A DNA stretch of 64,000 nt from Schistosoma haematobium. Its lineage: Eukaryota; Platyhelminthes; Trematoda; Strigeidida; Schistosomatidae. The translations under genes were made by a program, and so were the position numbers. The stretch's first letter is position 1. Every line of letters starts with the position of its first letter. The notes under the pieces are model-generated. The model was not told the DNA's origin and searched no databases. It saw nothing but the letters and a program-made list of their open reading frames with translations. The stretch spans positions 29,591,116 through 29,655,115 of the forward strand of contig NC_067196.1 in assembly GCF_000699445.3 (NCBI RefSeq), written 5' to 3'. Shown here piece by piece: positions 1 to 64,000 of this stretch.

Positions 1-270
1 ACATGGGCTCCAGTATCCTTCGGGAACAAACGGCGTATGAACCTATCGTTGGTCATCGGCTACCATGGGAATGCATCTCCTCACGATGCCCCACTGCCTT
101 GTGGATCAGACCTTTAGGTCAAAGGCTTGGGGTGTGGCCCCCTAAGAAACCCACATGCTTCGGTTCGGGCACCCGGGCAGTATCACAACCCACACACAAA
201 TATGGTGTGGCGCATATATATTTAGTGCCCTCTTGTACCGATGTTTATGTGTTGAAATAAATAAATAATA
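1..270 (+). mobile_element. 3' tail of a dispersed retroelement (family R1, copy A)
   Basis: The sequence from the window edge to about 270 is repeated in reverse orientation at 30,478-30,970 and as a short piece at 56,993-57,069. All three share the block that reads gcacccgggcagtatcacag followed by cacacacaaat. The copy ends in an AATAAATAAATAA-type tail, typical of the 3' end of a non-LTR retroposon or a non-autonomous derivative. Its left end is cut by the window. The 85-codon open frame inside it is not a gene. It lies in the last visible intron of the RSBN1-like gene. Confidence 0.75.
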
Positions 271-996
271 AGATACTCATAGTTTCCGTCGATTATCCAC
301 AAGAACCAGTGAGTCGTTAAATAGTTTTATGTATTTGGTAGTAACCTCTATTTATTGTTCGCGTTTGTCGTATTATCTATTATCAAGGAATATTCATAAA
401 CCAGAAGACTCAAACTGACAATTTAGTCTATTCGGATGACCTTAAGTAATCATCTTTGATTTTGATGCTAAACGACATCAATTTCAACCTCTTCAAGACG
501 ACGAGTCTTAGTCAATACGAAATGTTTATCCATGGTTCCTTACAGACTACTCTTTGATAAGACATTAAACGTTAGAGTATTTGATGCCTGGTCCCATTTA
601 ATGTATTTGTCACACGGTAAAACTTGTTCGGTTGGATTCAACCACAATCAACTAGCAGTATAGCACAATCTTATGTTTGTTATCAATATTTCTAGAATCG
701 GTTTAAAGCACTTAGTTGTCACTGGGAATTGTTTTCTTGTGCTAGACCAGAAAATCAAGTTCAATCTAGTTAATACTGAGGAATGTGACTAGACTTCAAA
801 TAATCAGTTAATGTCGATTCAGGTTTCAATAAATTTTAGAATAATACAATATAGCCATCGATTCATGCTTAATTTTCTAATGGTTTTTCATATAATTATG
901 GTTTATTTTAAAATCAATCGAGGGAATTCCAACATTATTTAATAAATTAGTTCTCTCAGTAATCCTAGTGTTTACCTCATCAATTTATCTTAACAG
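271..996. other. Intron sequence, nothing recognised
   Basis: AT-rich sequence between the R1 repeat and the RSBN1-like terminal exon. It ends in a good acceptor (tttatcttaacag). No coding exon or RNA gene was seen. Confidence 0.6.
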
Positions 997-1380
997 TGTG
1001 GGTCATTTTGGGCGGATGATGGTGAGCTTAATCAGCTACATTCCGAAGGCTTTCGTTATGTTCGCCTGCCTCTTCGTGATAATGATATATATTTTATCCC
1101 ACGAAATGTTATACATCAATTCAAATCTGTTTCAGCTGTATCAAGTATTGCATGGCATGTTCGTTTAAAAAATTATTACGACCAATTACAACATGATGAT
1201 ACAAGCGGGATGTCTGAACATAATGATTCTGATCTAAAAAATCTCGATCATGCCTATCAGTCGTCTGAATCCGTCAGGTCAACATCTGAGTTATCTGTCC
1301 CTAACGATATAAACACTAACAGTAACTTAAAGAAGTCACCTGAAAGTATCCATTCATCAGCTAATGAGTTAGCTAGTTGA
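997..1380 (+). CDS. RSBN1: Terminal exon of RSBN1/rosbin-like (KDM9, DPY-21 family) protein
   Basis: The exon starts after a tttatcttaacag acceptor and encodes 127 codons in phase 0, ending at TGA 1378-1380. Residues 1-60 contain [16 protein letters not shown], then IPRNVIHQF and [13 protein letters not shown], which I recognise as the conserved C-terminal block of the round spermatid basic protein 1 family. Family members are nuclear JmjC-type proteins; the nematode member DPY-21 demethylates H4K20me2. The remaining 65 or so residues are a Ser/Asp/Asn-rich tail with no fold I recognise. Upstream exons, including the rest of the catalytic domain, lie outside the window, so activity cannot be judged. 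A 66-codon ATG frame at 968-1168 overlaps in another frame and is a shadow. The assignment is from remembered family motifs, not a search. Confidence 0.8.
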
Positions 1381-4300
1381 AACCCACTCATAATTTCTTG
1401 TATTTTGTTTTAATTGTTGATATCTCATTGTTTTTTTGTAAAATAAGTCTAATATGGTTCGACTTTATATTCATCGTTTGTTTTATTCTTAATGTTGCTG
1501 TTAAATAGCTGTGTATGCATGTGTCACTTTTCACTGAACTCATTTGCAATATAGTATCATCTTTACATGCCATTTAATTCTAGTTGTTTCTCATTACTGT
1601 GATTCCATATCTGCTAGTTTATTTCCTTTTCTACTTGGATAAGTGTATCCAGGCACCTAAAATCCTTTTGTAATAATATGAAATTGTTATTTATTTCATG
1701 AGTTCCAGTTTGTTTTGTTTGCCTTATCATGTTTAATTTTTCTTATTCTGATCTTTGTTTCTCTCTTATGTTCCTACTTTCTGTTTGTTTTAAAATGTGA
1801 AGTAATTTTACAAGTTTTCATCACGAGTTTCATAAGTTGATGTAAAGTAATCCATTCCTAGCTTCTTTCTTTACTTCCTGTTTTCTTTTTCGGCAGGTAA
1901 TAGGTGTTATTTTTAAACCAAAAGTTCAGGGCCTCGGTTTTGTGTTTTTTTTCGATTGGGGTAATTAGCGAAGTTACTTATACTTCCTTCAAAATTTAAT
2001 CCCACACAGTGCTTTGTTGGAATATGAGAAACTAAAGCTCATCGTCATGTTGACATTATTTCTTGCATGACCAGGTTTTGTAAAAAAAATATATGATACT
2101 GTAGTTCTTAGCACTAATCAAAGCTTACAAATCAAAGGATTCTGTGTATTCGCTAAGATAGGCATTTTAAAGTGCAGTACTCGAGGGGTTGAAAGCTCTC
2201 TCGAACAGACCATTTTTTCTCTTGATATCACGCGAGTTATGAAACATGATCGCATTCTATCCTCAATATGGATTATAACGGCCGAAGCATCACACTAATC
2301 ATTTGTGATCGATCTGTGTAAGACAGCGCGTGTATTAGTAATAGGACTAGGTTTTATTTATTATGTGTTTGACTTTCAATTGCTCTATTTTGTCGAAGCG
2401 ATACTAGATGCTATCAGTCACTAGCAAATTTTTAAGCATCTACTGAATATTAGCACTTTTGAATAAATTTTCATCTTAAAGTGTAGTTAGAAGGCTGATA
2501 TCAAGTGGAAGTTTTGTTTCAACCCGTTCTGGTGTAGCCTATTTTGATGGCCAGGATAGGGAATGGTGTTGTAAAAGTCCCTTTTGGATACAAAGGTCCA
2601 GTTTGCAAAAATCAGTTCCGATACCTTCTGAAGCATCTAAATGCAGTTCGCATAAATCATACCTTTTATTTGATGGGGGGTGTATTTGTTCACATTGTAG
2701 TTTTAATTTAAAGGAGAGATTTCTTTTTTGTCACACTTATTTAATTACATTGAATTTATGAATAATCATGCATCTCAGTAATCTACTGTGTTACATGTTT
2801 TTTATGTGATTATTAGAGATATCGGACGTAACAGGCTAAAATAGATGACTAATTGCTTGTAATGTCAGTACCCAAACTACATCCACAGATTTTATTTATT
2901 TTAGATGAGATATATAACCTAACTAATCAGATGTTAACGAAAACTATGTTTGTATAAACTATTTAAGGAATACAGAAATGAGTTTACTGACTTTCAGTAC
3001 ATTGACCACTGATGAATAATGATTTTTAATGGTCATACGTATTACGAATAAACAAGGACTGGTTCACTTTTGATAGGTAGGCTCCACTTATGAATGTTAT
3101 GTATATATATGGATGTCAGCACTTTTATGATGAGATAGGGATAAGGTTGCAAAACAACTAATAAATACGAGGAAAGATATTCATTATGCGAAACTATCAG
3201 GATGGCCAAATTTCTTTTACGAAGTTGACAACTGTGTATTGGAGTATTGATGATTTACGAGTACTAGAGAATACCGTCAGCTTCATCCCCATTGAACTGT
3301 AGTTTTAGTAAGGAGATGAAGTATCACGAAGAATAAGCAGCCCTAGGTTGTTTATACTGAGTTAAAAATAATGGTCATGTTCTGAAATACGACACTTATA
3401 GACATCACTTTCCAAAGAGTTGGTTACTTTAATAAATACGTAGAGGTTATTTTTAGATAATAAGGTTAAGCACCAAAATCCAGTGCACCTCTTGTATATC
3501 ATATCCAATTATTTAAGTAAAATAACTTCATAATCTAATTTTAACTACGAACAAATATACTGACCTATCGAAACCAATATTTTATATTTTTGTGTACAAC
3601 CAGTCGGATATATTTAAAATAAACGGTACAAATCGGTTCATGAACGGTCCTATTTTAAAATGAAATTATTTTATCAACTTCGAAAATTACTCAAAACAGT
3701 TCCTTAGTTTTAAAATGAAACTGTTTGAAAACCTAAGTATTCATTTTTCTAGATGGACCGTATTTTTAAAGTTCAGGATGATAAAGAACTAATAAATTTC
3801 CATTCAACTGGTAATCTTCATGGTAAAACATGGATGATTTATGAGGCGACTGTTCATGGAAGAATGATAGATAAATTATGAGTATACTTGTAATTTAAAC
3901 GAGTGATCGGGTTATTTGAAAGCTGGGATCTAAGCTTAGTGTCATTATTTCTTCTTTATAAAAGTGTTCAATAATATAAACAAAAGTAGTTAATAATATT
4001 CACATATTGCGAACAAATGCACTTTTCAGTTTTTATATATAGAAATGTGGTTATTAACACAAACATAAGTTTATGAATATAACATCGTTAAGTAACTTTC
4101 TATGAGTTATGGTGCTAAAATTTACAGTAAAATCAAAAGTCAATGAGAGTTAAGTTGTATGGTGTATCTTGAACAGAAAAATAATAAATTAAAATGCCAA
4201 AGATAAGTATTAAAAAGTAAATGAAAGTCTATTATTTAATAATTCTAGAATACCAAACAGAAAGTAGATCAGTATTCTTCTGAAGTCATCCACTGGTTGC

Positions 4301-6929
4301 ATACATGAATTAATATGGAATTGTGTGACAAATTATATTGGAATAACTAAAGGAAATATTTTCATCACGTTTTCTGAACATATTACTCGAAATCTGTACG
4401 TGAAGGGAGAAGAAAATTCACAACCATAATTAATAGATACTGAACAACACAAAGGCCTTCAAACTAATTCACAAATATAGATCAGCTTATTTAATTTTTC
4501 TTTGTAAAAGCTGTTCCCAATAACCGTTTCAGACTTGAAAAATTATTTTTTGTCTAGTTTCTAAAATTGAAGGATTTAAAATGTTTACTTCTAAATGTAT
4601 TTCTCCTAGTAACTAGGCTTTTTGTACCCTGCAAGAAACCTGAGAACAAAATAAATTCTGGAAATCTTGACATCCTTGTTTCTGTAAAAATCATTATTGG
4701 AACCAAATGTATGAAAAAGTCAGATCAGTTGGAACAACATCTTTCGATTGTGCTTTAACGGAAAAGGTAAACGTGGAGAGTAATAAATGTAAATTTGAGT
4801 AAAGTAATTTAGATCACAAATAGAGTGTATGTACTACTTTATAGTATTAAGTAGCATAACATAATGAGGAATAAAAAGTAATTTAACAACGCCTCTTCAA
4901 AATCAGCATGACTTGAAGGAGCGCTCTTTCTCATACATCAATTAACAAATGTTAAGAGTGAAAAATTTATGGTTTGATTCCATTGTAACTTTACTAGCAG
5001 GCTAACTATTTCAACCCTGATCCATAAAGAGATTAATAGTTATTTCTCCTATGAGCATGTACAAACCTCACGTCTGTTATACACGTGAAAATTAATGTCT
5101 TCTGAAACTTGTTTTCAAAAGTGAGTGGATGTACTCACTCAATTAAATATTTCATTACTTAGTGTTCCTCTGTAAATACAACCATATCTTCAACCTGAAA
5201 CGTATCTATTTCTTGGTTTTACTGTGAATGTGATTGAAACAGTTCGCTAATATTTATCAGAATTCTGAACTAACCAGAATGATTACCATGTGTGTAGATA
5301 AGAACGTGAGAAAGTATATCTAAGTTATCGTATTCTGCATAAATTATCGCTCTTCACTTTGTTTAAATGGCTTCATTGTAAATTATTGTTAAATCATTCA
5401 GAAAGATTAGACTGTTGAGAAGATATGAAGTGTAGAAGTACTTGAATTTAAAGTAGTTTACAAAATAACTCCGATTGTAAGAAGGTGATAGGCAGGAGAA
5501 AAGAAAGCTTGTTGTAGGGAGCTACAAAGTATTTTCATAATATATATACATAACCTTTAATCGTCTATTTGAATTGTTCGACCTGTATATACGAGCACTT
5601 TTTCCATCATTAATTGGAATGGTCCGGAAAATGATTCTACAATGAAACAAACCACGTCAATATGTTAATCCATGAAATTCACATGTCTAACTAGTTTACA
5701 GTGCCACACCAAACAGTACAAAAAACAGCATACCAAGTTCCTGACTGTGTTCATTATCAATAAACTAAGTAACATATTCATTCCAACTTAGATCTTATTT
5801 GGTTCGTTCCTAATTGTTGGTTAGCACGACATGAAGAGAATTTGTGGTATTTTGTCCATTAAATGGTTAAAATGAACCATTCTTTTATTAGTTTATTAAC
5901 TTCCTTCAAACAACGTCTTCCTACTCACACTTTGAGGAAAAAAACATTGTCTACATACGACTAATATTTTCAATTCATATAAAAAAATCCTGACGTGTCA
6001 ATTTTGAAACCTGTTTGACATTACTTGTAAGTAGCATGAGTTGCAGAGTACAAAATAATCAAATTTAATTTTAAGCAATAACAAGATTGTTGGGGATGGA
6101 AAAATGATACACGTGTAGCGTTTTTCTTTGATCAACTACTAATGGCTTACTAGAAATCATTTACATATCTAAGTAATTATTTGCTGAAAGTATGAAGTTC
6201 ATACTGGTTACCTAGCCTAGACAATGATCATTCCCCATTGTTGACTGTTGATTCACAGGGCTCCACAATTCACAAACATGTTTTATGTAGGTGTTATTTA
6301 CATAGTTTGTTCAATGTTATGTCGATCAATCGAAATGGAATGTGGCTTGTGATTTTCTGAGGATGATATTCTATATTTTTCTCAGTGAATATGTTTATCG
6401 CGGTTATGCTTTGTCTGGTCATTCATTGACCGTGGTGAAATGATTAACTTTGCTTAGTTAACAAGATCTTTGTATACATAATGTGATGTAACTAAGAAAA
6501 TCAACTCCTTTGATATGCTAATCTGATTTTTAGGCAAATGGAATTGTCCAACATTGGATTCACCAACTAGATTAAAATGCTAAACAGTGTAAACATTCTA
6601 TGATTATGCGATTTCTTGTAGCCTGTTGACCAAATTATATTATTATAAGTGAGTGTTGATATAATTGACCGAACTGTATTGGGATACGTGCATTCTAAAT
6701 AGATTACCTCAATATTTCAATTTAGTCACAAGTTTGAGTTAAAATGGATTGTAACTGACAGTGGAATTTGGCACTCACATTTCTCATATTCAATATCTAG
6801 GCAATCGGCTAACGGTGCACATATACCAATAGAGACTGATCAGTTGAAATTCTGAGTGATAACAACGAAAAATTACAAATGCTTACTAATACCATCACAC
6901 GCGTCAAACTAGTCATTGGCTTTTCGTAA
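1381..6929. other. 3' UTR and intergenic DNA, nothing recognised
   Basis: The first part should be the RSBN1-like 3' UTR. The first canonical AATAAA I see downstream of the stop is at 2462-2467, so the UTR may be about 1.1 kb unless a variant signal is used earlier. The rest is AT-rich with many stops in all frames. The one open frame at 4567-4758 has no recognisable content. Confidence 0.5.
2462..2467 (+). promoter_or_regulatory. Possible poly(A) signal of RSBN1-like gene
   Basis: First canonical AATAAA downstream of the stop at 1380. It is far away (about 1.1 kb) and AATAAA is common in AT-rich DNA, so the link is weak. Confidence 0.25.
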
Positions 6930-7060
6930 TCAGTAGCTTAGTCAATGGTAAGCTGACGTTTGAAGTGATAGGCACTGCAATCCAAGACATGAAACTTACC
7001 AGTCCCTAATAGAACGAACCACATATCCTGGATTCCACCTCTGGACACAATCCAACTTTT
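6930..7060 (+). mobile_element. tRNA-headed SINE-like copy with hammerhead relic (S1)
   Basis: A tagcttagtcaatgg string at 6934 resembles a tRNA A box. Further on, agtccctaatagaacgaa then atcctggattccacctctgg (about 6997-7043) follows the order of the schistosome hammerhead element (stem II, GAAA region, then cctggattccac). The CUGAUGA core is not intact here, so the copy should be inactive. The family resembles the S. mansoni Sm-alpha elements. Confidence 0.5.
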
Positions 7061-8217
7061 ACACTACTTTTTTCTTGCTTACTATTTATAGACACTTTTT
7101 ATTATCAGGAACAAAAATAACTCATGAAGTGTTAGGTCCTACTCAACGCACAGTATGCTTTTTAAAGGATGAGTGACATAAGAACGCATCACATCATTAT
7201 CATCATCGTCAAGAACTAGACAAGACATGCCAGTGACCACTGTCAAGAGATTAGTCACCGTAAATATAGTCTTGGAGGCAGTCAGTAGGAGTCCACTTAA
7301 CATGCGGTAACGCCAGTCTTTGACTTTGGATTATATGGACTCGAATAATATGAGGATATTTACGTTGAATACGTTGCATTATATTATGAATTGATAAAAA
7401 TTAAAAATTTGGACATGTAAATAAAGACTAGGTTGTCCAATAGCATAGTCCTTGTTATGAGATCTGAATATAATGACCTCTATAAACCTTGGGGGTACAA
7501 GTGAACACCATTAACCAGTTCTTCACTCAGACGAAATAACTGTTCAGTACTTACAGATTTTCAGTTTAAAACATTGGATTCATCCACAGTCTGTATCTAA
7601 CCTATATTGTTGGTTAGAATTAAATTTGGGTTTCGTCAGATGAACTTTCCTACATCTCCGTGTGTATATTCACACTGAAATTTCAACACAATACCTTCAT
7701 TTTCGAAGGTCAACGTAACTTGATCTATGTCATTTAATGTGTTGCTTATGGTTGATATACCTCAATAGAAATTCTATTCAGGTATCTGAAAATATTTTCA
7801 GATCTCGTAATCACCGAGTACTAAGAATATTTATGAAATATTATGGTCAATTTATTTCATGATTATTTATAATCAGCAAAATACATTCAGTTAGTTTCCG
7901 CTTAAAGAACTCAATGTTTCAGCTTATGAATTGTTAACTTAACCACACAAATTCAAACATTTTCAGAGGGAGAATGTATGGAAATACAAATTACTTGTAG
8001 TTTACATTAGTCAAAGAAACAAACAGGGTTGAAATTAAAATAATAGTAATAATAGTGAGTAACTGGAAACAAATGTGCTTGTTGTGTCTACATTATATTT
8101 TACATAATACGCACATCAATAATTCTGTTCATTGTTCATTGTGGTAGGTATCCTATTCCCAATAGTTTGTTCAAGTAAAATCATCACAACTAGATATATG
8201 ATTTAATAGTATATACC

Positions 8218-8247
8218 GAAGAAGAAGAAGAAGAAGAAGAAGAAGAA
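8218..8247 (+). repeat. (GAA)10 microsatellite
   Basis: Ten uninterrupted GAA units, counted from the sequence. Confidence 0.95.
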
Positions 8248-10204
8248 ATGAATAATATTTAGTTGTGTCTCAGATCTAACATGAGATATGAAATTAGAAT
8301 GTACACGTATATTTGTCTGCAGAACTAGCTGACTTTAGAAAAAATATGTTTTTATTACATTTTTGAAATATCACAGTTTAGATATGTGTCAAAGTAGAAT
8401 TTAAGTCAATGATGCAGCAGTGAATGAAGTAATTGTTATTATTTGAACGTAGTTACATCCATGTTGAGGATCATAACGCGATTTGTACCCAATAATCATC
8501 ATTCTAAACTCCAGAGCACTTCCACTGGGATGTTCAAACTATATAATTAGGACACATAATCAACTTATTAATTCAGACTATATCAAGGCATTTATTTGAA
8601 GAACACACACTATCAATGATTGATCACACTTAATTTATGAAATCAACAAAGAAGAAACACAAATTTTTGTAATTAATAGTCCTCAAAATTTTCAATGAAC
8701 AAATGGTTGACCATGGAATTTATTTGACTAATGATTTACTTTAAAGAAAGAGTAGTTCAGTGGATTACATACTCGACTTTTACAAACCATGCCAGAAATG
8801 CCGACCATTCATCGTCGAATTTAACCTGACTAACCGGGCAGTAACTTTAGCCTTTATACAAAGCTATTCGATTTGAAATTGGAACCTGAACTGATGTTTT
8901 AATTCTGAAATTCCGCAAATAGGAGGAAATGTTTATCACACGAATGATGGTTGTACGATGGAGTAAAGATGCATTATGATTTAGAGTAGAATAGATCGGT
9001 TCAACGGAGATTTCTTATTTTGCCGAACTCATTTTCAAAGATTTACGTTGGCAAATACGTTCTCGTTTGTTCAACATAATAACATTTACGCTGCCAACAA
9101 CATTATTGTTAGTTTCCTTGATAAAAATAACATTTTTATACCGTCATCCATTTTAGTTCACTGTTACCATGGTTAGCGAGATTTTTCTCATCACCATTAT
9201 TGTTATTATTATCATTTTGAAAAAATAAGTAAATGTTTGCAATTGTACAGCTTTGTAAATGAATTCGGCAACAAGAGAACTCTTCGCTTGACCAGTATTT
9301 CTTGTTTTGTGTCTCAATAGGTATATCTCGTCTACTTAGAAATTATAATTTAGGGAATTCTGTTCAACACTCGGTAAATTAAAAATCAAGTTTCCATGAC
9401 ATGCGAAGTATCGGAAATGTTATGTCACTTTGAAATTAGTATATGCTGCTTAGAAGTTAAGAAAATAATAACCAATAAATGTTTACACACTAGTTGTCGA
9501 TATTCATCGGAATTATTCGAATATATTAGTGAATATTCAATACTAGTTCACTGTCTACTTTACTAACAACTCCATCCTGTTCTGTCTAGAAAATTTTATT
9601 ATGGTTTATTTACTGATATGGTGCTTTCATATGATCTATTGAGGTCAACCCGAAAATAATGTTATTATTAATGCTATTCAAATAATCACTTGTACGTGCC
9701 AAACTGTACCATGTTTGGAAAATCATAAATCGCGCTTCTCGTTGCCCTCTTCGTCTTTTTGTTATTTAAGCTCTATTGTATTTTTCTCATTAATTATTAA
9801 TATTATTATCCTAGAATCAAAACAAGTGAATTTCACCATGAAAGTTAGCTTTCCTATGAATGCGGTCTTAACTCCATTTCATGGTCAAAGGTACTATCTA
9901 CTTACTTATTAATATTTTTAATAAAAGTCCACAATTCTATATAATTCTAAATAAATCAACAAAATTAACATGTCATGTTTACTTAAGTTGTATTCGGGTA
10001 AATTGTGTATATTGTGCATGTTGTCCAAAGATTATTTCATCAAAATTATGTTTTTTGTTATTAGTACAATTATTATTTATGAATGTTCAACATTCCATTG
10101 ATAAGTAAGTTTCCGATCGGATTAATTAGCCGAGAAAAATGACTGTCGAATTTTCTATTGTACACTTCTGAATGAAAATCCATGAGAAAAATAATCGAGA
10201 TGAT

Positions 10205-10400
10205 GGAAAAGATTTGTAGCTCAAGTGGAGTATTTTGGTGGAGTTTCGTTCTCTGGGCTGGATGGGCTGGTCGTGAAGCTTTCATAGTTCTTCTGAACAA
10301 CATCGCCACCTACATATAACTTGGAAAAAACGACCTCTGTGTGTAAGGATGGTCGAGTGATGTACAGGACCTTATACAGTTTAAGATATCGTGATGAAAC
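10205..10400. repeat. Possible dispersed-repeat fragment
   Basis: A locally GC-richer block includes ctggatgggctggtcgtgaa and ttctgaacaacatc, unlike its surroundings and reminiscent of schistosome retroelement sequence. I see no second copy in this window, so family and ends are unknown. Confidence 0.3.
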
Positions 10401-11402
10401 GTTTGTGCACCGAAGACTATCTGTCAATTTAACAGCATGTGTACACACTTCTAATATCGTGTGATGGGTGGATCGTTCGAAGAACTGTTTACTTAGACTA
10501 TACCAAGGATCTGAAGAATATAATTCAATGGGAAGAAAAAATAACAGATTGCGTATTTAGGGAAATTAGTCAAAAGCATAGGAGCGAAGTGGTTAGTGTC
10601 ATCAGTTTTTTTATAGTATATTCCTCGATTTCACTCGTACATGTTACATTGTAAGGGTAGTTCACTCACGACACCTTTGTTATGATTGAACATGTATTTA
10701 TTTTAGCTTTCTACTACATATGTTATGCAAGAGATCGCCTCTTGAATCTCATTAATGGTGGTTACGTAGAATAAAACCAACGGTTGTATAATATTTGATT
10801 AAGAGAGTATTTTTGACAAAATTTGTGAGTCAGAGTTACAAGTAGTGATTCCTTAATTCCTTACATGAATTTTATTTTATTTTACATTTGTCAGTTAAAC
10901 CTTAAAAATGTAGACTATATTATTAAAAGCTTCTATGCTTTAGGTAAATGAATCACAGCATTAAGTTAGTACAAAGTAGATGGAATACAACTATCAGTGA
11001 AGTCCAGCACGCACATTTTGTTGCAAATGGGACTCGTCAACCGGACATCGAAATAAGCCTGTTGTTTGATTTTCGGGTCGGTCAGCTGACACACTATTTA
11101 ATAAGATGCTTTTAGAACTGAAAAATGTACTTATCACCACAGGATTTTCTAAGAATAGGTTGGTATTTCGGGCAACAATTTAGCTCGATTCTTGTTATTT
11201 CGTTCATCTATTACTATTATGTCAAATCGACATTTCATTTCATCGACACTTCATTTAATTATAACATGTTATAAACTTTTACCATAGACAATTAATCAGT
11301 TGGAATAAATTTAATAAGAAATATTTTCTGACTAGAGGAGAATGAATAACAGTATGAGTGGCTGGTTTCTGCAAGGAGTAGAAACTTCGTGTTGTCTTTA
11401 TT

Positions 11403-11562
11403 TTAATTTGATCCTAGTTGAAACACCACTGGAAACTAGTGAACACTACATAGCTGTTACATAGTAGTATGGGGCATATGTTACCACTCCAAGGATTAAA
11501 TCCAGGATCTTCAGATCTCCTAGCATAAGTTCAATAATTAGAAGTATTGAGTCAGTTTCTAA
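11403..11562 (-). mobile_element. tRNA-headed SINE-like copy with hammerhead-region relic (S2)
   Basis: Read on the minus strand, the head contains a B-box-like cctggatttaatcc (from + 11,494-11,510). About 60 nt later a segment parallels the hammerhead region and the downstream ttccagtggtgtttcaacta block of the family. The catalytic core has decayed beyond recognition. The assignment depends on the ordered similarity to copies S6 and S7. Confidence 0.45.
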
Positions 11563-12324
11563 CGGTGCAATTTTAACTTCAGTTAATTCTATATATAAAG
11601 TGGCAGTTGTCTAATAGTATTTTTGACAACTGTTTCATACACACCATATCGGAACTCCAACAATCACAACTTCTCACTAGAACTTTAGGCACAACTAGAA
11701 ATGAGTTAGTAGCATTTTCTAAAGCAACTTCCATTCACTTGATTCTAGCATATATTCAATTTAGTTTCTTTTCAAAAACTAATTTAAATGTACACTCTCA
11801 CAGGCATGTTTGCTATGATATTTGAATGCTAATTTCCCTGCTTATTCTCATCAGTTTAGTAAATATTAGACATTAAAACAACTGAATGCCTCTAATTCAA
11901 ATTTAGTTTACTCAAGGAAAATAGAAAACTCATCTGACGGAACGAAAAAGCTGACAGACAATCAGCATACAGATTTAAGTTGTCTACAAATCATCCAATC
12001 AATAGTTGTAAAATGATAATAGTTACTCGTTTCAATTTCGTTTCATCTTCATTTTCTCTCCTCATTTTTTGTTTGAATGTAGAAAAAGAAAATGGAATAT
12101 TAAAATAATTAACAACAGATGGTACTTATACAAAATATCCAACATAATAAAATAGAGTAGACAAAGTTGGAAACAAAATGATTCAACATTGTACATAGTA
12201 TTAAATCAAAGAAAAACAATTCTATCTTCTTGAAACAATCCTTTTTCACAGATGAATCTACTTAATTCCATTTGTGTTGTGTTTTTTCCAACTTCCTTCA
12301 CTTTGCAGAATGGAAAGATATGCA

Positions 12325-12366
<42 letters not shown>

Positions 12367-15300
12367 CAAATAAAGCAATACCGACTATGATCATAGTGGA
12401 TGTTGATCGGTCGATTACACATTAACATGATAATTATTTCGTTGAACTAATGACAATTCCTAATATCCTACAATGAATAATTAGTAGAGAGCAGAGAAAA
12501 TCGGTTAAGCCAAATTCTGTTTTGTTTCATCATTGATTAAAACGATTCATTTTATACATTAAAGAAAACGTGTAATAGAGAAAGAGCATGGTTCAAAATT
12601 GTTTACATTGGTAGTGAATAATTGACTAATGAAAGTGAGAAAGTAGTTATTAACCAAACGATATATTGAAGCTTTGAACGTTGCAAATACTTCATACATA
12701 CTGGTTTACTATGATTTCATCTTTCATCAATGATTAATCTTATAACTCTGAAATGATAAATCTATCTTGTACAGTAGTTGGACATTGGACAAGTCGAAAT
12801 AAAGTTTATACATAGTCTGGTGTTTATCTAAAAAGTAAGAAGTTGATCGTCTTCCACAGATTGATACAACATTAAAGGAAATAGAAAGGGAAGAGAGTTA
12901 ATTAGAAAACCGCCTAACTGTCGATAGTAAATTGATACCGCATACGGTTATAGTTACCTGTTATCAAGAGGTTCTGGAATTAGACGAAGAATACACTCAT
13001 TTTATTTGTAAAAAATAAAGCTAAAACCATCATTGATAACAGTGTACGAGTGGTTAAAAGCATAAGTCTATTGTATAAAGACTACATAGCCTCTATACTG
13101 TGGAAAGCGTACCTTTTCACCTGGAACCATATTTTATAGCCTATAGATAATTTCATCCATCTATTTGTAATACCGTGAGATTAGTTATGGTTTCGGTGGA
13201 CTCATTTGCAATCGATTCATGTAACTCAACACGATATAGACCGTGAATATTAATCAGTCATACTGTCTGGCGCTTAATACTGATTGAATTCTACCCATAA
13301 AGTTTGAAATATAATAACTAGGCTAAGTGACCTGTTACTCCAGTGCACTCTATCTTATGAGGAAGTGGTTTACAGGATTCTATGCTTTGATCTAATGTTT
13401 GTGCTAGTTTCCACTTGTCTATGAAGCATATCTCCAATATGAAGGGAACTGATCCTTCTTGAGGGTTTAAAGCCCAAGTAACCAGGTCTAGGGCTTGCTA
13501 CCGATTAGCTTCAAACGCAGAACAATGTGACACTGAGTCACGCAGATTGGTCTCCATTTCGTAACCTGATTAATAGTCAGTGACTAATTAACATGACATT
13601 GGCTGCTATCAAGTGAATATCAATGTGAATATCTCAGTCATATAGAAGATCAGTCACAGCGTGAATGCTTCGTTGATAATTCCTTAAACTTTTATGGTGG
13701 GTGACGTTGGGTTGAACCACATGGAGAGCATCAATTCCCCTAATATCTGAGGTATACAATGGTCACTAGTGTCAAGTAGCACAAACATGAGTTAATTTAG
13801 AACTTTCTTACGATTACCTTTAGCCACGTACCGGTGATGTTATAGGTGTACCTTTTGCGATATCTAGTTTGTCCCAACTACATATTGTATCCCGCGTAAA
13901 ATTTAACGATATTCATAAACATGGACACATGAAAAATTACGTTCATTCAAATCAATTTCTTTCACTAAATGAAACCAGAACCCGACCGAAAAAACCCCAA
14001 AAACGATGTACACCTCAATTATATAGTAATAATAGTAAGTTGACCAGCTAATTGCTTCTGCATAACTTTGTACATTAATTTTCTTCCCTTTTTCTCGATT
14101 TCCATAACCAATCATTTGTTTACAGTTAGAAATTTTACATATTTGACCTAAATGTACACTTGCACTTGATTGAATTACCAAAATAAACAAATAATCTATT
14201 TCATTATAGACTATTACTTATTGAAAACTACCCATAAATACGATTGTGCAGTTCAACGAAGTAATGTCATCGAAAAAGTTCTCTTCATTTAAATGTCTTC
14301 ATTCTTGTAATGATTTAATGATTTTCGTTCGTGGTCTTAATATAATCTATTTTCGCTTGTGCCAAGTTGTATTGTAGGTCAAGGAGTTTTTTCATAATTA
14401 TCTTGTGAATGTAAATATCACTAAAAATAAAGTCACTTTTATAAATCATGAAATAAATTAACTACTGAGAAAACATACACTAACGATTTTCCAATTTGGC
14501 AAATTGTTTACCATGTAACATGAAAGTTTGACAACTTGATCATGGAATAGACTGAATTTTGTTGCTTTTTTATTGCTATTCGAAAAGTCTAATACACCAT
14601 GTGTTCAGTGAATAGTTTGTAAAATAATGATATTTGTCAAAACTAGATTGAATACTTTTCGACATGTTCATGTACTTCACGCCAATTTGTCCCCATGAAC
14701 TCGATCGTGTTTTGTCATAAATATGATTGTTATTGATGAAAAAATCATTTTATTTTTAATGAAATTATTCAAGATAAAGTTTGTTTTTATTATTAACATG
14801 CTTCTTCAATCAGAAGTGATTTGGAATTTTCCCTGGTATCGATTCGTAACTAAACCTTAAATCTGGTTATCTGTTTTACCAAAATATATATGAATATACT
14901 GTCAAGTACTTGGTCTATGAATGGTCACAGTCAGAAACATTCGATGTAAAATGATAACTGAATTCTTACATCATAAGTAGTGTAATATGATTTCATGCCA
15001 TTTGGCTTAGTGCTTACTTTCTGATGATTGGTTACGTAACTCGAACAGTAATAACAATCAAAGTATACAACTTCATTTAGTGATCAACTCTTATAAAAAC
15101 CAAGATGTTATTTCCGAATTATTTCAAAGGAACGAAAAGTAACTGTAATGAATTACTTACTGTGTACATTATAATTACAGAGTAATCCATTATTCATAGA
15201 TTAAAACTATTAACATACCAATACATGAATATTAATTAAACTGTAGCAAACGAAATATGGAAAACCTAGAATCTTGTCGTCGACTTGTTGAAAAAAGATA

Positions 15301-15524
15301 ATCAATAGTTAACTAACAGTACAAGTGTCTACTAAACTAACATTTAGAACATCAGAAACAGTTACTAACACCAGATAAATCAGTTGGAGAACCTGTGAAA
15401 AATAGAAAGAATTGGGCAACTATTTCGTCTTTGCATGGGACCTATCAGAAGTTGATACCTAAGATCACACATTAAATTGAAACCACAACAAATTGGTCTT
15501 ATAGCTTACATAACAAAATTGTGT
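11563..15524. other. Intergenic DNA, one microsatellite
   Basis: Stop-rich DNA. The frames at 12,206-12,394 and 13,903-14,190 are inflated by simple repeats (poly-Asn and poly-Tyr runs). Nothing else is supported. Confidence 0.5.
12325..12366 (+). repeat. (TAT)14 microsatellite
   Basis: Uninterrupted TAT/ATT trinucleotide tract. It creates a false poly-Asn protein on the minus strand. Confidence 0.95.
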
Positions 15525-15700
15525 TAGGTGGTTGAAATTTATTTGCCGGAAACCCTAAGCCCGGGTTTCCTGACAGTTGGCGCTTGTCAGCAAGGCGTGT
15601 CTGGAAACCTGAGGTAATTAATGTTCCCTGTGGAATTCAAACCGGCACCAACCAGCTTCCCAGTATGAAACATTTCCAATGAGCTGTTCTCTTGTAGAAC
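15525..15700 (+). repeat. Dispersed repeat family D, copy 1
   Basis: The block tgacagttggcgcttgtcag then aaggcgtg, followed about 65 nt later by caaccagcttccc, is shared with 22,255-22,385. It is shared more weakly with 32,085-32,195 and 50,815-50,870, all in the same order and orientation. It is non-coding and the element class is unknown. Confidence 0.6.
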
Positions 15701-18700
15701 TGAGATATTAGCAATTGGGTGATCACTAAATAGTGACTAGTGTCATGTTTATTTAATCCCTAATGAACTCGATTTTGAGTTAATTCGATCAGTGGGCGTA
15801 TCGAAACTTGGTTGATAGATTTAGAGCAGCACTAAAGAACTAGACAAATATGACATCGGTCACTAATCGATGATAAATCATTTGCATTAACATTATGGCG
15901 TCAAGTTCCATTTCAGTGGTTCGTACTTTGTTGTTTCAGTCAAAATGCAATTACCTCGGTGTAAGTACATTTTATCAAAACAAAATACCATTAGCATATA
16001 CAAGTTTAAAATTCATCCCAAATTACCATTATTACTATTACTGATTTTTTGACATAACTGTTAGGGATATTAGATCCCCAAAGCTCAATTGGTAAATGCC
16101 TTAATTTCGCAATTCCATTTTAAAAGTTTTAACTTTTGTTTTCGCGCCAAAAGCACCCATTTTCACCTTCATCTAGTATTTCCCACTTCGGAGGATCTTA
16201 AACTCTATTGGATCGTCGTATCTTTCAGTATGCTGTTTTGTAACGCTTCCCAAGGACATTCTTATACTGTATATATACGCTTGATTTGTGTTTGTTGTTG
16301 TTCGTGCTTCTGGCTGCTTGTGGAATATATTTCCTTATTCCGATCTTGGACTTCTCTCCCTAGTTCGCGGGACTGGGGTGCGTCGGAACAACCAGCTTAT
16401 CGGTCATGGTGTCACAGAGTTTTCGTTCCGTTCTCAGATTAGGTGAACTCGTAATCTCTTCAAATATAGCAATAACATTTACTTCTGTCAGCATTCAGGA
16501 ATCAGATGAAATGTTACTTAGACAAAATGTTTCTGTAAATAAATTAATTTCTCAAAAAATACAGATGACACATTTCGGAATGTTTCTCAATTTAAATAAA
16601 TGATCTCTACACGATGTACAGATGGATAGACAGAAAGACTTATGAATTACTGCACAGTGGTTTTATCTTATTGTAACAAACCCCTTCAGCATTTTTCAAT
16701 TCTAAATCCTCTTATGATCTAAAGTAAAAACATCATATCGTTTTAACTTCATATTTAATGCAGATCATCATTGATCGCTTCTAACCACTCACTGATGATT
16801 ATTGGCATCATAAAATCTGTTGTCAGTAGGCATTATACTGATAGAAGTAAAACGTTCAATGATAAATCTAATGGTTCGAAGATAAGCTTACTAGTCGTGG
16901 TAAGAATCATAAGTTTGCAAGTCTGAAGAATGAAAGGGGAGAATGAATGTGATTGTACAAATATTCACCAATTCTCAACTCTACTTTAATAGACATTTAA
17001 TTGCAACAAGAATTATCTGTAAAAATATTGCATATATGTAAACTGTAGTGAAAGACTACCACTTGAAACCTTCCCGGTATACACCATATCAGAACAGAGA
17101 TTGAGGGATGAGGTCACTACTATCTTGATTTACTCTAATTTACACATTGTCTTGATGAAAATTCCATTTTTCTCAGAGTTGAACAACTGTACGAGTGTAG
17201 TGGCTTAGCTTCGTTAATTAATCACTTAGGTAACCGTTATTATACAATGGTGTTTGAATTCAGAAAGCCATAGTAGAATCATTCTAGAGGTTAGGAGCTG
17301 ATTATAATATAATGAATACATGAAAGAAAAGTTAGCTTATTCAAAAGCAAATTTAAATTTTTCTATTTGACTTACGTATGCCTACAATATTTCGTATCAT
17401 AGCGGTTGACAGTTGATAAAGTAGAAATTCCAAAAACAAATGATATTTGAGCGAACAATTGTTTTCGTTGACTTCATCATTAAGCTCTACAATTATAAGT
17501 TATCACAATAATTCTGGACTTGTAACTGTAGAGCGTGGAGATGAAGTAATTAAAAAAATATGGTTCACTCAACTATTCATTGTTTTTGAAGTAGAATTTA
17601 TTAGAACCATCTACTTTGAGATGTCTTGTTCCCTTCAAGCATAAAGTTTAGTTCATCTGACTGTCTATGACCATGGAGATTTTTGAAGATCAGTAGGCGA
17701 GACTAGAAACTATGGACGAGTCAGTCAGAAGCGCCTGAGTGATTCCAAGGTTACGGTGCCTATTTCAGTACCCAATGATCACGTACGACTGTCTCCTGAT
17801 TGACCGAAATTTCTCAAGATCACTTAACATTCATTCAAACATCGTCCATAAATTATAATCTCGCCATGAATATTTCAAACTTCAGCACTTCTTTCGATTC
17901 GTCTCAATTTTTTCAACAATTCCATTTCCACCTCCGACATTGGTGACATATTAGGGTTATCAACTGCTTCAACGTTGTTTCCCAGTACATATCAAGACGT
18001 ATGAATAAATTCACTACAGAAAAGCCGAACCAGTCACCTATGATATATTTGTTTTCCTGAACAAAGCAAAAAACGCAGTCACAAACGAATTATACATGAA
18101 TTATTAAACAAACAATGTTATAATCAGTTCACTAATGTATACATACATATAGTTGGACACTGTTATTTTTACAGCTGAAAAATTGTTATAATCTCACTTT
18201 ATTACTGGTCAAAGTATAGGATCAATTGAACATGTTCATTGGAATTATTTACTCTTAAGTTATTTAAATGTAATGTGCAAAGTGTATGAAGGTGAAAAGT
18301 TTTATGCTTTAAAAACTAAAGTAAATATTAACTTCTAAACTAAAATAAACATTTAACACACATTTGTTACAAATGACATAAAACTAATACATGATTTCAT
18401 GTAATATAACATTGAGATTGACCTACATCAAAAAAGAATGATACAAGATTAGTTTAGAAGTGGTAGACTGATATCAATTGAGATTCCTTTCGAAAATTGT
18501 GTAGGATTAAATGGATGTTTCTCTGTGGTTTCTTTTTTCTCAATTTCGTTTACTGTCATGTTTATAGGGGGTTAACTTGCGAACACTTAAGACATGGATT
18601 GTGAAACTGAGTGCGGTAAAGCAGTACGTTACCAAAAACACGATGTATATTCGAAGAATTCATTCAAATGTACCTTATTCTCACATGATACTCAGTGAGG

Positions 18701-21299
18701 CTTTTACCAATCTCCAGACTTCTTATGTGGCTGAAATTTAGTCTATTAGAATTGATCATTCAATTCGCTGAATTTTCAAAACGAGATAGAAAGTGTTTTG
18801 ATGACAATTTGATATGCTCGATCTGTTTTGTATAAAAATTAGATAACTGGAGAAAAGTTGCTTCACCTTCTTTGTTATGAAGATGACATTAACCTAATCG
18901 ATTTGATGGCTAACAATCTGACACATAATAGTATAATTTTATTGGGATATAATGATAGATGATTTGGTAATGCCAAGCAATCACTCACTCAGAGCAATCA
19001 AAGTATTCAGTGTAAGTAATGAGTAAAACACATCGAATTCTTTCTACAATCTACGTGTTTTCAAGTGGTCTTAATTTGTTACTTTTATAGATGATAAGTA
19101 ATAAATTTCGTCAATGTAAACAATGAATTTCAAGAGATTAAATTATAGAATGATTAGTTTGAACAATATTTTGTTCATTGTGTGTTAAGCTTCATTCTCC
19201 CAGCTTTATGAGTTGTCTTGTTAAGTGATTGATCTGTTAGCTATTAAAAAACAAAAAATAAATGCATCCATCTCAGGTTGACCAGTGAAGGAACATTGAA
19301 CTACAAAGAAAAAGGTCATTAGTACATTGACGAAGGCCAAATCTAAAACCTAGACCAACTTGAACTAATGGTCCATTCTGTGGACACTACAATCTCGTAC
19401 TCATATCATAATGCAATAAAGAATTTCATAGTATTCAATATGTATGTCGACAAAAACTGATTGTTCTGATAATACTCAAAATACATTGATAAGTTTTCAT
19501 TCGACCAACTTATTGTTGATCATAGATTTTGTCATTGACTTATGTTTTACCATCAACCAGTACAATTCTAGAGTTATCATATAGATTTAAAGTAGACATT
19601 CTATCTATTAGAAAACAAATGGAAAACTAGGGATCAGTAGACAACTATTTTCTTAGTTTGGGATTCATGTTAGTCTATAGTCTCGAACTTGGTTGAAGTA
19701 GCTGTTCGATGATTTGTTGAATGAAGAAGATGAAAGAATGGAATCATATTATCAAGTTGAAAGATATCTGTCTCTTTATCCATCCATCAATAAATACACT
19801 GAGGATATATTTCCTACTCTTCGTTAGTATGATAACTTAAATTCAATAGTAATAACTGAAATTCTTAACATTATTCAGTATCTGAAGCAAAAAAATTCTG
19901 TCTGATACTCCATACATTCTATTATCAATAAATGATCCTCATCTCGTCGGATTATCATTCAAGATTTCTGATAGATGTTATGCTGTTCAGTAGGTTTTGA
20001 ATTGCATGTGCATTTCAATTTAAAAGCAATCAACCTACTTATTAATTGGATTTCACACTAAACCAAGTGGGATGTGAATTCAAATTACCAACTGGTCACT
20101 CTGATCTCGATAACTGGGTGGTATCATTAAGCCTCACATAGAAACATTTCCCTATACCTCTACTATACGAACAAATCGTTGATATTTTAGAATGAACCGT
20201 ACACTTATACGTAGTCCATTAAATATAACAAAACTCAATGTATGTTGTTTGTGTTCTACCTGCCACCTCAACAAAGTAATTGGTTTATCATCTACATAAT
20301 TACGCTACGCTACACACTACACTTTGTTTTCTTAATAGACATTCGTAACTACTTATGCAATCAACACTTAATTATAAACAGATGTCATTATTCATGTGTG
20401 AACAGTATTTTACAATATATGGAGAGAGGGAAGAAGGAAATGAAAAGAGACAAGATAACAGAAATGGAACACCGACAGTGTCTCGATTCATGTTATAAAA
20501 AAGAAATGTACACAAGCAGATGAGAGAATGCACAAACAAGATGGGGAGCAAAAACACAGAGTACAGAATCAAAGACGAAACACTGTAAACAACACCTGTC
20601 GGGAAACGAAACAAAGTAGAAGTGAGAGAAAAATAGAAAACTGAAGAGAAAAACCAATAAAGAAATTACTTACACATGTTTACATATATTCAACAAACAA
20701 CAGAATAAAAAGTATCAAATCGACTAACAAAATAAATGGTGATTGGTTTTTTATGATTTAGTTAAAATGTGTGAGTGGGAAAATTCAAATACAGTTAATG
20801 AGATAATAGTGACCAATATGAATTCAGCAGGATATGTGGATGTGTTAGACATTTTATGTTTTCAGTATATATTCAAATTTAACACCCATTTTATTTTATG
20901 ACTCATTTTTTAATTTCTTTTTACAACTAACTAAAAAGATTCTGTGGGTTGTTATCTTTAATCCATTGAAGTATATTTCACAATCCCCTAAATATATTAC
21001 TAAATAAAATAAGTAGTTGGAAAATCTTTGTGTGTTATATAGCTTTTACCTGGTTAATTGAACTGATAAATGCATTGGACATTCGGTTTTTATTTATTGA
21101 GCAGGTATACTAATTGAAGAGAATTTTTCCTAACTACTACGTGTTCCTGGTGAAATTTACTTTCGGGAGGAATCCAATCTCCACAAAGCACCGTAAAGCG
21201 TTGAGATCTAGTTCTGACCGATGATTAGCTATGAAACAGACATCACGGAAATCTAATTATAAGACATCGTCTACTGATTAATGTCATACATGCGATCCA
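15701..21299. other. Intergenic DNA, nothing firmly recognised
   Basis: A GC-richer patch at about 16,340-16,435 (including gcgggactggggtgcgtcgg) produces a 117-codon frame at 16,089-16,442. It is more like repeat sequence than a gene, because the frame carries no domain and the composition changes abruptly. The rest is AT-rich and stop-rich. Confidence 0.45.
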
Positions 21300-21445
21300 T
21301 TATATCCTAGCTCAGTATACTAAAGGTTAGGCGCTCATCACAATAACTGAAGGTTCTGCGTTTCATTCTCGGTGATTACGTGGGTACATACTGTTCAGGA
21401 TTTCCATAGAGTCGAAGACTTCGTCAAGAGGGGCCAAAATCTTGA
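21300..21445 (+). mobile_element. tRNA-headed SINE-like copy (S3)
   Basis: A cctagctcagtatactaaag string at 21,306 is a good A-box-like start. A B-box-like aaggttctgcgtttcattct follows at about 21,350. About 25 nt later ctgttcaggatttccatag then gtcgaagac occupies the place of the hammerhead CUGAUGAG-stem II-CGAAAC. The core is mutated. Confidence 0.55.
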
Positions 21446-22254
21446 TTCAAAACTTATTTTCGGCTAAAATTAAATCAAACTTGTGATGATCGATTAAACT
21501 GAAACAAGTATTTTCAACACAGTTAGGAAATTCTGAGTGCACGAAGTGAAAAATTTATTCGTTTTTGATTTGTCCCCGATGAACTCAGCCGTTCGATAGT
21601 ACATCATCCATTCAAGTCTCCTCTGAACAAGTAACCGTCAGCTTTGACCAGTAGAATAGGTTTTCATGTTTAACGTGGCAGATTGATCTTGGTTAGACAA
21701 TCAGTGAAAATCAAGAAACGGTGAACATCATAACGACCTCTTTGTCCTACACTTTGAATTACTATAATTTCAACATTCTGAATTGGAAAATATTGTAAAC
21801 TAACTCATCACCACTTAACTAGTACTTGCAATAGGAAGAATAGACTGTTACCAGTGAAAACCAGGAAAAATTAACCATGTGTTTTATTTCATTGAAGAAA
21901 AATAGAGACAATTCAACTTAAACTATTCTCTACTGCACACTCACAATGCCAATTCATGAGGGAAAGTGATATCAAAATATACGAGATTTGCATAACATTA
22001 CCCATAATTTTGCCGAAAGTATTGCTCTCCACTGGTTAATTTCGGATTGAATTTTGTAGAAATTCCAGAGAGGATGTCTAATTTCCAATTTCTTTTAGGT
22101 GGAGGATGAAACAGTGACTCAGTCGTGAAACTAGGTAGAAATCGTATAATGTTATGTTGAAAGTGTTGAGTGATGAATTAAAGCTCAGAGACTACATGTC
22201 ATTTTGCTGACCACACGCCTTGAAGATGCAGTGTGGGTAGTGAAGTAGCACATG
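21446..22254. other. Intergenic DNA, nothing recognised
   Basis: No open frame of note and no repeat identified. Confidence 0.5.
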
Positions 22255-22385
22255 AGATAATCTGAAACCAATTTTCAGGCTAGTTGGCATTTGTCAGTAA
22301 GGCGTGACTGCAATTTTGAGGGAAATGTTACTCCATGTGGAGATTGAGCCCATTTCACTCAGCTTCCCTGATTCGTAGAATTCGA
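22255..22385 (+). repeat. Dispersed repeat family D, copy 2
   Basis: Matches copy 1 through aggctagttggcatttgtca then gtaaggcgtg and the distal ctcagcttccctg. Mutations and small gaps separate the copies, so the family is old. Confidence 0.6.
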
Positions 22386-22989
22386 TCAATAGTAAAAAAG
22401 TAGACAAACTTGACAAATTAGATAATGGTCATTAATATCAGTTGTACACCAATTAACAACCAAGAAACAATAGAACTCTTAAATAATACAAGTCAGTAAC
22501 TCTTCCAATCTGTACTATTATGAACGTATTATTTTGATGATGAGATAAAGTCAACAATTTTATTCTGATAAAGTTTGCATCACGAAAATAGTAGCTAATT
22601 CCAAGAGATAGAAACAAAAATGTTCAGTTTAAGTTGAAATCCAAGAACAAAAGTCACCCTATTATAACATCACAGTGTGTGTGCGGTGTAGTATAAGAAT
22701 TATAAATGGGAAATCGTCCATACAACGCTATATTCCGAATGAATGCTTTATTTGTAAATATTCGAAAGTGAACAACCTTAGTAGTATCGGTTACCAAATA
22801 TTGAAGCAATGAAAATCTAACTGTTCAAATAAATTTAATGGAGGTGACACTTAAAATGGAACAAATCTATAATAGGAAATCGTACAATTGAAAGAAACTG
22901 TGATTTTGAGAAATATACTTCGAAAATACTGCATACGATCACTGAATATTTTTAGATACATGCATCACATGTATAAAGAAATATGACCA

Positions 22990-23215
22990 CGGTCTGTTAC
23001 GCCTCGTGGAGGAGCATAGACCAACCAACAACATTCTACATCCAACTCTGTCCTACCCAACCATTTCCAGTTCTTTCCAGTTGCTATTCATTCTTTTCAT
23101 GTCTGCTTCGAATTCCCGACACAGTGTGTTCTTTGGTCTTCCTCTTTTCCATTTCCCTTTAGGATTCCGAGTTAGTGCTTGCCTCGTGATGCAGTTTGGT
23201 GATTCCCGCAGAAAT
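22990..23215 (-). mobile_element. RTE-like retrotransposon, 3' end fragment of the ORF
   Basis: On the minus strand the sequence encodes, with frameshifts, the extreme C terminus of the same reverse-transcriptase ORF found at 49,286-50,055: a [12 protein letters not shown] stretch, then GLCSSTRRNR where the other copy reads GLCSSRRSNRSK-stop. Both copies share long nucleotide stretches such as acagtgtgttctttggtctt (in + orientation, one base differing). Only about 230 nt survive. The plus-strand frame at 23,006-23,287 is an antisense shadow. Confidence 0.75.
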
Positions 23216-24639
23216 ATAATTCATGACAAATCAAATGAAATTGCATGTACACGTTATTTCAAAATTTTGAACATCAAGTTCTGTTGAATGCCATAGAACC
23301 AAATTCAAGATTCTAGAACATATCTATACCTATCGTTAAAGTACTCGTATCGACAAGCATAGTAATGATAGATTTAACATTATTCACTATTAATATATTG
23401 ATAACTAATTAGTAAAATGAATATTTATTGCTTACGTAGGCATGTGCTTCACATATATTCACCTGTGTGCTAATCCTACTTGCACTGAAGCAAACAGAGA
23501 AAGAAATGTAGAGAACGAGAACACAAGTAGAGACAATCAAATGTATTCGAACACAAAATTACAAAATCGCTTAGTGAAATCTGCGAACCAAACAGTAAAT
23601 ATTTCATTTGCAAAATACTTCATTGTTCCTTCGTTTCCACACCAATCATTCTCCATTCTCGTTCTCTTTTCTTCTATCTTGTTGACTTTCCGCTGCCAGG
23701 CATACTACTTATACCCATCAACATCAGTAGCACACACCACAGAACGATAAGAAAACAACGATATTGTGATAAGTGATACAGTAGAACCAGAAGTATTATG
23801 AACACAATTATTTGGAAAAGTTAAATTATTCATTATTCATTCTATGTCTTTCACCTTTATGAAAGTATTCGCATTCATGATAACACACAAATAATTCAGG
23901 TTAGTTCTATTCCATTTTCTCATGACTTTCGAATTCATCATTAAGGTAAAGATTTTTTTTCCATTGTTTTTCTCACCAGTCAACAAAATTAGATTATAGT
24001 GATTACTAATCAAATGTTGTGCCCTATTAAACTATAAGTTCATAGCCATAGAAATTACATTTAGAATGATAGTAACTTTTTAAAAACATATTTAAGATGG
24101 TTAAGTGAGTAAAACTCTAAACATAAGATATATATTTTACAACAATTCATATTTGCTAGTCTATTAGATATATTAAGATTATTTATTAAGGTTATCTATT
24201 GTATATTCACAATTGAGATGGTAAATTCCCACATTTATAAGTACATTAGATTTAAAAATATAATGAATTTGGTAAACCATGCATTGTGCATTATGAATAA
24301 CTATAGTTGGATCGATTTAGCTATATCAGTTCAATGATAACAGTCATAATAAACAAGATCAGAAAGGATAGTTGTATCACAGGAACAAAGAACCACTATA
24401 TACATATATATTCAGTTAAAAAATTCTGACTAAATCTTACCTATGAATGTGAATGTTGAACGCACTTCTAGACTGTAACATTATACTTCGAAAATTGAAA
24501 AATAAAATGAACTAGTTAGTGCATTTTAACAACGTAACTGTCAAAATGTCTATAAGACAGCTATTGGAAACAAATTTAGGTTAAAAGGAATTTTAATGGA
24601 AATCTCAATTTGAACATATACAGAAAACGGACACATTCA
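23216..24639. other. Intergenic DNA, nothing recognised
   Basis: A 102-codon plus-strand frame at 23,442-23,750 has no recognisable motif, signal or splice context and is probably chance. The rest is stop-rich. Confidence 0.45.
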
Positions 24640-25800
24640 AATCGGTACATCAGTTTCAGCTCTGCACGTTCATACAGTACGAAAAACTTCCCTGGCTCTG
24701 AAGTTAATCAGAAGAGCTAACAAGATCACCACTTTCGATGAAGATGAGCTGCAAGAAGAAATCACATAGTAAACATCTTGAGACCTGATGATTTCCTCAT
24801 GAACTTTATCAGAAACATAATAAAACGAAACGATCCATCTTTAAATAACAACTTTAATGAGATATCATAGATTGGTGCCATAGTTTTGTCCTATCGTTAC
24901 GGTACAACAGAAGAGCTGAAATGCATCTTGAAAATATACAAGGTTAAGACTTCTAAACAGTGACTAGATCTAGTCAAAATGCTTTAGTTTCAACTAAGGA
25001 AAAGATCTCATTTACACCCACACAGAATTGCGTTTACAGATGAAGTGGTCTCGATTGTGATGTGTTCTATGTTCGAGAGTTTTCTCGTGAAATCTCAACT
25101 CGTGCCTAGGAAGATTTAGGCTACACAAAAAGACCACTTGATAATCTTGTAGAATTGGAAAATTTACAGATAAGATTGGCAGTAGCAGCACATGCTATGT
25201 ACAATAACTATCAAGCAGAAACCACAAATATCCACATAATTCAGAAAGGATTCTCCGACTCTAAAGAAAAGTGAATAGCTGAGTCTTCTCAAGTAATATT
25301 AGATCTCTCTGTCTTTAGAGAAAAGAAGACCTTACTGTTCACACAACTTGAACCGATTATACAGACAATCACATTTAAGTCAGTTCATTCCTCATACAAT
25401 TAACACAAGCACACACATTCGAATTTCAAATCTGCCTCTTCACGTGATTAAATACACATTTTGTATACCTACCAGTATACATGCAAATGCACCGAATGAT
25501 TTCTCACACAAAATCACCTTGACCGAAATGGCATGACATTGGCAGATTCAGACTTATTTTTATTTTTGATTTCGATTGAACCAAATACTCTTCATTGTTC
25601 CTTTAGATTACTTAAATTTGTGTTAATTTACTCAGACTATTTGTTTAACCACTCTGATGAAGAGGTTCACACTGAGTCACGAAACATTAGAGTAAACCAC
25701 TGTTGTAAGAAGGTTTTCACTGACTTCCGATTTTTTCCAATCTTCTATTCTCTATATCATTTAACGGTTTCCTCATTGATATCAGACCATAATTAGTACC
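24640..25800 (+). mobile_element. Decayed Penelope-like element with GIY-YIG endonuclease relic
   Basis: From 24,662 one frame reads a post-RT segment (LHVHTVRKTSLALKLIRRAN), later YRYGTTEELKCILKIYKVKT near 24,896, and then near 25,056 DCDVFYVREFSREISTRA, a degenerate GIY-YIG nuclease motif of the form C-D-x-x-Y-V-G-E-x-x-R, followed by VAAHAMYNNYQAE and stop at about 25,272. Several stops and frameshifts interrupt it, so it is dead. RT plus C-terminal GIY-YIG is the hallmark of Penelope-like elements. The non-coding sequence that follows, to about 25,800, holds a hammerhead-like motif at 25,654-25,694 and is interpreted as the terminal repeat of the element. The 5' end was not found. Confidence 0.65.
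25654..25694 (+). ncRNA. Hammerhead-ribozyme-like motif of the Penelope-like element (relic)
   Basis: CTGATGA at 25,654-25,660, GAAAC at 25,681-25,685 and a GTA triplet at 25,692-25,694 occur in the order and at about the spacing of a minimal hammerhead with a very short stem III. Stem II pairing is poor here and I cannot form a convincing stem I in cis, so activity is doubtful. Hammerheads are known from terminal repeats of Penelope-like elements. Confidence 0.4.
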
Positions 25801-27125
25801 GTATTTAAGTAGTCACCATGTATTACCTGAGTAAAAGTTTAATCATTGAATTTTATATCAGACTCGCCATTTTTGCTTGTTTTCTTTGGCTTACTGACTT
25901 CATTTATTGTGTTTCCAGTGTTATTTTAACTCATCTATCCAAAATTCTCTTATTTTTTCAATGAAAAATATCTTATAGTATTATGACAGTGGATTAGTGA
26001 AGATTTTGTACACAACCTGAGACTAGGACTTCATCACAAACTCATATCGACTGGGAATCACATTAGACCTGTATTAGGGAATCACTAAATATCTGTTTTG
26101 TCCTATTGAATCTGTCTTACACGAGATTATGCATTAGCTTTACTGAACAGTTTCAGACTTACATGTAAGTATCACTAAATATTCACTGGCTACCAGTGAT
26201 ACATTAGATGACATCAGTCTGTAGGAATATGATGCTTGATTATGTTGATGGATATTTCTTGTTAAAAAAAAGCACCTACGCTTTCTTGAATAGTTTTCAC
26301 CTATTCTTTAACCCCCCCTCTCTCTCTCTCTGTGGAGATGTAGATTAAAATTTCGAGGCAACCAGATATACCATGCTTTAAATTGTAGGACATTAAAAAC
26401 GAAATCGGTAACAAGGGATTTCCGAAGTGATTACTTAGTTCTTTTGCATTTGTCTTCTTACTAGGTTATCATTCAAAGTTGATTGGGTGGTAAATTTTGA
26501 CTTACGTAACTACTGGTGATGATAAATCTACTCTGAGTGCTAGTCAAGAAACTTCGACATGAAATTCTAAATGGATTGTGAAAGGAGGATTTTGATTACC
26601 AGATTAATGAAACACACATCTTAATGTATATATATATATCTATATTATCAACTACATACCATGTGTTTTTATTATAGTTACCATCATACAATTGTACAAG
26701 TATGTTGAACACAATCTGGACAATAAATATACATCTAAATATGTGTGCTTGGTAATGTATGTATACAATTTATTTTTCCTAATCATTCATTGGTCGATTT
26801 GCGAATCAACTACAAAATAAAATTAATCTGAGTGGGTGATACAAACACAAAAATCTTATTCATCATTATAATTATGATAAATCTTATTCATCATTCAATT
26901 CATTTACACTTGATGTTTACTATTGTACTTGTTTCATGTGTAGTAACAGTGAGACTTGAACAAATTGCTTGTAATTAATTATCAACGTGCTTTTATGCGG
27001 TCACATGAATATCATTTATGAAACTGACCAGTTGTTGTTAAACACATGAAAACTACATTCGGATTTCATTTGTTTTCTGGATAGATAAATAAATAACTTT
27101 TCTAATTACTTCTTAAATTGAACTG
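25801..27125. other. Upstream region of the FGF-like gene
   Basis: Contains a (CT)n tract at 26,319-26,331 and a short TA tract near 26,625. An in-frame stop at 27,114-27,116 limits exon 1 of the next gene on this side. No convincing promoter or 5' UTR exon could be picked out. Confidence 0.45.
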
Positions 27126-28212
27126 ATGCATTTATGCAACTCGAATTCATTACACTTGGATATTATTTGGATTAACGCTGAACTACATACATTTTTGCAT
27201 TCACTTTACTCATCCACATCATCACAATCAATATTGTTGTCGTCTTCTTTGTCATTGCCAACGTCATCATCATTATCGTTTTTACCCTCAACCATATCTA
27301 AAATATTTTTCAAGCTATTTTCCTTACTGAGATCATTAGTACGGTTCAACTATATTTTCGTGACATATTATTTACGATTTTACGTGATATGCATTAAATA
27401 TCTACTAGGACAATGTTTAACCCGATACAGGACTATTATGACAAATAAGGATGTCATTAATTATCGGTATTTCAAAAACAACCATAGAATCCAGTTGTCA
27501 TCAAGACGACATACTCACTTTCATCAACATCCCTCATGGTATAGAGAGATAAAAACTGTTTCTGATCGCCTGAAATCCTCAAAAAATATGAATTATGAAA
27601 CAGCTATTTCTGACACTGCTCATAATGAATGTATAAATACTGATGAGTATGATTCCAGTAAACATTTCCGATGTTATTCATATCGAACAACCAGTTCCGA
27701 AAGTAGTTTTCATCGATTTGAATTTACCATGCAATATTATGCTATATTTGTGTACCTATTATTCACTTTATTCAATGTACAATGTATCAATGGTAAACCT
27801 ACTTCATTGTCTAAAAATGGAACTTTTGCCGAAACCACTTCATCGATTTACTCTTCCGACTTGTCATCATCAACAATATCGCCAAATTCATCTTTATCTC
27901 CACCCTCACTAGTAATATCGTCTAATCACACAATGGAAGCATCAAGTGTGGATGATTTATTGTTACAGTATTTAGATTTATCAACTTTTCAAACATTAAG
28001 TTCTACTCATTCAAGTCGTAAAGTACCAATAACAAATGTGATTATGCGTCCACATAGATCTAGACGTAGCTTATCATTTTATATGTCTAATTTAGATACT
28101 TCACCATTGCTTTTAACTCCGTTCGCACAAAATTATTCAATGAAAGCAAGATTTTTAAGCATCGATAATAATGGAACTATTAAACTAGTTAAATCCTATA
28201 AAGATACATCTG
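27126..28212 (+). CDS. FGF-like secreted ligand, exon 1 (signal peptide, furin site, first trefoil strands)
   Basis: The open frame runs from an ATG at 27,126 to a GGTAAGT donor; the exon ends in phase 1 at 28,212. Met202 (27,729) begins a signal peptide (MQYYAIFVYLLFTLFNVQC), followed by a Ser/Thr-rich propeptide with NGT, NSS and NHT sequons. RSRR at residues 311-314, just before S315, is a proprotein-convertase site. Residues 339-362 (KARFLSIDNNGTIKL) match the first FGF beta-trefoil strands, where family members read R-x-G-x-x-L-x-I-x-x-D-G-x-V. The start is uncertain: 27,729 is best for secretion, but the 201 upstream codons are stop-free and include a hydrophobic stretch (about residues 58-95), so an earlier start (27,126 or 27,438) is possible. 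Reading past the donor meets a stop after 17 codons. Confidence 0.7.
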
Positions 28213-30477
28213 GTAAGTTATTGCAATGTTATCATAATATTACTGAGTTATTAGTAACGACTTGACCCTTAGTTCGATGTATTAATCAGTCTCTCATTTA
28301 TCATTGTTAATTATTTAGTGGACAATTTCAAACTGCTTTTTCAATAAACACTTTTGAAATTATGCATATTGGACTAAACTATAAGGTTTCGTGTTCAATT
28401 TGTGTCAGTCCTCAATGAAACTCAACCATCAAGCGCATAGAATGTTGTCACCTCTAAGTCACAAATTTTGTGTGGGAACTAGTGAGCCTATGCAACTGCT
28501 CAAATCTGTAAGGATGTAAATAGTTGTCTAGTGTTGTTTTAACTATGCTGTATGGTATATATATCTGAGCATTTTCTTAACGTAAATGATGCCCTCCCTG
28601 AGATTTCCTGTAATTGTGTTTTCAACAAAGTATTTCTACATCTTAGACATGCCCAAATATTTTGTGAAATATCGTATGGTTATATAATAAAATATGTTCT
28701 CAGTTCAGTGTTAAGTACTTAATATCCTCATGATGAATTATCAGTTTCATATGTACAATGTTTCCATTGCATATTAGATATATGTACTAGGTAGTGTATT
28801 TTGGACCGGTTGTATATTGTTTTGCATTCATGAACTCTAATATGATTGTGTTTTGTTGTGACAAACGATTGACAAGGTGTAAAATAACTAGTCACTATAA
28901 TGTCTGTTCTTAAAGATTGTTGTCATTTATACTGTGGTGATGGATTGATAGCAGTTATGAAAACACATGAATTAGGAAACAATAAAAAGTCATTGTAATA
29001 TTTTCAGTTAGAAAATAATTAACTTTGTAGATCAAGTAAAGCACCAATGACACTCGCGGACAGATTGTTAACCAATCCACGACTAAACATTAATGCATAT
29101 ACAAATTTGAACAAATGAGTAGTTTCATTTGTTTGAATTATGTATGAATCACAGCAGATTTCTTCCTTCGTCTCATTCATAAGAGTTGTTTTTCAAGTAT
29201 AAGTTGTCGATCACTCTACATGTACTACATGTATATTACCTTTTGTGTGATTTTGTAATAAAATTTGACTACAAGTATCTATGAATGAACCATAAATTAC
29301 AAGACTAAACAGTTAGGGAAAATTAAAATACAAATTTTACCATAGACGTAACAGTATTCCGAGTGAATGAACAGAGTGTTTGTTGCGAAAAGAATTCCCT
29401 AACTAGTTCATAGTTAAATTAATCGATACAACTTACTTTAGTTTTGCTTAAATGTTACGTACATATTTCAAGTCTATTGTTGATACATGTTTATTCAGTA
29501 GAACATATTCGAGTAAAATGACTATGTATTCTTGTACACAACAGTGAATTGCAGTCCAGTTGTTCATACATTTTTAAGTTATGTAACTGGTACTCTGGAG
29601 TATCATGAAGTTTAGTGAGTCATATTTATGAAATACGATTTGTCTTACAAAGAGCACAGTTCCAAGCTCATATTGGGTGCTAACTTATTAGAACATCTAT
29701 CAAGTGAAGTTAGACAGTAAACCATTGAAGACAGTTTCATTCTAGTTATGAACTCTTCGACTGTGTGTTTCCATAAACCCATGTGAAGTTGAACACATAA
29801 CATTTACAACCCCACCACTAAATCTGCATTCGAATTGAAGTATAATGCCACTGAATAGTAGTCAGTAGGTGTTTAAATAGTGTGTACTCAGTTGTTTAAC
29901 TAACGTTTCATTGAGAGGAAACAGAATTTGATTACGAACGTGTTCATATTGGCGTTTTAGCACAAACCATCTCGTCATTCTTATTTAAATTTTATCACTA
30001 ATGGTGGAAACAAATCATTGACATGTCAGGACACACACACAAACATAAAATCGTCAAAGCAACGAACAGATGACCTATTTTACTACAAGAGATTCATAAA
30101 ATAAATCTACATCTCAAGTCTTGTAGTGATAAAGAGAAATTCAAGGTCGTTGCATTTTCATGTGAATACAGAGACGAAAACGAGGTCAAATTAATTAACC
30201 GGCATTTCATTGCTCTAGTCTGCTAACTCAGAATCATTTGTCTCTGTAGTAAGGTAGTCACATTTAAACCCTATGAATGTTTACGATAGCCGCTTTTAAC
30301 AATTTACACTTGTCCAATTTTCACATATTTTGATGAACATTAATCAGGGATTTCGAATCGAACTACATTTCTGAGGTCGTCACCAAAGTATGGATTACAC
30401 ATGCTGAATACTTTGTGTTTATTGCATTACGTATATGTCTTAATTGACCGTTGATGTAGTAGTAATGTTCATTTCTA
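28213..30477. other. Start of intron 1 of the FGF-like gene, nothing recognised
   Basis: The intron opens with GTAAGT at 28,213 and runs to 56,141 (27.9 kb). This first part is AT-rich, without repeats or exons that I can identify. Confidence 0.55.
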
Positions 30478-30970
30478 CTGAAATTATATTTATTTATTTG
30501 AATACATAAATATTGGTACGAAGGGGTACCGAATACATATGCGCCACACAAGTCACTTGATTTGTGTGTGGGCTGTGATACTTCCCGGGTGCCCAAACCG
30601 AAGCAGGTGGTTTTCTTAGGGAGCCATACCTGAAGCCTTCGACCTAAAGGTCTAATCCACAAAGTAGTGGCACAACGTTAGGAGATGCAGTCCCATGGTA
30701 ATCGGTGACCAACAATTGGTTCATACACCATTTGTTCCATCAGGATACTGGAGCCCATGTGCACCATTGGTTTGTAATCAAGGTTTTCCAACTCCCCTAG
30801 ATGGACTCTCCATATCCACCAGCCTGGTTAAAGAACCGGACATTCGCTTTTCGTCCTCTTAATTTCGTAAACATCCACATGGCGAGAAAGTAGTACGTAG
30901 CGCTTCCCTGGCAGTGACTGTATACACGTGGCCACCCTCGGACGTACCAGATCATCTTTCGAATATGAGT
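30478..30970 (-). mobile_element. Dispersed retroelement tail, family R1, copy B
   Basis: The longest R1 copy, in reverse orientation. Its 3' tail (tttatttatttg on the plus strand) is at the left and the homology to copy A runs to about 30,765. Beyond that it continues to about 30,970 with equally GC-rich sequence (for example ggtacgtccgagggtggcca on the minus strand) that copy A lacks only because the window starts there. No complete ORF. The 99-codon minus frame at 30,363-30,662 lies inside it and is not a gene. It sits in intron 1 of the FGF-like gene. Confidence 0.75.
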
Positions 30971-32084
30971 TGGACTAATTAGTTACAACCTGAGTGCTAA
31001 TTTCCTAATATTGGAAGGTTTGAAGGGAGTTAGCAGGAAATCCTAGATCTAGGATTTGTATCGACCAAACGTATCTGGAATATTGAGGGAACCAGTGGAT
31101 TTCATCATCATCTTTATTAACACACATCATAGTCAGAGACACAACCACGATCGACTCTTCCTTAGGACTAGGATGATTACACTGATGATCACCAAACGGT
31201 AACTAATATTATGTTCACATAACTCGTCTCCAGATCACCATGTTCACTACAACTAATCATGTGGAAACAAATACAGTCCATCTGCATGTTGAACCACTCA
31301 GATTAGGGGTTACATCTCAACTTGATCGACAAAATCCATAAAGCACTAATAAACCAGACAAAAATGATATTGGTTACTACTCACTGACAATAGTCACATG
31401 AGTCTGAACATTGAACAATCAAAAAAAGGTACTTTTCATCAATCCACCCTGGTTCTAAATCTTTTTTGATCACATTTCAATCGACTGGTTTGACCTTTCT
31501 GTTATTTTTCGCATTAGCAAAATTGAGTGTGTGTAACAAGATTGTTCAAAAGTCAGTAGTAGACCGAGTAAATGGTCACATGCTTCCTATACTAAACATT
31601 TTGTTTCACAGGTAGATGTGTGAGAAGAGTGTGATCATTTGAATGACTGTCAATATGAGATATGGTTGGAGTCATTTGGGAATGAATTCATTGGATTAGT
31701 GATTCTTTCTGTTCATGCATGACTAACTTGGTTAAAATGTGTGTTTGTGTGTTGTAATATGATTCTCATTTAGTGTCACCTCGGTCTAATCTGCTTTACC
31801 TTTAGTTTCCAACCCAATTAATACTTTTAAATAGTCGACAACTAAGACGAAAACGCGTTTCAGTGTTTTCGATAGATCATTGATTTGATTTTAATCTGTG
31901 ATAGTAAACTACTAATCTTAACTGTGTAATTATCCATCAAAATTCCTCAGCTAACACTTGTGTATTTTCATAAAAGTATGTACATTTACTTGCATCGAGT
32001 TGTCACTGTGGTGATCAATGTCACGTTTGTTTAGTCCTTTCGTGCTGACTTGACATAGCGTGCACCACGTTTTGATGTAAGGTG
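30971..32084. other. Intron sequence, possible degraded repeat
   Basis: The stretch 31,000-31,400 is less AT-rich than average and contains atgatattggttactactca, which loosely recalls sequence beside the family D repeats. No coding content. Confidence 0.35.
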
Positions 32085-32195
32085 GTTGGAGTTAATCGAC
32101 AGAAAGACATGAATCAGGTTTCTATTGTGTTGGCACTCATCAGAGGAGTGTGCTCATAATCTTGAGGAACTGATGCTCTCTTACATCGAAATGTC
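32085..32195 (+). repeat. Dispersed repeat family D, copy 3
   Basis: Shares the core ttggcactcatcag then gtgtgctcataatcttgagg with copies 1 and 2, with several substitutions. Confidence 0.5.
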
Positions 32196-34374
32196 TTCGA
32201 CACGATGTCGACTTACTTGAACTAATGACTACCTTGCAATCTGGTCGATAGAACCCGGTCAGCATTATGGACTAAGCAAACATCACACTGGTTACTACTT
32301 CACGATGAATAAGTGCAAATTTCTCAGTTCTACAGGAGACCAGTAGCTTCTAACAATTCAGTGGTTGGGTCTCGGATTATGAGGTTGGGTGGGTCAGTTT
32401 CGAATTTCACAGGTAGCATTAGCCATCTCAAGATTGTGGATGCATCTTGGTGAAGAACACCGACAAACAGAAATCTCAGGTCCAAGACTTTCTGACAACT
32501 ATCTCCAACCACTTTACACACGTGTTTGTACTCCAACAATATGTTCCGTAGGAATTTATTCCCAACTTCGTAACACAAAACTAGTTTGGTTAATTTCAAA
32601 TGGTCCTCAGATGTTTACTCATAAATTACACAAACATTTACTGTAATAATGCAGCAAATAGTGTGATGTTATGGAATTTCATTCTCGATAAAATATAAGT
32701 ATCTCATTTGATTAGTTGCTTGGTGGTGTGGTAAAGAAATATTTGAAACAAACTTCACTAATCTACATAATGGGTAAAATAATGTATTTAATGTATAAGT
32801 AATTGCCATAGAAGCGTTCCTATGATAGCTGGATGAGTTGACTTCTCCATTTGGATATGAGGAAATGTATGTCTGAACATTTTTTGTAAGAGTGCAAAAT
32901 TTATTGTCAATATCCCTATTAATGAATTGGTTGCATCCCTAGAGAAATATCTGTTTCTCTTACGAACATCCAGTGTCTATCGTAGTTCTATATTTAGCGG
33001 GGACAAACACTGTGGTAACTTCAGGTAGACAGTAATAGAGAGGAAGAATTTGAAGATGATCAAAATTTAATCTACAAAGCACTTGTAACGTTATTTCTAT
33101 TTTATATTCAGATGATGTTCCGACCTAAATAGCAGGAAAAAGTTGGACTTTAGGAGCAGCAATAATGGACGTTATCAAGTTGTGGTTATTCTGTTGTTAC
33201 TCACCAACAGTTTAGATTGCACATCAGTATTGAGTAAGACAGTAAGCTTAGAATAACCAATACTCATGTAGTCGAAACTCAACATACATTAATGGGATAC
33301 ATAGGAAGGCTATCATAACTAGGTGATTGTCACTGTAAGAATCAGTGAAAGGACTGTAAAAATTTCAGACTTCCATTCTTGGGCGTCATTTTTGGGCAGT
33401 GCAGTTTAAATGCTGTTTACATCCGGTAGGTCGATAACTCGTGTTGTTTTCGTGCTGGTTCAGACTTGTGATATAACTTGTTTGTTAAGCGCTCATTTCT
33501 ATGTCCTACTGTAAACCACACTTTTTATATGACAAGCAGATGGTGATGTTAGTTGTCTATTCAAACCGGAATAAATAGGGAAATGTTTGAAGCTGTAATC
33601 TGAGGAGATAGTAAGGGACATCATTTAAACTGACCAGTCTGTTTCACCGTTATTTGACTGGATCTAGATAATCGATATTACTGTTGCATTTTGATGGAAA
33701 ACTAGTTTGAATATATTTTACTAAATGTGTCAGTAATGCGTTGATCACTTCCTCTCTAAAAATAAGGAGTTGTGAAAATGCATATCTAAAGTATTTTTCG
33801 TGTCAATCAATTCTTTCACATTTCTCGAATTTCTTATTAGCTGAAACTATTACCTATCACGCCTAAACAAAGTTCGGAATGAATATTAGTGAATTCTGAG
33901 GCTAAAAACAAGGTTTGAAATTGTGTAGCAATCATTCTTGTTATATATACCATCGGTCATTGTATACTGGAGGCTCTTATTGCGACTAATACCAGGTATT
34001 TACAACCGATAATATATCATTTATTCAACTAGGCCTTAGATAGTCTCGTTACCATTGATTCAATGAGGTCCCATCATTCAACTGCTAGTGCGAAGTTCGG
34101 TTGGTCGCTTAAGGTTTCACTTGTATAGTAGTCGATGAATATACTCGGTGAAACTAGCTTGTCTATTGAGAGTTTTTGACTAAATTAGCAAATTGTTGAA
34201 TCAGCCCACCAAACACACCTGATTTACAAATCTACACCATCGAGCTTATATTACAACTTCAATCACCATCGTTATATTGCATTGAAATACAAAGGCACTT
34301 AACCTGAACACACTATTTTTAATATTCCTTATTCAGACTATTTTATGCCTTTGAGTTTTATTCGTCAAAAAAAT
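32196..34374. other. Intron sequence, nothing recognised
   Basis: Two opposing frames of 89 and 85 codons at 32,330-32,599 (-) and 32,389-32,646 (+) overlap each other. Neither has a motif or splice context. Confidence 0.45.
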
Positions 34375-34540
34375 GATCGAAATTGAGAAGTAAGTAGGTT
34401 AGTGGTTAGAATATTCAATTTTCAATCTCTCAGTAGCAAGTTCACATCAAATTGAAAATAAAAGAATCATGAGTGGACAGGTTTGGCTCGTTATAATCTC
34501 CGACTTTTCAGATGAATTCAAGGTCTAGGCAGTGTGGCTT
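34375..34540 (+). mobile_element. Possible tRNA-headed SINE-like copy (S4)
   Basis: An A-box-like taggttagtggttagaata near 34,394 and a B-box-like gtagcaagttcacatcaaat about 40 nt later suggest a decayed tRNA-derived head. No hammerhead region could be followed, so this is the weakest copy. Confidence 0.3.
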
Positions 34541-35389
34541 TTTATAGACGAGTGTTCAATCTCCTATTTACTTGAGAAATCACATTAGTAACAAGGCTTA
34601 AACAGTTGTTTAGTTATTTTTGGTTTTCTGTGATTCCTCTGTTAAAATGATATCATGATGAAAGCTACATTTAGATCAGGAATTTTCATTTTCAAAGGCA
34701 AACTATTTCATTAATGTAAGAACACACAGATTTCATCAAGTGGAAATCTCTCGTTCACTCCTTAACTGTACCGGCCATTAATTGTCACGAAAACATTATA
34801 TTATTTTATCTGACATTAAACGTTCTTCTGGTAGTAAGTAGAACTAATTGATATGCTTAACTTGTTCAAACAACTGCCATCACAGTTCCCCATGAGGATC
34901 TATGAATTATGAATTTTGGAATATTATACGGTGATTTTATTTCTCGCAGTTATCAGGTGATATCAAAGTTATTCAGTCCGTTCGTTTCGGTTGTGTCTCG
35001 GTTGATATTAGACCGTTCACTGGCCCTAAACAAACAAATATTGTTACCGTAGTCTGAATATAACGTCTGTTATTTGTTCAATATTATGAATAGCATATAT
35101 TCATTCTTTTACAACTAGACACCAAACCATGAGAAACTAATAGTTAAGAAGTAAAATGTGGAAATAATACACCCATGTGTGAGTAGACCTTGCTAGGTGA
35201 AGAAAAATTGCATTATATTACGACTGTATAAATTTTAAAGATACGTTGATATGGACATTAATTTTTCAGAACTTCGCCATAGATCTATAGCAGTTCTTTC
35301 CTCAACGCATTGCTGAATTTGAAGTAATTAATACTTGAGTAGTTTACTATCGTAGACTTTCTCATGATTCATCCATAAGAGAAGCAGTC

Positions 35390-35745
35390 GTATTTGTTCG
35401 GGATTATTTCTACCTTGAAACATATAGATAGTTGGATCCATACAGTCAATAGCTATAGCTTCTTTCTCAATGAACGTAAGTCTGATACTGTTCTATGGCT
35501 AATTCGTGTGAAATCGTTTAATGATTACAGACAGTTGGCAGACAGCGTCTAAGTTTGTCATGGTCTGGATTCTCCAGGATGGTATATCTGTAATAATAAG
35601 TACAGTGATATTCCTCTTGAAATGCAAGCACTTGCTGTTCATTGTTATAACTGATGGCATCAAAACCAAGAATTATGGCACCAGATGAAAAAGCTTGTGC
35701 TTCAGCTGAAAAAGTCTGATTATTATTTTTGATTATATCAAAAGA
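35390..35745 (+). pseudogene. Unrecognised decayed coding sequence
   Basis: With two or three stops and frame changes, this stretch reads as protein-like segments: KHIDSWIHTVNSYSFF, DTVLWLIRVKSFNDYRQLA, YSDIPLEMQALAVHCYN, and WHQNQELWHQMKKLVLQLK. Such runs are unusual in the surrounding stop-rich intron. I do not recognise the family. It could be a transposon ORF or a processed gene copy. It lies in intron 1 of the FGF-like gene, in the same orientation. Confidence 0.35.
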
Positions 35746-36671
35746 CTTATTTCTCTTACTCAGTAAGCATAAAATGATGAATTGATAACTGGATGACCGT
35801 TTACTTGTTAGAGACGAAGATCACCAGTGATCTGGTCAGTTCTGAGCGATTTTCGATGAATTCGATAAAATGTGCACAGACCATTAACTCTTCAAATTAA
35901 CCTGGTTTAATTGTCCAGAATGTTTGATGTACTTGACAGGTATTGATTTACTCTGGTCATTATCAAGTGTTATTTATCCATAATATGGAGAGAGTATAAA
36001 GAGATTACTAGGTAAACTAATTTTCGCTTTAACAACTGAGATGCATAAGTGCATAAGTGTCGACCTGATTTGGATAAACTATTTGGATGTATGTGGCTAA
36101 CGTCATTTCAAACAGATTACAAGTATAATTGAAACACTCTTAGAATGTAGAAGAATTTTTCACACTTACTCATCCATTCCTACCCACAATAAACACTTGA
36201 CGGTTGAGTTAAAAGTCGAGGTTTCTGCCTAATCCCCACTTTTATGTATTAACAAATGAACAACCACACTGAATTATCATCGTCATATAATTTCGCTAGT
36301 TTGTATTTTCATCTCATTCCTCAATTGAATGATTTGTCCCAATAACTACATGAGACTTGAACAATAAAAAAAGCCCGATTAACCTTCGTTAGTTTATCTT
36401 TCTCTTGATGTGTTATTCTCTTCCGTTATTTTTCGCTTTCCTCCACCACAATAGATCAAATTATCAGGGAATATAAATCAAAACTAACAGTTGGATTTGA
36501 CATTTAATATAAGCAAATCCAATAGTCTACAATGTTTAACTAATCAAATAAGAAACTCTATTTTACCACTTAATTATAATCACAACTTATTAAAATAATA
36601 TTTACCTAGGTAAATCATTTTTACATATACGTGTTGGCTACGTCATACAAACAACAACTTATATGTTAAAC

Positions 36672-36675
<4 letters not shown>

Positions 36676-36727
<52 letters not shown>
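36676..36727. repeat. (AT)26 microsatellite
   Basis: Perfect alternating AT tract of 52 nt, able to form cruciform or slipped structures. It produces a false poly-Ile-Tyr frame. Confidence 0.95.
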
Positions 36728-36732
<5 letters not shown>

Positions 36733-39700
36733 ACTGATTGTCACTATCTCAACCAAACAAATAGAGCCTTCGGGACAATTAATATTGAAATTCGAATGCA
36801 TGTGAATAGTAAACGATAATCTATAGTTTGCATCTATGGAAGTCATTGTATCGGGGGATTGTATATTCATAATCACTCGCATGGCAACTACGAGATACGT
36901 TATTTTAATCAAATCTTGATATATTAGGAATTCAGTTTTATTTTAACATAATTCACAGTGATTGAATGAAAATCGACTGGTTAGATCATCGTTTGACTGG
37001 TCAGTAGTGTTACATGTATAATAGGTTAGAAACCATGTGTGTTGGAGTTAGTCGGGGCCGTTTGGTCAGGTATTCTTCCATTTACTGTAAGGAAATAAAA
37101 GAAACTACTGTTTTCAATACGAAACTGTGTAGGAATATGCACAACCTCCTCAAGCGGATGTGTTTATTCCTACTTACATATAGTCTATAGGATGTGAGCT
37201 TTCACGAGGTACTTGGGTTTGTGGCTTACCTTAGCTAATAAAATAGTCTTTTTAAATATAATCTGAGAGGTACTCCACTGCAATGTATCAACCAACATTT
37301 GTCTGAACCAGGATAATAAGGCCTTTAACCAAACCACATGGATCGCAAGTTAAACACAACTTTGCACCTCACGATTACTCATATTATTCTCATGTGTCAC
37401 TGACCAATTTGAAACTCTATTCGTTTGACTATAGTTTACAAGAGTCATAGAATGTCAATAATTCGTTGCTCAGTGAATATTCAATCAAACAATCACTTTC
37501 AAACAAGAGACATGATAAGTTTTGCTTATCGTCACATTAGTTGTCAGAACAGTTCTCAATCAAATCTGAATTCATTTCTCGCAGTTTAACTTGAGGTGAT
37601 GTGATCACATTGGGGAGACTTGTTTGCAATGAAATATAAAAGGTTTACACCCTCCTTCTTCTCACCTTCTCAAGATCAGTCGTCATCAACAGTATAGTCC
37701 TGTAACGAACCTGCAGTATACGATATTGGTATCGGTATTACATAATGACAGAGAAAATATTCGTGTATTGATTTCATTAACAACTTGTTGATCGGATATA
37801 TCGTTTTCAGTAAATATGAAACTATTCAGTTGAAATGAAACCAACGTTCACATTAAAAAGTTTCCAATATTTTGCAATAAAGGTCAAATCCATTCTCCAC
37901 AAGAAATTAGAATCTAGACTATGCAAAATCAACCAGTTTAATGGTGACTGCAACATGGGAAGAAAGTAAATAGAAACAAAAATAGTAAACATTATTGATT
38001 TGGCTAATAAAACCAACATAAAAATGCTTACATCTTAGTGGTTATTTTTAGAATATTTCTTACATGCATTGATCATGGAATGATGTATACTTTCGGCTTT
38101 GGTCAAAATATAAACAGATTTTTTGAGTATGGAAATACCACTTACTGGAATCAGGTCCTACGCGGTTCCATTGTAGAACAATATGACTGTCAGTAATATT
38201 TGCCTTCCAACAAGCAACAATCCTATATTTACATGGTATGTGGTAATTCTATGCATGAATCTCCATCATACTAACTAGGGACGAGCTGACTGATCAAACG
38301 CCAGTCATTATAGCGTATGTCGAACTGATTCCGAAATCCGACTGATCATCAGTTGCGGCTTTACATTTCTGGTATAAAATCAAAAATCTGTCCTAGCTTT
38401 ATTAGCTTGGAACAGTTGTAATGTCAGTTATTTTCATTTTAGCTTAGTGTTAATTAATTCATGAATCTTAGGGATTTGTTAGTTGTCATCAGCACATAAT
38501 GAGTACAATGTCAAAGTAAAACAGAAATCTTATTTCAACTTACTTCAAATGACATTAGTAGTTAATTTGGTAATAGATGTGTCATATTTGAAACGAAAGT
38601 CACAACAAATGGTGAATGGTTTGTTAAAGACTATCTCATAATGACAGGAAGCGACTAAAATAAGTGTCAGCATTCTGGTCTGTTGGTTGATGCAGTTTAT
38701 CCAGTTTCGATTCAGTATCATGCGCTACATGGTCTAAATAATCTCACTGGTCCAGTCAAAATATAATATCCAACCCGCTGAACAGGAGGGGAACACTCAT
38801 ACTTATTCCACTCTCGTATTGATCAGTGTTATCTGTTTCCAATTATGTTATCCATTCACTCGACCACATGAACATACGGTATTATAAATAATGTACACAA
38901 ATAACATAGAATACACACAATCACACTAAAAATGTAGACGGTAGTTATAAATTGTAACTTGACTGAAGTAGGAAATGTTAACGATTAGATCCTGAATTAG
39001 TGGTTTCGATAACAGGTAGGGTGATGAGTGCACATTGTTAAGGAGTGACAAACGATTACAAGACAGTTGTTTATTGTTTCCTCAACAACTAAAAATGAAA
39101 TGTTCTATCGTCGCTTCAGCCAAATGTTATTTTTTGTAAACCCGATAATTTTTAGACAACTATAATGTTTTACAATTATTTCTGTATTAGGAAATATAAG
39201 TTACAACATTTATCCTGACAGAACCTATAATGAATGAGTTCACCCTTATTCATTTCTTCATTCATGCATTAATCATTTTTGAGACAAGAAAGTAATTCGA
39301 TAGTGTTTAGTTATTTGTAAATTACAATCTATTTCTTAAAGTGCATACAATTACAAAGGTGAGAGGGAGAGTGTGTGGGCAAAATGTCACAGACATTTGT
39401 GTATACATTTCATAAAATAATCATACCGGATATCATATAATTTAATGACTTTTTTATCATTGAACCCGAAAATTTCTTTCATTACCATTTAATTAGTTGA
39501 TTTTGCATGACTAGGCATTGTTATTTAACTTGTAATTTTTTATTGTGCTAGTTCTCTATCTAGTTGATTAGTTAATTAAAATTAATCAAAATGTTTTAAT
39601 TTATTTGTATCATACTTTGTGTACTGCATGTCTGATATTAACGATTGTACAATGAAGAAATAGATTCTGTGGGTTTTTCTCCCATGTTGTCTACTCAGCC

Positions 39701-42700
39701 AACCAATTATTCCTTCTTTGTATTTACAGTTGCATCACTCATTTTCTCGATATATTTTAACACCTCTTGTATTCAGTTGTGTCATGTACACAACAAAAAT
39801 AATAACTAAATTAGACCAGTATTGTTCCATTGTACTTTAGTGTATGTGTGCATACAATGAAACACACATCTAATCTGAACCACAACAAGTGAATTGTAGA
39901 CGAGATGCAATCAAAAGCCAATTTGATTTAAAGTTGGAAATAAAATACACTTACAGAGATGCTGAAAATTTGTCAGGATATAATTGTATACATTCGCTTG
40001 TGTACGTGTATGTAATGTCTACGTGTCAACACACTGCAAGGTGTGTATCTAGTTGTGTGTGTGCACCGACACAATGTTTTTCTTTCTATCAATTTCGCTT
40101 ATAAAACAAATTATCCTATTTCGGTCTTATTCAGCTAATAAACCAACAATCTGATGATGTGGGAAATAATGAAGGACCCTGGAAACAGATAGTTACATGG
40201 AGGTCAATATGTATCTATATACATATATATCCGATAACTGTAAACTAAATACACATGTATATTATATAGCACGGGAAGGCGACGGAAAGAGAGTGTGAAA
40301 TAGTAAGAAGAAAGCAGTCTGATAGATTAATTATTTCATAACACCATGTTAGAATGTTTTTGAATTTTCCACTAGGTAGAGAACGTTTCTCGTTCAGTGT
40401 TTAGTGTTTTATGCTTAATGTTCGTTAGTACTCCAATAGATAAGTTCACATTTCTCGCTTTATAAACATTTAATTATCTCGTCTGTTATTGTCAATGTGA
40501 CTTTTATGGAGCAAATCAGAAATAGGAAGATAAGATTGATGACAAGCAAAGTTATAAATATTTTCTTAAAAAACAGTATTCTGTCAACATATTGATAATT
40601 TTGTTTAGCCTTAATCAAGCACTATATAAGAAGACAGAATGTTAACACATCTGGTTTATTTTCATTTACTGTCTCGGGCCTCCACTGACAACCACCAATG
40701 ATACAGTTGTAATGAGTGAATCAATCATATTGAAATGACTGTTTTGTTGTTTGACGTTGTAGAAAGTGTTTAAATGTGATGAAATTCTTCAAATTCATTT
40801 TCACTGTTTAAGGCATGATGACGTAGTCAATTGTTAGGGATGATTGATTTGATTAACTAACAGGTACAAGAAACAAAGTAAGACTGGGCCAACAGCTGTT
40901 TTACATTCGATTCGATTCTATTCAGTTTGATTTAGACAACTGATTAGTATCACTAGCTCTCACATAAAATGTGTGTCTTAATTACAACAAAGAAAGCTGT
41001 GATTAAAATGACCCATTGTGTCATTGCATAAAAATAAAGGGAATTTTGCAAAGAGAATTTTCTTTTCGATGAAATCATTTACTTAAGCTGCACATTCGTA
41101 TTTATAGTTATATGGAAAATATGTGTCTACGGAAGGATAGAAAAGATTGCATTATAAATTGATTCGAGACTCTTATTATCAAATCAAGGGGTAAGAGAAT
41201 AATATAAGTTTGGAAATAATATACGGGTCGGAATAACCAGAGATATTTGTCCACCTGACAGATTTGAAGAAAAACGACATACATAAAAGTCATAATAATG
41301 AAAACTGAGTAATAATAAAAAAAACTTGTATGAGGCGATTAACAAAACGGTTGGATCATTTTCAATTTCAACCAAGTTGAATTTTTCTCAAAGATTTGAA
41401 CTCTTATCGGTTACCGTTATCATCGGGAATGTTCTTATAATTTAACGTTAATTGCTGAGTACCGCCATTTATTATTCACCAGGTAGATTGAAGTGGTATG
41501 TTAGAATATTCTAGAATACCACGATATGTTTATCAGCTTGTAGCTACGTAGCAGTGCAGTATATTTGCATCTTATTTCGACTCAATTTTTCTCGATCAAT
41601 GAAGACTTACTTTCTTCACAGTCTATGGTTCAAGATTACTAAATTAGCTTTCTCTCTTCAAGATTCATCTGACCCACAGATCAAGTGCTATTTCTCTTCT
41701 AATTCACACAGACATGTATGGTTTTTACCAAAGTAGTAAACAAACAAACGAATTCTGTAGGAGATAATTATGATATCTCCAATGCTATTTAATCAGGGAG
41801 TTGCTTGCCAATGCAATCTATTTTAGATCTTTTAAATTTTTCATAAGACACGTTGATGAAAATCAAAGAGTATGAGAACTGGATACACGTTACCAAGCTG
41901 TCAATCGTGATACTTTCAGTGAAAAACTAGTCCAATCAAGACTACAGATCATTAAGTCAAAATGTGATTTCATTTTATGTGATTATCAGAAACAATTATG
42001 ATGATTATACTGTTATAGTACCGGGAAAATTCACTTATCACTGAACATGTAAAAGTTAGTGAAACAGAAGTTCGTTGTTTACACTTACATACAAATTACT
42101 CCATCAAATCTTCCACTTACCTACATTCAATAAACTAACGTAAATTTGGAAGGAAATATTACAGATGAGAAAAATCAAGTTCAACCTAATGTTAATTAAA
42201 AGCGATATGTCTGGATTGTAATTGTACACACGTACACTAACATGTGTGTAAATGCACACACACTTGATTTACAATACCCTGGATACAAAATAAACTATTA
42301 AAAAATATCACGTTAGAATGATTTCATCTAATCAGTGCTTGTTTAGTATATATACATACAATAATTCTGAATGGCATGATCCTACGGGAGAATGGCTACA
42401 ACTCGATTTTGTCTTAAGAAACAAAGAAAGGCTTATGTCGTTGTTAAGATATTTGTTGCTTACAAAAATTATTTTGTATCTCTAATTACATGTACTTACA
42501 GACGATTGTTATTCTTGCATAAACCGATTCTCGAAATGTTAGTTTTTGATAATCTAGTCTACACTTTTGACTAGGAAATAAATGAAATTTGTCTGAAATC
42601 ACTATTATGTATTATTTTGTTTAAAACTTTAATTACAGATTAGAAATAATAAAGCCACCCATGTTAATCACATTTGTGTGCTTTGTAAAATGTGAATTAA

Positions 42701-43850
42701 TTATGTAAATCCTGATTAGTTATTCAGTATTCTTTCATCCAAAGCCTTTATTGATCAGACGAATTACGAAAATGAGTGATTATAACACAGTATTTTATCT
42801 ATGTAGAGGGTTTGTAGCGAGATCCCACACACTAATAAGACACGTATGTCTAGTGCTCCCTAGTTGTCGATGGTCGTCTAACTAATGTTCATGACTAGTT
42901 CATGACATAAACTATAAAATCTTGTCTGTTTGATTCATTAGTGAAGTATCCTAAATTCTCAAGTGATGTAACATTGAAATTTTAGTTGCTAAATGTTTAT
43001 TGTAGTTGTAGGGTTGTGTTCAAATTCACTCGATTCATTATTTAGTGTAAAGTTTCGGTCTATTTGTTTTGCGGGTGATGAATTACTATCAGATATCCGT
43101 TGATAACATCTCTTAACCCATAAATGGTGTATTTTTATTGTGAGAGTAGGTGTGTAAAAGTGGCTTGTTATTTTATCACTAGACTGTCAAAGTAAAATTC
43201 AATATACCAGTTTTATGTAAGATCATGCACCATTTGGTGGTCGTTTACCTGTGGTTTGGAGTTTTTTCAGTTGAAAGCATTATTAAGCTATTTCGATAAT
43301 GATCTCATGGTTTAGATATTTTTTCACAACATTTTACTGTTCAGATAAAAGGAGTGGAATCAATCCACCAATATCTAACAACATGACAGTTTACAACATC
43401 GAACAGCAATGTTTCGGTAGAGATAGTAGTCGTCTTGTTTGGATTGTGTCTTCCGAAATTCTTAATATCATGTTAATTACCAATCGAAAGCCACTTAATC
43501 AAGAATTTTCATTGATATCTATTACTATGTTTGGTTGTTTCAACGTTGACGTAAAATAGCTTTGAATGTGTATGGGATGTATTTAATTGTGTGTAACTAG
43601 TCAGTTGAATTGTAAATCAATTTACTTCTGAGGACAAACCTCCATATGTCTTGTACATAGATTGTGTTTGATAACCCCACAAATCATAATCTATCACAAC
43701 TTATCACATCAATCCATCAAAAGAACGTTTCAGTAGTAACAAACAATTTCTTTATCATCGGTTCAGTTTCTCCTTGACAAGTGACCCAGACTATGTAACT
43801 AGACAAGGTTGATTTTATTTATTAGTTCAGTCTTTCATCATGTGATCTTT

Positions 43851-43883
<33 letters not shown>
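43851..43883 (+). repeat. (ATCA)8 microsatellite
   Basis: About eight uninterrupted ATCA units. Confidence 0.9.
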
Positions 43884-43886
<3 letters not shown>

Positions 43887-45469
43887 TCTTCCATGTTAAG
43901 GTATGTACACGTAATTGTTCTTACACTTACACTTATCATATATTGAATCAAACGTCTGGTGCAATAAATGAAACACATCTTCCGCATGGTTCATTCACTT
44001 ATTTTACAATCATTTGAAGAGGAAGAAATCACAATTTATTCTTTTTGTTCAGTTGTCTACATACCAGATTTTATTATCTAACCAGAGTCCCAGAGAGTGA
44101 GAGCTTAATCTAATTATTTGTTTCACATTATTTAATTCATGTCTGGGGTATTGAAATTTAGAGTGAGGATTGTCGATTATGATAAGATAAACACAAGAGA
44201 TGCCTTTTCTCATATCAGATAGTTAAAGAGTGTACACGTTCTATCATTTTCCAAACTCAGAAATGTACGCTTCTCACCAAATGTGTAGTGGTTTTCATAT
44301 TCGGTAGTGAGTATTGTTTTTAACAAATATGGTCGTAAACTCATCCAATATGTTTCAAGTTGTTCTCAGAATGATGAGGGAATTTAAAGCAACTTTCCAC
44401 TAAACAAAGTTGCAAGGTTGCATTGGGAATATTAAAGTCAATGAGAACGTTTTGTGATTTGCATATTTTCAATTAGTAATCCGACTGATCTATAGAGAAG
44501 CTTCTCCCATCTCATTATGACAATTCACAACACTCTCATCTTATTTTTGATAATAAATGTTCTTACGTTTGATGTGTTGAATCGTGTTTATGCGATCACA
44601 AGTGAGGTGTTTCAAATCAATGGTAACATCGATTGCATTTCGGCTGACTGTTTTCTTTTATGCGTGATTTGAATGTAAAATTAAAGGGCATGTAGATTAG
44701 AGGATGGAATTAAAGCAATGTTGAATCACTGTAGGCAGGTTACATGACTGGGTACAAATCGCACGTCAAATATTCCACATTCTTAGAACATAGTGGAACA
44801 TACCGTATAATATCAGTAATCGCTCAGTAAGATTAATCAAAAGAACAAAATTGTGTACAGAATAGGTGTGACAGTAAGTACTGTGCAGAAATGCTTTTGA
44901 AACATGAAAGTGCCACATTTTCGGATGGGAAGAGAAGATTTGTTAAACTGATTTCATCGAATGACTGTCTCGCCATATGTTAAAATGGAAACGTAAGTCA
45001 TTTTATTCCAATCGAATGGTCTTCACTTAATGTAGTTTTCAAGAACTCTGAAGGTGTTGAGTTCTATCTCTAGAGTGGAGGTTGATGACACACTATTGTA
45101 TGTTTCGAATGAGATAAACCTAGCTGTCTAGTGTCCCTTGATATTCAGTACTCCTCCACCAATCACTCAGTAACGAAGAAGCTATTTTCAAGGTGAAAGT
45201 TTCCAAAACTCTATAGTTTGAGAGAACACTATCTCTTGTTTCACTTGAATTGCTCATTCTGAATTCCTTCTACTGTTTTTCACTATTTTTTAAAAAATTC
45301 TTTTATCAGAATAAATGTCATGCCATACTCGAATGAATTGACATGATAAATTTATTTTGAAGTGATACATATACTCATGTTTTACATGTTATTAATAAGA
45401 GTTTACATCGTCCCATTGTTTACATTTATCATTGAATTCGATCAGTACTGTAGTTATATGTGGATACTG

Positions 45470-45665
45470 AGTGTGTTGGCTAGATCTAATCCTTTTGTAC
45501 CACGTAGTTTTAGAGTATGTAAACAAGCAAAATGTACTGGGTTCGAATCGTAATGTAAACATCAACACTAGAATGTAAGTAACTAAAATTGATGAGTCCC
45601 AAGTTGGATAAAACGCACAACCTGGATTCCACTCACTGGTCGCAATCCACATGATCTCTAATACA
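45470..45665 (+). mobile_element. tRNA-headed SINE-like copy with best-preserved hammerhead relic (S5)
   Basis: An A-box-like tggctagatctaatcc near 45,478 and a very good B box, gggttcgaatcg at 45,539-45,550, form a tRNA-derived head. The hammerhead region follows about 40 nt later. The layout is that of Sm-alpha-type schistosome elements: pol III head, then ribozyme. The opposing frames drawn through it (45,362-45,553 + and 45,392-45,652 -) are not genes. Confidence 0.65.
45588..45640 (+). ncRNA. Hammerhead ribozyme relic
   Basis: TTGATGAGTCCC, a short loop, TGGAT, AAAACGC and then cctggattccac align with the schistosome hammerhead: CUGAUGAG, stem II, CGAAACGC, and the conserved downstream strand. 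Stem II (TCC with GGA) still pairs. Core changes (C3 to U, GAAA to AAAA, and loss of the GUC cleavage triplet) should abolish cleavage. Confidence 0.55.
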
Positions 45666-48600
45666 TTTTTTTACAATTAGCAAAACGGCATATTTAACAA
45701 TGTCGCATGGTGTCTAAAGCTATCCGATCTCCTTTTTTCATTTTCATGTTTTGTTTGATTTGACCATGTAGTGGGTGGTACAACCATTTTCTCAAATGAA
45801 CAAAAATGTTAAAAACAAAACTTTTACATTTTACTTCTAATCGTTGTTGTCAAAAAATAAATGGGATTTAAGATGTTTTTGTCGCTTCTTACATTAATTA
45901 TTGTTTTTATCATGATTATTGGCACTTAGACTAAAATTATAAGATTAAACTCTGCATCTAAATATGATGAGATAACAATCATGGATAGTAACATTCAAAA
46001 AAATGGAGGAAAATTAGTGAAAATGGCAACAACGATAACAATAACAGTAATGATAGTGATGATGATAACAGTATGGTGAAAACTCATGTTCATGTTTAAA
46101 TATACGAAGATCAAATGGAAAGTAGATTGATTGTAAGTAAATTGTTGGCCTTTAATCTGGCTACTGTTTTTACTGTTAGTCGGAAAATAAATTTATTCTA
46201 CAAGTGTGACTGCTTAATGGTCGATCTCTGTCCTCAATAGAATCAGTCGAAGTGAGAAAAGAGCATATCTCCACATATATGAAACCTTCATGGATATGGG
46301 TGACCAGTAATTATGCATACATGCACTATGTATTATACGACGTAATTTATTTCATCATCCACAAAATCGTTTCATATACTTTTCTTGTATTCGAAGTAAC
46401 TGTGTTATGTGCAAGAGTGATTTGATAGAATATAACTTCACTTCTGTTAATTTCATCACATAATATATGATATTCATAAGTACATCTACGTAAATGATGA
46501 CTGAATTAAATAAACCTGACAAAAAGTATGTATTTCTCCGATTGATTCTTTCGCATGATATAATTCCATGGAAGCCTAAAATAAACCTAAAATAGTATAT
46601 TTCTTACAGTGAAATTAATTCTGGTGTAATCCACATATTGTTTAACAAAGTAAATGGTATAGAAATGCTCACCATGTTTCAATATGAACTGCACATACCA
46701 ATTCATTTGAATGTACAATAGTAGGTGCGTTAAGATAGAGAACCGGACAGGTTTATTCACGATTTAATATATCCCTAACTATCTGTTACTCAAAACTCAA
46801 AATACTATCATTAGTTTGATCTCACTTCATCTACTGAACATGAGATACAAGATTAATATTATGAACCTAATCTAAGCAATCGACAAACGATGCAACTCCG
46901 CCTTACTAAGATTTGTAAACGTCTTAGCAATTAGAGGGTTTAAAGTCGACCATTGAATATAAAAGAGTCTGTGATTAATCCACAACGGCTTTAGTAATAT
47001 AAATAAACAATGCGAATGAATGTTTTACACTTTATTAACTATGATTAGCACACAACGAGTGTAACACACAACTGTTTTCTCTCCCCATGTTCTTGTAAAT
47101 CCTCCTTGTCATACTCAGTGATAAAAATATCTCCACTGGTCTCAATCCAATATTTAGATTACTTCTGAGAGTCTCCCCAAAACTGTATATTGTTTCACTT
47201 TCCAAAAAATCGCAGTCCTGTAATGAGAAATTCATTTCTCATCTTTTCCATTTGTGAATACTTACTTTGAAAATCATGAACCAACTGAACTTATTAGCTT
47301 GTGCATAACTCAGATGAGTCCTACCAACATTTATTTTCTCATCTCGAACAAATCAATTGTACAAATAAATATCATTTCATTATGACATCCTATCCAATTC
47401 TTTCAAGTGTATTTGAGCACTTATCATCCATCCAAATACTTGCTTGCATTGATTGTTGATCAACTTCTTTCCTCAATAGTTATGGTGAATTCCATTTAGG
47501 ATTTCAATATTGATGTGTCCACCATTTAATTATCTAAACCAGTAGTTCACTAGTACTGATTTAAACCTTTCGACATCATCTTTCGTTGAAGTCAGTAGCT
47601 CTAACTTTTGCGTGAAAAGGATTTTCACACTGAGTCTCAATGCCCGTTTGATTGATCCGTTTCTTAATGTCACAAAACTTAAGGCGTAGTGACAAGTTCC
47701 CAACTCAGGACAGTTGAGATCAACACTGGGAAAATTGTGTTCATACTGACTTCAGTTAGATGGAAATAGTATTTGTTGAGTCTGTCTGTCCTGGCTTTTC
47801 TTCAACTCAGTACGTTTCCTTTCTTTTCTTGTATCAACCACTATCCTCACGCAGTCCGAAAATTGTTCTTTTAGGCTATCAGGAAGTTCTTCAACAGCAC
47901 AAACTCTCTCATTTACAATATTTTAACATTGCAATAATAATATATGGATTCCGAGAACCGATTTGGTTTAAAGCATACCATTTAAAGGTCCTTCCATTTG
48001 GTCGAACTCTAGAGGTACTAAAACACTTCTAGTATATTTTTGGATACAGACTAGTCTACATACTCTGTTCTATAAAATTAACATTTATCTTTTCTTCACT
48101 CAACCTCGCATTGCACTTCAGATACTCATTGAGAACCTTCAACCTTGACTTTTGCTCCACAGATTTCATTCAGTACAGTGAAAAATCTCATTTACAAATT
48201 TGGTAAAACAAAATGAATAGAGACAAGTCTTTTTCCAACCAGTTTTCCATTATGGCTCTTCACTGATATACATGTATGATTTATAACAATAATATAATAG
48301 TGATAACGACAGTAATGATAGTAATAATTGAGTAGTGGTATAACATTATAGTTATATAATTTCACAGTGATCATAAAGTAATATGAAGTGTTTAATTGAG
48401 TAGTTGGAAGAAAGATTATTGTGACAACTGAGGTAGTTATTTGTAAAAGTTGAAAAACTCAGTTAAACAGTGGTTAGATTACGTGATAGTTAAAAAGAAT
48501 AGTTAACAGAATATTTTGATAAAAAGTCAATTCCATGGTAGGAACATGTAAAAACACGAAAGGGAAAGGAATTAGAAATTTATTTGAATGAATAGGGTTA

Positions 48601-49285
48601 GGCAAAGTTCGACTGAAACACACTCATATATATCGATGGTTAAAGCAGAGAGAGTGGTTGTACTACAGTTCTTTCTAGTATAAAGGTGAAGTCTGTGAAC
48701 ATGGATTCCGATAGATTCGGCAATATGCAAAAACAAGCTCGGAAACCTTATGGTGAATACCCATGACAGTCATGAAAAAACACTAAAATATGATTTATGC
48801 AAATTTATTCAAGATGGTGTGTGTGTGTGTGTGTGGATTGGTTTAAAAGATTGGCAGAACTTTCCGGCTTTAAAAATCACTAATCAATAAGTAATATATA
48901 TTCTAATGAACCTATTTTTGTATACAAAGTTAGTTTGCCTCATTTTGTGCTCGTTCTTTGCAACTGCAAACGTTTGGGATTTTTAAACGTAGTTTAAGTA
49001 CTTTTGAAACACTGGACTGACATTTTTCAAGCTTTAGTTATAGCCGATAATTCTCAAGAAAGAAAAAGAATCTAAAAACCAGAAATGTATTTAGTCACTA
49101 TGTATTGAATATATCAAATGAAAGAGCACATACTCCTATAACCCTAAACGTTCATTCATATTTTGATCTTTTAATTTTATCGTTTCAGAATGTCACTAGA
49201 ATAGCTATTTCGCACCATAATGATGATGATCCACACGTTCTTTACACTGTCATTGCAGATGCTCAATTTTGTTTACATTACTCAC
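45666..49285. other. Intron 1 sequence, nothing recognised
   Basis: A (GT)9 tract lies at 48,817-48,835. Open frames at 47,035-47,235, 47,760-48,032 and 48,192-48,374 have no motif and are treated as chance. Confidence 0.45.
48817..48835 (+). repeat. (GT)9 microsatellite
   Basis: Uninterrupted GT dinucleotide tract. Confidence 0.9.
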
Positions 49286-50055
49286 TTACTTGCTCCTGTT
49301 ACTCCTCCTGGAGGAGCATAAGCCGACAATCAGCATTCTCCATCCTGCTCTGTCCTATGAAATCCTTTCCAGTTGATATTCAATCTGTTCATGTTTGTCT
49401 CCAATTCTCGGCTCAGTGTGTTCTTTGGTCTTCCAGTTTTCAGTTTCCCTTCAGGATTCCGAGTTAGTGCTTGCCTCGTGAAGCAATTTGATGGTTTCCA
49501 CAATGAATGTCCTAGCCACTTCCAACGTCTTTTCCTAGTTTGTTCTCTCCCACATTAGGTTGTTGTTGATGGTATCCGGTCAACGGACATTTAGTATCTT
49601 GAGTAGACACTTGATTATACATTCTTCTGCCTCTTTGATGATGGTTGTGGTAGTTCTCCACGTTTCATCTCTGTACAGTAGGATTGTGTTGACGTTCACA
49701 TTGAAGATTGTGACTTTGATATTGGTTGATGGTTTTTCTGAGTTCCATATGTTCTTCAACTGTACGAGTGCATCCCTTACTTTGCCAATCTTTGCATTTA
49801 CATTTGCATCGGATCCTTCTTGTTCATCGATGATGCTGTCCAACTACGTAATACTTTCGCACCACTTCCAGAATTTCTCCATCAAGTGTGATTGTGTTGG
49901 TGATGTCTGTGTTGTATTTAAGGATCCTACTTTAGCCCTTGTGTATGTTGAGGTCTAATGCTGCATACAGAGACTGCTGATACACTGACTGTCTTCACTT
50001 GCATTTGTTGATGTGTATGGGATAGAAGGGCCAGGTCATCTGCATTGTTATTTGT
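49286..50055 (-). mobile_element. RTE-like non-LTR retrotransposon, C-terminal part of the reverse transcriptase
   Basis: The minus strand reads NADDLALLSHTHQQMQ (about 50,046 to 49,999), the catalytic x-A-D-D box of reverse transcriptase and its flank. A thumb-domain segment follows: SIIDEQEGSDANVNAKIGK, LKNIWNSEKPSTN, and NTILLYRDETWRTT. After several frameshifts it ends GLCSSRRSNRSK-stop at 49,286-49,288. The order and motifs are those of schistosome RTE-type elements (SR2-like). Everything upstream of the A-D-D box is missing, so this is a 5'-truncated dead copy. Plus-strand frames at 49,105-49,958 are antisense shadows. Confidence 0.85.
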
Positions 50056-50814
50056 AAATTCATCTACTTTTCTATAGTTTGTTGATAAGTAGCAAAATAC
50101 TACTATTAAGTAATTTAAATTGTTTTCTTCGCACATTTATCTACAGTGATCATGATTAATAACTTTGGAAATGTCCTCTCCTATAATTTCACTCACAGAT
50201 TAATGAATTATTAATGTGTATAGACATTTAAGTTGTAGTTTTAACCACAATTTCATCTCCTTTTTCATAAATAAAGACATAAATAGAGATAATGAATTAT
50301 TTTTTTGAAATTGTTTAGCTTTTTTTGGCGGAAAATAATATCCCACTATACATTAGCACGAAAAAACAAAGTAGACAGTTGTTACGTTTAATTAAAGAAG
50401 TATTATTTGTGTTTACAAACGAAATAATGAAGATTAATGAAGATGATAATATGAATAATTCAGTTTACAATGAATTGATTTTGACGATAATAATAATAAT
50501 GATGATGGTGATGGTGATAATGACAAGATTATTAATAGAAAGTAGAATGACCATAATGTCATTCTTAATTGTTTCTAGACAGTAACATAAAACAACATAA
50601 TAAATGACTATCGTTTTTACATACACGAACACCATTCTGATCAATGTGGGAACGGCCATAAACTAGAATGGAATAAAACTCTCGGTTAGGACGAGATCGT
50701 CCTAAAATTGACCATTGTTATTTTCAGCTTTCATAAACTTCTGACTTGAAAGAAAAGTGGTAATTGTTGACTTCAACTTAACTCCTCAAATCGTTTAGAG
50801 AAGAACTCTTGGTT

Positions 50815-50870
50815 TGAATTTTGTACTTGTTGGCATTTGTCAACAAGGTCGATTTGAAACTAAGAATCTA
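50815..50870 (+). repeat. Dispersed repeat family D, copy 4 (fragment)
   Basis: Only the core cttgttggcatttgtcaac then aaggtcg remains, aligned with copies 1-3. Confidence 0.35.
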
Positions 50871-52340
50871 CATGTCTGTTTGGGAATTCAGGCTTGCATT
50901 ACTGACCACCACAACAAATGTTATTTTCAGTACTCTATTCAGATTCCGATTAGCCGGTACTATGAATGGACTATTTGCACGATGTGGTAGACCCCTATAC
51001 AACACTCTTCATTTAGCTGAAAGATTTCGGGAAAATGAGAGTTGAGCACAATACATGTTACTATATCGCATCTCACACGCTTAGAATCATTTTCGAAGCA
51101 CAAACTCCTCTTATGTGAAATCATTTTCTGAACAATTCATAGTCTGAAACTATTGTTGCGTTATGTGTTTGAAAATCAGCAGTTAGAACTAGACAAAACA
51201 GCAGTGGTTGTGATGATGCAATCACTCAGTGTGTAAATGTCACAGTCCTACAATTGGTAATCTGAGTTACATATAGCTCAGTAACAACATCTCTGACTGT
51301 GATATCCAGTGTTTCCTGTCGCTTACTTTCACTCGCTAACACCAAACGGCATGCACTATTATGTCAGGTCATTTTACCTAGTGAGTGTTTCGTAACGTAA
51401 TCAGCATTAATGGTTAATTAGCTTGAGATTGGTTACATTTAAGTGAATTCATGTGTGGCTATGATCGCACACTAGAAAAGGGCAACAAACTAAGTAGAAA
51501 CAATAACTCAGCGACCTTCCACTTGATTTACGTTCATGGGTATACAGGTCTCTGTGAATTACCCACCTAGACTATCCACCCCACGACGGCTTCAGAGCGT
51601 GTCGGAAATCGTGATAGAGGTATCGAATGGACCATAGAAATACGATATGAATTTGAGTGCATAACTAGTGGATTTCCTAGTTGAAATCTTGTTGATAAGA
51701 CCAAGTGCAATTTAAATGGTTTCTTTTTAGAAGAAATATTATACATGGATGATAATTAATTTAGGAACACTAATCTAGAAGATCCTTTATTCAACCCTAA
51801 GCGTTATGTATGGTTTCTTATAATTTTAATCATATTCTTCATTCCCTCTTTATTTCACAAACTATTATATGAATGGACATCATGTATCAATTTAGCCTTT
51901 TATCGTACTAACTAACCAGACAGATTTTGTTCCATTCGAGCATAGATTGATCAAAGTGTTGACTGGATAACAATAATCAAAATATATAGCATTCATATAC
52001 ATTCGGTAGATATACTAGATTTTGAATTGACTAATTCCTACTGTCTGCTTGCTTTATTTTTGTTGATAGTTGTGAACATCTTGTCGTATGATAGACCATG
52101 AAGAGATCTACACAGTTCATCTTTCAACTGAAATAAAAACTATTCTTCTTTGGAAAAATATCATTTACACTAATCAGACGTTTATTTGTTTATGTAATAT
52201 TCTAATCATATGGAAATTAACTCAAAAGAAAAAGTACACTTGCATCTTATTAACATATTTCTATAAATAGGATTTAGGAAATTCATAAAACGATTATTTA
52301 AGTGATATTTGTATTTATGATGTGTTCACATTAGTTTCAG

Positions 52341-52380
<40 letters not shown>

Positions 52381-53639
52381 GACATATGTTTATATATAAT
52401 GTATAGGTCTTTTTCACGGAACAACCATTGATTTTTGTCAGATAATATTTCTTTCCAAAAATTGAAACAACCAAGTTAATGGCAATTGATCGAAAACTCT
52501 CTAAACGACTAAAAATAACAGTCGAAAGGATAGTGGATACTTCTAAATCCTTGTCCGGTCAATATGGTGTGTTGAAACAAGTTGAATTCTGAGATTGTTA
52601 AGTGGTTCAAATGCCTGCCCTTCTCTGAACCAGGTATCGTGTCTAGTAGCAATGGATCACTGATTACTCCAGATAGGGAGGGGCCTAGGTTTATAAAACA
52701 AGTACAACTGAGAGAAATACCAGTAAGTCAGTATGGGATGCTGTTCTAGGTCTTTAAGAACACATCAACTTTCTTCCTGAAAGACTCTGTGGAAGTTGTT
52801 TGGGCCATTTCAGATGGTGGGGAATTCCGCGACTTGTCTACTCGCAAAGAGTAGAGAGTATTCTCAAAATCCAACTCCCAGATAGATCTCCGTATGGAGT
52901 AGTGTTTACTTCACTTTCCATTTCTAAACACAGCTAGTCTTTTGCCTGAAGCCTCAGTAATACTTTTTGAGAGACTTTCTTTCATAATATGATGTTTTGT
53001 ATGCAAAATTATTAGTCATAACATCTGGTATACTTATAAGTAGTTCAAATGACCTTCAACTAAAGAGATCAAAAACATTCGTCTTCGACTACAAACATAA
53101 TTCCGAACATATTCTGTATTGATGGGGTCGTGATGTAAAACTAATACACTTGTCTCTCATTTAACTGAACAGTGGTTCTGTAATGAGGTCAAGCCATAAC
53201 TTCCAGGAACAACGAATTGACGATTTTGTTCTACTCAAATAAGACAATTTTTTAACTCTAATAACCAGACAAACATACTGAACAGTCTATTTGTTTTTAA
53301 TCTAGTGACCACAAAAGTTAGTTTACGTTTAAATAAACGTTAGTTATTAGTTGTGAATTCTCCTTCGTCTTCCCAACACTGGTGATGCTGTCCACAACAA
53401 CGATGGAAGCTTCACAAACAAATAAACCCCTTGAGAATGAAACACCTTCCAAAGCATCCACCTAATCTACAAATTTTCTCCATCATTTCAAAATTAGTCA
53501 ATAGACTTGTAATTTAAATTATTGCTTAAGTAGACTTAACTGTTCAGCGCTCAATGTGAATGTCCTTGATTGGTGCATGTGGCATTAACTGACCAATATT
53601 TCCTCAATTTTGTAGTTTACACCGCTGATTGACTTCGTT
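50871..53639. other. Intron 1 sequence, one probable old repeat
   Basis: The block at about 52,560-52,990 is GC-richer and reads like antisense retroelement 5' sequence (for example aactttcttcctgaaagact), but no second copy lies in the window. The (ATT)13 tract is at 52,341-52,380. The rest is featureless. Confidence 0.35.
52341..52380 (+). repeat. (ATT)13 microsatellite
   Basis: Uninterrupted ATT tract of 40 nt. Confidence 0.95.
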
Positions 53640-53800
53640 TAATGAATTATTTAAGGTCGGCAGGCACTGGATAACTGTTTTGTTCTACTACGGAACTCCT
53701 CCTAAGTGTATATCAACAACACATGCTTAGATCGAGCCCACAATCTTCGGCCATCACAGCAACTGGTTAACCTTCAGATCACTGAATCAGTACTACCCAA
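53640..53800 (-). mobile_element. tRNA-headed SINE-like copy with hammerhead relic (S6)
   Basis: On the minus strand a B-box-like gtgggctcgatctaag (from + 53,724-53,740) is followed by taggaggagttccgtagtag, then aacaaaacagttatcc and cagtgcctgccgacc. This parallels the family order GAGGAGTCCC, stem II, CGAAACGG, GTCC, CAGTGC. Core residues are mutated. Confidence 0.6.
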
Positions 53801-54614
53801 TATTTTGCATTCGTAACTCCAGTCAATTCGTGATTCCTGTCTCACACCAGAGATTTTTCAGCACCGGAAATTTTCTTGTAGGGACTAATCAGTACTGAGT
53901 ACATGATTGTTATAGGGTGGAAGGTAGAGATTGGTCAATATTTCCTAGTTGTTATACAATTTTATTAATCTAAAATTACTTTCGGATAAAACTATTTCCA
54001 TTCATAACTAACAAGTGACCAACCTAAAATAAATTCCTAATCTATCTGTGAATGAATGTAAGCTTATCTATCGTATCATTCAATTTGTCATACACTCATA
54101 ATTATAGCAACAAATATATTAAATAAGTTTCATTTATTTTATGGAAACGAAATTATTACCATGTTTTAAAATCTTTATCACGATTATCAGAAAGAATGTG
54201 TTATCTTTTATGGCTGTTACTATATTAGATAAACACAAAGATCCACATTACCCTCAACTCAATCGCCTATTATTGAACATGCCCATTTATTTATTACTTG
54301 TACAGTTTTAGAACCAGCATATTGAACTAACATAAAATATGCACCAGAGTTATTGCTACAAAGTGGTGGTCTTTTTTTCTGAAATTTATTATCGAATGAC
54401 AGAAATTAAGGAAACATGTCGAAACAAGAAACTGGCGTGACAAAAGTGAACAAAAATTATGTGTGGGGATTTGATTTGTTTAGTTGTTTGCAATTTGCTT
54501 TTTTCTCTATATACCTACATGTCAGCCACTATCTTCGTTGGTAGTTGTAGATACTTTAACAAGTATTTATTCATGTGAGTATTCTTCTTTTTGTAAGATG
54601 AATTATCATTGGTT

Positions 54615-54800
54615 AACATCACGGACTAGCACCAAGTGAAGGACCGTTGATAACCAATGGAGCGTTGAATAACTGTTTTGTCACAACTTTCGTATTCTCA
54701 ACAACCTTTATTTAAGACCACATATGAGATCTAATCCAGGACCTAAACGTCTGCTAGTGGGAATAATACTATAAGACCACTGACTTGAAATCCAACGGTT
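54615..54800 (-). mobile_element. tRNA-headed SINE-like copy (S7)
   Basis: On the minus strand an A-box-like caagtcagtggtcttatag (from + 54,768-54,787) and a B-box-like aggtcctggattagatctca (from + 54,726-54,745) are spaced as in a tRNA gene. Then gttgagaatacgaaag and gacaaaacagttattc replace the hammerhead block. It is decayed but recognisable beside S6. Confidence 0.55.
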
Positions 54801-55304
54801 CACGTTTTCAGTCTCAACTAATTTATCATAATGAGTGACTATCATTCAACTCGACTGATAACAACTATCATATTCCCCATGTGGTCAACTCCACAGATCA
54901 ACGCTTCATTATAACAACTCATCATGATAATCAACTAACTACCGCCCCATCGATAATGAATATGAGAATTTCTCAAACTGATTAATTGATTGATCAGAAA
55001 AATGTGTGGATTCACTTACTTGATGTATTTATTTTCATCTCATGTTAGTGGATAATTAATTCCCATTTGAAATTTGAAGATGTTAACCATAAAACATTAA
55101 GATTAATTAGATAAGTATTGAGAATTAAAGAGTCTTAGTTCTATCGTTAAACAAAAAGCGCTCCCTTACCCTTCGAAATGGTTAATTAGTAAAGTCGTGT
55201 GATTTCACCTTGTCCTTATTCAGGACTCCAATTTATAAGTCTCTGTTGGTATGTGTACATCATATATGGATGCCTCGATATTCCCTTCTAATTACACGTT
55301 CCTA

Positions 55305-55500
55305 GTACACTGGACTGTGACTAATAGTGGAATCTAGGACGTGCACTAATTCTTATTCGGGATTTCTCAGTCAAACACACCTGCACTCCAGTGTTGTTGT
55401 TCATATTTTAGCTCCTTACCAACTCAGATTATCCCGAAGCACTAGGACTTGAACTCATAACATTTGTCACGGTCTCATGAGAGCTATTAACGAACAATGG
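55305..55500 (-). mobile_element. tRNA-headed SINE-like copy with hammerhead relic (S8)
   Basis: On the minus strand a B-box-like gagttcaagtcctagtgc (from + 55,438-55,455) is followed by ctgagaaatcccgaataag and then gcacgtcctagattccac. This keeps the GUC cleavage triplet and the downstream strand of the hammerhead while the CUGAUGA core is altered. Three such copies (S6-S8) lie within 2 kb in the same orientation. Confidence 0.6.
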
Positions 55501-56141
55501 GAAACGCACACTTCAAGTAAGTCGAATCAGGTTTTCTGGATATTCTGGCTAAACTTATTGAACAGCTACTAACTTATATCTAACAACATTCACTAGTTAC
55601 TTAAGTTCATGGTATATCCGAATCTGAATCTATTTCATTGTGAATAACACCTTAAAAGAAGCTTAATGTTTACCATTGAGTATCACAATTTACTCAATTG
55701 TATCTCTTTTACTTTCAAAGCAATTAAATAAGACGTCAACTTGACACCTTGCGCATGCTTGCTGAAATCAGTGTTTTCAGTCACTTTTATTCCTTTTAAA
55801 TTCTCTAAATCGGTTAATATTCTTCCCATGTAAGCATCACTAACAGTCTGTCATGTTGAGATTTAAACCGTCCAACAACTAGAAAATGACAGACACTAGT
55901 GAATCAGTGAAAATTAGGTGAAAGTACATTATCTCATTTTGTTTTGGCTTTCATTTTGTTAGTTTCTCCAAGAGAACGAAATAGTTGTTAAGAAATAACT
56001 GACATACTCCAATATTTGTGAAACCATATTCGTTTTGTCTTTGCGTTTCTTTCTTGTCTATATATGTTTGCGACGCTAAATTTTGTTGTCCTTTGTTCTC
56101 CTGTCCAACTAGCACTGATTACGATTTCGATAATTGCTGAG

Positions 56142-56275
56142 TGGTCAACGCCAATGAACAAAGACAACTTACTAAAAAGTTACTACAACCACGTGATGGA
56201 TCGCGAGTAATCCTGCGTAAATTTGCCAAAAACATATGTATATGTATGCATCTGAATGGGACAGTCTATACAGAG
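56142..56275 (+). CDS. FGF-like secreted ligand, exon 2 (trefoil core)
   Basis: This 134-nt exon lies between a tgctgag acceptor and a gag|gtatgt donor. It enters in phase 1 (the last base of exon 1, g, plus tg gives Val363) and leaves in phase 0, exactly what exons 1 and 3 require. Residues 363-407 include SRVILRKFAKN and NICICMHLNGTVYTE, which align with the FGF segment V-x-I-x-G-x-x-S-x-x-Y-L-C-M-x-x-x-G-x-L-Y. In vertebrate FGF genes the middle exon also ends right after this G-x-L-Y segment and also has length 2 modulo 3 (commonly 104 nt). NGT at 401-403 is an N-glycosylation sequon. The 61-codon frame drawn from GTG 56,141 reads through the donor and is not itself the gene. Confidence 0.7.
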
Positions 56276-57837
56276 GTATGTAACTATTTAATTATGAAGT
56301 TGCCTCAATACATTTTGGTAATTTAAGAATCACTGACCTTGGACAGATATCTGCATCAATTGTTATGAAAATATTGAACAGAATAGGCAGTGTTTTCAAC
56401 TTACTGATCCCAACTGGATAAATACTATAAACTGAAACGCAATCAGTGCTATTCTGTTTTGCTTTAGCTTCTTAGTTATGCGATTATTATTCATTTGGTA
56501 CCAACAGGCACCGAATATGTTATAACTTGTCGTTTGAATGCTTATTGTCTTGGTTCTTTTAATGCTACTTTTTGTATCTGGTTGTCGCTGATTGTTATGT
56601 CGGAAACGCTTACCACTTATACTCGGAACGAGGGACCTCTGCAGTTCACACGACGCGGAAGTAAGAAGATAAAGACTGGTATAAGTGATGATTTATTAAC
56701 CCCAAAACACGACGACCCTATTAGAAAATACACTCATTTATATATTGATTGTACACCCATTTTGATTAATAATTAGAATGAAATCACATTTATAACAAAT
56801 CACATACTGAGCATAGTTCATGTCAATGGAATACAAGAATATCGCATATTATATAGAATAAAATATCATACGAGAAAAGAGAACAAATACTACATTGAGT
56901 AATCATTATATTGAGTCAAAATGGAAGTAACCTTGAACTAAACTCATAATGAGTAAATCAATCGAAAATTGACTTTTCTTTCCATCATATCAGAATATAT
57001 ATGCGCCACACAAGTCACTTGATTTGTGTGTGGACTGTGATACTTCCCGGGTGCCCAGACCTAAGCAGGAGTTATGCTATTCAGCTGCATGGTCAGATTT
57101 CAACAGTTCATGAATAGTGTTGAACATCCTTGGTAGGCGTTTCCCTACTCTTGTTTCAATCTATTTAATGAGCGGTGACATTTAAATAGCACTTCAGAAT
57201 ATTCATGTGGTAGTAAGTGACTAATGAGCATCGAGTTGAGTCATCATTTATTGAGGAATTCGTCAACCTTAAATTTGTTTGATGATGGAGTATAAGTTGG
57301 AAAGTGTCAATAGTCTGATTCTATATCAATCATTAGTTTAGTACCAATCTATCAAGGCTAATGTGAGTTTGTAAACATCCAATCCACTTAACTACCTCAA
57401 CTACTATTTCGCTGAATTGATCCACTTTGTTCATTCGTAAAGTATCATCTCATTCTTCTAAGGCGCAACACAAATGCGAGTCTCTGTTTTGGTATTTAAA
57501 TGTTAATCTTAAAAGACTCTGGATTTAACCAGTTTACTTTTCCAACTGGATTACATATTCTATGTACTCTCGACGTTCACTGGAAATCCGATTAAGTTAT
57601 CGATTCCCGAAAAACTGATTAGGGTAAGCACTCATAATGAGTAGTATTTATCGTTCTCAGGTTTGATAAAAAGCTTGATAAAACTTCACAAGACTTGACA
57701 AAACAAATAGAAAGTAGGAGAATTTGAAAGTTTTTTTAATTCAAATATTTACACACTCAATATCCATTGAAGCCATATAATGAGAAGTTGTTTATTTCAT
57801 GTACATTTACTCATCATTTATTGTCTTCTTTACACAG
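56276..57837. other. Intron 2 of the FGF-like gene
   Basis: A 1,562-nt intron with GTATGT at its start and ttgtcttctttacacag at its end. It contains R1 copy C. A 93-codon frame at 56,495-56,776 has no motif and is treated as chance. Confidence 0.6.
56993..57069 (-). mobile_element. Retroelement fragment, family R1, copy C
   Basis: Nearly identical to copy B over gcgccacacaagtcacttga and on through acttcccgggtgccca, with very few differences in about 70 nt. It breaks off abruptly before the rest of the element. Confidence 0.75.
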
Positions 57838-59214
57838 CGTATAATTAACCAGACACTAACCGATAACTGTGAATGGCACCTCAGAGCATCAAGGCATGGA
57901 ATAGGCTTTGAACGCCGACTAACTGAAGACGACATCACCGACGAATCTCAAAAACACTTCCTTTCTAATCCATTTACTAACGCAACAATCTATGATGGAA
58001 CGTCTCCAACGTTAAATGTAATTGATGAGAAATCCTATACATTAGCTTCCGGTTGGACTCACCAACTGTGGCAACCTGAAGCGACGTGGCAAGTTTATGG
58101 ATTCCAGCCAAAAGGATTACTAGCTGTTATTGAAAAACAAAGAAACTCCCCAAGTTTCCAACGTTTCGTTTCAATGCATAAAGAAGGTTCCAATCAGTCG
58201 GACGTAAATAGCACCTCAACAATATCTCCATCATCCTCAAGTAATACTGTGAAAATAGGTTCACAAGAAATGTTAGTTTTAGAAGCGCCTGCCTATCACT
58301 TCAACACACTGCATCACAAAGCAAAACTTAAGCACTGTAGCATGCTGAAAAATAAACTTGCAAAACTCGTACAAACAGAATTGCTTATGAGTTTACAAAT
58401 CCTAGATAAATATAGACAAGCATTTCGGGATTTCAAACTTCTTATTAACAAACATTCAATGACTAATATTAATAAGGTAACATCAAATACTCTAGCGGAA
58501 CTGCTAGATCAGTGGTTGATGCTCCTGGACTATAAATGGCGCCAGACAATTAGATTAACCTACAAAACAGACTCAATGTCCAATTACCAAGTGGACAATT
58601 GTTCGTTGAGTTTCAAATCATCGTTCGAGATAAACACTGTTGGTAATGATAGTGATGATAGAATACTAGTTAAATTTTATGAAACACAACTGAAAACAAA
58701 GATATATTATGATCTATTTGAAATTGTACAGGATATAGTCCAGTGGACTGGCGAACAAAAACGGCATTGGCTACAGAACCCACGGGTTATGAAATTATTT
58801 CATTATTTACATATCAAATGTCCATCGCCAAAAAAGTTGAGGCAAGCCTCATTCATATTAAGACAATATCTACCAAATTACTCACCAGAAGTCATTCATT
58901 CCAAGAATAATTTTCATTTTGGTCTCATGGGTAACTTGGAGCCAGCAACATTTAAAAAGCTCTTAGCACATGACATTAAATTAGCTAACAAACTAATTGA
59001 CCGGGCTGTTTATATGAAATTTGAAGAGTATTATTTTTGGCCGATATTACGACATGTAAATACGAAAGCGATCGTGGAACACTCGATTTTCTTTGAAAAT
59101 GATGTGCGCAATGAAATCAAACAAATGCCTTCGAATAGCATGTGCTACAGGCTATTTATGAGGAGCTGGAAATTTTATAGAGAAAATGATTCACCTAGAT
59201 CATGTTTAAAATAA
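57838..59214 (+). CDS. FGF-like secreted ligand, exon 3 (last trefoil strands and long C-terminal tail)
   Basis: The exon starts after a strong acceptor in phase 0 and ends at TAA 59,212-59,214. It encodes residues 408-865 of the joined 865-residue frame (664 residues if translation starts at 27,729). QTLTDNCEW at 412-420 matches the conserved FGF cysteine segment (x-x-D-E-C-x-F). After an expanded loop of about 58 residues, WQVYGFQPKGLL at 491-502 and the distal SFQRF match the FGF ending W-Y-V-x-L-x-x-x-G and F-L. Residues from about 520 to 865 are a basic, partly helical-looking tail with five cysteines that I cannot assign to any family. Several N-glycosylation sequons (NQT, NAT, NQS, NST) support secretion. 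In the 57,799 frame the first 13 residues come from the intron and should be removed. Confidence 0.75.
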   Translation, partial: RIINQTLTDNCEWHLRASRHGIGFERRLTEDDITDESQKHFLSNPFTNATIYDGTSPTLNVIDEKSYTLASGWTHQLWQPEATWQVYGFQPKGLLAVIEKQRNSPSFQRFVSMHKEGSNQSDVNSTSTISPSSSSNTVKIGSQEMLVLEAPAYHFNTLHHKAKLKHCSMLKNKLAKLVQTELLMSLQILDKYRQAFRDFKLLINKHSMTNINKVTSNTLAELLDQWLMLLDYKWRQTIRLTYKTDSMSNYQVDNCSLSFKSSFEINTVGNDSDDRILVKFYETQLKTKIYYDLFEIVQDIVQWTGEQKRHWLQNPRVMKLFHYLHIKCPSPKKLRQASFILRQYLPNYSPEVIHSKNNFHFGLMGNLEPATFKKLLAHDIKLANKLIDRAVYMKFEEYYFWPILRHVNTKAIVEHSIFFENDVRNEIKQMPSNSMCYRLFMRSWKFYRENDSPRSCLK

Positions 59215-60698
59215 TACCACTTCCTAAATTTACAATTACATTTATGTCAAACTACTACATAGCAGTATAAATCTCTTCACTAAAGTTATAGATTTTTATT
59301 TGGTTGTTCACTGTTTTCGCAAGTATCATTTTCACAGTATTTAACCCACTTAATACATTTCAATCAGTTGTTTTTTTTTAAATTTAAGAATGAACTGTGA
59401 TGCATTTAAAACCATGATCATTTTTGTTGTGTTTAATATTACTACTATTACGACCACCATTAGGACTATTGATATAATGTTGGACAAGGACGTTTACAAC
59501 TGATACTCTATTAACATATACACACTATCTTCGTATTCAATTTCATTTGTACACAAGTACTATTTCGTCAGTAATGTTTGAGTTGAACACTAATTAAATG
59601 TAAATGGTCATTAAGTTTAATTGTGAATGACCGTGATGAACAAGTCAACATTACAAGATTATTCTGAAGTGAAAGAAAATAACATACGTATGTGCACATT
59701 CTTTTGTATATATTATACATACATACATCTGCAAATTATCTAAATACATATTTGTAATGTTAGTATTTAAAATATTCTCTTTTGCAATTGTTCAATGAAT
59801 ACTTTATAATGCTATATTCATAATGATATTATGAATCTAAAAAGAAATAGGAATATAAATCGAAATGGATATCGAAAATTTCCCACCTGATTGTTGTGTG
59901 TTTTTGTTCTAATTGCCTTCATTTTCTACCACAACTACTATCCTTTGATTATGTTTGTAATACGCAATTATACATAAACACACACGTATACTAATACACA
60001 CGCAGACAGATACAAACGAATAAGTACACTTATACTTATTGTATACACTTATGAATTACCAATGTTCCTTTTTCTTATTGTTAATAATAAGTGAGAACAA
60101 AAACATTTGATGGATAAAAAATCATTGAACTTTTTGATGAACACCAGATTATTGAACACTTATTTAAAACCTTTTTGTCTGAAAAGTTGTTCATGATATA
60201 CATTCGTGGCTACCTAAATTTTAGTGGTGATAAATTCTGTATGTTAGACAACTTAGTAAGATTTCATTGTCATCGTGGACAATAATATCAGTGTTATGTT
60301 CTTCGGTTACCCAACCACACACATACATACATACTCTCCATATCAACCCCAGTCTGGTATAAAAGTGAGAAGACTAGGAATGTGTGGGAAGCTCTAGCTG
60401 ACGACCGAATCAAAGTGTACACGACTAATACGTACTCACATGCGTATGTCTCCTTCCACATATCTTACCTATTGTTTGACCTTAAGCTAGCATGTGCACA
60501 CAGGAACGTGATATTTCTGCACTAGCCCACTTTATCAGTCATACGTTGACTTTGAAGTATCAGTTTGAGTTACAAAGCTTCTCTACTATCCCATGGATAT
60601 TTAACATCGGTAATACGTTATCTATTATATAATGGAAGGAATGATCTTTATAAACTGTTGCTCTATATTTACTAACTTTTACTGGGTAACATTATTGA
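59215..60698. other. 3' flank of the FGF-like gene
   Basis: An ATTAAA at 59,593-59,598 is the nearest poly(A)-signal-like hexamer; no canonical AATAAA was seen in the first kilobase. Nothing else recognised. Confidence 0.4.
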
Positions 60699-60921
60699 TT
60701 ATTGAATCAATTTATTGGAACATGTAACATCCGTAGCGTCACAATGATTCCACTTGTTTGTTCGTCGTAGTGTTGGTTTCTTATGATTGAATGTGGACCC
60801 GTTTACATTAGATAAAGAACACGTACAATCTGACTCAGTAAAGCCAAAAGCTTTTATACAATATTCATTTATAGAAATCAATGCTAACCAGTCTTTATCA
60901 AATACATTAAATAGATTCTGT
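60699..60921 (-). CDS. Possible exon of an unrecognised minus-strand gene
   Basis: On the minus strand, after an aaattag acceptor, an open frame of 74 codons reads QNLFNVFDKDWLALISINEY and continues through ESDCTCSLSN, a basic PTLRRTNKW stretch and a C-terminal TCSNKLIQ before TAA (60,699-60,701). Composition and four cysteines look protein-like, but I recognise no family, and it has no ATG before its first residues. It could be a last exon of the gene starting at 62,975 (a nearby acceptor would give phase 0), an exon of another gene, or chance. Confidence 0.3.
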
Positions 60922-61879
60922 CTAATTTAGGAATAAATTTTTCTACTGAGAATCATATTTCACCCAACTGTTCACAACAGATGTAATAGGGGTTTACGTG
61001 AATCAGTATATGGAAAATTGTGAATTAATACAGAATGAGTATTCACATTGACCAATCATATAATCTATATTACGATTTGGAGTTATATCTTCTCTACAAC
61101 TGGCTATCAACATACGACCAAACATCCAGACCCTGTTATAATCACTTCCGTTTGGTTAGCCGAATTTCAATGTCTTTATGTGATTGGTGCAACTGACCTC
61201 AAATATGATAGACTGACCTGGACAGGTAGTGAATACAATGGAACATAATTTCTTTCAGACTAACCTTTATGATTCAGTCACTTATATGACGTTTATGAGA
61301 GTTCTCACAGTATAAAAGGCCCACATTTAAGAGATTCACCGATTTTGTGAATATTGTTAGTGCTGAAGTATACGAAGTTTGCAACTGATTTTGAGGAAAT
61401 CATCCGACGCGAAGACAGACAGGGTTGACAAACGAAATCCTACCTTAATATTGGAAAAATAGATGACAATGCGTTACACTTTGACGTTTATGTGTACAGA
61501 CAATATTAACCACAATAACACTTCTTATTTTTCAATAAACTGAATTATTATTGTATTACTTTGTGAAGTAAGAAATACCATCTTATTCAGCCTTGATTAA
61601 TTTCGTCTTCATGTTGACTGTAGATCTAAAGGCTAGACAACAGTTTAACGATAATTACGAAGTAGAAATCTAATTCGCATGCTAAATACAGGTTTAAGTA
61701 TTCGGCTCTGAATCTCATTGTCCGCATGAAGACTAACTATATTGCCCATCTAGACAAACTTTAGTGCGTAGAGCAACGTCTGGACTTTCTTTCGAGATCA
61801 TACTACTAGGTGAATTGGTGCAACGACGGAAGCACAACGCCAAGTACTTGGGGGCTCCCTTGTGGAAGAAATGAGTAAA
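60922..61879. other. Intergenic DNA, nothing recognised
   Basis: A cagtataaaaggccc TATA-like string at 61,308 precedes a moderately GC-rich stretch that may belong to a decayed element. No ORF is supported. Confidence 0.4.
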
Positions 61880-62170
61880 CTACAATCACTTAGTCATAGA
61901 TGCTTTCAAAGCGTTGTTCACATTTGGTGGAACAATCGAGTGAGCCACGCCGCGGTTACCAGACGAAAATGAAAAACGCGTTGGTGGGACTGGAATGTGT
62001 ACTGCGTGTGTAAAACAACCGCCTACCTTAGCTGGATTAGAGATAGATGGAAGAAAACCACAGGTAGCCAACCCAAGACATCCCACCAGTCCATGAAGTC
62101 AGTGTCCATCGGACTGAACCATTGTGTTAGGTGCGGACTATCTGGTTCGGAGGCATCGGGTGACTATAAT
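61880..62170 (+). mobile_element. Non-LTR retrotransposon, C-terminal relic of the reverse-transcriptase ORF
   Basis: From 61,890 the plus strand reads LSHRCFQSVVHIWWNNRVSH, then (frame changed) DRWKKTTGSQPKTSHQSMKS and VRCGLSGSEASGD. These follow the order of the C-terminal segment of a second family of schistosome non-LTR elements, which reads H-R-C-L-R-S-x-A-x-I-W-W-x-x-R-V-S, then W-K-x-x-x-G-G-Q-x-x-T-W-x-x-S-M-K, then C-R-L-P-G-W-G. It is distinct from the RTE-like copies. Stops and frameshifts show it is dead. Confidence 0.6.
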
Positions 62171-62553
62171 GTTTAATACAAACAGGCTAAATCCATACAA
62201 CTGTATACTCATTTCGACGGAACATGCAACTACCAAACGCATTACTTCAGTTCTATTGGTTAACTTCTGCTCAGTTGTGTAATTAGTTTGAATGCTACAT
62301 ATGCGAGTCCTTCTAACATACCAGTGTTTAGTTCCCCGTCTATCTATCTGTTAATTACATTTCATCATTACATTGATCTATAAATATTTGGGACACGCTG
62401 ATGAGCAATTGAGAATCCGGACAGTTCGGACTCGTTTCAATTCACTGAAGATTAGACCAGTCTAATGCAATGCTGGATTTATTTCATCCTAATCCCTATA
62501 CTATGGTTATTTCAGTCCAGCTGTGTTCGTTAAGTTTTATCATACTTTGATTG
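62171..62553. other. Short intergenic stretch
   Basis: No coding frame recognised. A gctgatgagcaattgag string at 62,399 looks like a hammerhead start but lacks the rest. Confidence 0.4.
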
Positions 62554-62559
62554 TTTATT
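62554..62559 (-). promoter_or_regulatory. Poly(A) signal for the 62,775-62,975 frame
   Basis: AATAAA on the minus strand 216 nt beyond the stop. Confidence 0.35.
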
Positions 62560-62774
62560 ATTACTGCACTTGTCAGTTAATTCAACTACTTGAATATACA
62601 TTCAGGGCCATTCATAGTTGAGTTCTTACTTAATCCGTCCGTTCTCAGTCATCAAGTTGGTGACAATGAATATAACTGTGACATAGCTCAGAATCCGTCA
62701 AGCGTGGTTGCATCCAACATTCATCTCCTCCTACATCCTCGGCCTCGATATTGTTTCAAGATTGTTATGCTGTT

Positions 62775-62975
62775 TCAGTCAGCCAAAGAAATTTCACCAA
62801 TTATCGCTCTTGAGTCAATTTTAAATAAATGCTTGCCTTGGTTGAAACTATATCGATTCACTGCAATTTTTACTTCGTTCACAAAATGAAGAAATAGTTT
62901 CACTGATAGTAAATAATCTCCCAATTGAGTGGCCGACATTTTCGTAATTTCTTCAATTACATTTATAGGATTCAT
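62775..62975 (-). CDS. Short hypothetical protein downstream of MRPL43
   Basis: A 66-codon frame starts at ATG 62,973-62,975 in the context acataccATGa, begins MNPINVIEEITKMSATQLGD and ends EISLAD-stop. Its character (amphipathic, evenly mixed charge) looks protein-like; I do not recognise a family. The start lies 173 nt beyond the MRPL43 stop, and an acceptor-like ttgttatttattctgtcag (AG at 63,006-63,007) lies 30 nt upstream of it. This would suit spliced-leader addition to a downstream cistron. Alternatively it is the 5' exon of a longer gene, with a possible GTAAAA donor inside (after the residues HFVNE). The overlapping plus-strand frame at 62,590-62,889 is less convincing. Confidence 0.4.
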   Translation of the reverse strand: MNPINVIEEITKMSATQLGDYLLSVKLFLHFVNEVKIAVNRYSFNQGKHLFKIDSRAIIGEISLAD

Positions 62976-63004
62976 GGTATGTACTTCAACCCAAAGAAAA
63001 TGAG

Positions 63005-63024
63005 TCTGACAGAATAAATAACAA
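63005..63024 (-). promoter_or_regulatory. Candidate cis or trans (spliced-leader) splice acceptor
   Basis: A T-rich tract followed by ctgtcag on the minus strand, between the MRPL43 stop and the next ATG. It resembles a 3' splice site with no visible partner donor nearby, which is what a spliced-leader acceptor looks like. Confidence 0.35.
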
Positions 63025-63044
63025 ACTAAAAATCGTGCAAATAC

Positions 63045-63050
63045 TTTATT
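63045..63050 (-). promoter_or_regulatory. Poly(A) signal of MRPL43
   Basis: AATAAA on the minus strand about 100 nt past the MRPL43 stop, within an A-rich run. Confidence 0.6.
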
Positions 63051-63148
63051 TTTTCTAAGTGTTATGGAAGATATTTAGCTGAAGCATACATTATCCACAA
63101 AAATGCGCTGCAATGGTTTAGGTATAAAAATATATTACACTAAAATTA

Positions 63149-63617
63149 CTAACTGGATAAGTCAGACAGACGATATTGTTGAAGTTTTGCTTTTTCTAAC
63201 AGTACTTCTTCGGCTGATAACACATTTTGTTTATTTTGACAAAGCTGACCAATGTTTCTTACAATTTCATTGGGTGTTTTTAAAACTGTTTGATTATATA
63301 AGGGTTCGTAAAACGGATGCCACATGCCTTGAATTGAAGGGCGTTTAGTTGACCAGTATTTATACATTGGAAAAATATTCACTCCAGAACGAGTGCGTAA
63401 GAAATTGATCCAGTTAGCAATTTCTTCACAAGTCATATCTTTTGCACGTACATACTGCCAGTTACCACATACTGAAATAATAATGATAATTCGTAAATAT
63501 TCAAACCTACGATACTCAGCAACTAGAAGAGGAGGTCTATTTCTTCGTGGCTTTACATAGATAACGGTTGCTGGATTATCTCGAGCGAAGTCCACTAAAT
63601 GATTTTCAATATAATCT
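63149..63617 (-). CDS. MRPL43: Mitochondrial ribosomal protein L43 (mL43), 3' two exons, N terminus missing
   Basis: The large mitoribosomal subunit protein L43 is identified by VDFARDNPATVIYVKPRRNR, LLVAEY, and WSTKRPSIQGMWHPF, which match the family (x-D-F-A-x-x-N-P, Y-V-x-x-R, A-E-Y-L, and N-P-S-I-Q-G-Q-W-H-P-F). The visible exons are 63,511-63,617 and 63,149-63,471, separated by a 39-nt GT-AG intron at 63,472-63,510. Removing it turns AEYRRFEYLRIIIII into AEYLCGNWQYV, restoring the family sequence. The acceptor of the first visible exon is tttttacacag, so the 40 or so N-terminal residues are encoded further right, most likely beyond the window. The GTG in VDFAR is an internal codon, not a start. 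The C-terminal extension after WHPF (about 50 residues, ending LSDLSS) is longer than I expect for the family core. Confidence 0.88.
63472..63510 (-). other. 39-nt micro-intron in MRPL43
   Basis: Minus strand GTAGGT to ATTATTTCAG. Its length is a multiple of three with no stop in frame, so an unspliced message would still be open and would insert 13 residues. Introns of 30-40 nt in 5' parts of genes are characteristic of schistosomes. Confidence 0.85.
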
Positions 63618-64000
63618 CTGTGTAAAAATCATTAATAGTAATAGCAAGAAGAAAATGCAAAATAATTTCACATTAATGGTAAAGGTTATGGGTCGAAAAA
63701 TTTGGCAGTGCATATATTTCATGTACTAGTTACATTCAGATATGAATATCGAAACCTTATTATGAAACGATTCTAGAAGTGATTATTAAAATATTTGTTG
63801 ACCACAAAACTCAAAGGCTATTGCACTATCAAACCTTTAATAACTTTATTGGTCGAAACTATGGACGGTTAACTTGAAATTACGGGGTTTTGGACCGAAT
63901 GGATGGGGAAATTTTCGTCGATTGAAATACCACTAGTGGTTTATAAACCGGACACTTGTAGTTGAACCAATGAACTAAATAGGTGGAATGAGATTGATAC
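63618..64000. other. Intron of MRPL43, nothing recognised
   Basis: No N-terminal MRPL43 exon could be read on the minus strand, so the intron probably continues past the window edge. Confidence 0.5.

Follow-up and report, generated by a model that had tools for sequence, protein, structure and literature searches.

A candidate FGF-like ligand gene, conserved among flukes, in the genome of Schistosoma haematobium

Do parasitic flatworms encode an FGF ligand of their own? According to excerpts from published work, S. mansoni and Echinococcus have no known native FGF ligand, and the parasite FGF receptors are proposed to be driven by FGF of the host (PMC9257043, PMC6426264, PMC11161113); Echinococcus receptors have been assayed in Xenopus oocytes (PMC6426264), and in the excerpted literature FGFRA is also linked to schistosome stem cells. 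The open-licence PMC papers, as excerpted, report no flatworm FGF ligand, and the excerpt of a planarian paper mentions 'planarian EGF or FGF ligands' in passing and names none (PMC8219383). We analysed a 64,000-nt window of Schistosoma haematobium (NC_067196.1, 29,591,116-29,655,115, forward strand; all coordinates are positions in this window), in which a sequence-only reading had proposed a three-exon gene for an FGF-like ligand.

The proposed segments (27,126-28,212, 56,142-56,275 and 57,838-59,214) are in frame with one another when spliced at GT/AG sites, in phase 1 and then phase 0, and belong to one gene, which has homologs across flukes (Table 1). One protein search returned nine homologous predicted proteins, three of which aligned along 100% of the joined query with identities of 87-95%, so the joined gene is more than a product of chance. 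Another search gave two further proteins, while a third gave 4 rows and nothing new. The homologs come from 10 other fluke species, namely seven schistosomatids, two Paragonimus species and Clonorchis. With only the candidates sharing most words scored in the first and third searches, no member was found in Fasciola, tapeworms or planarians, which is no proof of absence. Database entries for the gene are unnamed or carry a lectin name, the public S. mansoni entry being called a ricin-type lectin.

Exon 1 is an open frame with a GT donor in phase 1, matched at 95.9% by the S. bovis protein P0001 over residues 1-363; exon 3 lies in an open frame of 476 aa with 96.3% identity to P0001. The three-exon structure held in its segments, phases and splice sites, with the exception of the exon 2 acceptor. 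Across the exon 1/2 junction the proteins of relatives read S followed by ALITISIIAEWSTPMNKD..., and we therefore place the start of exon 2 directly after the AG at 56,111-56,112. The acceptor at 56,142 was rejected, as it would omit a strand conserved in these relatives.

Table 1. Features of the candidate FGF-like gene in the analysed window.
Feature	Position	Strand	Evidence or remark
Exon 1	27126..28212	+	Upstream region, hydrophobic leader, propeptide, furin-type site, first core strands; start codon uncertain
Hydrophobic leader (putative signal peptide or signal anchor)	27735..27788	+	Hydrophobic segment also in relatives
Furin-type site RSRR	28056..28067	+	R-[ST]-[RK]-R kept in relatives
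Proposed FGF core, first part, with FLSIDNNGTI	28068..28212	+	Start of profile alignment to FGF
Intron 1, 27.9 kb, phase 1	28213..56112	+	GTAAGT donor; AG 56,111-56,112; frame from proteins of relatives
Exon 2	56113..56275	+	Core strands ALITISII... to GTVYTE; frame break as assembled
Exon 2, version of the sequence-only reading	56142..56275	+	Frame-consistent join; acceptor probably not the true one
Intron 2, phase 0	56276..57837	+	GTATGT donor, TTTACACAG acceptor
Exon 3	57838..59214	+	Rest of core, linker, C-terminal domain, stop
DNCEW, opposite FGF KDCVF/DEC(F)	57862..57876	+	Profile alignment
ASGWTHQLWQPEATWQVYG, third-lobe strands	58045..58101	+	10/10 proteins of alignment A7 apart from single residues
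TVKIGSQ...LEAPAYHF, proposed last trefoil hairpin	58246..58302	+	
C-terminal domain, about 300 aa, probably helical	58303..59211	+	Identity among flukes; low-confidence model

The hydrophobic segment near the N-terminus is conserved among relatives and is a candidate secretion signal. The start codon of the precursor is uncertain: where S. haematobium has a Met directly preceding the leader, S. mansoni and S. spindalis have Ile and S. turkestanicum has Val, and the region upstream of the leader shows only 14-18% identity outside Schistosoma. The proposed RSRR cleavage motif was found as claimed, and R-[ST]-[RK]-R is conserved in all six proteins of alignment A7 that cover the stretch, as well as in P0009; the motif fits the furin consensus. 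The segment that follows, up to the end of exon 1, shows 28-93% identity to S. mansoni among those relatives that properly include it. Conservation of the core in exons 2 and 3 is better than that of the propeptide and the linker.

Similarity of this core to FGF was found by comparison of profiles. The fluke profile matched a profile of seven FGFs with a score of 26.0 (P 0.0036), which is weak in absolute terms; it was equalled by none of 600 and none of 599 column shuffles in two designs. An earlier comparison with other sequence sets gave 24.3 against a maximum of 23.5 in 200 shuffles. The control profile for the IL-1 family, a cytokine beta-trefoil used as control only and built from four IL-1-type sequences, one of them a designed chimera, did not match the fluke profile (score 12.0, P 0.54). 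Within the FGF core the match spans the first two thirds and leaves the third lobe unmatched. When four full-length fluke alignments were compared with FGF, the same segment was the best match in all four, with P values of only 0.016 to 0.078. Single proteins gave a fainter signal: an FGF HMM run without filters had its best match on the exon 2/3 segment in eight of 11 proteins (on exon 1 for P0007 and P0009, none for P0010), at -3.3 to 3.1 bits and often no better than shuffles, of which between 1 (P0011) and 44 (P0009) of 200 per protein scored equally high. In the reciprocal test, covering three of the seven FGFs with 500 shuffles, FGF8 was equalled or beaten by 1, FGF18 by 34 and a consensus FGF by 67.

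The strongest evidence for the FGF reading, which the sequence-only reading had not used, comes from the introns. In the profile alignment, which was built from protein profiles alone with no gene-structure information, both fluke introns fall exactly on the intron codons of FGF10, in the same phases 1 and 0; sites and phases for human FGF10 are those given in the excerpt of PMC2626586, and the FGF16 site excerpted from PMC4190875 is consistent with fluke intron 2. In the FGF genes of the excerpted sources, a phase 1 intron precedes the strand that follows D-P-x and a phase 0 intron comes after G-x-L-Y-x-x; the two fluke introns agree with this arrangement. Three coding exons are reported, in the excerpt of PMC7430813, for 17 of 22 mammalian FGF groups. 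Because both introns sit on FGF sites in the same phases in an alignment made from profiles only, the FGF-like reading is favoured, and the example indicates that a ligand family missed by sequence search can be recognised from its intron sites.

The closest known systems are the paracrine vertebrate FGFs (FGF8/17/18; FGF7/10; FGF9/16/20), in which the two introns occupy identical sites and phases and which share with the fluke protein the arrangement of motifs in the core (strand, N-G turn, V-x-L/I-R-x-F/G..., I-C-M-x-x-x-G, D-x-C) and, if the hydrophobic segment acts as one, a secretory leader. The fluke protein differs from them in its low identity (about 19% over the aligned part), in 18 extra residues in the middle of this part, in a conserved propeptide with the furin-type site, in the long C-terminal domain and in going undetected by Pfam FGF. 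All the motifs that the sequence-only reading had listed as FGF landmarks (L-x-I-x-x-x-G-T-I, V-I-L-R, I-C-M-x-x-N-G-x-V-Y, D-N-C-E-W and W-Q-V-x-G-x-x-x-K-G) are present in the joined protein, and C-E-W of DNCEW occurs in 10/10 proteins of alignment A7. Of W-Q-V-x-G-x-x-x-K-G, W-x-V is likewise present in all ten, while K-G is restricted to four (P0001-P0004, part of Schistosoma) and was rejected as a landmark of the family. In the third lobe, ASGWTHQLWQPEATWQVYG may be the counterpart of FGF strand 10, and TVKIGSQ...LEAPAYHF would represent strands 11-12. The C-terminal domain, judged probably helical from helices in a low-confidence model, shows 30-32% identity between S. mansoni and Clonorchis or Paragonimus, and no Pfam family matched it above the cut-off.

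An FGF-like ligand gene is thus the best-supported interpretation of the locus, and the original proposal gains support from a profile match that beats all shuffles and the IL-1 control and from the position of both introns. It draws on the conservation of a single gene and of its furin-type site, on the FGF profile match and on identical intron sites and phases. We judge the gene to be a divergent member of the FGF family with an added conserved C-terminal domain. The hydrophobic leader would take the precursor into the secretory pathway, where a furin-like protease may cut after R-[ST]-[RK]-R and free a beta-trefoil FGF core bearing the fluke-specific domain. The released core would most likely be the worm's own ligand for FGFRA and FGFRB, the receptors that mark and maintain its stem cells. 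Taken as a whole, we regard this explanation, from secretion and furin release to receptor activation, as probable. We also lean towards the broader view that flukes, perhaps all flatworms, kept an animal FGF ligand that diverged past detection, its core released by furin and joined to a new C-terminal domain, and that this is the missing ligand of the stem-cell FGFRs. If so, worms would not have to rely on host FGF; a native ligand would alter the host-FGF model, offer a defined gene to target by RNAi and provide a starting sequence in the search for the FGFs still missing from tapeworms and planarians. One flatworm protein with an FGF match is the hypothetical protein EmuJ_000840500 of Echinococcus; according to the excerpt, its SMART match was far below threshold and was set aside by the authors (PMC6426264).

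The gene could instead derive from FGF while its product is not an agonist of FGFR; the protein might, for instance, be an antagonist, be bound to the matrix or act via its C-terminal domain. The size of this domain and its conservation out to Clonorchis, the extra stretch in the core and the unmatched third lobe would fit such a role. Yet leader and furin-type site are retained in every protein that includes them, the core of exons 2 and 3 is more conserved than propeptide and linker, and the worms have kept their FGF receptors, and we consider this alternative unlikely.

Also improbable, in our estimate, is that the gene encodes a secreted protein of flukes with no relation to FGF, having another beta-trefoil (perhaps that of a ricin-type lectin) or another fold and resembling FGF by chance. 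Ordinary searches would agree with it: a Pfam search up to E 10 with the joined protein and seven relatives did not find FGF, PDB sequences gave no FGF match either, and both yielded only sub-threshold matches to unrelated families. PF00167 had 0 matches in the worm's own genome and the control genomes were likewise silent, and Rfam gave no matches. We treat the absence of a Pfam FGF match as a detection limit, not as proof of another family. No confident fold came from models: AlphaFold reached a mean pLDDT of 35.4 for full-length P0003 and 34.8 for the core, too poor to test the fold, and Foldseek and VIA-align listed no FGF, which is uninformative at such pLDDT. The point shared with ricin-type lectins is the public S. 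mansoni name, and they are set apart by Pfam, in which no lectin family matched up to E 10. Chance resemblance is further opposed by the profile score, which exceeded 1199/1199 shuffles, by the intron sites with their identical phases, and by the failure of the IL-1 family to match.

The reading frame changes between the two halves of exon 2 as assembled; tblastn of P0001, P0003 and P0006 places this break near 56,165-56,185, and the acceptor at 56,142 bypasses it. That the S. haematobium gene is broken, with a working copy in relatives only, would account for the two frames but is very unlikely, given that exons 1 and 3 have open frames of 362 and 458 codons, each about 96% identical to S. 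bovis, and that assemblies commonly contain an erroneous single break within a short homopolymer. The break is either an assembly error or a polymorphism, and the proteins of relatives are intact at this position.

The sequence-only reading had joined three segments into a gene for an FGF-like ligand. In the window, which corresponds to C2:29591116-29655115 of an assembly with 400,267,458 bases in 163 contigs, the in-frame join was borne out, with phase 1 at the first intron (donor GTAAGT) and phase 0 at the second (donor GTATGT). Protein searches gave eleven predicted homologs (nine from one search, two more from a second, no further homolog from a third) from S. bovis, S. spindalis, S. mansoni, S. 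turkestanicum (two partial models), S. japonicum, Trichobilharzia regenti, Heterobilharzia americana, two Paragonimus species and Clonorchis sinensis; the closest relative found, from S. bovis, is 95% identical. Database labels for ten of these proteins read unnamed, hypothetical or uncharacterized, and the eleventh, from S. mansoni (P0003), is named 'Ricin B-type lectin domain-containing protein'; no lectin family match was found for it in Pfam, and without such backing the public name may mislead.

Protein alignment with the relatives corrected exon 2. A strand common to them, S/ALITISIIAEWSTPMNKD, opens this exon and maps in the window from 56,113 on, directly after an AG. The sequence-only reading is partly confirmed: it had found the right gene but a wrong start of exon 2 (56,142), which bypasses a frame break that it missed; the halves of the assembled exon sit in different frames, with the break near 56,165-56,185. 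The frame is intact in relatives; assembly error and polymorphism are both possible. Two shortened gene models of relatives break near the exon borders of the window gene: P0009 reads on into sequence that corresponds to intron 1 of the window, and P0010 picks up the shared sequence where exon 3 begins. This pattern suggests that the introns are common to the relatives.

No FGF match was found in Pfam up to an E value of 10 or among PDB sequences, and single fluke proteins scored weakly against an FGF HMM. As ordinary searches were uninformative, profiles were compared. The fluke profile was built from ten sequences of the core, the proposed FGF-like beta-trefoil part running from a furin-type site through exon 2 into exon 3 (nine retained by the program's filter), and the FGF profile from seven sequences (FGF2, 7, 8, 9, 10, 18 and a consensus FGF), whose letters agree with PDB chains. 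The local alignment covered 67 columns at 19% identity with a score of 26.0 (P 0.0036). Shuffling the FGF columns 600 times gave 23.9 at best and shuffling the fluke columns 599 times 24.4 at best, so that no shuffle reached the observed score. In an earlier comparison, whose sets differed slightly, the score was 24.3; its 200 shuffles did not exceed 23.5, and reversed FGFs scored 13.8. Four control sequences of IL-1 type, another beta-trefoil family, scored 12.0 against the fluke profile. With four full-length fluke alignments the same segment came top in each (P 0.016, 0.016, 0.031 and 0.078). Alone, the profile match is suggestive of FGF, not conclusive.

Intron sites provide FGF-specific evidence that does not depend on the sequence score. 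PMC2626586 gives the acceptor of human FGF10 exon 2 as TATGTTTTAG/GCATCCTGGA and c.430 as the start of exon 3; combined with the FGF10 protein, these data place intron 1 inside the Ser codon preceding ILEI (phase 1) and intron 2 after KLYGS (phase 0). For FGF16, exon 2 ends at c.378, codon S126, also phase 0 (PMC4190875). In the profile alignment, into which no intron information was put, core residue A49, whose codon is split by fluke intron 1 in phase 1, is aligned exactly with this FGF10 Ser, and E102, which ends fluke exon 2 (phase 0), exactly with the residue that ends FGF10 exon 2. By our count, the 69 aligned residue pairs offer 207 sites and the random chance of both introns matching is about 1 in 21,000, a test that depends on the acceptor at 56,113, taken from the relatives' predicted proteins. 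Mainly because intron sites and phases coincide with those of FGF, and with the profile match, the FGF-like reading is supported: the gene appears to encode a divergent member of the FGF family, a family said to be missing from this group.

The beta-trefoil proposed earlier was sought in two AlphaFold models, whose mean pLDDT (35.4 and 34.8) is too low to decide; fold searches with them weigh neither for nor against FGF. Short strands in the second model lie approximately at several expected FGF strand positions, at a confidence too low to weigh.

Downstream of the hydrophobic leader come a Ser-rich propeptide and then, where the core begins, R-[ST]-[RK]-R, a motif kept in all six proteins covering that stretch. 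The protein is probably secreted and furin-processed. Since the Met preceding the leader is not conserved among relatives, the start codon may lie further upstream, and the leader could act as a signal anchor. In comparisons of S. mansoni with Trichobilharzia or Heterobilharzia, identity is 70-74% in exon 2, 47-48% in the propeptide and 31-33% in the linker downstream of the core strands. The C-terminal domain (about 300 aa) is conserved from Schistosoma to Clonorchis, with 30% identity out to the latter. It has no Pfam family, is possibly a new domain and is probably helical, as in the first AlphaFold model (local confidence 50-73 in parts).

The schistosome FGF receptors FGFRA and FGFRB have been linked to stem cells; according to the literature, no native FGF ligand is known for them, and host FGF is proposed instead (PMC9257043, PMC6426264, PMC7973109). 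A 2024 Fasciola paper says likewise for Echinococcus (PMC11161113). A fluke FGF descendant would be a natural candidate for the native ligand of FGFRA/FGFRB; the chief rival is an antagonist or matrix role instead of receptor agonism. No flatworm FGF gene of such kind was reported in the literature searched. One tapeworm protein of Echinococcus, EmuJ_000840500, with a far-below-threshold FGF match, was set aside by the authors who described it (PMC6426264); it is possibly the cestode counterpart of the fluke gene.

Features of the FGF-like gene and of its surroundings in the window
Feature	Position	Strand
Exon 1 segment	27,126-28,212	+
Hydrophobic leader	27,735-27,788	+
Exon 2, corrected	56,113-56,275	+
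Exon 3 segment	57,838-59,214	+
C-terminal domain	58,303-59,211	+
Direct repeat, copy 1	30531-30616	
Direct repeat, copy 2	56993-57078	
Open frame, L51/S25/CI-B8 domain	63152-63628	-
Open frame, RSBN1-like (presumed)	994-1377	+

Two further open frames lie in the window. The minus-strand frame carries a Pfam L51/S25/CI-B8 domain (E 7.2e-10) and is presumably mitochondrial ribosomal protein L43. The plus-strand frame, which has Pfam matches to other families only, all sub-threshold, resembles in our assumption an RSBN1-type exon. An 86-base direct repeat, whose two copies are 91% identical and lie one in intron 1 and the other in intron 2, is probably a dispersed fluke repeat.
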